A stretch of 33,647 nucleotides of DNA. It comes from a virus. The notes beneath the pieces are model-generated. The model did no database searches, had not been told where the DNA came from, and was given only the letters and a program-made list of their open reading frames with translations. This document shows, piece by piece, positions 1 through 33,647 of the stretch. Location: positions 1-33,647 of IMG/VR virus record IMGVR_UViG_3300042522_001203; one strand, 5' to 3'. Position 1 is the stretch's first letter, and every line of letters begins with the position of its first letter. A program made the translations under genes and the position numbers.

Positions 1-1053
1 AGTGCTGATGGCTACTTGGTCTGCGCCGGGTGAGTAAATGCCGGTGTTGGTGTCACTCAAGAAACTCCATACGGGTGCTGCAGCAGTACCAAGAGAGCCA
101 GCTTCGATTTGACCGGCACTATCAATCCTCATCCGCTCCGTCGGAGAACTCGCCCCATCCGCAGTAGTAGAGAACACCAGTCTCGTTGGCAGATCATTTG
201 TGCCGGGAGCGCCATCTACATTTGCGCCTATTTGGGCGCCAAGTATTACGTTTGCTCCATCAGCACCATTAAAACGGATTGCGCCGAGGGTGTCACCGTC
301 TTGAACAACTGTGCTGGATCCTGCTGCTGTTCCTCGTGATTTTCCAAGCCAAATCAGCGGACCTGTTGCTGCGTTGGCGTTATGGAAGACAGCGAGTCCG
401 CCCTCTGCTCCCGCTTCTTCCAGTTGAATATTGGGGACGAGACTGTTTCTGTAATTGCTACGCGCACTAGATGTGCCCACTAAGAGCCTGCCAGAGCTGT
501 CGATGCGGGCGCGTTCGCTAAATGTTTGGGTAGTATTATCAAAGCCACCAAATGCAATTGCGTGTGCTGGGGCGCCACCAAATGCAACAACGCTATTGCT
601 TGGTGTAGCAAGTCTCCATGTCGCGTTTGTGTTGTCGGATCCAAGTATCTGTACTTGGCCTGTGCTTGATGTAGCCCGCACTTCAAGCGGGAATCCAGGC
701 CCGGATGTTCCAATACCAACCCTTCCACTCGCATCAACAAACAATCTGCCAGACCCACTAGTGCTGATGGCTACGCTGTTTGCACTGGGGCTGTATAGCC
801 CCGTATCCGTGTCTCCCGTAAACGCTATACTCGGGGCTGATGCACTACCACCCGGAAAACTTAACACACTAGCCGATTGTATATCTCCAGTCTCTGTGAT
901 CAAAAGTCTCTGAACACCGTTAGTCGTAATCGCTACTTGACCAAGTGCTGGGAAAAAGATGCCGGTATCGCTATCTCCTCCACTATAGACAGGGTTTGTC
1001 CCAGTACCATTAACTCCGCTAATACCTGTGCTGCCGTTTATTTGAATAGCCAT
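1..1053 (-). CDS. tail fibre-like virion protein, C-terminus cut by window edge
   Basis: Reading the minus strand from the ATG at 1053 gives an uninterrupted frame to the window edge (351 codons, no stop), so the 3' end lies outside. The start has a GAGG ribosome site about 9 bases upstream, just after the stop of the preceding gene at 1064. The protein is low in charge and rich in G, S, T and A. It contains three copies of a repeat of the type 'DTDTGIYSPGADQVAIST', each followed by sequence like 'RLxxDxxGRVGIGTS'. This repeat class is common in tail-fibre and structural proteins of marine phages, including cyanophages. It probably belongs to the distal tail or fibre apparatus and is the last visible gene of a minus-strand fibre operon. 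The exact role is inferred from composition and neighbours. Confidence 0.75.
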   Translation of the reverse strand, partial: MAIQINGSTGISGVNGTGTNPVYSGGDSDTGIFFPALGQVAITTNGVQRLLITETGDIQSASVLSFPGGSASAPSIAFTGDTDTGLYSPSANSVAISTSGSGRLFVDASGRVGIGTSGPGFPLEVRATSSTGQVQILGSDNTNATWRLATPSNSVVAFGGAPAHAIAFGGFDNTTQTFSERARIDSSGRLLVGTSSARSNYRNSLVPNIQLEEAGAEGGLAVFHNANAATGPLIWLGKSRGTAAGSSTVVQDGDTLGAIRFNGADGANVILGAQIGANVDGAPGTNDLPTRLVFSTTADGASSPTERMRIDSAGQIEAGSLGTAAAPVWSFLSDTNTGIYSPGADQVAIST

Positions 1054-1063
1054 AGTAGTTACC

Positions 1064-3277
1064 TCAAACGATTACCCAACTTTGTCCGCTAGGTATTGTT
1101 ACCATAGCGTTTGAGTTAATAGTAACTGGTCCAGCAGTCATAGCATTTTTTCCTGAAGTAAGTGTGTAGCTTGTAGTGATAACTTGACCGTTTTCATAGA
1201 AAACTTGGTCTGTGCTTCCTCCTGTTGCGGCAACGGGCAGTCCCCAGGACATAACCCCGCTTCCATTACTTTTTAGGACATATCCCGGCACGGTTGCGTC
1301 AGTTGTCGGCCATGTCCAGGAATAAGCGTTTACAGTGAAGGCGAGAGATCCTGGGCCGGGTGAATAGATACCTGTATCCGTGTCGCCATTAAATGTGATC
1401 GAAGGTGCTGAGGAAGTGCCAGTGCTTACGGTTAAAACTCCCGGTATCGTGATATTGCTTCGGTGTTCCCAGCGTGACGCGCTAGCGTTGTACTGAAGTA
1501 ATTCGTTATTGGCCGTAGTACCATTCGCGTCGACATCGTGTAGATCTTGGAGACGATTACCGGTATCCAAACGAACAAACAAAATACCATTGTTGCCAAC
1601 ACTAACCACTGCGGCGACGGGCAATTTAAGGTTCGGTGCCAGCGGTTCGGTTTTAGTGAATCCGCCAGGTGTGGCCGGATTACACCACAAGATATCGCCT
1701 TCGACCCATTGACCGTTAACCCCTCCCTCGTTAATATTGGTATTCACTCCCTTAATCTCACCGAACGACCGGACGTATCCATCCGCTCCCGCCGCAATAC
1801 TTTGAGCCGCTACGCCGAAGAACACATACCCCGGATACGTTCCATTCGCGACCATAGGCGCCACTTTCAACATTCCACTATTGCCAATAGTGCCTGAGAA
1901 CATAACCGCCGCACCTTTGGCAATTGTCGAAGCGGTTCCGTTACGACACAGGGTGATGATATCTTGCCCATACGGACTTTTAACTCCGTCACGTAACCCG
2001 ATTTCTAACGTGCCTTTGTCCGCATTCCAGCCAACTTCCTGTTGTGTAGTAGGTTCAGCCGTACCGATAGATATTTTAGTGTCGAATGTGGCGACGCCAG
2101 TGACGTCGAGGGTGCCAGGAACATCAACGTTACTCGTCCACTCGACCCCGGTCCCCGCTGCATCGGTCTGGAGAAGCTGTCGTGCCGATCCGTCCGCCAG
2201 TTTCGATACCGAAATTTTCGCTGCCGCGTTGATATCGATATCGACAATCGTTCCGTCAGCGATCATCGTACTGGTCACAGTACCTGTGTCACCAGTAGTT
2301 ACCAGAGTCCCAGATACATTCGGTAACGTGTATACGCGGTTGTTAGTTAACGAGGTTGTTGTTATTTTACCATCGTAAGTTCCACGGTTTAATACAAAAT
2401 CGACACTGTTGATTAATGTGACCAGCGTGTCCGATACTCGGAGTCGCTCAAGACTGTTTGTAGCGATAGATAACTGATTATCCGCTGACCGGTATAGACC
2501 GAGTCCTGGGTCGGACGTAAATGAATACGTGGGGGACGATTCGCTACCATCAGTTCCTTTAACCGTTCGATTTAAGTTCCAGGAATCAGTAAGTGCGGCG
2601 TATAGAACGCTTGCGTTGCTGCCAGCAACGCTGATGCCTGATCCGTCTGCTTGTAAAGAATTAGTTGCAGATTTCGCAAGAACGATGTTTTTGTCTTCGA
2701 TCTCGACCGTAGTCGAGTTAATCGTAGTCGTGGTACCTTGTACGGTTAAATCGCCGAGAATAATTACTTCGCCGGTGTTATCACCTTGCGCGGCCGGATC
2801 GATAACAAATTGACTCGGACCGTAAAGGACGCCGGTCAGTGTAGTGTTAGCGAAGGTGACGCTCGAACTAGTCGATACCGGTTGGCCGATAGCAACCGTA
2901 CCGTTCGTGATCGTAACACCGGTTCCGCCGGAAAAATGTGCTCGAACCTCACTCGCGCTCGGACCGGTAAACGTTAGTACGCCGGATACGTTGTCATAGG
3001 ACAACGAGCCATCGCCACCGCTGTCCATCACACTGATCGATTGACGTGAGCGCGCGTTTGTGAAGTAAAGATATGACGGGTCCTCGGCTACATCCGCCGT
3101 GTCAATATTAGTGAAATTCCCTTTTACTTCATTTACCGCCGCGACAATACTAGTCTTATTCGTTGTCGACAAGGTAGATATATTGCCGACATCGGTTAAG
3201 ACGCCCGACCCATCCGCTAAACTTTTACCGCCGACCCTGAGTCCGTGTCTAACGTTAAGCTGTCTGGCAGTAGGCAT
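1064..3277 (-). CDS. large repeat-rich virion structural / tail fibre protein
   Basis: A 737-residue protein with mostly beta-rich, S/T/G-rich composition. Near the N-terminus 'YLYFTNARSRQSISV' and then 'GTTTTINSTTVEIEDKNIVL' match a block typical of cyanophage-type structural proteins. The middle third (about 400-570) looks like a distinct folded domain, and the C-terminus carries a 'GDTDTGIYSPG' repeat copy like those of the next gene. It ends in 'VTIPSGQSWVIV', a common terminal motif of phage fibre proteins. The ATG at 3277 has no strong ribosome site. A copy of the GTTGAAAGC motif lies about 45 bases upstream, so this gene probably starts its own transcript. Role inferred: fibre or baseplate-associated fibre. 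Confidence 0.8.
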   Translation of the reverse strand: MPTARQLNVRHGLRVGGKSLADGSGVLTDVGNISTLSTTNKTSIVAAVNEVKGNFTNIDTADVAEDPSYLYFTNARSRQSISVMDSGGDGSLSYDNVSGVLTFTGPSASEVRAHFSGGTGVTITNGTVAIGQPVSTSSSVTFANTTLTGVLYGPSQFVIDPAAQGDNTGEVIILGDLTVQGTTTTINSTTVEIEDKNIVLAKSATNSLQADGSGISVAGSNASVLYAALTDSWNLNRTVKGTDGSESSPTYSFTSDPGLGLYRSADNQLSIATNSLERLRVSDTLVTLINSVDFVLNRGTYDGKITTTSLTNNRVYTLPNVSGTLVTTGDTGTVTSTMIADGTIVDIDINAAAKISVSKLADGSARQLLQTDAAGTGVEWTSNVDVPGTLDVTGVATFDTKISIGTAEPTTQQEVGWNADKGTLEIGLRDGVKSPYGQDIITLCRNGTASTIAKGAAVMFSGTIGNSGMLKVAPMVANGTYPGYVFFGVAAQSIAAGADGYVRSFGEIKGVNTNINEGGVNGQWVEGDILWCNPATPGGFTKTEPLAPNLKLPVAAVVSVGNNGILFVRLDTGNRLQDLHDVDANGTTANNELLQYNASASRWEHRSNITIPGVLTVSTGTSSAPSITFNGDTDTGIYSPGPGSLAFTVNAYSWTWPTTDATVPGYVLKSNGSGVMSWGLPVAATGGSTDQVFYENGQVITTSYTLTSGKNAMTAGPVTINSNAMVTIPSGQSWVIV

Positions 3278-3287
3278 GACGGTAGGT

Positions 3288-3309
3288 AAAGGGGGTATAT
3301 CACCCTTTT
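3288..3309. other. weak hairpin in leader of the 737-residue gene
   Basis: AAAGGG (3288-3293) and CCCTTT (3303-3308) form a short stem around GGTATATCA. It lies between the motif at 3320 and the ATG at 3277, so it would be in the leader. It may affect translation, or be chance. Confidence 0.3.
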
Positions 3310-3319
3310 CGTTCTATTT

Positions 3320-3335
3320 CTATTTAGCTTTCAAC
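3320..3335 (-). promoter_or_regulatory. late-promoter-like motif, copy 1
   Basis: GTTGAAAGC-TAA-ATAG on the minus strand, 43-58 bases upstream of the ATG of the 737-residue gene. A second ATAG follows closely. Confidence 0.55.
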
Positions 3336-3342
3336 GAGCCCT

Positions 3343-4164
3343 TTAGAATAGAGAAACTTGAGCGGTTCGGATTGTGACGGTTCCAGTCACCCCTACCGAA
3401 CGTCGAAACTGTAACGACACCATGTCAGTGCCAGCGACATTGATAATAACAGCTTGGAAATCGCCTAGCGGATTATCTGTGCTTCCGACCGCACCGTATT
3501 CGGTGTAGAATGTATCGGTACCGTTATGAGATAAGAGCAGTTCGGTTACAGAAACGGACCCGGTGCCGGTTAAAATTTCTACTATATATTTGCCACTTCG
3601 ATAGAGGGTCTTATCATACGATTCTAGTTCTACCCATCCGGATTCGCCCGAAGCGACAGTGGTTTTGAATACGCTGGTACGCAGGCCGGTACCTGTTTCG
3701 CTAACGAACCCGTACGAGCCAAATGTTATATTATCGGCCAACCGAACTTCCAACGATCCTACAGTATTGTCAACAAAAAACGAACCGGTATCTAACGCGT
3801 AGGACTGAGCGGTTCCGCTGGGGCTTCCGACAATGATCTCATTCGCTCCTAGAGCGGAATCCAGGATACCAGTGCTTTGCCACGAATCCGTCGATTCGTT
3901 ATAAACTCTAAGGACCGGTGTTAATCCGGATTTGTCGATCCACAATTCACCATCAGACAGATCAGTGTAGTTAACAGGGGTAGGAGGCGATACGCCAACA
4001 TGTGCCGGACCGACCTTACGGATTTTCCCTAGAGTATCCCGCAGATACACACCAACACTATTGGTATGGTAATTAACCGCTAACTCTCCATCCAATATTG
4101 AGGTTGATAGTGGGCGTTTTTCAAATACCGCGCTTCGAATATGGCGGTAGGAATCTCGTGACAT
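3343..4164 (-). CDS. virion structural protein, fibre-associated
   Basis: A 273-residue protein. The N-terminal part ('LDGELAVNYHT' followed by 'RKVGPAHVG' and 'DGELWIDKSG') resembles the N-terminal domain of cyanophage-type virion proteins in which short blocks introduce a product label and a 'sample' domain. The remainder is beta-strand-rich and ends in alternating hydrophobic residues. It begins 3 bases after the stop of the 239-residue gene, implying translational coupling in one operon. No enzymatic motif is visible. Probable tail fibre or baseplate accessory protein; the family assignment rests on memory of related proteins, not on a search. Confidence 0.65.
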   Translation of the reverse strand: MSRDSYRHIRSAVFEKRPLSTSILDGELAVNYHTNSVGVYLRDTLGKIRKVGPAHVGVSPPTPVNYTDLSDGELWIDKSGLTPVLRVYNESTDSWQSTGILDSALGANEIIVGSPSGTAQSYALDTGSFFVDNTVGSLEVRLADNITFGSYGFVSETGTGLRTSVFKTTVASGESGWVELESYDKTLYRSGKYIVEILTGTGSVSVTELLLSHNGTDTFYTEYGAVGSTDNPLGDFQAVIINVAGTDMVSLQFRRSVGVTGTVTIRTAQVSLF

Positions 4165-4166
4165 GA

Positions 4167-4886
4167 TTAGTATGTTCCCCCGTCTAGAGAGTAAAAGGGT
4201 ATGCCGTCAGGTCGTACGGCATCTTCAAAGAAATCAGCAACGTAGGATTGAAGTGTACTGTATGGGACTGCATCGGTACCAAGAACGGGTGCGGCAACAC
4301 CGGTAATCCGTTTACTGTTGAGATCGAGTGCGTAGTCACCATTGGATACCAGGCGACCAAGTGATAATTTGTTTTCAAAAACCACACCGCCCGAGTTGCT
4401 TACGTACCCGATCCGGTCATCGGTATTATCGCGCCATTCGGTAACAATAGGATTGACGCTTGAGCCACGAACCGTCAACGCGATGGCGTTATTGGAACCC
4501 GGGTTAATGGTATTTTGGGCTGTGGTGGTTGGTGTTCTGCGTAGCAGAGTGTTTGGATCAAGGTCGATACCAGCGATAAGAGCGTCGACCTGGGTTTTAG
4601 TATATGTACCGGCTAAAGTCGCATATGTCGCAGCGACACTAGCGTTAATGGTCGCTTGCAAACCTGCTAACGCCGTATTTAGCTGAGTGGTTGATACTTT
4701 TGAGCTTTGTAGGCCGGCTATTAATCCGGATAACGTCGCTAGCTCAGAGTCAATATACGCCCGCGTGTACGTCGTACTCGTATTCGCTTTAGAGTTTAAT
4801 AGACTATTTACTTCCGCTTTAGTATACTGGTCTAACACTCCACCAAGATTTGGCGTACAGGACTTCCCGTATTGATTAGTAGCCAT
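4167..4886 (-). CDS. coiled-coil tail fibre protein
   Basis: A 239-residue protein. Residues 20-110 contain heptad-like repeats with recurring 'YTKAEVNSLL', 'YTRAYIDSEL' and 'YTKTQVDALI' units. This is the trimeric alpha-helical stalk repeat typical of phage fibres, in which Y-T-K/R-x-x-[VI]-[DN] marks each turn. The C-terminal half is a small beta-rich region ('ITGVAAPVLGTDAV'), as in many fibre connector proteins. The start at 4886 overlaps the 3' end of the upstream gene by 11 bases. A GTTGAAAGC motif ends 19 bases upstream of the ATG, inside the end of that upstream gene. Confidence 0.75.
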   Translation of the reverse strand: MATNQYGKSCTPNLGGVLDQYTKAEVNSLLNSKANTSTTYTRAYIDSELATLSGLIAGLQSSKVSTTQLNTALAGLQATINASVAATYATLAGTYTKTQVDALIAGIDLDPNTLLRRTPTTTAQNTINPGSNNAIALTVRGSSVNPIVTEWRDNTDDRIGYVSNSGGVVFENKLSLGRLVSNGDYALDLNSKRITGVAAPVLGTDAVPYSTLQSYVADFFEDAVRPDGIPFYSLDGGTY

Positions 4887-5763
4887 TCGTTCTCGGTCCT
4901 ACCCCTATATCGCTTTCAACTGGCACGCAGACTAGATCGGTACCGTCGCTACCTAGATCGACAATGACACGTCCCGGTCCGCAGGATGTGGTTTTACCGC
5001 ATGTGCTTAGGTTACCGTTACGGATACAATACAGGCGGGAGAAGTAGGCGGAAGGGGGTGGGCCTGGTACGATTAGGCTGGGGGTCGCTGGCATATCAGA
5101 CGTGGCCACATACACACAAGTGTAGTCATCGCACCGAGTATTCCATAAAACTGTGTCTCCAGAACGATAGAAATACGTTTTCGCTATTTTCGCATCATCC
5201 CACTCATCCGAATTTGGTGTAGTTAAATCTACGTCCCATTCCGATTCAAAATCCGACCAGGCAGTTAAAAACGGCTTTGGGTTGTAAAAATCGTATTTAG
5301 ATAATAACGTTGTTACGTCAGGCAATCCAACGGGCTCGGAGACCGTTACCCGACATATTTCCGACCATTGAGCCGGATCGAACGCTCCAGCGGGTACTGG
5401 TACATTAACAATCGCTTCATAGACCACAACGGTTAAACCGTCGGATTCTAAGACAATTACTTTGTCTCCTATTCTGTACGCGTATTCATCCGTGTACGCG
5501 GCTACTTGCCAGCGCTCATCACTAATCGCGTCCTCGTGGTCCCATGGAACAGGGATATTACCCCACTCTGTATACACACCGCGTTCAGGATCGTACAACG
5601 GATACAGGTTTACTAATTCCCTTGCATCACGACCGCAAGTATTAAGTCCGGCTGCAGTGCAGCCGGTATTAGCTATACTATTTGTTGTTATCCCACGCGC
5701 GTTCACCGCCGCGAGCTGATCGGCGGTTAAATTACAGCCCGTAACGAACGAACGCGCGGCCAT
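4876..5763 (-). CDS. virion protein with two carbohydrate-binding-like modules
   Basis: A 295-residue protein. Two internal segments share the pattern Y-R-x-G-D-x-V followed by Y-x-A and a P-A/W ending. Segment one, about residues 90-150, includes 'YRIGDKVIV' and 'FDPAQW'. Segment two, about residues 190-235, includes 'YFYRSGDTVLW' and 'CVYVAT'. This resembles the small carbohydrate-binding or chitin-binding-like modules found on phage tails, which suggests contact with the host surface. The protein is cysteine-rich for a phage structural protein, with several near the N- and C-termini. The module assignment is by eye and needs a profile search. Confidence 0.6.
   Translation of the reverse strand: MAARSFVTGCNLTADQLAAVNARGITTNSIANTGCTAAGLNTCGRDARELVNLYPLYDPERGVYTEWGNIPVPWDHEDAISDERWQVAAYTDEYAYRIGDKVIVLESDGLTVVVYEAIVNVPVPAGAFDPAQWSEICRVTVSEPVGLPDVTTLLSKYDFYNPKPFLTAWSDFESEWDVDLTTPNSDEWDDAKIAKTYFYRSGDTVLWNTRCDDYTCVYVATSDMPATPSLIVPGPPPSAYFSRLYCIRNGNLSTCGKTTSCGPGRVIVDLGSDGTDLVCVPVESDIGVGPRTNGY
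4905..4920 (-). promoter_or_regulatory. late-promoter-like motif, copy 2
   Basis: GTTGAAAGC-GAT-ATAG, upstream of the coiled-coil fibre gene (ATG 4886). Confidence 0.6.
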
Positions 5764-5774
5764 GGGCCTTTAAC

Positions 5775-6206
5775 TTATAGATAAGTGTAGTAGTCGCCTA
5801 CGATCGTCGCTTCTAGCGTACTGGGGTTACCGCTAGTGCGGTCAACCTGGCCGAAGTTGATGCTAGACCATTGGCAGTTGAATACAATTAGTTCGCGACC
5901 GAGAGGTTGAGGATTTTCACCACAAGTAACCGGAGTCACAGTAGTCGTAAAGTACTGACAATTGTCCGTACCGTTCCAAATATCCACCAATGCTGCGTGG
6001 ATCTCGGGATCGAAGGGGGTGGACAGAGTCATCTCAGCTAGGGTTTTGGGGCCCCGGAGATTATAGATACGCTGCTGGGTGGCATGCGCGTACTGTGAGG
6101 TAGCGCTGGTATCACGAACGCCGGTGAAAGAGGTGAAGTAAAGATCAGGAGTTAGGCTCGTAAATACGAGAAACTGAGACTGAGTAATTGGACGGATGTT
6201 TAGCAT
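5775..6206 (-). CDS. probable tail tube protein
   Basis: A 143-residue protein, about the size of contractile-tail tube subunits. The central pattern fits the tube fold: 'YNLRGPKTLAEMTLSTPFD', then 'LVDIWNG', a short beta hairpin, 'CQWSSINFGQVDR' and 'LEATIVGDYY'. In that family a 'RGP ... LTLTRPYD ... W' stretch is followed by a 'VDRxGSxxAxLxI' stretch. The tube subunit would assemble into the inner channel of the contractile tail, inside the sheath. It is unusual that it lies about 12 kb from the sheath gene and on the opposite strand. A GTTGAAAGC motif lies 28-37 bases upstream. No search was possible, so this is a reasoned guess. Confidence 0.55.
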   Translation of the reverse strand: MLNIRPITQSQFLVFTSLTPDLYFTSFTGVRDTSATSQYAHATQQRIYNLRGPKTLAEMTLSTPFDPEIHAALVDIWNGTDNCQYFTTTVTPVTCGENPQPLGRELIVFNCQWSSINFGQVDRTSGNPSTLEATIVGDYYTYL

Positions 6207-6227
6207 GACGGTGGGTGTCTCGTCTAT

Positions 6228-6243
6228 CTACCTAGCTTTCAAC
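6228..6243 (-). promoter_or_regulatory. late-promoter-like motif, copy 3
   Basis: GTTGAAAGC-TAG-GTAG, upstream of the probable tail tube gene (ATG 6206). Confidence 0.6.
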
Positions 6244-6258
6244 ACAAGAAAAAATCCG

Positions 6259-8211
6259 TCACATGTAGTACGGTGCGAAGTCAGCCCAGTAGCCAAGGGA
6301 TTCCGGATCGATATTGACAAGTTCACGATGAACAAAACTTCGATTAAGACGATAGGCGGATGAGTAGAGTTTTACGAGATTTTCCACACTATCCGTATCA
6401 AGGTCGTCGCCACGTAGAACAATATTCTCAAAACGTGCCAGATCCATGCGAAGGGTATCATGCTGATACGGGATTTGTCTGGGTACGGATCGAATCTCAT
6501 CCAGCAGACGTTTAGTTACATAGATAATATCTCCGGGCGTGGTATACTCGTCGACATTGATCTTAGAGTTTTCGGAATCGGTAGACGATACGCCTGCGGA
6601 TAACCTGTCCCAGCCAACTTCATCCATTCCACCCTGATTAAACCGCTCAGCAATTTTTTTGGCGACTTTGTCTCGAGTCGTCTCATCCTTCAAGTCGCCA
6701 CTCTCGTCAAATTCGCTGAAGTCGAGGTTTTCGGCGGACAGGGGTGGAGGCGAAGACGACAACAGCTTTCCAATCACGCTTTCGCCAATTACCGGTCCGT
6801 TGGATTCACCGGCATTAGCGGTTTGGGGGTTACGACTATTTCTATGTTCGCCCATACCAGCGTCCGCACCCATCCCGCCCATCATTTCTTCCATCGAGAT
6901 TTTCTCAAGCGACGGAATCCTGAGTTTATCACGCACCCAGTCAAGATCGGTAACCTGGTAACCCACCGCTTGAAGCTGAGTAAGTATCTGAACCGTTTTG
7001 ATCGGATCTTCGCCACGCTGCTCGATATCGCTGAAATCGCGCGAGATTCTAGGTACCGACGAGCCCGGATAATTCAACTCCACGATCCACCGAATCAGTG
7101 TCGCGTTAATGGTTTCGTCGAGCTGATCAGAAAAACTCTTAGATTTTCGAATCCGTACCGAGTCGGCAATCTGGTCACGAGCGTAACTGCCAACCCCGGT
7201 ACCTTCTGCTCCTACCGTCGCTTCACCGTTAATTAGAAATGAGATCTGCTGGTCAATGTAGCTGATAAGGTTTTGGTATACGTCCGCCCTGGAGTCTGAT
7301 GTCAAATAGTCAATCGACATCTCGTCTGGTACGACAATCGCCGTCTCCTGACCTAGTCGTTGCAACGCGGTAAACAATGACTTTACCTCCTCTTCAGGGG
7401 TACCGAGGCTAAACTTACCTACCGCAGTCGGAGTAGTATGCTTGTCAGCGTATTGTAGCCAGAATGATAATAGCGTGCGGCGGAATTCTACCAGACTGTA
7501 AAGTTGTCGGCCTAGGCCAGTGCCATATGGGTCCGCAAGGTTATTGTACGCCCAGTGGCGATGAATAACCATTGAGCGGAGAGGGATAGGCATCCCTTCG
7601 ACCGGAGATTGAATTGTAATGATTCGGGGGCTGATTGAGCCATCTTCATTTAGGATGAACTGAAACCGCCTCGGATCGCGAATCTTGATCTCGCTGGGGA
7701 CAACGTAGCTTCCCTGTCTGATCCAGCAAATCTCACCCACACTCATGCCGAGAATCAACGATTCCGCCATGCCCTTAACGAATGCGTTAAACCCTGTATT
7801 CGAGCTGACTAGCATGTCCCGACCCCGACTCTGCCGAGTGTTCGTACCGAGGTGATAAAGAGTCTGACGGACAAATTCCGCCACTTCTTCGTCTTTATCC
7901 GAATCTGATGTGGGATAAACGTGCCATTCGCGCTGAATAATCTCTCCGACTAACTTTTCCCACGCCGAAATTACCGCGCTGTCGTTGAACAGTCGGGTAT
8001 ATTGTTCGATGGCACGGGGGCCGCCACCACCCTCCTCGATAAGAATGTCGTCACGGCGAGGAAGGATAGCACCGGTAAGGACAGTTGGGAGCCCGCCCCA
8101 TGTGTACGGATCACCTTTGTATCCACCCAGTGCGCCCTGGTTAACGCCGAGCGAATATAGTCGGTCGTTATAACCGGTTTTAACAACCCTTTTCGTCTCG
8201 GCGGACATCAA
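6259..8211 (-). CDS. portal protein, Mu gp29 / DUF935 type
   Basis: A 650-residue protein. The first 430 residues have the hallmarks of Mu gp29-like portals: 'IIQREWHVYP', 'IKIRDPRRFQF', 'YNNLADPYGTGLGRQLY', 'FWLQYADKHTTPTAVGKF', a 'VPDEMSIDYL' segment and 'ETINATLIRWIVELNYP'. The portal forms the dodecameric ring at the capsid vertex through which DNA is packaged and ejected. The C-terminal 200 residues are acidic and helix-rich, without a recognised domain; extra C-terminal domains are common in this family. The ATG at 8211 has an alternative ATG one codon later. A GTTGAAAGC motif 14-29 bases upstream lies within the end of the preceding gene. Confidence 0.88.
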   Translation of the reverse strand: MMSAETKRVVKTGYNDRLYSLGVNQGALGGYKGDPYTWGGLPTVLTGAILPRRDDILIEEGGGGPRAIEQYTRLFNDSAVISAWEKLVGEIIQREWHVYPTSDSDKDEEVAEFVRQTLYHLGTNTRQSRGRDMLVSSNTGFNAFVKGMAESLILGMSVGEICWIRQGSYVVPSEIKIRDPRRFQFILNEDGSISPRIITIQSPVEGMPIPLRSMVIHRHWAYNNLADPYGTGLGRQLYSLVEFRRTLLSFWLQYADKHTTPTAVGKFSLGTPEEEVKSLFTALQRLGQETAIVVPDEMSIDYLTSDSRADVYQNLISYIDQQISFLINGEATVGAEGTGVGSYARDQIADSVRIRKSKSFSDQLDETINATLIRWIVELNYPGSSVPRISRDFSDIEQRGEDPIKTVQILTQLQAVGYQVTDLDWVRDKLRIPSLEKISMEEMMGGMGADAGMGEHRNSRNPQTANAGESNGPVIGESVIGKLLSSSPPPLSAENLDFSEFDESGDLKDETTRDKVAKKIAERFNQGGMDEVGWDRLSAGVSSTDSENSKINVDEYTTPGDIIYVTKRLLDEIRSVPRQIPYQHDTLRMDLARFENIVLRGDDLDTDSVENLVKLYSSAYRLNRSFVHRELVNIDPESLGYWADFAPYYM

Positions 8212-8216
8212 ACTAA

Positions 8217-8465
8217 CTACTTCTCTATTTCGCTTTCAACGGTTTTTTCGTCTGCCGAGCGGTAGACCACATCGAGATTGAGGATAGATTGATAAAGATC
8301 TTCACGGCTCATCTCGCCTCTTTCGTACATGTCAATTGTTTCCTCCGCTCCATCGACGTATACGCCATACGTGGTGTCGGTCAGGACGTTAATCCCACGC
8401 TGTCTTTCCAAGCTTTTTGCGCTATCCGCATCCTGGTTTCCATTTTTCTTAGTTCGTCTTGCCAT
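8217..8465 (-). CDS. small unknown protein upstream of portal
   Basis: An 82-residue protein with a basic N-terminus ('MARRTKKNG') and an acidic, helix-forming C-terminus ('EETIDMYERGEMSREDLYQ'). Its start lies 85 bases inside the end of the upstream 290-residue gene, in another frame. It ends 5 bases before the portal start. No motif suggests a function; the placement next to the portal is compatible with a head assembly or packaging accessory role. There is no clear ribosome site before 8465. Confidence 0.55.
   Translation of the reverse strand: MARRTKKNGNQDADSAKSLERQRGINVLTDTTYGVYVDGAEETIDMYERGEMSREDLYQSILNLDVVYRSADEKTVESEIEK
8225..8240 (-). promoter_or_regulatory. late-promoter-like motif, copy 4
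   Basis: GTTGAAAGC-GAA-ATAG, upstream of the portal gene (ATG 8211), inside the end of the preceding gene. Confidence 0.6.
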
Positions 8466-9253
8466 AATTTTAGGTAGTTGGGTAGATGTTGGAGATACCG
8501 CTGATCCCAGCCTTGAATATGAGAAAGTTCGGAGGGCGGATAGCGGTTGAATGTCGATCGGAGAAAATGTATAGCGGTTTTGACAAACTCGCGACTATTG
8601 GCCTCGTAGATTTTATCAAACTGCTCCGAGTCGATAAACGGGTATGCTTTGTGGAATTCGGCGAACAGCGGAGAGCTTGAAAAACTGTTGGACAATTTTT
8701 CCTGCGCCTCTGTCTGTATTGCATCGAGTTGCTCGGTAACAATACGGGCATCAATGGTACCGAGGGCGGCGGATACTAGCTCAAACGCCTTATGTACTTT
8801 TATTTTACCATACTTTTCGACCGCTTTGTCCAAGTCGTCGCGAAGATTATACGCGACTTTCGTGTCTTTGGCCTGTGTCCATCGACCCATTCGTTGCCCA
8901 CACCAGGATATTGTGATAGGAAGAGCGAGAAGAGGTAGGGGCAGGTTTTCCGGATTCTCTAGTTCTTTCGCCCTTATCAACGCGCCTGAGTTTACTTTCG
9001 TCTTAGCGATGAGGCCAATGTGGCTATCGTCACACTGGCCGCAAGACGTTTCAGCGTTAAACAAACGGTCCGCAGCATCACTGGTCGTCGCTTTCCCTTG
9101 ATGCCCGCTCACCCCCATCATCGCCATTTCCTTCTCGTGCCGGTGCTTCTCCTTTACCGTCCACTTTTCGTGCTCTAGGACCTCGCGAACTACGTCCGGG
9201 TCGAGGTTTAGCCGGCTCAGGGCTAGCAGGTTGTCTAGCAGGTTCTGGTCCAT
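8381..9253 (-). CDS. unknown protein in head gene cluster
   Basis: A protein of about 290 residues if started at the ATG at 9253; an upstream in-frame ATG at 9292 would add 13 residues. It is largely helical and charged ('MDQNLLDNLL' at the start, 'VKEKHRHEKEMAMM' near residue 40). A single C-x-x-C pair ('SCGQCDD') follows, and there is a long helical C-terminal half. No family recognised. The position upstream of the portal would suit a terminase-related or packaging accessory role, but nothing in the sequence proves this. It overlaps the preceding gene by 176 bases in another frame. Confidence 0.6.
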   Translation of the reverse strand: MDQNLLDNLLALSRLNLDPDVVREVLEHEKWTVKEKHRHEKEMAMMGVSGHQGKATTSDAADRLFNAETSCGQCDDSHIGLIAKTKVNSGALIRAKELENPENLPLPLLALPITISWCGQRMGRWTQAKDTKVAYNLRDDLDKAVEKYGKIKVHKAFELVSAALGTIDARIVTEQLDAIQTEAQEKLSNSFSSSPLFAEFHKAYPFIDSEQFDKIYEANSREFVKTAIHFLRSTFNRYPPSELSHIQGWDQRYLQHLPNYLKLWQDELRKMETRMRIAQKAWKDSVGLTS

Positions 9254-9671
9254 CACTATACTGTAGCAGGTCTTGGCGGATCGTGGCAACAATATCCCGG
9301 TGAGACCAGGAATGGGTTAGACGGGTAGTGGAAGATGCAGGGACTCTCCCCCGATCGGATCCAGCCACCAGCAGCGTGTTCAGCTCCCGTTCAATGCTAG
9401 CGCCCGGCTCATCATACAGAATGATACGGGTAGTGGTGGGGTCAGTAGACTCTAAGGCAAAATGAAGATGGGCTAGAGTGACATGGTCGTAGCCGCATAC
9501 GACAACTGTGCGATAGCAGGAGAAGTCAACGATTTTATTCGTATTCAACTCGACGCAGTCGACTTTAACATTGTCGATATCGGTGAGAATCCTGGTTAAG
9601 TGATTGATCATCCTGCTGAGATCCTTCTCAGATTCAGATCGTGGTGTGTATACTATGGCAATAGGTAACAT
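9078..9671 (-). CDS. unknown protein with alpha/beta domain and disordered tail
   Basis: A 198-residue protein if started at the ATG at 9671. An upstream in-frame ATG at 9803 is rejected because it lies inside the divergent gene. Residues 1-130 alternate beta strands and helices ('LPIAIVYTPRSESEKD', 'YRTVVVCGYDHVTLAHLHFAL', 'TRIILYDEPGASIE'), suggesting a Rossmann-like fold. The last 60 residues are proline-, glycine- and charge-rich and probably disordered. That tail is encoded in the 176-base overlap with the next gene, so it may be a by-product of a shared sequence. First gene of the leftward operon; a degenerate GTTGAAAGC-like site lies about 35 bases upstream. Confidence 0.5.
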   Translation of the reverse strand: MLPIAIVYTPRSESEKDLSRMINHLTRILTDIDNVKVDCVELNTNKIVDFSCYRTVVVCGYDHVTLAHLHFALESTDPTTTRIILYDEPGASIERELNTLLVAGSDRGRVPASSTTRLTHSWSHRDIVATIRQDLLQYSDGPEPARQPASPEPAKPRPGRSSRGPRARKVDGKGEAPAREGNGDDGGERASRESDDQ

Positions 9672-9703
9672 GACAGCAAATTGGTACAACCCTTTCTCAT
9701 ACC

Positions 9704-9737
9704 CTTTCACCGGAATTTCCGGTTGAAAGCAAGGTAG
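9704..9737. promoter_or_regulatory. divergent intergenic region with palindrome and motif
   Basis: The centre is the palindrome ACCGGAATTTCCGGT at 9709-9723. Its plus-strand right arm runs into a perfect GTTGAAAGC-AAG-GTAG motif (9722-9737) that points to the gene at 9760. Its left arm reads GTGAAAGGGTATGAG on the minus strand, a weaker version of the same motif that points to the gene starting at 9671. This arrangement suggests a back-to-back promoter pair, possibly with an operator. Promoter activity is inferred, not shown. Confidence 0.5.
9722..9737 (+). promoter_or_regulatory. late-promoter-like motif, copy 5
   Basis: GTTGAAAGC-AAG-GTAG, upstream of the 1070-residue gene (GTG 9760), joined to a palindrome. 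Confidence 0.6.
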
Positions 9738-9759
9738 GAAGATTTTTGTATTGTAGCAC

Positions 9760-12700
9760 GTGAGCGCGATAACCGAGCTAGTTAGGGAACGTGTAGGCGG
9801 CATTGTAACTCGCGGACTCGATGAGTATGGAAAATTTGGAGTCGAGAGTGAGAAAAATGCGTTCTATCGGGTAGCAGTAGACCTCTTGCTTGCGATCACT
9901 GATCGTATTGACAACGGTGAAATTGTGACAATTTCTCCACTCCGAGACTTTATGATTAACGGAGTTTTTGCGGTTGGATTTGATTCCAGTAGGGTGATTG
10001 AGATTTTTGAGTCGATTACACGAAGTCTTTATGCAGAAATTGAAAGCGAGGCTATTGTAGATCCGGATACAGTAAGGATTTACCAGAAATACGAAAAACT
10101 GCTGCGTGAAGTAGTTGGAGATTACCGAGCTTTACTGCAGAAGAGTATTACTGAGTATCTGGGGGAAATTGATGAGTATGGAATAGCGAAAACGGAAGTA
10201 TTATTGCCAGTAACACGATCGAGACTGTTAAAGAGTAATCGTGTTGTTCGCGATTCTCTAATCGTTTCACGAAGACGAATAAGAAAAAAGTTTAAAGACA
10301 TATTTGACTCAAAAGTCCTTCAGTACGCTAATACTATTTCCAAAGCTTCGCGTGATATCAATGCGATAACGTCGGACTCTAAAACTCCTAATCCTATAGA
10401 TCCAGTCGATCGCGACTTGCTTGTTGCGACGTTTGCGGGTGAGGGTAAAAAGATATATGAAGATATTGAACGTCTGTTTAACTTCTCAGTTGAAATGGCT
10501 GGGTATCAAGGATCACTGGTTGGGGCTGTAGAGTACCAGGCCTTGTACTACGAGTATTTAATGGCAATGTCGTATGGTAAGGTGTTACCGCAAGGGGTGT
10601 TGACGGGAGACTTTGGGAACTTTGAAGAAATATATAACACCCGAGCTACGGAAAGCAATATCCCAGGTCTAAAATTTTTAGAAACTTTATATACAACACG
10701 ATCGGCAAATCAGACAGTAGGAATTAGTGTCCCAGTTGCGAAAAAATACACAAGAGTTGGTGTTACTGATAGATACTCGGCACCGAAACAGTCCGACAAT
10801 GCACTCGATAACGTTTCTTTGGCCCTAGAGTCTGTATATATCCTGTGCTTAAAGATTGGTGATACTATTCAATCTTTACTTAACAATAAACCTAAAGGGA
10901 TTGGAGATACGGCTACTCACCTATCCGTACTCTCTCGCGTATTTCCGCAGTCATCCGACTTGAGGCTTCGAAATACAGGAATTACCGGAGCGATTAGTTC
11001 ATTGCTGTCAGCACACCGCACGCTATATCTATTATTAGGGTACGAGCTAGACCTGCAAGATTTTAACGATCGTTTCAACGATTTAGCTAATCTCTTGTCT
11101 GGATTAGTTAGGACTATAAGAGTAATTGGGTTTAAGCCTGGGGGTCATGTTCCGTCATTAGAGTTAACATACCACGAGCCTAATAAAGAAAAAATAAAGA
11201 AACGGCTTATCTCCTTAGGATTTAGCCGCGCTGAGGCAGAAGGTATAATCAATGTTCAATCCTTTTCTGAATTACTTAGTCGTTTTGCCCCTATTTCTGA
11301 TTCACAAGATGTTATTTCATTTTTCCGAGCCTATGATCTTACCAAATTAATCTACGAATTCGGAGGTCAAGAGGCAATTGATCAGTTTACTGATTTCTTG
11401 TACGGACGTGATTCAGATAAATCCGTGCTGAGACTATTAGATTTTCTTGAAAGAAGCAGGTCTTTAGCATCAAAAGTTAAAAGCAGCGAGTATTCAAAAC
11501 TAATTGGATACTTGGTCACAATTACATATGCGATAAATCCAGAGCAACTTGCCGCGCTAGATTCGATATTAAAACGCAACAACCTTGACTTATTCGAATC
11601 GATAACATATCTTGTTGAGCAAAACATACCGTCGGTAATACGTGACCGGGCTAATATCTCGCTATTGTCTGGAATGGTCGCGCAGATGGTAACTCTAGAC
11701 AACAGCGGTTATGATGCGCAAAAACCACTATGGAATAATTTAATAGAAAACTCAGCGGGAAACGTTGGCAGAGGAGTCAACGGTCTTTACGAACGCGCCG
11801 AAGGTATTACTCCTACCGAACTTTATTCGGCCTTAACTAAACCAAGTGGGACATCGCCCCTCGGGCAAATACTGGATGGTGTAAGGGGAGGAAGATTAAC
11901 ATCTTTATTGCGGTATTGCAATATTTTCGGGTTGCTGTACAGCCTGTCCCCCCACCGAAATTCCGGGCAGCTTGTCAATCAATCAGCAGATAATTACGTT
12001 GTAATTCTCGAGCTTCTTGATACAATGGAGATGCTGACTGAACGTCTTGAACTAGCCAGGTTAATTTTTGATGATAACGCCACGGGAGACAATACAGCAA
12101 AAACCTCTTACGTCGAGCCAATCGTTCAAGTGCAGAACAAAGAACTAATGGCTATGGTGGATTTGGTGTCTACACTAGGAACTGAAGATACGATTGTGCC
12201 AGACTCATACGCTATTGTCGAATCGCCGGGTGTAGGCAATTCACGAGTTCCTAATGGTATCAGAGTTACTAACTCTCTTACTCCAGAAGAAGCAGTAATT
12301 ATTTCGGTACGTGGTAGTAGTATCGGTGCGTTTACGGCCGCTGCGAATGCGGTTGAATCGGGAGCGTATATTCGTATTGCGGTTTCTAATCTCTTAGCAA
12401 ACGGGATATTGGTAGAAAACGGTGTTTCGGTAAATATTGAAGAGTCTCAATCTTCTAGTTTCGAGTCTCCAGTAAAAGATTACTCTGTAACGTATGAGCC
12501 ACGAACGAATGCGTCTCAATCTACACCCTCTTCCTTTGATCCGCTATCATCTTGCATTCGGTTTGGCAATGCTAACTGCGTAGATCAAGGATATCCGGAA
12601 ACATCCGAACTTTGTTCTACAGGATACAATAAATCGTTATACCCGGAAACCGGATATGACTCATTACCTGGTTTTGTTGATGGCGTTCTAATCGATCGTC

Positions 12701-12972
12701 CGCTAGGGTCAAAAATATCTGAAAATATCGCGTATCAAACAGTACCGCAGACTCACCCGCAACACTCGTTCTCAGCTAATGGGTTAAGTGAGATTTCACG
12801 TTCGTCGGTATTAAAGGATACGCCAATGTCGTGTGCAAGCCTTAAGGACCCCTATGAATACGGGGCATGTATGTCAATGCTGAAATGCAAAAAGTTCCGA
12901 CCACCGTATGAGGGTAAGTACTCATTTCCATTCTGCCCTAGCACCTTACACGGTGGGAGGCTAAGGAAATGA
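9760..12972 (+). CDS. large orphan protein, possible virion or ejected protein
   Basis: A 1070-residue protein starting at GTG 9760 (no ATG nearby; motif 23 bases upstream). The N-terminal 200 residues are helical and charged, with a basic stretch 'RRRIRKKFKD' near residue 175. The middle is a long series of amphipathic helices without glycine-rich or fibre repeats. The last 150 residues are S/T/P-rich with a cysteine-rich end ('CASLKDPYEYGACMSMLKC'). It visibly uses more A/T-ending codons than the flanking structural genes. It is not obviously a tape measure (no long hydrophobic repeat) and no enzyme motif was found. It overlaps the following LRR-like gene by 4 bases (ATGA), so the two are translationally coupled and probably act together. 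Confidence 0.7.
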   Translation: MSAITELVRERVGGIVTRGLDEYGKFGVESEKNAFYRVAVDLLLAITDRIDNGEIVTISPLRDFMINGVFAVGFDSSRVIEIFESITRSLYAEIESEAIVDPDTVRIYQKYEKLLREVVGDYRALLQKSITEYLGEIDEYGIAKTEVLLPVTRSRLLKSNRVVRDSLIVSRRRIRKKFKDIFDSKVLQYANTISKASRDINAITSDSKTPNPIDPVDRDLLVATFAGEGKKIYEDIERLFNFSVEMAGYQGSLVGAVEYQALYYEYLMAMSYGKVLPQGVLTGDFGNFEEIYNTRATESNIPGLKFLETLYTTRSANQTVGISVPVAKKYTRVGVTDRYSAPKQSDNALDNVSLALESVYILCLKIGDTIQSLLNNKPKGIGDTATHLSVLSRVFPQSSDLRLRNTGITGAISSLLSAHRTLYLLLGYELDLQDFNDRFNDLANLLSGLVRTIRVIGFKPGGHVPSLELTYHEPNKEKIKKRLISLGFSRAEAEGIINVQSFSELLSRFAPISDSQDVISFFRAYDLTKLIYEFGGQEAIDQFTDFLYGRDSDKSVLRLLDFLERSRSLASKVKSSEYSKLIGYLVTITYAINPEQLAALDSILKRNNLDLFESITYLVEQNIPSVIRDRANISLLSGMVAQMVTLDNSGYDAQKPLWNNLIENSAGNVGRGVNGLYERAEGITPTELYSALTKPSGTSPLGQILDGVRGGRLTSLLRYCNIFGLLYSLSPHRNSGQLVNQSADNYVVILELLDTMEMLTERLELARLIFDDNATGDNTAKTSYVEPIVQVQNKELMAMVDLVSTLGTEDTIVPDSYAIVESPGVGNSRVPNGIRVTNSLTPEEAVIISVRGSSIGAFTAAANAVESGAYIRIAVSNLLANGILVENGVSVNIEESQSSSFESPVKDYSVTYEPRTNASQSTPSSFDPLSSCIRFGNANCVDQGYPETSELCSTGYNKSLYPETGYDSLPGFVDGVLIDRPLGSKISENIAYQTVPQTHPQHSFSANGLSEISRSSVLKDTPMSCASLKDPYEYGACMSMLKCKKFRPPYEGKYSFPFCPSTLHGGRLRK

Positions 12973-13739
12973 CTCTTGAGTCGTACTGTAAATACACAGA
13001 GAACGCTCCGGTATTGGAGTTCGGCAACGGCCCGGAGTATTTTAACGGAACGAGGGACGGAGGGATCTATCGATCAAGAATTGAGAAGCAACTAACCGAC
13101 TCGTTACGGATTGTTGTTGAATACAAGAATGGCGTTCCGCATCCGATCGATACGTTTAAACTCACCAACCAGTCCGTGACTACGTGGGACGATTACTGGG
13201 TGGACACCAAAGATGGGCTTATAGTTGATCCAAAAATTCATCACATAAATTTGCAGAGAAATAGTCTTGTATATGTAAATATAAACACTCCGAGACTAGA
13301 GTTACGGACTTTAAATTTAGAAGGAAATAGGGAGCTAGTGCATTTGTATATACATGAGGCACCACTCCTTGAACGATTAAATATTACTGGCTGTACTAGT
13401 CTTAAGTACATATCACTCGGGATTAACCGCTCGGTTAGGGAGTTAATAGCCAAGGATTGTAGCATGAGTGGAGATACGCTTGAACAGTTGTTGCGGGACT
13501 TCACCCCTACCGTGTGTGCTAGTGCAAATACTGGCGGGATAGGAATGTTTCGTAAACAACATAGCACGGTGTTGGATCTTCGTGGTAACATCATCGACTG
13601 GTCGAATCCGCGTATCGCTAGTAAGATACGGTTGTTACTTACCAACAATTGGGTAGTGAAGTGGGATAATAATCCGCCAAGCAACATAGTGTCCCCTTCC
13701 CTCTACGGTTTTTACGTTGAAAGCGAGATAGAGATGTAA
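12969..13739 (+). CDS. leucine-rich-repeat-like protein
   Basis: A 256-residue protein. Residues 90-165 form about four imperfect leucine-rich repeats with L/I spaced every 2-3 positions and N at turns: 'INLQRNSLVYVNI', 'LRTLNLEGNRELVHLYI', 'LERLNITGCTSLKYISL'. LRRs usually bind other proteins, so a role in tail assembly or host contact is plausible. The start overlaps the previous stop as ATGA. It ends 10 bases before the fibre gene at 13750, and a GTTGAAAGC motif for that gene is embedded in its last codons. It shares the A/T-rich codon use of the 1070-residue gene. Confidence 0.65.
   Translation: MTLESYCKYTENAPVLEFGNGPEYFNGTRDGGIYRSRIEKQLTDSLRIVVEYKNGVPHPIDTFKLTNQSVTTWDDYWVDTKDGLIVDPKIHHINLQRNSLVYVNINTPRLELRTLNLEGNRELVHLYIHEAPLLERLNITGCTSLKYISLGINRSVRELIAKDCSMSGDTLEQLLRDFTPTVCASANTGGIGMFRKQHSTVLDLRGNIIDWSNPRIASKIRLLLTNNWVVKWDNNPPSNIVSPSLYGFYVESEIEM
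13716..13731 (+). promoter_or_regulatory. late-promoter-like motif, copy 6
   Basis: GTTGAAAGC-GAG-ATAG, upstream of the fibre gene at 13750, inside the end of the LRR-like gene. Confidence 0.6.
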
Positions 13740-13749
13740 TGTAAACTCT

Positions 13750-15039
13750 GTGGCCGATCTACGAACCAGATATATTGAAGACTATGCAGGCGGGTTGCTG
13801 AATATAGCGCGGCAAGAGCTTTCAAGCACTGGTGAAGTGCTGGCTCAGGATGGGTTTGTTGACGGGTTGGCGTTATTTGTAGAGGACGGAAGAGGAGTAA
13901 AAAGCGGTTTACGCCTTGGTAGCGCTATAGCTGAGTGTATCGACCCGATAACTGACACAGGGATCTTAAATGTTCGGACGGCGGATAGAACTTACGCAAA
14001 AGTACGCGACTTAAAGGCATTCGCTACCGCTGTTGCATCAGCGCAAGGGGCATTGACCGAGTCAGTGACCGAATCATTCACGAATTTCGAAGGAGCGTTT
14101 GAGTCGTTAGAAGCGGACGTCCAGACGTACCGAACACAGGTCAGTGAGGCTATCGACTCAACCGATCTAGCGGTCTCGAATTTATCCGGCAGGGTGAGTG
14201 CTGTCGAATCAGGGTTGTCAACGGTAAATACCACATTGACCACGCTATCAGAACAGGTATTTGCAGTTGAAACCAGCGGCATCACTGATGGTGAGAGGGG
14301 CGATATATCGATCCTGGAAAAAGGAACAGTATTCCAAATCAATGCGAACACAATTGGTCCAAACGAGCTTATTGATACAACTGTAACGGCGGGAGAATAC
14401 ACGAATCCGATAATTGAAGTTGATGATCAGGGTCGTATTATTGCCGCTAGCAATAGTGGAATAGTTGGAGTCACTAACGGAGATAAGGGAGATATAACTG
14501 TCTCTGGATCTGGCGCAACCTGGTCTATAAATAATAATTCAATTGGACCTGATCAACTGGAGAATACTTCTGTAGTTCCTGGTTCTTATGTTAATGCTAA
14601 TGTTACTGTAGACGCCCAGGGACGAATTACGTCTGCTAGTAATGGAGGGGGATTAACAGCTTCTCGAACTTTATCAAATGCAACTACTGCAAGCATCGCC
14701 AATGGAGATGCTGCAAACTTAACAATACCAGGATCAAAAAGTTACATTCTACTAAAAATTTCTACTTCTGCTGCTGCTTGGGTCACCCTATATACTGATG
14801 TAGCTAACCGAACAGCAGATGCAGGTAGGGTAGAGGGGGCTAATCCTTCTCCTGGTTCCGGTGTTATTGCAGAAGTAACAACAACTGCTCTCTCTCTGTC
14901 AAAAATTATTTCCCCAGGATTAGTAGGTTGGAACAATCAAACTTCTCCTGCGTCAGAAATTTATGCGAAAGTTGTAAATAAGAGCGGCGGCAATGCGGCG
15001 ATTACAGTCACGTTAACCTATATTCCACTAGAGAGCTGA
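13750..15039 (+). CDS. tail fibre protein with duplicated repeat
   Basis: A 429-residue protein starting at GTG 13750, 19 bases after the motif. Residues 85-170 form a helical coiled-coil region with S/T-rich heptads. Two copies of a repeat of about 57 residues follow at 181-237 and 244-300; each runs G-[ED]-[RK]-G-D-I...I-x-x-N-x-IGP...VDxQGRIxxASN. This repeat is widespread in tail fibres. The C-terminus 'IYAKVVNKSGGNAAIT' is a common fibre-tip ending. The first copy uses mixed codons while the second copy and tip are visibly richer in T/A-ending codons, suggesting exchange of the tip. It ends convergently with, and overlaps by 12 bases, the gene on the other strand. Confidence 0.8.
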   Translation: MADLRTRYIEDYAGGLLNIARQELSSTGEVLAQDGFVDGLALFVEDGRGVKSGLRLGSAIAECIDPITDTGILNVRTADRTYAKVRDLKAFATAVASAQGALTESVTESFTNFEGAFESLEADVQTYRTQVSEAIDSTDLAVSNLSGRVSAVESGLSTVNTTLTTLSEQVFAVETSGITDGERGDISILEKGTVFQINANTIGPNELIDTTVTAGEYTNPIIEVDDQGRIIAASNSGIVGVTNGDKGDITVSGSGATWSINNNSIGPDQLENTSVVPGSYVNANVTVDAQGRITSASNGGGLTASRTLSNATTASIANGDAANLTIPGSKSYILLKISTSAAAWVTLYTDVANRTADAGRVEGANPSPGSGVIAEVTTTALSLSKIISPGLVGWNNQTSPASEIYAKVVNKSGGNAAITVTLTYIPLES

Positions 15040-15375
15040 CAATATATCAGCAAGGGTTTGTTCGCTGAGACGAATAACTAATGCCGGTCCGACTTTGCGA
15101 AGAACGTAAAACAGTATTCCTTGTCCACGTTCTATGTCGTCAGTGAACACGCTGCGAAACGTTTTATCGTGAATATCTTCACCGCCTAACATGTCATATA
15201 CTGTATCCGGATCAAAAATCCACATACATGATGAGCGATCAGCGGTTGCCACATATAACGCAAAGGGTGTGTGATGCTCGATGATGTATTCAAGGCATTC
15301 AACGACACCGTCTCGGTCCCCAGACTGCATGAGGGACTTTACCAGGATGTCTTTTTCCGCCTCAGTATTAAACAT
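15028..15375 (-). CDS. unknown protein
   Basis: A 115-residue protein of alternating helices and strands ('VVECLEYIIEHHTPFALYVA', then 'MWIFDPDTVYDML', then 'GILFYVLRKVGPALVIRL'). No family recognised. It starts 4 bases after the end of the 97-codon frame at 15380, consistent with an operon. It overlaps the fibre gene convergently by 12 bases, so there is no space for a terminator between them. Confidence 0.6.
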   Translation of the reverse strand: MFNTEAEKDILVKSLMQSGDRDGVVECLEYIIEHHTPFALYVATADRSSCMWIFDPDTVYDMLGGEDIHDKTFRSVFTDDIERGQGILFYVLRKVGPALVIRLSEQTLADILSAL

Positions 15376-15379
15376 GGGT

Positions 15380-15673
15380 TTAAATTTTTACAGATCGAGA
15401 TCGTCCACTTAGGCCTAGATGATTGGCGATGTCCCGTGTCATCCGATCAGCAAGTTTACGATCAGCGGGGCTAAGATCCGATATGGTATCAGTTTTATCT
15501 AATTCTTCTGCAACTACTACAGCCTCCGGTTCGAGGCTTAGGGACGAATTCTCCAGGGTATGGGTACTCTTGCAATCCGCCGTTATCTCTTGATGCTCCA
15601 GGTTGTCCGGCTTGCTGTCTTCTCGCCCACTCTCTCCATGCGGCGATTTGGGATTTACTGAACGAGTTGCCAT
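15380..15673 (-). CDS. unknown protein, shares its start region with another frame
   Basis: A 97-residue frame with an S/T/E-rich N-terminus and a helical C-terminus ('SPADRKLADRMTRDIANHLG'). It ends 4 bases before the next gene, which favours it as a real gene. Its ATG lies 7 bases downstream of the ATG of the 61-codon frame at 15680, and the two overlap for nearly the full length of the shorter one. Which of the two, or both, is translated cannot be decided by reading alone. Confidence 0.45.
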   Translation of the reverse strand: MATRSVNPKSPHGESGREDSKPDNLEHQEITADCKSTHTLENSSLSLEPEAVVVAEELDKTDTISDLSPADRKLADRMTRDIANHLGLSGRSRSVKI

Positions 15674-15680
15674 TGGACAT
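15495..15680 (-). CDS. alternative small frame in same region
   Basis: A 61-residue frame with a helical N-terminus ('SKSQIAAWREWARRQQAG') and a C-terminus with a C-S-S-C pair. Its ATG is 22 bases downstream of the motif at 15702-15717, the spacing seen for other genes, which favours this start. It lies in another phase to the 97-residue frame. It is listed separately because either may be the real product. Confidence 0.4.
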   Translation of the reverse strand: MSNGNSFSKSQIAAWREWARRQQAGQPGASRDNGGLQEYPYPGEFVPKPRTGGCSSCRRIR

Positions 15681-15701
15681 CGGTGGAGTTGTAGTCTTAT
15701 C

Positions 15702-15717
15702 CTACTACGCTTTCAAC
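15702..15717 (-). promoter_or_regulatory. late-promoter-like motif, copy 7
   Basis: GTTGAAAGC-GTA-GTAG, upstream of the overlapping small frames starting at 15680 and 15673. Confidence 0.6.
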
Positions 15718-15779
15718 CAAATAACGGCTAAGCAACAAAAATTCGACAGAAAATACTAATCGAGACTTGAGTTAAACGA

Positions 15780-15941
15780 CTAAAGAGTCTCTTCTGCTCC
15801 GGATTTTCTATAAATTGGATAAATACCTTCAGAATCTTCTATGGCTACGCACCCCTCAGGTGGTTGCCAATTCGATTCACCATCCCAAACGATCCGGTTA
15901 ATGCAGACTTTCTCCGCATTAAGGATAGCATAAACTTTCAT
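15780..15941 (-). CDS. small protein downstream of glycine-rich adhesin
   Basis: A 53-residue protein read directly on the minus strand from ATG 15941 to TAG 15780. The start overlaps the stop of the adhesin gene as ATGA, so the two are coupled. It begins 'MKVYAILNAEKVCINRIVWD' and continues 'WQPPEGCVAIED'. Small proteins with the pattern I-x-x-x-x-V-W-D-G-x-x-x-W-x-P-P-x-G are often found next to phage fibre genes. It is probably a fibre-associated or fibre assembly factor; function not proven. Confidence 0.7.
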   Translation of the reverse strand: MKVYAILNAEKVCINRIVWDGESNWQPPEGCVAIEDSEGIYPIYRKSGAEETL

Positions 15942-16810
15942 GACCAACTCCAGACACGGACGACTCCGGCAGCTCCGTCGCCTCCAGCGCCAGAGTTACC
16001 TGTTGTTCCGCCGCCGCCACCGCCGCCGCCACCGCCAGGGAAGGCTCCATTGCCTCCAGTGCCACCATTAGTTGACGAGTTAGATCCGCCTCCACCGCCG
16101 CCGCCATCTCCAATTGTCGTCCCATTACCCCCATTGCTAGCGCTACTTCCCGATGCTCCGCCACCACCTGTACTACTTGCACCAATAGCTGCATTCTTTA
16201 ATTCACTAAAACCTTCTCCTCCAACTGCGCCACTGTTTGGTGTATTTCCAGTTGTAACACCACCGCCTCCTGCACCACCCCCTGGTCCTAAAGCTGCGCG
16301 AGAACCTGATGTGCCTACACCACCTGTACCAGAAGAATTACTACCTGCTCCTGCATATAAACCATTAATACTATTTCCCCAGTAAGAAACAGACGCTCCT
16401 GTTGCTCCAGCGGATGTTCCTCCTGTACCTCCACTTGTAGCTGGACTAACAACTAAAGAACCAAAAGACGATGAGCCTCCATCTCCACCTGAAGTACCGT
16501 CACTATTAACTGTTCGTGCAGCCCCGCCAATGCCGCCTGATCCAACTGTAACAGTTACCGTATCACCAACTAAAGTAGCTGGAATCCACCGAGCAACAAA
16601 TTTTCCTCCTGCGCCACCTGCGCCACCATTTCTTGCAAGAGTTGTTGAAGTATTTCGGCGACCACTACCACCGCCACCGCCCCCGCTGACACACTCTACG
16701 TAGATAAATTTTGTTCCGTTAGGTTTTGTCCATGTGCCGCTACTAAGGAATTCCTGGTAGTCAGCAGAACCTTGAACACCAGATAGACTTGGAACAGTAT
16801 AGAATGACAT
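15938..16810 (-). CDS. glycine-rich tail adhesin / receptor-binding protein
   Basis: A 290-residue protein. The N-terminal 45 residues contain the typical tail-associated opening 'FLSSGTWTKPNGTKFIYV'. The rest is dominated by glycine and serine, with runs of G up to 10 residues alternating with short hydrophobic turns. It ends 'GDGAAGVVRVWSWS', the signature end of glycine-rich phage tail tip proteins (polyglycine sandwich-like adhesins). Such proteins bind the host surface receptor and change rapidly. A GCC-rich trinucleotide tract at 16009-16037 could promote length variation. A 53-residue gene is coupled to its end. Confidence 0.8.
   Translation of the reverse strand: MSFYTVPSLSGVQGSADYQEFLSSGTWTKPNGTKFIYVECVSGGGGGGSGRRNTSTTLARNGGAGGAGGKFVARWIPATLVGDTVTVTVGSGGIGGAARTVNSDGTSGGDGGSSSFGSLVVSPATSGGTGGTSAGATGASVSYWGNSINGLYAGAGSNSSGTGGVGTSGSRAALGPGGGAGGGGVTTGNTPNSGAVGGEGFSELKNAAIGASSTGGGGASGSSASNGGNGTTIGDGGGGGGGSNSSTNGGTGGNGAFPGGGGGGGGGGTTGNSGAGGDGAAGVVRVWSWS
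16009..16037. repeat. GCC-rich trinucleotide tract in adhesin gene
   Basis: A run of CCG/CCA triplets encodes a polyglycine stretch of the adhesin on the minus strand. Such tracts are prone to replication slippage in steps of three, which would change loop length without breaking the frame. Confidence 0.7.
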
Positions 16811-16815
16811 AGCAA

Positions 16816-17220
16816 TTACACGTATTCGGTTACTTGTGCGGTTCCGTTAGCAGAAACCCATATACCATATATAGCATTTCCCACAATCAATTGTTGGTCA
16901 AGTAGCAAAAAACTACCAGGCTGCATAACAATAAATGCGTTAGAAGTTGTGGCCGGAGAATTAAAACTAAGTCGTAAGATTTGAGTGCTATCATTAGCAA
17001 TACTAATTCCGCGTCTATTGGCATTGGCGCTAATAATTGTAACGCTACTGCTGCTGCTAGCCACGCTGGTTGTAGTGGGCGTGCGAGATACAACTGTCCC
17101 CTGAGCCGGATCAACAATACTCCCCGAACTATCTGCTAACTGAATGACCTGAAATGTCTTACCACCGGCAATATTGATCGCCTCGTCGTTTACTTGCCTA
17201 GGGTTATCATAATAAGCCAT
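16816..17220 (-). CDS. small virion protein, fibre-associated
   Basis: A 134-residue beta-rich protein with 'SSSSSVTIISANANRRG', 'IANDSTQILRLSF' and 'LIVGNAIYGIWVSANGTA'. This layout is well known from small phage structural proteins encoded next to fibre genes (motif N-x-x-R-x-G-x-x-I-x-N-x-S, then 'GIWxxANG'). The motif GTTGAAAGC lies 20-36 bases upstream of the start, so it heads the unit that also holds the adhesin and the 53-residue gene. Its start is only 6 bases upstream of nothing else coding; no overlap with neighbours. Confidence 0.65.
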   Translation of the reverse strand: MAYYDNPRQVNDEAINIAGGKTFQVIQLADSSGSIVDPAQGTVVSRTPTTTSVASSSSSVTIISANANRRGISIANDSTQILRLSFNSPATTSNAFIVMQPGSFLLLDQQLIVGNAIYGIWVSANGTAQVTEYV

Positions 17221-17240
17221 TACGGATGATGCTCTACTAT

Positions 17241-17256
17241 CTATCTAGCTTTCAAC
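17241..17256 (-). promoter_or_regulatory. late-promoter-like motif, copy 8
   Basis: GTTGAAAGC-TAG-ATAG, upstream of the small virion protein gene (ATG 17220). Confidence 0.6.
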
Positions 17257-17595
17257 TGTTCCTTCACAACCTGGAATGTTCCGACCGTCTGTATCCTTCT
17301 CAAGCAAGTTGCTGCTGACTGGGCTCTGAACTACATATTCCGTCGTTTCTGTCCATTGCTGCCAACCCCATACATCTTCATTACATGTGCCATGGGGAAT
17401 TTGTGCCTGAGAATCCGCCCCTCCCGCACGTACATTTCTTTCTGGCCCCGGATTCACCCTGTTGCTTCGCAACAAATACTCCGATTGCCGCATCATTTGT
17501 CGAGTCAACGCGCTAGCCTGAGTCTCCCGACTGCGGTAGTCAGAATTTTCCCGTTCATCCTCCCAGTGCCGGTACGGATTTGATTGTACGGCCAT
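17245..17595 (-). CDS. unknown small protein
   Basis: A 116-residue hydrophilic protein, with a charged helical N-terminus ('HWEDERENSDYRSRETQ') followed by a P/G/Q-rich, probably disordered region. No family recognised. It starts 20 bases downstream of a perfect motif at 17615-17630, which is back-to-back with the region upstream of the tail chaperone gene. It sits between the chaperone and the adhesin cluster; a virion or assembly role is possible but unproven. Confidence 0.6.
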   Translation of the reverse strand: MAVQSNPYRHWEDERENSDYRSRETQASALTRQMMRQSEYLLRSNRVNPGPERNVRAGGADSQAQIPHGTCNEDVWGWQQWTETTEYVVQSPVSSNLLEKDTDGRNIPGCEGTVES

Positions 17596-17614
17596 ACGGA
17601 TTACGTTTGCTCTT

Positions 17615-17630
17615 CTATCCCGCTTTCAAC
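17615..17630 (-). promoter_or_regulatory. late-promoter-like motif, copy 9
   Basis: GTTGAAAGC-GGG-ATAG, upstream of the 116-residue gene (ATG 17595). A degenerate plus-strand GTTGAGCG at 17639 points to the chaperone gene, making a second back-to-back pair. Confidence 0.6.
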
Positions 17631-17687
17631 TTTTGACAGTTGAGCGAAAAATCGGTGAATAGGACTATATGCTCACCTCAGACTATT

Positions 17688-18062
17688 ATGGCATTATCGT
17701 CTAAATCGCTACGGGAACTTGAAGTTACCGCTGCCGACGCTTCATCGGATTTTGACTTTGGCGATCCGGAAGTCATCGCGGTTGAAGTAGCACCTGGCAA
17801 GTTCCTGTCACTTCAAGAACCCAGCGCGGAAGATTTGATTGAGATCACAAAAATTTCTGCAGACAAATCGTTGGACGAAGTTCAAGCGACCCTAAAAACC
17901 ATCTGCATTCTGCATAGTCCGGACCCAGGCGGACGCAAACTCACTCTTAAAGATGCGAAACGCCTCCGCGCGAAACAGATCAAGTTACTCGGTAACGCGA
18001 TTAACGAATTGCTGGGCGGGGGTGACGATGATGAAGACATGAAAAGCGAAGAGGACGGTTGA
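17688..18062 (+). CDS. tail assembly chaperone-like protein, upstream frame
   Basis: A 124-residue protein from ATG 17688. An upstream in-frame TTG at 17640 would add 16 residues, but it coincides with a degenerate promoter-like motif. The core 'VAPGKFLSLQEPSAEDLIEI', 'LHSPDPGGRKLTLKDAKRL' and 'RAKQIKLLGNAINELLGG' resembles the helical N-terminal part of phage tail assembly chaperones of the gpE/gpG type. It ends in an acidic tail. The following frame has no start codon for 285 bases, suggesting a frameshift fusion, as many chaperone genes make. It precedes the sheath gene. Confidence 0.65.
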   Translation: MALSSKSLRELEVTAADASSDFDFGDPEVIAVEVAPGKFLSLQEPSAEDLIEITKISADKSLDEVQATLKTICILHSPDPGGRKLTLKDAKRLRAKQIKLLGNAINELLGGGDDDEDMKSEEDG

Positions 18063-18516
18063 GCTAGAGACGGTACGGAACCCTAACTACACCGTATCGT
18101 GTATAGATTCACGCGAACGAGTCGTTTCGTTTAGAGATATTCGTGGCAGCGACCTTGAGTACCTAGAATCAAAACTAGGGGGTGATGATGCGACAATTAC
18201 CAGCACGGATGCTATAGGAATTTTATCCTATCTATCTACCAGTGCCAATTTAAACTTCAACCGGTTTACGCCTGCCACTATCCGAGCACTCTATCAGTCC
18301 ATTAGCGAAAACATCCTTTGCTCGTATATGACGAAAGAAACTTGGCTCAGACAATGTTACGCTATCCAAAACGGATCGTTTCAAAACATCGATGCGATGG
18401 AGTCCGTGCCACTATCTAAATTTGTTGCTATGTGTCACATCCACAAAGAAGCTATGGACCAGATGAACAACTTAAATAACAATGAAAACACCCAAACCTC
18501 TGCCAGTTCGATTTAG
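18043..18516 (+). CDS. downstream frame of tail assembly chaperone, probably reached by frameshift
   Basis: Reading the phase of 18061 gives 158 sense codons from 18043, right after a TGA at 18040, up to TAA/TAG-type stop at 18516. The first ATG is 18328 and no ATG, GTG, TTG or CTG occurs before it in this frame. Yet the 95 residues before it look like normal protein ('YTVSCIDSRERVVSFRDI', 'STSANLNFNRFTPATIRALY'). The start codon absence and the overlap with the acidic end of the chaperone gene fit a +1 (or -2) programmed shift. The overlap window is only 18043-18062. An AAAA run at 18042-18045 and the GGT-TGA stop context at 18057-18062 are the two candidate slip sites. Confidence 0.6.
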   Translation, partial: KAKRTVELETVRNPNYTVSCIDSRERVVSFRDIRGSDLEYLESKLGGDDATITSTDAIGILSYLSTSANLNFNRFTPATIRALYQSISENILCSYMTKETWLRQCYAIQNGSFQNIDAMESVPLSKFVAMCHIHKEAMDQMNNLNNNENTQTSASSI

Positions 18517-18781
18517 CGAAGAGCTAGAGACAAAGGAACTCGTACAGTTCATGTTAATTCTGTACGAGATCTCCAAAGCACGTGACTTTATGGAATTGAG
18601 TCGGTTTGTTAAACTAGTCGCAGAAGTTATTGGGCCAGCAGATTTTAATCTGCTGCTTCGCAGCACAGTAAAGCTAATGGGATCGCATCGGTGCGGAAGA
18701 GATATGTGCTCGGACTGGTTAATGACTCAGCTATATGAACTGTATCAGGCGTTTGGTAGTGAGCAAATTGAAACTTTGTGA
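18482..18781 (+). CDS. unknown protein before tail sheath
   Basis: A 99-residue, mainly helical protein ('EELETKELVQFMLILYEISK', 'LSRFVKLVAEVIGP') that overlaps the end of the chaperone downstream frame by 35 bases. It ends 3 bases before the GTTGAAAGC motif of the sheath gene. No recognised family. The position between chaperone and sheath suggests a tail assembly role. It has no clear ribosome site, in keeping with reinitiation after the preceding frame. Confidence 0.6.
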   Translation: MKTPKPLPVRFSEELETKELVQFMLILYEISKARDFMELSRFVKLVAEVIGPADFNLLLRSTVKLMGSHRCGRDMCSDWLMTQLYELYQAFGSEQIETL

Positions 18782-18783
18782 CC

Positions 18784-18802
18784 GTTGAAAGCTATGTGAT
18801 AG
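18784..18802 (+). promoter_or_regulatory. late-promoter-like motif, copy 10
   Basis: GTTGAAAGC followed by ATAG after 6 rather than 3 bases, upstream of the sheath gene (TTG 18827). Confidence 0.5.
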
Positions 18803-18826
18803 GACTGTCTCACAGGAGAGTTAGCT

Positions 18827-21649
18827 TTGGCAACTTCGATCACAGTGAACGCCGCAGCACTGAATCGACCCGGCGTGTTTGTCGCCCAGTCGGTTACGGG
18901 CGGCCTGCCACAGCCCATCGCCAGCCATGCTGTAGGCTATTTGTTCGGTACGACTCCGGCCGATGAATATTACGGCACCGGCAGCGAGGGTATTTATTCA
19001 GAATTTCTTCCATACACCCCGACTCAAGTAGCCTCAGTAGAGGACTACCTGCTAAAGGTTGGTGGTACGTTGCCCACTGGTAGTGTCGGCGCACTGACCA
19101 CCTACGATGCGGTAAAAGGGTTTTTCGATAACGTTGGTGTTAACGGAATTCTCTACTTTACCCGTGTAACCCCAACCCCTGAAACGGTAATTAATCTCAG
19201 CGCTAGCAGTGCTGGAGCCGGTTATAACGCTTTCGCGATTAAGGTTAACGGTCGGTATTTTGGTACTCCGATCAATGTTCTCGATCCGGATGGTGACGAG
19301 ATTCGGGTCATTACGACTACCGGTATCGATGCGATTGATAACGCACGCGACCTGTTTGTATATCTATCCGGGGCTAATTCTGACGGTTTCTCTGATTTCT
19401 ATAAAGTCGAGCAAACTGCGACCGAAGCGACTCAAGGTAAGTTCAGAGTATTTGCGCGTGACAACACCAATCTGCCCGAAATCGATCGGTTTGTTGCCTA
19501 TAGCTTCACCGATACTGGTTACGCTAGCCCGTTAAATTTAGATACCGAAGCCGTAGTTAAACTATACACCTCGGTAAAGGAGATTAACTTCCGCTGCAAT
19601 AGTAGGGAGATCGCAACTGGTCAGGGCATCCTGTATATCGAAGGTTCTTTGCTAAGCTTGTTTATCGCTGCGGCGAATACGGCGACCCCTGGTACCTACG
19701 ATCCAGCAACCGAGCAATCTGATATCCTAAAAGATTATCTCGCTAGCAAGAGTATTACTGTTGTCGACGATAAGATCGTTGCAGTAAGCAAAGACTTTAG
19801 CTCTGGCGTAGCTTCAGGCAATAAATGGACCGATGCCAGTGCAGCATACTGGCGCTACGACCTAGGAACTACTACGTTCGCGAAGCTAGTCTCTGGTTCT
19901 GACGCTATTGTTCCTACCGGCACAGTTTCCGTAAGTGGTGGCGTAGCTACCCGAACCGGCTACCTTCCTGACTCCGTCCAGGTATTTTATGTTTCTGTTG
20001 CTGGTGAAAACCGTGCGATTATTGTTAACGGTGCGACACCAGACGAACTTGCCACTGCGCTTCGTGACGAACTTATTAGTATTCTGAACGAAAAAGAACT
20101 TGATCAGTACTACACCGTAGAAGCGGTAACAACCGGGTCTAACTACAGCGGTACAAACTACGCACCGAATAACGGCCATAAGGTTATTAACAACCTCGTA
20201 TCTTCCCACGGCGCGCCGTATATTCGTCCGGACCTAGAGGATATCGCACTTACCGGCACTGTCGCAATTAGCTCTGGTACAGTAACAGGCACAAACACCC
20301 TGTTTACTCAAGAACTTGGTGCGGGAGATGTGATCGTTGTTAACGGTACTCGGTTCACGGTAACTGCGGTTACCACTAATACCGCCGCTACTGTTACCCC
20401 CAATAACGTTACGGTGACTGCTGGTGCGACTGCGAGACTAGACAAATCTTACGCGAACGGTTTTGAATCTTTCGATTATGTTCTTAAGATTCGGATCACT
20501 GCGAAAAACGGTCTGGTAAGCCCAGTTCTTCCTGGTACAAATCGTCAGGGTCTTACCGACAGCAATGTTGTCAAGCTAACCTCAATTCAGGAGAATGTTG
20601 GCTATGAGACCTACAAACTCACCTCCGCTGCTAAAGCCCAAGATTTCGTTTACGCGATTGAAAAGGGTATGAGCGACGAGTATTACGCCCCTGGCTTCCT
20701 AATGGCACCAGAAGCGTATGCGACGCTCAAGTATAGCGCTGATTCCGATCTCGCCTCCCGCAGCGAAGCGATTGGTGAAAGACTTAAAGTGACTCAGACT
20801 CTTGTCGCTGCGGCTGAAGGCCGGTTTGGCGTCACTGAAGGTATCAGCAACACCCAGCACGTTGCCCTAATCGATTGTGGTGGTGATGTAGACAACCTGT
20901 CTCAAGCACAAGACGAACTCGACACCATCAAACGAACTGTTGGCTCGTTCTACGGTCACGCAGCGTTCTACGCTCCGTACCTCAAAAACCTCAACGACCG
21001 CTTTGTTCCCGCTAGCCCGTTTGTGGCCGGTGCGGCCTGTAGCCGATTCATTAATGAGGGCTTCCAGCAACCTCCAGCCGGCGCAAGGTATCCGCTACGT
21101 GGTGTGGTCGATCTGAAGTTCAAGATCACCGCACAACAGCAAGAGGTAACTTACGCTCTCGGACTCAACCCGATCCGGTCTCTGCCTAACCGTGGAATCG
21201 TTGTATGGGGTGCACGTACCCTGTCCAGCAGCCCGCTATTCCGGTTTGTCAATACTCGCGTCATTCTTAACGTCCTTATCGACGTCATGAACCGCAGCTT
21301 CGACGATATTCTCTTCGAGTCTATCGATTCTGCCGGTACTGTGTATAGTCGAGTTAAGTCAGTTGCGAACCAGGTGCTGAACCAGTTCTTCCTGCAAGGT
21401 GCGTTGTTTGGTGGTAGACCAGAACAGGCATATCTGGTTATCTGTGGTAACAGTAACAATAGCGCTGCACTACTCGAGCAGGGTACTGTCCGTATGGATG
21501 CGTATGTGGCTACTTCACCCACCCTTGAGCGTCTTGCGATTACCATTGTCCGCACTCCGGTCGGTCAGGTATCCCTGCTGAGCGATAGCTTTAGCAGAAA
21601 TGAAGAACGGTTTACCGCTCTTCTCGATGCTACTAATCTTAACGTTTGA
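18827..21649 (+). CDS. contractile tail sheath protein, unusually large
   Basis: A 940-residue protein starting at TTG 18827, with a good AGGAGAG ribosome site at 18813-18819. The N-terminus 'NRPGVFVAQSV' and the C-terminal block 'LNPIRSLPNRGIVVWGARTL', 'FRFVNTRVILNVLIDVMNRS', 'QGALFGGRPEQAYLVICGNS' and 'VRTPVGQ' are the conserved sheath core that polymerises around the tube and contracts. Most sheaths have about 400-660 residues. Here the extra length comes from inserted beta domains in the middle. One of them (about 476-538) matches a segment of the capsid cement protein. The protein makes this phage a myovirus. Confidence 0.95.
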   Translation: MATSITVNAAALNRPGVFVAQSVTGGLPQPIASHAVGYLFGTTPADEYYGTGSEGIYSEFLPYTPTQVASVEDYLLKVGGTLPTGSVGALTTYDAVKGFFDNVGVNGILYFTRVTPTPETVINLSASSAGAGYNAFAIKVNGRYFGTPINVLDPDGDEIRVITTTGIDAIDNARDLFVYLSGANSDGFSDFYKVEQTATEATQGKFRVFARDNTNLPEIDRFVAYSFTDTGYASPLNLDTEAVVKLYTSVKEINFRCNSREIATGQGILYIEGSLLSLFIAAANTATPGTYDPATEQSDILKDYLASKSITVVDDKIVAVSKDFSSGVASGNKWTDASAAYWRYDLGTTTFAKLVSGSDAIVPTGTVSVSGGVATRTGYLPDSVQVFYVSVAGENRAIIVNGATPDELATALRDELISILNEKELDQYYTVEAVTTGSNYSGTNYAPNNGHKVINNLVSSHGAPYIRPDLEDIALTGTVAISSGTVTGTNTLFTQELGAGDVIVVNGTRFTVTAVTTNTAATVTPNNVTVTAGATARLDKSYANGFESFDYVLKIRITAKNGLVSPVLPGTNRQGLTDSNVVKLTSIQENVGYETYKLTSAAKAQDFVYAIEKGMSDEYYAPGFLMAPEAYATLKYSADSDLASRSEAIGERLKVTQTLVAAAEGRFGVTEGISNTQHVALIDCGGDVDNLSQAQDELDTIKRTVGSFYGHAAFYAPYLKNLNDRFVPASPFVAGAACSRFINEGFQQPPAGARYPLRGVVDLKFKITAQQQEVTYALGLNPIRSLPNRGIVVWGARTLSSSPLFRFVNTRVILNVLIDVMNRSFDDILFESIDSAGTVYSRVKSVANQVLNQFFLQGALFGGRPEQAYLVICGNSNNSAALLEQGTVRMDAYVATSPTLERLAITIVRTPVGQVSLLSDSFSRNEERFTALLDATNLNV

Positions 21650-21650
21650 C

Positions 21651-21662
21651 GTTGAAAGATAG
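21651..21662 (+). promoter_or_regulatory. late-promoter-like motif, copy 11 (atypical)
   Basis: GTTGAAAG directly followed by ATAG, only 2 bases before the protease/scaffold ATG at 21665. The short distance does not suit a promoter for this start, so it may serve as a ribosome site or be a decayed copy. Confidence 0.35.
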
Positions 21663-21664
21663 AT

Positions 21665-23284
21665 ATGGCAAGAAGACTTCGTGCAGAAATTAAGCCCGGA
21701 CCTACCACGGATCCGGTTCTTAACGCCGATACTCCCCTGACCGAACAACAACCGAAACGTACGGTTTATATCGAACTGTTTCGTTCCGGCCCTCAGATTA
21801 GTTCTAGTGGCCAAAAAATGGTGTTTGCGGATGAGGACTTGGATCAAGTGGTTAGTGGATACAATCCTACTACCCACGAGGCCCCTCTTATCATCGGTCA
21901 TGATCAGGATGACGGTACACCTGCTCTTGGGTGGGTGCGCGAAGTTTGGCGCAAAGGTAAATCGCTCTGGGGTAAGGTTGAGCTTACCCCAAGAGCTGAG
22001 CGCCTTATCCGTGACGGCGTATTTAAGAAGGTAAGTAGCTCGTTTTATTTGCCTGATGCCGATACGAATCCGACCCCCGGCCAGTTAGCCCTGCGCCATC
22101 TTGGCCTGGTGTCGATCCCTGCGGTAAAAGGTCTCACCGCCTTTGCCGAAAATCACCCCGAAGGCTCGATCACAATTACTCCAAGGGAGTCTTCTATTTC
22201 ATTTGAGGAAACTTTACCCACTATGGCTAAAAGAAAAACTGAAGCCCCCGTTCAAGAGACAAAAATTGTCGATCATGCTGACGGCCGGGGCATGACCATT
22301 AATGTAAATATTAATGGTATGAAAGCAACAGACGAAGAAGGTGAAATGCTCCAGGAAACTGGTGCTGCCGCTCCATACGACATGGAGTACGCAGACGATA
22401 TGGACATGGATCCGAACCGTGATATGGCCACCCCAAGACCCATGGTCGATGAAGGCATGGGAGGTATGAGTGCAACCACGTCAATGGTTGAAGGTCCGGA
22501 CGGTAAGGAAATGGGCGATGAGGATGGCGGCGACGCTGCACCCGTTGGCCCTGATGGTGCTGGTCCGGATGGTACAGAAGGTGAAACCGGTGGTGGTGGC
22601 GATGATATGGGCTCTGATGCCGATGTCGAAGACGTTTCTGGTTCTGATGACGAGAAAGTCGCCGCCGACCTTGCTTCTCAATATACCGAAGAGCAGCTCA
22701 TCATGGCGTTGTATCAACTAGCCCAAGGATCCCAAGAAATGGGCGAGCGTGGGATGATGGGTTATTCGGAGTCCGAGGATTTTGAAAATGTAGTCCAAAC
22801 TGAAACTGAAGCCTCTTTTGCAGAAGCACAATCTCCCGACCCACTTTCCATCAAAGTAGCCGAGCTCGAGGAGGAGCTTGCCGCTCAACGTCGCCTCATG
22901 CGACAGAAAGAGATCACTGACTTCTGTGAAAAACTTTATGGTGACGGTAAGCTTACCGAGAAAGTCGCGCCGATCTCCGACCTGGTACGGTTCATGGAAA
23001 CGCTTAATGCGAAAAATTCTGTAAACTTTAGCGAGACCGGTAAAGCATCACAGTTCGACTTCATGAAGAACGTGTTGACTAATCTCCCCGCGATGGTAAG
23101 TTTTAGCGAAGTTGCGACTCAGGTGTCTGCACCGAAGAAGACTAAGTCTCCGCGTCCTAACGCTGACGGCTATGTTTATGATGAGCGGAATGCTGAAATT
23201 CACGCTAAAGCGATTGAATACTCAGAACAGAATGGTACCGACTATATGTCGGCTCTCAAGCTCGTTCTAAACGACGAGCTCTGA
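21665..23284 (+). CDS. prohead protease with fused scaffold, Mu gpI-like
   Basis: A 539-residue protein. Residues 1-170 show the Mu gpI protease pattern: 'APLIIGHDQDDGTPALGWV' with the G-H pair, 'SLWGKVELTPRAERLI', 'FKKVSSSFYLP' and 'GLVSIPAVKGL'. Residues 190-360 are very acidic and rich in G, D, M and E, as expected of a removable scaffold. Residues 380-539 are helical. It would cleave scaffold and capsid during head maturation. A possible internal start at ATG 22223 (residue 187) could release the scaffold part alone. The motif copy at 21651 is unusually close to the ATG. Confidence 0.85.
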   Translation: MARRLRAEIKPGPTTDPVLNADTPLTEQQPKRTVYIELFRSGPQISSSGQKMVFADEDLDQVVSGYNPTTHEAPLIIGHDQDDGTPALGWVREVWRKGKSLWGKVELTPRAERLIRDGVFKKVSSSFYLPDADTNPTPGQLALRHLGLVSIPAVKGLTAFAENHPEGSITITPRESSISFEETLPTMAKRKTEAPVQETKIVDHADGRGMTINVNINGMKATDEEGEMLQETGAAAPYDMEYADDMDMDPNRDMATPRPMVDEGMGGMSATTSMVEGPDGKEMGDEDGGDAAPVGPDGAGPDGTEGETGGGGDDMGSDADVEDVSGSDDEKVAADLASQYTEEQLIMALYQLAQGSQEMGERGMMGYSESEDFENVVQTETEASFAEAQSPDPLSIKVAELEEELAAQRRLMRQKEITDFCEKLYGDGKLTEKVAPISDLVRFMETLNAKNSVNFSETGKASQFDFMKNVLTNLPAMVSFSEVATQVSAPKKTKSPRPNADGYVYDERNAEIHAKAIEYSEQNGTDYMSALKLVLNDEL

Positions 23285-23458
23285 TTGGTTGTGGGGTAAC
23301 ACGGGCGGGACTTGTCCCGCGTCGCATCCCAACCAGCCTTGTAACAACGGGCAGCAAGCTGCCCGGCGAATAGGTCGATAACCTGGTTATCAAGCTCTCC
23401 TATTCGTCCGGTTACGTTAAGGAGATATCACAGTGTACGGAGATACGTCTCCGTGTAC
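23285..23458 (+). other. run of four hairpins between scaffold and capsid-cement genes
   Basis: The stretch holds four strong inverted repeats on the plus strand. (1) 23286-23335, a stem TTGGTTGTGGG with CCCAACCA, with a perfect inner hairpin GCGGGAC-TT-GTCCCGC at 23305-23320. (2) 23348-23365, perfect CGGGCAGC-AA-GCTGCCCG. (3) 23367-23406, CGAATAGG...CCTATTCG enclosing GATAACC-T-GGTTATC. (4) 23433-23458, an 11-bp stem with a TACG loop that contains the GTG start codon. None is followed by a T-run, so these look more like a structured RNA leader than terminators. Confidence 0.6.
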
Positions 23459-24200
23459 AAAAGACAATAACGAACACTGCTTTATAATGGCAACTGATCC
23501 TCGTTACATGTCGTTCGACCATAAGTATGTCGAGACCGTAACCGTCACTGACGCTACCGCTCTTGCTAATGGTATCGAACGCTGCCGCTTTGTTAAGAGA
23601 AGCGGTGCGTATCCCGCTGCTGGCGGATACGCTGCTGGTGTAAACGTCTACAAGCTTTATGGCCAAGGCGAACTCACCGACAAAGGTTATAGCGTTGAAG
23701 ACGACGCTCTCACCGCTCTAACTGGTACCCTTGCTATCGCCACCACTGGCGTCGTTACTGGTACCAGTACCAACTTCGACCCTCAGCTCAAAGTTGGCGA
23801 TACGATCAAGATCGGTGCACAGCTTTTCCGGGTTATGACCCGCACTAGCGACACCGCAGCTACCGTGCTGCCTGCGCCGACTACCGCCATCAGCGGTGCT
23901 ACTGCCTATATCTGGCCTGGTACCTATGAAGGTGAGTCTAATCCTTCCACCACTCCTCGCAAGCCTGGTGTATTCCCCTATCAGGGTCTGATGAGTGTAG
24001 TTACCACAGGTATCGTAATCGTACAAGTCGACTCCGGTTCTACTTTTGCCGTAGATGACGCTGTTTATTCCACTACTTCCGGTACTGCTTCTAGCACTGC
24101 TGGTGCTGGTGTAATCCTCGGTCGTGCACTAGATGCCATCGGTACCGCTGGTGCTGGTCAGTATATCCGAGTGAAGCTCGGTAACGAAGCTGGAGCTTGA
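23433..24200 (+). CDS. capsid cement / head decoration protein
   Basis: A 255-residue protein from GTG 23433, which has an AAGGAG ribosome site 8 bases upstream. ATG 23487 (start 'MATDPRYMSF') is the alternative and leaves out the sequence in hairpin 4. Residues 97-159 repeat a beta module also present in the sheath ('GTSTNFDPQLKVGDTIKIG'). The C-terminus ('VDDAVYSTTSGTAS', then 'GRALDAIGTAGAGQYIRVKL') is typical of DUF2190-like capsid cement proteins that stabilise the shell. Its position between the protease/scaffold and the major capsid gene fits. Confidence 0.7.
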   Translation: MYGDTSPCTKDNNEHCFIMATDPRYMSFDHKYVETVTVTDATALANGIERCRFVKRSGAYPAAGGYAAGVNVYKLYGQGELTDKGYSVEDDALTALTGTLAIATTGVVTGTSTNFDPQLKVGDTIKIGAQLFRVMTRTSDTAATVLPAPTTAISGATAYIWPGTYEGESNPSTTPRKPGVFPYQGLMSVVTTGIVIVQVDSGSTFAVDDAVYSTTSGTASSTAGAGVILGRALDAIGTAGAGQYIRVKLGNEAGA

Positions 24201-24215
24201 GGAGAGTAACTAATT

Positions 24216-25205
24216 ATGATGAATCTTGATCAAGTTCGGGTAATTGACCCGATTCTAACTCAACTAGCTCAAGGATATAAAAACGCAGACGGCGTCGCAA
24301 CTTTCTTTGCACCTAGTGTGTCAATGAATCTTCGCGCTGGCCGTACTCTGGTTTTTGGTAAAGAGGCTTTTGCTGCTCAATCCTTCCTGCGTGCACCTGG
24401 TACTAATATCCAGAAGATCCAAAACGAGTTCGGCACTCGTAGCTTTGCGCTTCGTCAAGAAGCCATTAGCTGGCAGATTGCTGAAGAAGTAGCTGCCGAA
24501 GCCAAAAATGGTGCCGCTGCTATTGATCTTCGTGCTTATGCTGCAAAAGACGCCGCAAACCGTCTCATGCAGAGCTGGGAAATCCAGGTAAGTGAAAAAG
24601 TTCTAGACGTAACCCAATACGAGACTGGCAACGTTCTCGACCTGGCTGCTTATAACAGCGGTGCTGATCAGTTTAACAGCCCGACTTCTGACGTTGAGGT
24701 TCTACTTGACGACATGAGAGAGCAAGTACGTTCTCAAGTCGGTGTCTATCCGAACAAGATGGTACTGTCCCCCGATGCCTTTAACGCCCTGAAGCGTAAC
24801 AAGCGTATTCGTGACTTCATGCAGCGTGGTGTTCTGGTGAACGAGAAAACCCTCGCCGAGATCTTTGGTCTTGACGAAATTCGTGTCGCTCGTCGCCTAA
24901 AACTCAATCAGGCAACTGGTGGTCTGGAGAATATCTACAACAACGTAGCTCTTCTCTTCTATCACCCCAGCGGTGCTACTGATGGTTTCACTCCCGCTCT
25001 CGATGCGAACTATGGTACTCCCGCTTTTGCGTACACTTATACGCTGGCTGGTTATCCTATTTCAACCCCTGAGCGCTTCAACATGGACCGTCGTGTTTTC
25101 GAAGGCGACATCCTTGTAGAACGCTCTTTTGAACTCGTAGGCATGGGTGAGACTGGCAGAGTTGGTGCTGGTGCAGTATTCCTAAATCCTGTTGCTGCGG
25201 CTTGA
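24216..25205 (+). CDS. major capsid protein
   Basis: A 329-residue protein from ATG 24216, with a GAGGAGAG ribosome site. The layout is of a HK97-fold capsid of the Mu T-like type: 'FAPSVSMNLRAGRTLVFG' early, helix 'AISWQIAEEVAAEAKNG', 'VSEKVLDVTQYETGNV', 'MREQVRSQVGVYPNKMVLSP', 'RIRDFMQRGVLVNEKTLAEI' and 'VALLFYHPSG'. No N-terminal scaffold domain is present, in keeping with the separate scaffold upstream. The gene ends about 30 bases before a strong terminator, so the capsid transcript probably ends there. Confidence 0.9.
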   Translation: MMNLDQVRVIDPILTQLAQGYKNADGVATFFAPSVSMNLRAGRTLVFGKEAFAAQSFLRAPGTNIQKIQNEFGTRSFALRQEAISWQIAEEVAAEAKNGAAAIDLRAYAAKDAANRLMQSWEIQVSEKVLDVTQYETGNVLDLAAYNSGADQFNSPTSDVEVLLDDMREQVRSQVGVYPNKMVLSPDAFNALKRNKRIRDFMQRGVLVNEKTLAEIFGLDEIRVARRLKLNQATGGLENIYNNVALLFYHPSGATDGFTPALDANYGTPAFAYTYTLAGYPISTPERFNMDRRVFEGDILVERSFELVGMGETGRVGAGAVFLNPVAAA

Positions 25206-25234
25206 TTTAGTGTCAAGCTAGTACAGATCTTCCG

Positions 25235-25258
25235 GCCCGCCCCAAAGGCGGGCTTTTT
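25235..25258 (+). terminator. rho-independent terminator after major capsid gene
   Basis: A perfect 7-bp G/C stem (GCCCGCC, loop CCAAA, GGCGGGC) is followed by TTTTT on the plus strand. It ends the head operon about 30 bases after the capsid stop. It is the clearest terminator in the window. Confidence 0.92.
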
Positions 25259-25287
25259 ATTGTCAACTCTAAGATTGTGTCTTTAGC

Positions 25288-25303
25288 GTTGAAAGCTCTA
25301 TAG
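25288..25303 (+). promoter_or_regulatory. late-promoter-like motif, copy 12
   Basis: GTTGAAAGC-TCT-ATAG, right after the capsid terminator and 11 bases before the DUF1320-type gene (ATG 25315). Confidence 0.6.
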
Positions 25304-25314
25304 AAGTAGTAAGC

Positions 25315-26106
25315 ATGGCCCCATACACCCCGCCTCCCGACGCATACGGTGTCGCTAACAACTGTACACCGGCCACGGCAGATTATTTCATTGAAGTCTT
25401 TGGCTTTAACGAAGCACTGGAGCTGTCCCGCCTCGAAGATCCGACCGCAAATACTATAAATTACCAGCGTATTAACGTTGCTCTTAACGACGCGGCTCAA
25501 CTTATAAATAACTACATCGAAACTGCCCCGCCGCAGGGAAAACTACTCATCGCAGGGTCGTACCGCAGGACTCAGGCCATACTCGCTCGCTGGTACCTCG
25601 ACACCCTCCGCCCTCGGCAACAGGTCGTAGACGCCGCAGAAGCCGCCCTCAAGCAGCTCGATCTATGGGCTGCTAAAGCCTCCCCGTCGTCCGGTATCAA
25701 GTGGCAGGAGGCCTACAGATACTGGGGTAGCGCATGTGCGATGACGATGTCGAACACCCAACGCGACCGCGCATTTACCGATGCGTCGCTGGCAAGGTGG
25801 GAAATGCGGTGGGGTACCAATAACCGCTGGAATCCGTACAAGAGAAAAGGTGCGCCGGTTATTGATAACGTAACGCAGCGAGAGCCGAGCGGGTCATTGG
25901 ATCGGCAGAATGTTACGTTGATTGGCGATAGCACGTTGGAAATGAATCAATTGTTCGATAGCTTGGAGACTACCCGCGACGTTGCTAGTTTCGCTGACAC
26001 CCAAAACGCGGCCACACCGGTTGAAGGCGATGTGCTTGTTGTTGAAAACACTGATGGCGACATCACAACTTACGATGGCGGCCTGCAGGAGGCCGACACA
26101 TTCTGA
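25315..26106 (+). CDS. neck / head-tail connector protein, DUF1320 (Mu gp36) type
   Basis: A 263-residue protein. The helical core 'RINVALNDAAQLINNYIE', 'RRTQAILARWYLDTLRPRQQ' and 'VDAAEAALKQLDLWA' fits the DUF1320 family, which acts at the portal-to-tail junction. A G/D-rich C-terminal extension follows ('VEGDVLVVENTDGDITTYDG'), of the type seen at the ends of small virion proteins. It is the first gene of a new unit with a motif at 25288-25303, just after the capsid terminator. Confidence 0.75.
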   Translation: MAPYTPPPDAYGVANNCTPATADYFIEVFGFNEALELSRLEDPTANTINYQRINVALNDAAQLINNYIETAPPQGKLLIAGSYRRTQAILARWYLDTLRPRQQVVDAAEAALKQLDLWAAKASPSSGIKWQEAYRYWGSACAMTMSNTQRDRAFTDASLARWEMRWGTNNRWNPYKRKGAPVIDNVTQREPSGSLDRQNVTLIGDSTLEMNQLFDSLETTRDVASFADTQNAATPVEGDVLVVENTDGDITTYDGGLQEADTF

Positions 26107-26159
26107 TGCTGATGCATCGTTACAAATAGTTTCTACCAACCGTTTAACACTTTACCGTT

Positions 26160-26519
26160 ATGTGGACATCTGACGAAAACCAGGTTTATGGCTACGATCC
26201 TTTAATTCCAGGGATGCCTGGGGGATCAAGCATGATCACAATCATTCCAAATGCCGGGAGTACGAGTTGTGGCTACAATACCAGCGGGTTGCAAGGGTTA
26301 ACGCATTCCAGTTTCGGTGTGTTTCCAGACAGTACACCTTACAAACAGACCGCTAGTGAGTTGCGGCAGTACATTATCAACCTTGAGGCTACTAGGAAAT
26401 TACGCGACCTTGCCGATGTTAATTTTCAACGCTCTCCGCAGCCCGGGGATGTCCTCGCTTATAACTATACTACCGGACTCTGGGAGCTACTGGATTTTGT
26501 TTCCGGTGGCGAATTCTGA
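26160..26519 (+). CDS. small virion protein
   Basis: A 119-residue protein from ATG 26160. A later ATG at 26232 ('MITIIPNAG') is also possible. The end 'LRDLADVNFQRSPQPGDVLA' followed by 'YNYTTGLWELLDF' is a well-known phage structural motif: L-x-D-V-x-F...P-x-x-G-x-x-L-x-Y-N...W. It probably decorates the tail or neck. It ends convergently, overlapping the deaminase gene by 33 bases. Confidence 0.6.
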   Translation: MWTSDENQVYGYDPLIPGMPGGSSMITIIPNAGSTSCGYNTSGLQGLTHSSFGVFPDSTPYKQTASELRQYIINLEATRKLRDLADVNFQRSPQPGDVLAYNYTTGLWELLDFVSGGEF

Positions 26520-26885
26520 CCACGTACCGCTATCGGTTGAGTAGTAAACGTGCTTGATGCCGGATTCGGAAATGGCGAGTTGGCATACGGGGCACGGACG
26601 AGCGAGGCACAAGTCCCCCTGTCGATTTACTCTACCGACAACTAAAGTATCGCAAGTAGCCGCTTTAGGGTTCAATAGCGCCCGTAACTCGGCGTGTAAC
26701 GACACACGATACGGTTGACCAACACGATCCGCAAGCCTAGATTGCATCGGGTGAGTCTTACCAAACACATTCGTGGAACGTATAACAATTCGTCCTTTAC
26801 GAAGCAAGACACAGGCTACGCGCCACCGGGAGTCAGTAGCTAGTGCCATCGACACGATAGTTTTTTCAACTTTGTCGCTTACCAC
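26487..26885 (-). CDS. cytidine/dCMP deaminase-like protein
   Basis: A 132-residue protein from GTG 26885. The zinc site of the cytidine deaminase fold is complete: H64-A65-E66 ('SLHAELRALL') and P97-C98-P-V-C101 ('RPCPVCQLAI'), with E66 as proton shuttle. The size and fold fit a nucleotide or nucleoside deaminase, which could supply dUMP/dTMP precursors or edit. The substrate cannot be told from sequence. It is the last gene of a four-gene minus-strand cassette and overlaps the stop of the 55-residue gene by a few bases. Confidence 0.8.
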   Translation of the reverse strand: MVSDKVEKTIVSMALATDSRWRVACVLLRKGRIVIRSTNVFGKTHPMQSRLADRVGQPYRVSLHAELRALLNPKAATCDTLVVGRVNRQGDLCLARPCPVCQLAISESGIKHVYYSTDSGTWSEFATGNKIQ

Positions 26886-27046
26886 CTGACGAACAAGTTC
26901 CGAACCATTTGCTTGAGGCGACTGAGTTTGCGTTGATGCTTTTCAGCTTTTCTGATAACTTTTTGCGCTTCGCTACGTGTCGTAGCTGTTTCCGCTTGCA
27001 TCATGCGTTGGATGAGACGGTGTGTGTGGTGTTTGACGTCCTTCAT
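26879..27046 (-). CDS. small basic protein
   Basis: A 55-residue protein from ATG 27046 to TAA 26879, found by reading the minus strand. Its start overlaps the stop of the upstream 73-residue gene as ATGA, and its stop overlaps the GTG of the deaminase. It is highly basic and helical ('KAEKHQRKLSRLKQMVRNL'), so it may bind nucleic acid. Function unknown; the coupling on both sides argues that it is real. Confidence 0.65.
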   Translation of the reverse strand: MKDVKHHTHRLIQRMMQAETATTRSEAQKVIRKAEKHQRKLSRLKQMVRNLFVRW

Positions 27047-27264
27047 TCAATGATCCCCGCGAACCTCATGCAAATCTCGCCCCACTCCAACACGTCACGA
27101 TCGCGAAAATAGGTGGAAATTGGCACTTCTCTGTCAAGAACGCGTTCACCTGTGTCGACATGTTCCATGCGTAAGTAGCCGTAGGTGTCTGCCTGCGCAA
27201 GCACATAACAATGATAGATGCCATCTAGGTTATTCTCCCAGACGATTTGAGGTTCGTGAGCCAT
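27043..27264 (-). CDS. unknown small protein
   Basis: A 73-residue protein with aromatic and acidic residues ('WENNLDGIYHCYVLAQADTY', 'EVPISTYFRDRDVLEWGE'), probably a small beta/helix fold. The stop overlaps the next start (ATGA), and its start overlaps the end of the membrane-protein gene by 35 bases. No recognised family. Confidence 0.6.
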   Translation of the reverse strand: MAHEPQIVWENNLDGIYHCYVLAQADTYGYLRMEHVDTGERVLDREVPISTYFRDRDVLEWGEICMRFAGIIE

Positions 27265-27412
27265 GGCAAGAGGTTTCGTTGTTTCCGGATCTGCATCCTA
27301 ACAGTGCTTTCAACAGAAACGCAGCCATTAGGGTACCGAGGGCGAACGCGGCCATGAAATTTAAGGTTAAAAGGATGGTGGTAAGGACATAGGCTAGTAC
27401 GCTAGCGTCCAT
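27230..27412 (-). CDS. small membrane protein
   Basis: A 60-residue protein. Residues 5-38 are strongly hydrophobic ('AYVLTTILLTLNFMAAFALG', then 'TLMAAFLLKALLG'), enough for one long or two short membrane segments. A polar C-terminal tail with two cysteines follows. It is the first gene of the minus-strand cassette and starts back-to-back with the plus-strand motif at 27417. Possible roles include a holin or a superinfection factor, with no direct evidence. Confidence 0.55.
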   Translation of the reverse strand: MDASVLAYVLTTILLTLNFMAAFALGTLMAAFLLKALLGCRSGNNETSCHGSRTSNRLGE

Positions 27413-27416
27413 AAGC

Positions 27417-27432
27417 GTTGAAAGCTATAAAG
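27417..27432 (+). promoter_or_regulatory. late-promoter-like motif, copy 13
   Basis: GTTGAAAGC-TAT-AAAG (second box differs), upstream of the tail terminator-like gene (ATG 27458). Confidence 0.5.
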
Positions 27433-27457
27433 GGTGTTCATACCCTGACACGATAGC

Positions 27458-28405
27458 ATGCTGCTCGAGATCGAAAACCAGCTCTACCGCAAGGTCCACG
27501 AGACTCTGGGCCAGAGCGCGGTCGTGCTTCGACTAGCCGAGGAGCTCGATCAGTCCGGTCGTGTGGCCGAGCAGGCAATGATCATTGTGTCGTTTACTGG
27601 CGGAAATACTGATAACCCGAACAAAGGAGCGTACATTCCAACAGTTCGGAAAAGGACTCTGACGTATACATTGACGCTGGTTCAAAAGCAAACTCAGCGC
27701 GAAGGACATTCGTTCTGTTTGCCAATTCTTGATCTTCTAGCCGATGCGGTAACCGGATGGGTTCCTGAAATCCCGGGCCTTGAATTCCAAACCGGATTTG
27801 AGTTGGGACCGGAGAAATTCGTCCAAGTCACCCCAGAATCCTCCCAATTCATCTACGAACAGACCTATACAATCGAGGTTCTGATGGCAGATGGTCGGTT
27901 TTACTCTCAGCCCTGCGCCGCATTCGATCCGGTCAAAGTGGGAGATTTTCTGCCGATACGCAAGTGTCTGGTTACACCGGGAGAAGAAAGCCGGCAAACC
28001 GGTCTTGCGGTGTGGCGTCGGACACTGGGACCGAATACAGTTCAACGGTATGTAGTCGAGGACATCCGTTGTGGCCGGACGATCGGGGACAACTTGACCG
28101 TTACATGCACAAATCCTGGTGATGGGACTGCGACCTATACGTTCACCCCTATTACCGCTATTCGACCAAACGGTACGGTGAATACGGGGCTTCAGGTGAC
28201 CGGTACCCTTACCGATGTGTGGAAGTGTACGAGGGAGGGGATTAAAGATGGTAGAGACATACCACCCTGGTTTAAAATCAATCTTGATATGGGTCTATGG
28301 AGAAATGCAGCGGATACTGTACCGAATACATTGCCAGAAACCAGTTCGTATCAACCTCTTGCATTAGAGCCCAATCGTAAGTACAATGAGAAAAAGGTAA
28401 CCTAG
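27458..28405 (+). CDS. tail terminator-like protein, gp37-type N-terminal domain
   Basis: A 315-residue protein. The first 145 residues ('MLLEIENQLYRKVHETLG', 'RTLTYTLTLVQKQTQREG', 'LPILDLLADAVTGW', 'FIYEQTYTIEVLM') have the plan of Mu gp37-like proteins that cap the tail tube at its head end. The remaining 170 residues are beta-rich, cysteine-containing and not recognised; a C-terminal addition of this size is unusual for a terminator. It follows the DUF1320 gene in usual neck order, though the minus-strand cassette lies between. Confidence 0.6.
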   Translation: MLLEIENQLYRKVHETLGQSAVVLRLAEELDQSGRVAEQAMIIVSFTGGNTDNPNKGAYIPTVRKRTLTYTLTLVQKQTQREGHSFCLPILDLLADAVTGWVPEIPGLEFQTGFELGPEKFVQVTPESSQFIYEQTYTIEVLMADGRFYSQPCAAFDPVKVGDFLPIRKCLVTPGEESRQTGLAVWRRTLGPNTVQRYVVEDIRCGRTIGDNLTVTCTNPGDGTATYTFTPITAIRPNGTVNTGLQVTGTLTDVWKCTREGIKDGRDIPPWFKINLDMGLWRNAADTVPNTLPETSSYQPLALEPNRKYNEKKVT

Positions 28406-28442
28406 CCTTTATTCTCGTTTCATCCCTCGCCACCTCCTCCCC

Positions 28443-28856
28443 ATGGAAAAAGAATTTCTTGCCGTATTGACCTCTCAATACAATTTAGCCGGTGCGGCTA
28501 AACTCGCTCATTGGAACTCAGTCGGAACCGACTTCTATCATTTCCATCTGCTTTTCGAACGTGTATATAACATGATCGATGAGAAAATTGATGTTGTAGC
28601 AGAACAAGCTCGTGGCAAAAGTGTCGAAATTACTGCTTCGATCTTTACGGAAGTGCCTGAAATTGATTGGGATACGTGTCAGGAACTAGCTGACGAAATT
28701 CTTAAGCTTGTAGATAAGCTTCAAGAGTCGTTAGACGAACTCCACAAGAAAGCTGATGACAAGAGTGAGTACGGCATTTTAAATGTTGTCGAGGATATTA
28801 TGTCTGACGTAAATTCTGCACGTTATTTACTTGGTTCTGTTAATAGTAAATTTTGA
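28443..28856 (+). CDS. Dps-like ferritin
   Basis: A 137-residue protein with the Dps ferroxidase residues at the right spacing: H23 (in 'KLAHWN'), H35 (12 residues later in 'FHLLFE'), E39, D50 and E54 ('IDVVAEQAR'). Dps forms a dodecamer that oxidises and stores iron, protecting DNA from oxidative damage. There is no basic N-terminal DNA-binding tail. It may counter oxidative stress from host photosynthesis or defence. There is no GTTGAAAGC motif and no ribosome site; instead the sequence just upstream is CACCTCCTCC, complementary to a Shine-Dalgarno sequence. Confidence 0.85.
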   Translation: MEKEFLAVLTSQYNLAGAAKLAHWNSVGTDFYHFHLLFERVYNMIDEKIDVVAEQARGKSVEITASIFTEVPEIDWDTCQELADEILKLVDKLQESLDELHKKADDKSEYGILNVVEDIMSDVNSARYLLGSVNSKF

Positions 28857-28863
28857 CAGAAGA

Positions 28864-28883
28864 GGGGAGGCCTAAGCCTCCCC
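28864..28883. terminator. strong hairpin between convergent genes
   Basis: A perfect 8-bp stem GGGGAGGC-CTAA-GCCTCCCC lies between the convergent dps and RlpA-like genes. There is no T-run on the plus strand and only a T-rich stretch (TCTTCTGTC) on the minus strand, so it may attenuate in both directions rather than fully terminate. A second inverted repeat, ATCAGCT-T-AGCTGAT at 28888-28902, carries the stop of the RlpA-like gene. Confidence 0.5.
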
Positions 28884-28893
28884 GACCATCAGC

Positions 28894-29256
28894 TTAGCTG
28901 ATTCTCGTATAGCAGACGCTGGCTACGCCGGACGAGGGTGACGCGATACGGGAAAAAGCGCCGTGAGACAAATCAAGAATTCGATTGCCATGGTACGGTC
29001 CTCGGTCGGTGACAGTAACAACGATTGAGCGACCATTGCCTGGGTTGGTAACCCTAATCCGACTACCTAGGGGCAGCGAACGATGGGCGGTAATGTCCGC
29101 TCCGGGGTCCATAGGACGACCGTTAGCCATTGTTTGCCAGGCATAGCCATCCCCCACGCCATAGTGGCTTGTGAGCCCGCAGCGGGACGCTGCGTAAGAC
29201 GGAGTGGAAACAGCCATGCCAATGGCCAGTGTTGCTAGTGCGAGAAGTTTACGCAT
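28894..29256 (-). CDS. exported RlpA-like (double-psi beta-barrel) protein
   Basis: A 120-residue protein from ATG 29256. An in-frame ATG at 29328 is rejected because it would place 24 residues before the signal peptide. Residues 1-22 form a classical signal peptide (MRK, hydrophobic core, 'TPSYA' cleavage site). The mature part has the RlpA pattern: 'TSHYG', 'TMANGRPMD', 'TAHRSLPLGSRIRV' and 'VTVTDRGPYHGNRILDLS'. RlpA-like domains act on or bind cell-wall glycan in the periplasm. A phage copy could help lysis or loosen the wall. A conserved D-R-G-P is present. The hairpin at 29408-29426 terminates the operon upstream of it. Confidence 0.8.
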   Translation of the reverse strand: MRKLLALATLAIGMAVSTPSYAASRCGLTSHYGVGDGYAWQTMANGRPMDPGADITAHRSLPLGSRIRVTNPGNGRSIVVTVTDRGPYHGNRILDLSHGAFSRIASPSSGVASVCYTRIS

Positions 29257-29402
29257 GATGTTGTTGCAAAGGACAACGAAAACGACACGGTGGCGAGGCG
29301 GAGACAGCAAGTAGCTTCCTGTTTCCATTACCCCCGCTCGGTCGAAATCGCGACACCGGACAAAACGGACGTATCCGCAGAGGTCGGTGGTTTAGCGGAT
29401 GT

Positions 29403-29426
29403 GAAAAGAGGGGGACAAGCCCCCTC
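29403..29426 (-). terminator. rho-independent terminator on minus strand
   Basis: On the minus strand GAGGGGG-CTTGT-CCCCCTC is followed by TTTTC. An outer pair GCGGAT (29395-29400) and ATCCGC (29427-29432) extends the structure. It lies just after the 90-residue gene and would end the polymerase operon. Confidence 0.75.
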
Positions 29427-29461
29427 ATCCGCTTAAGACCAGTTTAACACGGAAACTCGGC

Positions 29462-29734
29462 TTACTCAGCCCGCTCCGCGATGCATTCGTACATCCCTCG
29501 TACAGCGTTGTCAAGAAGAGAAATAGACTCCCGTTCGTTCATTTCTCCGTCGGTAGTTAAGACATTGTAAAGAAACTCCATAGGCTTGAGACGTTCATCG
29601 TCGCTGTCGAGTCCGACAGCAGCGATAAATCCCTCATAGTAATCAATGTCATGCTCGTCACAGGTATCAAAAATCTGCTGAAGGATTTCGCCCTCCCGCA
29701 GACAATCCTGGACTTCGGTTGCTGTAAATTTCAT
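29462..29734 (-). CDS. unknown acidic protein, coupled to polymerase
   Basis: A 90-residue acidic, helical protein ('REGEILQQIFDTCDEHDIDY', 'TTDGEMNERESISLLDNA'). The EF-hand-like look of 'DSDDERL' was considered and not supported. The start overlaps the polymerase stop as ATGA, so it is translationally coupled and may be a polymerase accessory factor. No family recognised. Confidence 0.6.
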   Translation of the reverse strand: MKFTATEVQDCLREGEILQQIFDTCDEHDIDYYEGFIAAVGLDSDDERLKPMEFLYNVLTTDGEMNERESISLLDNAVRGMYECIAERAE

Positions 29735-32472
29735 GATCGGGGGGCATAGTTGCGTAAGGAGTCTAGCACGGGTACTAGAGTTGTGATCGTATGAGCGCGA
29801 CCATCTGGTTCCTGGATTGGTTGAGAAACTGTTGTAGTTCCTGCTGTTGCTGCCTTTCTAAAGATTTTATCAACTTCAATACTACTGAACCAGGCATTAG
29901 CATGAGGCATTTCGCAAATACCGTAATTAAACCGGAGCCATGACCATGACCATAAATGGGCAACTTGATACAACGCGCTGACCAAATCAGCGTCTTTTTC
30001 CTCGCACATAAACAGCACTGAGTCGTGAACAGACATGCAGAAACGAGCGCGGACATTGTACAATCGGGTTAAATGCTCCATGGCCGTTAGAAATCCATGT
30101 AACATAGCGCTACCGGTGCTCTGGATTACCCAGTTGTTTCTCATGGTAAAATAGTCGCTGCCTACAACCTCCGGGCGAAAAGCTGTTGACATTTTAGTGC
30201 CACTTAATGGGTTGCGTGGTACTTGACTGTTAGCGATACGGGACATTTCATTGTATGCATACGAATCACTGCCGCCAACTAAATTAGAAGAGTCCTGACT
30301 TGCTTTTCTTCCTTTCTTTGTCGCGATAAGTTTCTTGCCCATCTTTTCTGCGTCCTTGGTGCTTATCGATTTATTGCCTTTTCTGATAGTGGCGGCTAGA
30401 GTTTTTACGCCAGAACCGTACAACATCCCGTAATTACAGCCCTTAGCAATTGCTCGAGAAATTCCTATAGTTTTAGCTGTCATGCTGTGCATATCAGTAC
30501 CATCCTCCTTTGAACCTGCAAGAACGCTATGACCGAATTGAGTGCTGCCAGCCAGTCTATACTCGCAATCTGCAAATATCGATGCGACAACACTTTCTTG
30601 TCCATCGTAATCTGATGATACGAACGTGTATGGTGACTTTACCTGAACCCGTGTTTTTACTTCCGTACCGATTTTGTCCGGTTTAGGGTCAGGTACTGTT
30701 AGCCAGAGGTGTTCACCAGCTCGATTAGTAGCAGTGTTGTGTGGAATTGTCTGAGGTATAACAATGGTTAAATCGGAATCCAGCGACTTAGTCGGTAACT
30801 GCTCTTTAACTCTGCTTCTCACTGATGTCCAGTAAGAAACTTTAACAGCAAGACGGATAAGCTCTTGTGCTTGAGGTAGATCGCTGGAAAGGGTACCTGA
30901 CTCAAAATCGTCAAGATAATCTTTGCTCAGCACACCACCGACATTAATACCCTCTCCGTTGGGGTGTGGCACCCTTACCATTTCTCCTTTGTCCCGATCC
31001 ATATACATCCACCCAGTATCTTTTTCATACACCATGGGCTCACCGTTCCACTTTAAACGAAGAAGAATATGGCTAAGACGACTTTTTGTCGTAATAGGTT
31101 CGAGAACGATCTTCTTTAATTCTTTGTCGTTTCTTGCATTTTTTCTATACCACATCGGGATTCCATACCAGCAACTCTTAGGCTTTCCATCCTTTTTTAA
31201 GGCGTAATTAGCCTCCCAGTCAAGCTGTGACAACCAAGGATCTGATTCAATATCAATCTCGTCAGATTTCCAGTCTTCCAGTAGTTGTTCAGCAATTTCG
31301 CTCAACAATTCATCTTGTCTTGTAATCGACTCTTCCCAAACTTTTTCGCACTCATTAACCCAATCGTACCAGTTATCTACTACTGGTAAAATTGAGGATG
31401 TTTGTGAAAAATGACCGTATAGTGTAGTAAGAGATGGATTAGATTGTAAATATTTAAGAGAGACTACTGAGTACATGTCATAAGTTACTTTAACATCACG
31501 GAGTGCGTAAGCAGTTAGTTCGTCTCTGTCCGGAACAAAATCATGCATCGACTCTGCAACAACAAACAAGTTACGAGTTTTCTTTGTTTCCTTTTCTAGC
31601 GGAACCATAGGCTGGCAGTGGAAATTATATACATCGACAAGATTGTTCATCGATCCTTTTGTCGTCCAAGACGGTGGTGCTTGGTACTTAAACGACTTGT
31701 CGTCTGACTGAGTAAACCAGAATCGTTGTTCTGAGGCAAGACCGCTGACATTTATGTGTGCGGACATTGTATCAAACCACAGATTTCCAAACGGCTCGGT
31801 TTGATTGAAGGGGTCGTGACGAAGATAATATGCCTCATGAGTACGTTGGCGATCGAATCCAACGTTATGAGCGATAAACAGTGAATTTGTAGTTCCTAGG
31901 GGTACGAGTTGAGGAGTATACGGTATCTCTGGATTTACAAACGACTCATGCATCCATATCCAGTACGAGTCTGAAGATACAGCAGTAGCTAGAATTGGGT
32001 GACCGAAATCTGAACCTCTAACAAAAGTTTCACAGTCAAATACGGCGATAGGGACGTTAGCCATGCCCTTATCGCCCATAGGTGTTATCTGCCATTGTCC
32101 ATCTTTTTTCCACTGGTACCGTACCCAGCCCATCTCGTACACGATGTGCTCGGGACTGGGAGGTTCTGGGACATCACAGTCCGCGAACGACCTCATCAGT
32201 TTTACTTTATCGGACAGAATATTGTTACTAATATTATCAAAATGTTCGGCGATGTCTTTGCCTTCTAGCTGTGGTAAATAAAACTCTGGTAGTTTCTCAA
32301 ATATCTCTGGATTTTTAATTGGAAATTCAACACCAAACCTTTCCATCTCATCAATAATAAAATTGAGACGGGACAATTCCGGTTTGTATGCTTCTACCGC
32401 ATCATCGCCAAATGCAGCCCGTGTCATTGACGGGGATAGCACTGAGTATCCGAGTGGGCTGAGATGGGTCAT
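29731..32472 (-). CDS. DNA polymerase gamma-like family A polymerase with 3'-5' exonuclease
   Basis: A 913-residue replicative polymerase. Exonuclease motifs: ExoI D146-x-E148 ('AVFDCETF'), ExoII 'AHNVGFDRQR' with D207, ExoIII 'YALRDVKVTYD' with D326. Polymerase motifs: A 'SSDYDGQE' with D621; B 'SRAIAKGCNYGMLYGSG' with R673, K677, Y681 and Y685; C 'SVHDSV' with D817. The blocks 'FDTMSAHINVSGLASEQR', 'PDKIGTEVKTRVQV', 'GTDMHSMTAKTIGISR', 'NWVIQSTGSAMLH' and 'NAWFSSIEVDKIFRK' follow mitochondrial Pol gamma from end to end, not Pol I. The spacer region is shorter than in human Pol gamma. Motif C has S in place of the usual E after the catalytic D. Confidence 0.93.
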   Translation of the reverse strand: MTHLSPLGYSVLSPSMTRAAFGDDAVEAYKPELSRLNFIIDEMERFGVEFPIKNPEIFEKLPEFYLPQLEGKDIAEHFDNISNNILSDKVKLMRSFADCDVPEPPSPEHIVYEMGWVRYQWKKDGQWQITPMGDKGMANVPIAVFDCETFVRGSDFGHPILATAVSSDSYWIWMHESFVNPEIPYTPQLVPLGTTNSLFIAHNVGFDRQRTHEAYYLRHDPFNQTEPFGNLWFDTMSAHINVSGLASEQRFWFTQSDDKSFKYQAPPSWTTKGSMNNLVDVYNFHCQPMVPLEKETKKTRNLFVVAESMHDFVPDRDELTAYALRDVKVTYDMYSVVSLKYLQSNPSLTTLYGHFSQTSSILPVVDNWYDWVNECEKVWEESITRQDELLSEIAEQLLEDWKSDEIDIESDPWLSQLDWEANYALKKDGKPKSCWYGIPMWYRKNARNDKELKKIVLEPITTKSRLSHILLRLKWNGEPMVYEKDTGWMYMDRDKGEMVRVPHPNGEGINVGGVLSKDYLDDFESGTLSSDLPQAQELIRLAVKVSYWTSVRSRVKEQLPTKSLDSDLTIVIPQTIPHNTATNRAGEHLWLTVPDPKPDKIGTEVKTRVQVKSPYTFVSSDYDGQESVVASIFADCEYRLAGSTQFGHSVLAGSKEDGTDMHSMTAKTIGISRAIAKGCNYGMLYGSGVKTLAATIRKGNKSISTKDAEKMGKKLIATKKGRKASQDSSNLVGGSDSYAYNEMSRIANSQVPRNPLSGTKMSTAFRPEVVGSDYFTMRNNWVIQSTGSAMLHGFLTAMEHLTRLYNVRARFCMSVHDSVLFMCEEKDADLVSALYQVAHLWSWSWLRFNYGICEMPHANAWFSSIEVDKIFRKAATAGTTTVSQPIQEPDGRAHTITTLVPVLDSLRNYAPRS

Positions 32473-32493
32473 GTGGAAGGGTGAGCTTACCGC

Positions 32494-33174
32494 TCAGTAG
32501 TATACCACAGATTCGTCTCTATCGGTGTAGTACACGCCAGTAGCTTCAAGACTTGTCGCATCAATGATGTTGACGTTCCGGTGCCGGTATGGTAGGCCGT
32601 AATGGCCAAAGAAGTAGGTGAATGACGGGTCGATGAGGTGCCTACTTTCAAGATCCGGATCTCTGAACCAAGCGTACCCGGGACCGTAGAGAACGGTATC
32701 ACGAGGAACGTTTTGACCGCTGTGGGGATAGTACGCATGTGCTAGGCGATACTTTCCGCAGAGCTCGATGTGAGTAGGTGCGTTAGACAGCATTGAGATA
32801 TACGCGATTCGCTCGTCGAGAGGTAATTCGCGCAAACATTCTAGTGTATATTTTAATTCTTTTTTCTTAATTTTCTCATCAGGCATTACTAAAGACCTGA
32901 GGACGTAGTTCTCATTATTTCCAAGAATTAACGTACCACGATCATCCGAAATTAACGCGTGAATGATGCGCAGAACTTTAATTGGCGAGCAGCGTTTATT
33001 ATGCCGAAAATATGGTTTTTGGTGAATGGTGTCACCGAGAAATACATAATGGTACTTGCCGGTAGGATCACGCTCAAGAATAGTCTGCAAAAGCTTGACC
33101 CTACCATGCAAATCACCTACAAATGCGTAGGGACGTTCCGTCACACGTCGAACATTTTCGCCTCCAGTGCCCAT
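32494..33174 (-). CDS. metallophosphoesterase-like protein (PPP-type)
   Basis: A 226-residue protein with the calcineurin-like order: G-D-L-H-G at 20-24, G-D-T-I-H at 47-51, G-N-N-E at 85-88 and 'FFGHYG' near residue 190. This matches phage protein phosphatases and related phosphoesterases. The family normally has GNHE; here the catalytic H of this motif is N. The second motif also lacks the usual D-R-G. Catalysis may be altered. The start may be ATG 33174, or a GTG at 33144 that would overlap the upstream stop as GTGA. Confidence 0.75.
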   Translation of the reverse strand: MGTGGENVRRVTERPYAFVGDLHGRVKLLQTILERDPTGKYHYVFLGDTIHQKPYFRHNKRCSPIKVLRIIHALISDDRGTLILGNNENYVLRSLVMPDEKIKKKELKYTLECLRELPLDERIAYISMLSNAPTHIELCGKYRLAHAYYPHSGQNVPRDTVLYGPGYAWFRDPDLESRHLIDPSFTYFFGHYGLPYRHRNVNIIDATSLEATGVYYTDRDESVVYY

Positions 33175-33395
33175 GGGTTCTCCCGGATGTAAAGTTTAAA
33201 CGCCCGAGACGGGCTGTGCTTTTGAAATAGTCTAGCAAGGATCATGGTGATCCGAAACCAATTCGACTCATCTAATTTAGCATGCATGACCTGGAGTCCA
33301 CCACGATTGGGCCAGAAAGATGCTGAATATCTTGAACCCACCACACAGCGTAATGACCGGGGAAATCGACTATTGTGTGAAGAACCCGGTGCCAT
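33141..33395 (-). CDS. unknown protein
   Basis: An 84-residue protein from ATG 33395, with a ribosome site (GAAGGAAA) next to the upstream stop. It begins with a basic, serine-rich region and ends in a helix ('WFRITMILARLFQKHSPSRA'). A later ATG at 33287 would give 48 residues. The end overlaps the metallophosphoesterase start. No recognised family. Confidence 0.5.
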   Translation of the reverse strand: MAPGSSHNSRFPRSLRCVVGSRYSASFWPNRGGLQVMHAKLDESNWFRITMILARLFQKHSPSRAFKLYIRENPWALEAKMFDV

Positions 33396-33401
33396 TTTCC
33401 T

Positions 33402-33647
33402 TCAAACCTTACGAATCTGTTCCGCATCGGAGGGTGGAGGGGGCATGATGTATTCGAATACTCGGATTTGGCTTAAGAAAAACGAACTGGCGATAATCGC
33501 GCCAAGCCATACCCATCGATTCTTTTTTAAGTCGTTAATATCTTCTTCTGCTCGATCAAGACGTCCGGACAATTCGTTTTCTGTCTTTTCTATCAGCTTT
33601 TCAATCGCGCTATTGGTTTCTGTTGCTCGATCAATGCGTTCTTCGTG
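33402..33647 (-). CDS. coiled-coil membrane protein, N-terminus cut by window edge
   Basis: Reading the minus strand from 33647 gives 81 codons to the TGA at 33402; the start lies outside. It has a charged heptad helix ('SAIEKLIEKTENELSGRLDR'), a single membrane segment ('WVWLGAIIASSFF') and a short proline-rich end ('MPPPPSDAEQ'). The coil-then-membrane plan is like small phage lysis or membrane proteins of the XhlA type. It was found by direct translation. Confidence 0.7.
   Translation of the reverse strand, partial: HEERIDRATETNSAIEKLIEKTENELSGRLDRAEEDINDLKKNRWVWLGAIIASSFFLSQIRVFEYIMPPPPSDAEQIRKV

Follow-up and report, generated by a model that had tools for sequence, protein, structure and literature searches.

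Why does one short bipartite motif recur ahead of genes on both strands of a viral contig, and what reads it? The window analyzed here, the whole 33,647-nt stretch of IMG/VR record IMGVR_UViG_3300042522_001203, represents part of the genome of a TIM5-like cyanomyovirus; the TIM5-like cyanophages form a separate lineage among myoviruses. A sequence-only reading had listed thirteen copies of the motif before structural genes and proposed a phage-specific late promoter. The motif proves to be genuine, conserved and far from random. With the exception of the copies at 21651 and 1871, we regard its copies as probable late-promoter cores, read by host RNA polymerase together with a phage sigma-70-family factor.

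The motif in the window

The exact core, GTTGAAAG, occurs 15 times in the window, and 14 of these copies sit 14–58 nt 5' of a gene start on the same strand. A Markov model predicts about 1.5 cores per window, and in a control of 560 arrangements of the same letters the best other arrangement was found 6 times. The full pattern, GTTGAAAGC-N3-RTAG, has ten exact matches, compared with approximately 0.002 expected from base composition, and the reversed pattern has none at up to one mismatch. A PWM built from five other contigs recovered 14 window sites at a score of at least 16; the null expectation is 0.6 sites at a score of at least 12, yet one simulated sequence scored 22.

All thirteen copies listed earlier are present at the positions and on the strands given, and the ten described as having exactly three bases between the boxes are the ten exact matches; two exact cores on the minus strand (27314 and 1871) had been missed. 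The distance to the listed start codon, previously given as 2–43 bases, is 27–58 nt when counted from the motif's first base, the 21651 copy (14 nt) being the exception. On the minus strand, copies precede ORF 1064–3277, a phage structural/tail protein (3320..3335, 58 nt), ORF 4167–4886 (4905..4920, 34 nt), ORF 5775–6206 (6228..6243, 37 nt), the portal gene 6259–8211 (8225..8240), ORF 15380–15673 (15702..15717, 44 nt), ORF 16816–17220 (17241..17256, 36 nt) and ORF 17245–17595 (17615..17630, 35 nt), and a copy with a poor right box, GTTA (27299..27314), lies 50 nt 5' of ORF 27043–27264. Plus-strand copies precede ORF 9760–12972 (9722..9737, 38 nt), ORF 13750–15039 (13716..13731, 34 nt) and the head-tail adaptor gene 25315–26106 (25288..25303, 27 nt).

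Three plus-strand copies deviate from the full pattern, as had been noticed. Two mismatches and a deviating right box mark the copy at 18784..18799, 43 nt 5' of the tail sheath gene 18827–21649; the copy at 27417..27432, 41 nt 5' of ORF 27458–28405, has the right box AAAG and one mismatch. The third, a core match at 21651..21666 with two mismatches to the full pattern, overlaps the start codon of the head maturation protease and had been regarded as the main evidence against a promoter. Its occurrence is at the chance level given by the Markov model, and the exact core is missing from the orthologous place in S-TIM5, G001, G010 and G011; this copy is probably not a promoter. The lone core at 1864..1871 (minus strand), within ORF 1064–3277 and without a right box, is probably a chance occurrence.

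The description of the motif-led genes as structural could be checked in part. Several have PHROG structural matches; others, for example 5775–6206, 16816–17220 and 17245–17595, have none. The S-TIM5 orthologues of 5775–6206 and 17245–17595 are annotated as virion proteins (gp135 and gp146, respectively). As first observed, the exact core is absent from the polymerase block (28900–33647) and from the region 5' of the dps-like gene. The window gave no match to Rfam, and ARAGORN found no tRNA.

Conservation in S-TIM5 and its relatives

The marine phage S-TIM5, by its record the only complete genome among the TIM5-like records searched, contains a diverged variant of the motif, GTTTAAAG-N6-TAGA. 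Of its 36 copies, 28 lie 5' of annotated genes on the same strand, and other letter arrangements reach at most 9. This full-genome count, suggested by the sequence-only reading as a check, shows a clear bias: the variant precedes 18 of 47 virion genes versus 10 of 165 others (P = 2e-7). The bias is not absolute, as 29 of the 47 virion genes lack their own exact core (many are internal to units), the 10 others are non-virion genes that do have one, and 8 of the 36 cores are not 5' of a gene.

Among the five related contigs fetched whole (G001, G002, G003, G010 and G011), GTTGAAAG or a one-base shift of it is the top 8-mer in all except G003, where it ranks third. We then scored orthologous gene starts by script for a core within one mismatch at positions −75 to −20. 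Such cores were found at motif-led versus other starts in 12/14 versus 0/18 cases in G001, 11/13 versus 2/17 in G010, 8/10 versus 0/17 in G011 and 5/11 versus 1/16 in S-TIM5; with position disregarded, the S-TIM5 orthologues show no contrast (5/11 versus 6/16). The core of the head-tail adaptor gene is retained in all four. That of the portal gene is found as an exact match in S-TIM5, G001 and G011; in G010 the only core there is weak, with one mismatch and no right box. In motif counts, which leave out S-TIM54, S-TIM61 and S-TIM66, the reversed control matched once, in G006, among ten records. The motif is absent from contigs with only remote sheath similarity (L042–L047). Cr-LKS4, whose sigma is distant (30% identity across 58% of the query) and of which the first 100 kb of 101 kb were taken, shows no comparable motif in the upstream regions inspected, those of 54 of the 59 features in its first 50 kb.

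Placement at transcription unit starts

In S-TIM5, a core within one mismatch is present at 9 of 10 unit starts that follow a strand switch (the one at 104638 lacks it), at 12 of 20 gaps of at least 26 nt and at 4 of 33 gaps shorter than 26 nt (P = 3e-6). Motif-led genes are presumably late, judging by their functions. A repeated element at the starts of virion and late units, rare elsewhere, conserved at orthologous starts and enriched before S-TIM5 virion genes makes the proposal of a phage-specific late promoter well supported at the level of sequence.

Phage sigma factor

The earlier suggestion of a sigma-like factor outside the window is supported in relatives. A sigma gene is present in S-TIM5 (gp108 / 'SigF') and G001 (239 aa), the two long records obtained via the sheath, and in another 28 records. 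It is absent from the window and from eight other fragments of 17–39 kb (2/11 records match); the phage sampled by the window presumably also carries it. The 28 further records, reached through sigma, ask the converse, namely whether the motif is present given sigma: 26 of them contain it, and the two that do not are 7 and 11 kb long. In the controls, the reversed motif was found in 1/28 (G020), and unrelated phage records scored 0/6. Because the sigma-bearing phages are related by descent, this co-occurrence cannot count as independent evidence that sigma recognizes the motif, and the possession of sigma by G010 and G011, which were reached through it, proves nothing. Counting against the proposal, the bipartite match was found in only 12 of 29 sigma loci (7–12.6 kb around sigma) versus 27 of 33 sheath loci.

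The sigma alignment comprises 16 of the 29 loci, the rest being mostly near-duplicates. All 16 members have PHROG sigma matches and match Pfam Sigma70_r2 (E up to 0.1, best 6e-10), the S-TIM5 protein scoring 23.7 bits, just below the cut-off of 24. The predicted fold contains sigma 2-3-4-like domains, with region 2 aligning to 8b3z (Z 10.0, rmsd 2.3, 73 aligned). Sequence and predicted fold together indicate that the TIM5 sigma has region 2, responsible for core and −10 binding. Pfam region 4 matched none of the 16 members. Folded alone (pLDDT 87), the C-terminal domain has mostly sigma region 4 domains as its top matches, although weak ones (best Z 6.6, rmsd 3.1, 67 aligned; Foldseek E 0.6). 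A region-4-like domain is predicted, yet no −35-like element is conserved.

Proposed mode of recognition

In the reading that we favor, host RNA polymerase would carry the phage sigma (gp108 / 'SigF' type) and be redirected to virion production. The motif would be read as a single compact element of approximately 19 bp. Its right box, RTAGAA, would be the −10 element, contacted by sigma region 2, and the left box, GTTGAAAGC (GTTTAAAG in S-TIM5), one helical turn upstream, would replace the −35 box, its reader probably being the predicted helix-turn-helix region 3 of sigma, or else the C-terminal domain. Transcription would start near motif position 26, a few bases 5' of the start codon, and late mRNAs would have very short leaders, mostly without a Shine-Dalgarno sequence.

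No conserved box was found from −29 to +50 beyond the two boxes, which are 3–4 bp apart. The right box is degenerate and has no conserved final T of the classical −10; purines predominate at position 19. The strongest part is the left box (8–9 bp), which was fixed by site selection. A more specific version of the proposal is tentative, and we hold it to be the lesser possibility: that TIM5-like phages use a new sigma-70-family geometry, in which a 9-bp box one turn above the −10, probably contacted via region 3, replaces the −35, late mRNAs are almost leaderless, and the left box co-evolves with sigma (GTTTAAAG in S-TIM5 versus GTTGAAAGC in relatives).

Alternative explanations

The strongest competitor, still an unlikely one, is an activator-assisted promoter, where the left box binds a separate phage protein that brings in polymerase, bearing a sigma of phage or host, to a right box acting as a weak −10-like element, by a logic similar to that of the T4 MotA/AsiA middle promoters. 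A long, strong left box next to a degenerate right one would suit this arrangement, with the caveat that selection fixed the left box, and so would a constant spacing close to one helical turn, which fits two adjacent proteins; S-TIM5, moreover, retains the left box and has a looser right one. However, we know of no candidate activator, a second protein is unnecessary given the predicted helix-turn-helix region 3 of sigma itself, and in T4 middle promoters the activator box sits some 12 bp upstream of the −10, whereas here the distance is 3–4 bp.

Far less probable is the promoter of a phage single-subunit, T7/SP6-like RNA polymerase, which would be contiguous, approximately 19 bp long and have a purine-rich start after RTAG. 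The compactness of the motif agrees with it, ...RTAGAAG resembles the TATAGAAG of the SP6 promoter, and the start distances suggest that leaders of a comfortable 10–20 nt would follow. Against it, PF00940 had no match in S-TIM5, G001, G010 or G011, and a T7/Syn5 profile run with filters off reached a best E of only 1.6 in S-TIM5, G001 and the window; the T7 and Syn5 controls matched in both searches. PF00940 also had no match in 11 TIM5-like records, in a search where no control matched either. A T7-type reader is therefore improbable, no such gene having been found in complete S-TIM5; of the two readers proposed by the sequence-only reading, a phage RNA polymerase is not supported, with other polymerase types tested only weakly, and a sigma-like factor outside the window is supported by the relatives. 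Scanning ORFs of at least 100 aa for D-x-DGD identified the G001 sheath and five S-TIM5 ORFs, three of them large (annotated fibre or structural) and two of about 115 aa. This catalytic-motif regex and a Pfam search of 9 large S-TIM5 proteins, which revealed no polymerase, are together a weak test and provided no candidate for a multi-subunit or YonO-like RNA polymerase.

An RNA-level signal in the 5' leader, either a translation enhancer or a processing site, seems just as improbable. Start codons are near, and few motif-led genes have a Shine-Dalgarno-like word: by strict words, 9/94 in seven sequences versus 8/26 for unit-internal genes in S-TIM5 only, a comparison that is not matched and is therefore only suggestive of a difference. 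Distances from motif to start nevertheless vary, with none at 18–25 nt, 133 of 168 at 26–50 nt and a tail beyond. The antisense control for nearby ORF starts is high (19/36 in S-TIM5, for example), so the bare presence of a start says little and we used the distance pattern alone. Ten motif pairs are head-to-head, 2–25 bp apart (none are convergent), which leaves scant space for separate upstream promoters. The motif is found at unit starts rather than at every gene, and T-tracts are enriched directly 5' of it (19/94 versus 3–7% at random positions); because only 6/94 pass the T-tract plus hairpin test for terminators, we used the T-tract excess alone. The translational role that had been offered as the alternative fits poorly with pairs as close as 2 bp and with variable start distances.

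An ordinary host sigma promoter, with the left box as −35 (GTTGAA/GTTTAA could pass as a hexamer) and an unrecognized −10 at the usual 16–18 bp, is the least credible, since positions 20–50 have no conserved box and transcription would start near position 36, past the start codon in many genes, such as the head-tail adaptor, whose start, fixed by the shared N-terminus MAPYTPPPD, is 27 nt after the motif start. A canonical sigma-70 −35/−10 layout is likewise rejected, as had been argued before: the boxes are 3–4 bp apart, the 16–18 bp spacing is not observed and start codons are too close.

Implications

The original S-TIM5 paper reportedly appeared in PNAS in 2012. Literature searches (titles and abstract openings, among the matches listed) gave no description of the motif, of S-TIM5 promoters or of how TIM5-like cyanophages transcribe their late genes; that founding paper was outside their scope and may already mention the motif. 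For S-TIM5 and numerous uncultured relatives, the motif yields a map of late genes that can be tested and is tied to one candidate regulator. S-TIM5 and its relatives offer two naturally related sigma–promoter systems for mapping sigma residues to bases and, possibly, a small orthogonal promoter/sigma pair for laboratory cyanobacteria. If the proposed geometry is true, it widens the range of sigma-70-family promoter forms.

Comparison with known systems

T7/SP6-type promoters are compact and contiguous with a purine start. The TIM5 motif has the same layout, but no gene for such a polymerase was found in the TIM5-like records searched. The T4 late promoter consensus is TATAAATA. The TIM5 consensus differs and has a left box that T4 lacks, and the gp45-type clamp (PF09116) is absent from four TIM5-like records in a search where the T4 control matches; a T4-type late promoter is thus rejected, in agreement with the sequence-only reading. 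What is shared with the T4 system (gp55 sigma, gp33/gp45), as outlined in PMC2988020, would be a phage sigma, no −35 and late virion genes. Ma-LMM01 is likewise a cyanomyovirus with temporal gene classes; PMC5780444 describes its promoters as SigA-like and reports no gp55-type sigma, whereas the TIM5 motif does not resemble SigA promoters and a phage sigma is encoded by relatives.

Further parallels are phiEco32 gp36 and phage 7-11 gp47, where, according to PMC8948821, a phage sigma-70-family factor sends host polymerase to late genes. The sequences are unrelated: phiEco32 promoters have a single element, tAATGTAtA, and those of 7-11 have two elements with a 16-bp gap (GTAAtg-16-aCTA), whereas the TIM5 boxes are 3–4 bp apart. 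The missing −35 of phiEco32 is tied in that paper to a missing region 4; in the TIM5 sigma, region 2 is evident from sequence and the structural resemblance to region 4 is only weak. The reported transcription start is a few bp from the element (PMC8948821), as we propose for the TIM5-like phages.

Identification of the motif in the window

At 33,647 bases, the window covers part of a TIM5-like cyanomyovirus genome. The tail sheath it encodes (18827-21649) shows 53% identity to the sheath of the complete marine cyanophage S-TIM5, and its gamma-type (mitochondrial-like) DNA polymerase (29731-32472) is 59% identical to the S-TIM5 counterpart. Further genes match portal, head protease, and major head and tail proteins, as well as a dCMP deaminase (26487-26885, minus strand), a Dps-like DNA-binding protein (28443-28856, plus strand) and a NinI-like phosphatase (32494-33174, minus strand).

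All thirteen motif copies listed by the sequence-only reading, which had proposed a phage-specific late promoter, were found. Exact GTTGAAAGC-N3-RTAG occurs ten times in the window (0.002 expected from base composition), and its reversed pattern has no match there with up to one mismatch. The core, GTTGAAAG, is present in 15 copies; among the 560 orderings of its letters, no other exceeds six. Two exact minus-strand cores, at 1864-1871 within a gene and at 27299-27314, had been overlooked. For 14 of the 15 cores a same-strand gene start lies downstream, the start codon being 27-58 nt from the motif start, or 14 nt at 21651. Under a Markov model about 1.5 cores are expected in each window, so the copies at 1871 and 21651 do not exceed chance. 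As also read from the sequence previously, the polymerase/replication block of the window contains no exact core.

Conservation in related viruses

With up to one mismatch, the pattern was found in all ten records searched, although in just one copy in S-TIM5. The top-ranking 8-mer is GTTGAAAG or its one-base shift TTGAAAGC in four related contigs, G001 (127 kb), G002, G010 (123 kb) and G011 (119 kb); in a fifth, G003, the overlapping word TGAAAGCT ranks first and GTTGAAAG third. The top 8-mer of S-TIM5 is a one-letter variant, GTTTAAAG (36 copies vs 11 expected), with TAG most often at position 15 (8 of 36; three each at 14 and 16) rather than at 14 as in the other relatives. The logo of 72 GTTGAAAGC sites, a selection that fixes the left box, reads GTTGAAAGC-nn-W-R-T-A-G-R-A-R, with no other conservation from -29 to +50. 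A sheath scan yielded 39 loci; within the stretches scanned, a bipartite match is present around the sheath in 27 of 33 close relatives (best segment 73-100% identical) and in none of six remote ones (L042-L047).

Window genes with and without an exact core were compared by the presence of a core (up to one mismatch) at -75 to -20 of the orthologous start, as located from partial alignments. Motif-led orthologues carried it in 12/14 cases vs 0/18 others in G001, 11/13 vs 2/17 in G010, 8/10 vs 0/17 in G011 and 5/11 vs 1/16 in S-TIM5. When position was ignored, the contrast was lost in S-TIM5 (5/11 vs 6/16); the counts were 12/14 vs 0/18 in G001, 11/13 vs 3/17 in G010 and 8/10 vs 3/17 in G011. 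For two of the S-TIM5 misses, sheath and gp140, the motif does stand at the start given by the annotation. Separately, window ORF 17640-18062 (plus strand) lacks an upstream core (up to one mismatch), whereas in S-TIM5 the motif does stand at the annotated start of the corresponding gene (49544).

Other word biases

The word-bias check covered six words. The palindrome CCGCGG is nearly missing: 0 observed vs 8.5 expected in the window, 0 vs 17.2 in G001, 0 vs 6.8 in G002, 2 vs 12.5 in G003, 0 vs 19.8 in G010, 0 vs 7.8 in G011 and 6 vs 11.6 in S-TIM5. This scarcity suggests avoidance of a host restriction site. RTCCGGAY words (3636, 3924, 4724, 10061, 15205, 17917, 19284, 20226, 22494, 22563, 32653 and 33563) are enriched in the window (ATCCGGAT, 7 vs 1.4 expected; GTCCGGAC, 4 vs 0.6) and more weakly in relatives. 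S-TIM5, by contrast, shows strong avoidance of TCCGGA (5 vs 32).

Placement at transcription units

In S-TIM5, an annotated same-strand gene begins 15-120 nt downstream of 28 of the 36 GTTTAAAG copies; among 560 letter arrangements the runner-up, itself a one-base shift of GTTTAAAG, precedes genes nine times. By the annotation of that record, GTTTAAAG serves 18/47 virion or packaging genes vs 10/165 others (Fisher P = 2e-7). Within the S-TIM5 structural block (63 genes), a core with up to one mismatch stands 20-60 nt upstream of 9/10 starts at strand switches (8 exact), 12/20 starts preceded by a gap of 26 nt or more (8 exact) and 4/33 preceded by a smaller one (1 exact). The contrast across the three classes (P = 3e-6) is slightly biased against small gaps, where the motif would have to sit in coding DNA. 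Ten head-to-head motif pairs within 40 bp occur in six of seven sequences (none in the window), and tail-to-tail pairs in none of the seven. T-tracts lie upstream of 19 of 94 motif-led genes, compared with 3-7% at random positions. Judged by its position, the motif is a putative promoter.

Geometry and predicted start site

Of 187 sites, 168 have a usable start codon; the first such codon lies 26-50 nt from the first base of the motif in 133 cases, more than 50 nt in 24, 12-17 nt in 11 and 18-25 nt in none. Start codons were chosen by a simple rule and antisense controls often have an ORF start too, so the distance pattern alone is informative. A shared N-terminus, which reads MAPYTPPPD in the window, makes the start of the head-tail adaptor gene certain; this start lies 27, 37, 37, 33 and 32 nt from the motif in five genomes. 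Since start codons stand that near, transcription should begin at or before about position 27. The left box taken as a -35 element would place it near 36, beyond many start codons. Taking T14 in the right box as the -12 base would instead put the start site near position 26, at the lower edge of the start distances, with leaders a few bases long. Across the window and six relatives, strict Shine-Dalgarno words precede 9 of 94 motif-led genes; late genes there mostly combine their absence with such short predicted leaders.

A phage sigma factor as candidate reader

A T7-type RNA polymerase gave no match in 11 records in a search that ran without a positive control, nor in S-TIM5, G001, G010 and G011 in one that detected T7 and Syn5; an unfiltered T7/Syn5 profile had no match in S-TIM5, G001 or the window. 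S-TIM5 gp108 carries a sigma-factor annotation (the GenBank entry names it "SigF"), with one thioredoxin-like gene between it and terminase. G001 encodes a homologue 41% identical to gp108, and the gene order around it appears to be the same. No sigma match was found in the window and eight other records (fragments of 17-39 kb).

Scanning with the G001 protein identified 29 sigma loci. The motif (up to one mismatch) is present in 26 of the 28 sigma-bearing records other than G001, the two exceptions being 7 and 11 kb long; the reversed control gave a single match, in one of the 28, and six remotely related phage records contained no motif (0/6). In the 7-12.6 kb directly flanking the sigma gene, only 12 of 29 loci have a bipartite match. 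As the phages share descent, the co-occurrence of motif and sigma gene is not proof of recognition.

Sixteen of the 29 proteins were aligned, and all 16 match both Pfam Sigma70_r2 and PHROG sigma families; their profile has weak matches to sigma factors in PDB (best E 0.0026). The structure model (mean pLDDT 71, pTM 0.32) has helices at 16-91, 99-144 and 166-229. In Foldseek and VIA-align comparisons its region 2 matches SigB, sigma-28, sigma-S and primary sigmas (e.g. 8b3z, Z 10.0, rmsd 2.3); whole-chain matches to the same sigmas have rmsd mostly above 20 A, so the modelled domain arrangement is unsupported. Folded alone (pLDDT 87), the last domain has weak matches, mostly to region 4 domains. 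A winged-HTH family matches weakly in 6/16 sigmas; in S-TIM5 the match (residues 102-127, in region 3) is below the Pfam cut-off. S-TIM5 and the other sigmas are similar in region 2 and differ in the presumed region 3 helix. This would agree with the left box having changed and the right box having been kept, as a correlation that spans just two lineages.

Proposed mechanism and comparison with known systems

We propose that early in infection host polymerase transcribes the replication block, free of exact cores in the window; the sigma factor, made next, would associate with core polymerase and activate the late promoters. In S-TIM5, gp100-gp107 precede the sigma gene, which is on the minus strand; the closest exact motif upstream of it, at 122790, would permit positive feedback. 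T4-style coupling of late transcription to replication is unlikely because no gp45-type clamp was found in four TIM5-like records.

Promoters of this kind are known: phage sigma-dependent late promoters have been described, e.g. in phiEco32 and phage 7-11 (PMC8948821), and T4 late promoters use gp55 (PMC2988020). As far as the literature searched extends, the founding S-TIM5 paper not being covered, the sequence, the 3-4 bp gap and the lineage appear to be new. The phiEco32 late promoter is a single element, whereas the TIM5-like motif has two boxes; that of phage 7-11 has two elements separated by 16 bp (PMC8948821), in contrast to 3-4 bp in the TIM5-like phages.

Follow-up and report, generated by a model that had tools for sequence, protein, structure and literature searches.

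A Pol gamma-type DNA polymerase in a viral contig related to the cyanomyovirus S-TIM5

The DNA analysed here (the window) is an IMG/VR contig in its entirety, 33,647 bases long. On its minus strand, at 29731-32472, it encodes an intact Pol gamma-type DNA polymerase of family A. We consider it highly probable that the contig represents part of the genome of an uncultured phage related to cyanophage S-TIM5, and that the gene encodes the replicative family A polymerase of that phage, which is homologous to mitochondrial Pol gamma along the whole chain. This reading rests on the homology and fold of the protein, on catalytic residues that are intact, on purifying selection, and on gene order. As a single gene, the polymerase carries little weight, since it adds one more case to a phage polymerase family that is already published. 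The closeness of the mitochondrial enzyme to the branch of another phage, Microcystis phage Mic1, allows the origin of the mitochondrial replicase of animals and fungi to be tested by broader sampling of eukaryotes.

Identity and phylogenetic position of the polymerase

The polymerase ORF starts with ATG, contains no internal stops, and encodes 913 amino acids comprising a DEDDy 3'-5' exonuclease, a short spacer, and a polymerase domain. Among Pfam models, the protein matched PF18136 ("DNA mitochondrial polymerase exonuclease domain") far above the cut-off (6.7e-46) as well as PF00476 (6e-12), and its best PHROGs match was PHROG 22619, a DNA polymerase (1016 bits). When it was searched against the PDB, the 14 best matches were exclusively Pol gamma chains (E 7e-115 to 3e-81), with the first match outside Pol gamma being Pol I, at E 0.12. 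Comparison with relatives at 70-78% identity gave pN values of 0.15-0.21 against pS values of 0.84-0.93, and the gene is thus under strong purifying selection.

The preliminary description of this DNA had claimed that all exonuclease and polymerase motifs follow mitochondrial Pol gamma, which holds for the catalytic residues of both the exonuclease (D146/E148, D207, and Y322/D326) and the polymerase (D621, R673, K677, Y681, Y685, and D817), but not for the glutamate of motif C, which reads HDS (serine at residue 818) instead of the usual HDE. The HDS form was present in all 11 S-TIM5-type polymerases of our tree, the window included, and in one Herelleviridae outgroup polymerase. Given that occurrence, and the retention of the metal-binding aspartate of motif C in S-TIM5-type polymerases, we regard HDS as a variant and not as a loss of function, although its presence across the clade means that metal-site chemistry may differ slightly. 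Separately, one S-TIM5-type polymerase (L073) has phenylalanine in place of tyrosine at the site in motif B that corresponds to Y685 of the window.

Structure prediction, proposed earlier as a check, sided with Pol gamma. The AlphaFold2 model, built from an alignment of the window and IMG/VR viral contig rows only, had a mean pLDDT of 85.2 and a pTM of 0.85. Foldseek placed human, mouse, and yeast Pol gamma on top (TMq about 0.70-0.83), followed by T7 and Klenow polymerases (TMq 0.35-0.39). In VIA-align 2, all listed Pol gamma entries scored Z 26.2-37.9, nearly all of them over 800-850 residues, with an rmsd of 3.6 over 800 residues where Z reached 37.9; Pol I reached Z 14.8 at best.

For phylogeny, we clustered 162 full-length related ORFs from IMG/VR and reference records (some of them from overlapping copies of one contig) at 75%, and built an IQ-TREE tree of 39 rows from the resulting representatives together with the window, S-TIM5, S-CBWM1, A-HIS1/2, Mic1, yeast and mouse Pol gamma (the only eukaryotic Pol gamma sequences in the tree), E. 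coli Pol I, T7 gp5, and further family A polymerases from phages. All Pol gamma sequences, phage and mitochondrial, formed one clade (100/100) on a stem of 2.27, and within it the window polymerase fell inside the S-TIM5-type clade, again with 100/100 support. T7 gp5 fell in the outgroup, separated from Pol gamma by a 100/100 branch. The phylogeny suggested earlier as a decisive check therefore set the window polymerase beside mitochondrial Pol gamma and outside both Pol I and T7. That the gene encodes an ordinary polymerase of the Pol I or T7 kind, resembling Pol gamma only through general family A motifs, has a negligible probability in our judgement: the PF00476 domain and weak hits to models of Pol I would suit such a reading, but the exonuclease domain is of the mitochondrial type, Pol I appeared in the PDB search no better than E 0.12, structural similarity was Z at least 26 to Pol gamma against at most 15 to Pol I, and a long, fully supported stem lies between Pol gamma on one side and Pol I, T7, and a number of phage family A groups on the other. 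The Pol gamma assignment made from the letters of the DNA was in this way confirmed for an intact gene by domain match, PDB match, fold, and tree alike.

Interruptions of the gene were seen among relatives. In one S-TIM5-clade contig (L127, IMGVR_UViG_3300045051_001326, 5995-10535), the Pol gamma gene is in three coding pieces, one insert breaking it at motif A and a second at motif B, each with an ORF of about 235 aa inside; these inserts matched a group I intron model at E 1.7e-07 (8463-8684) and 0.0095 (9603-9809), both under the gathering score. The polymerase gene of Mic1 is also interrupted at this motif A site. Independently, some S-CBWM1-type polymerases and the A-HIS polymerases (L052, L053, L054, L205, L131, and L180) have, between motifs A and B, an insertion that is missing from the S-TIM5-type, Mic1, and mitochondrial enzymes.

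Gene content of the window and kinship with S-TIM5

Most ORFs in the window match S-TIM5 proteins and are colinear with them, inverted as a block that takes in tail-type ORFs, portal, sheath, protease, capsid, adaptor, polymerase, and phosphatase. On the minus strand lies a Mu-type portal protein (6259..8211; PF06074 Portal_Mu, 9e-72; 56% identical to the S-TIM5 portal), and on the plus strand follow a contractile tail sheath protein (18827..21649; phrog_17610, 3.6e-257; 49-61% identical to the S-TIM5 sheath), a Mu-like head maturation protease/scaffold (21665..23284; PF10123, 1e-11; phrog_976, 2e-69; 61-64%), the major capsid protein (24216..25205; phrog_1005, 2.9e-66; PF03864, 4.8e-05; 83%), and a head-tail adaptor (25315..26106; phrog_195, 1.3e-21; 57%). 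The contractile tail and Mu-type head recognised in the preliminary description are accordingly real, with the sheath, portal, and protease matches as the evidence. Directly upstream of the polymerase is a NinI-like, calcineurin-like phosphoesterase on the minus strand (32494..33174; PF00149, 1.7e-06; phrog_246), 43% identical to an S-TIM5 ORF that holds the neighbouring place there (35897-36526). A 90-aa ORF (29462..29734, minus strand) overlaps the polymerase stop by 4 bases and occurs only in closer relatives, with no match in S-TIM5. No tRNAs and no Rfam families were detected within the window.

Also lacking an S-TIM5 match are two ORFs between the capsid module and the polymerase, namely an RlpA-like, DPBB lytic transglycosylase-type ORF (28894..29328, minus strand; PF03330, 9.6e-21) and a small ORF (28443-28856) matching DNA-binding/starvation-regulator PHROGs.

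By gene order and homologous head and tail proteins, the window belongs with the S-TIM5-like, Aurunvirus-type cyanomyoviruses. Megablast of the polymerase-bearing part (20001-33647) against phage records gave no hit, which indicates that none of the sequenced phages there is a close relative. S-TIM5 itself (JQ245707, Aurunvirus) is a 172 kb record with Parasynechococcus WH 8102 as host, and kinship makes a cyanobacterial host plausible for the phage behind this metagenomic contig as well; S-TIM5 has psbA, but none was seen in the close relatives examined (G001, G005, G006, and G016), so that kinship is what points to this host.

The polymerase of S-TIM5 was reported as mitochondrial-like by Sabehi et al. 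2012 (as cited in PMC4928673 and PMC7156551), a 2016 review describes S-TIM5 as widespread and as carrying a mitochondrial-like DNA polymerase (PMC4928673), and the Pol gamma carriers listed in the Mic1 paper include the cyanomyophages S-TIM5 and S-CBWM1 (PMC7156551). The earlier suggestion that a contractile-tailed carrier could widen the known distribution of Pol gamma consequently falls away, since S-TIM5 is a contractile-tailed cyanomyovirus with a Mu-like head, the same polymerase, and the same gene arrangement. The window polymerase is a further example of the published Pol gamma of contractile-tailed, S-TIM5-like cyanophages. We considered whether the window could instead represent a new kind of phage, with contractile tail and Mu-type head, that took its Pol gamma from A-HIS-type siphophages or eukaryotes. 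The two modules are indeed real, but this is very improbable, because the cultured S-TIM5 has gene, modules, and gene order as in the window, the polymerase sits at the same place in both and so is not in a foreign position, and the S-TIM5-type clade is monophyletic (100/100) with a diversity that looks vertical. The S-TIM5-type clade is common in IMG/VR, and the 162 full-length ORFs indicate that cyanophage-like contigs of different virion types commonly carry a polymerase of the Pol gamma kind. With the A-HIS2 protein as the query, no relative was found among IMG/VR viral contigs.

Replication genes and the origin of mitochondrial Pol gamma

Most likely, the window polymerase is a proofreading replicase that duplicates the phage genome as a single chain, without an accessory subunit. 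Primers would be supplied by the phage's own DUF5906-type primase and extended at the polymerase site, where D621 and D817 are the predicted metal ligands and R673, K677, Y681, and Y685 the putative fingers helix residues; the DEDDy exonuclease (D146, E148, D207, and D326) would excise misincorporated nucleotides, and an SF1 helicase and a flap nuclease would be encoded elsewhere in such genomes. As the 33.6 kb contig carries no primase or helicase genes, this replisome is drawn from relatives: the S-TIM5 genome has genes for a DUF5906 primase, for an SF1-type helicase, and for a 5' nuclease of the flap type. Ten of 11 Pol-gamma phage records (S-TIM5, A-HIS1, S-CBWM1, and the viral contigs G001, G005, G006, G007, G008, G012, and G015) have the DUF5906-type primase, and its presence in phages of unrelated virion types suggests that Pol-gamma phages share a mobile replication module. 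No biochemistry of any phage Pol gamma was found in the literature.

About 175 residues of the mouse Pol gamma spacer have no counterpart in the window polymerase, judging by the PDB-search alignment coordinates, and this part presumably includes most of the accessory-binding region. Such a short spacer would fit an enzyme that, like yeast MIP1, works as a single chain. In a search covering the POLG2-like type only, the HGTP_anticodon domain was found in none of 16 phage records and in all 14 controls.

The preliminary description further held that the gene bears on a phage origin of the mitochondrial enzyme. This idea was already published, the S-TIM5 polymerase having been taken to support it (2016 review, PMC4928673), and the phage branch nearest to mitochondria is Mic1 and not the window. 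The nesting itself fared better: Mic1 was sister to yeast and mouse Pol gamma in the 39-row tree with outgroups (100/99), the grouping was retained in a tree without outgroups and in the exonuclease/spacer half and polymerase half each alone, and monophyly of the phage sequences was rejected (AU p = 0.022) in a test that was chosen after the tree was seen and that involves long branches. Under outgroup rooting, mitochondrial Pol gamma, as represented by two eukaryotic sequences, is therefore likely, in view of that post hoc test and those branches, to be nested inside phage diversity.

On this basis, opisthokont mitochondrial Pol gamma may derive from a Mic1-related cyanophage polymerase, nested in a radiation that includes the S-TIM5-type branch and acquired alone, a scenario for and against which we see an even balance. 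Its acquisition alone would follow from the phages having a DUF5906 primase and SF1 helicase instead of the T7-type RNA polymerase and the DnaB/Twinkle-type helicase of mitochondria: neither PF00940 nor DnaB_C was found in any of 16 Pol-gamma phage records, while the T7 positive control was detected for both. A transfer in the other direction, from eukaryotes to phages, appears unlikely. It draws on the sampling of yeast and mouse only and on the long branch between the outgroups and Pol gamma, which together leave the root insecure, whereas the position of both eukaryotic sequences within phage diversity, the persistence of the Mic1 grouping across both protein halves and the outgroup-free tree, and the AU result speak against it, as does the published description of Pol gamma as confined to animals and fungi, with different polymerases in other eukaryotes (PMC7050145). 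Two scans of cellular genome contigs found no Pol gamma, although they used short degenerate patterns, so that absence there is not proven.

Comparison with known polymerases and phages

The closest known counterparts are S-TIM5 and S-TIM54/61/66, whose polymerases share the HDS motif C and are 58-59% identical to that of the window over 99% of its length. S-TIM5 also has, in inverted orientation, the order of portal, structural genes, sheath, protease, capsid, polymerase, and phosphatase. The window differs from S-TIM5 in that its polymerase lies in a sister subclade and that it carries the 90-aa, RlpA-like, and regulator-like ORFs near the polymerase, and it shows no close DNA match. Mitochondrial POLG and yeast MIP1 have collinear exonuclease, spacer, and polymerase domains and match the predicted fold over 800-850 residues, with about 30% identity between mitochondrial POLG and the window polymerase and with HDS as the motif C of the latter; unlike mammalian POLG, the window enzyme has a short spacer without the accessory-subunit region, and no POLG2 was found in related phage records. 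The polymerases of Microcystis phage Mic1, Acaryochloris phages A-HIS1/2, and Synechococcus phage S-CBWM1 belong to the same Pol gamma family at 30-34% identity, and DUF5906-type primases occur in the genomes of a Mic1-like relative, A-HIS1, and S-CBWM1. Mic1 and A-HIS are siphoviruses, in contrast to the contractile-tailed phage of the window, and the Mic1 polymerase gene is interrupted and groups with mitochondria, whereas the window gene is intact and groups within the S-TIM5-type clade.
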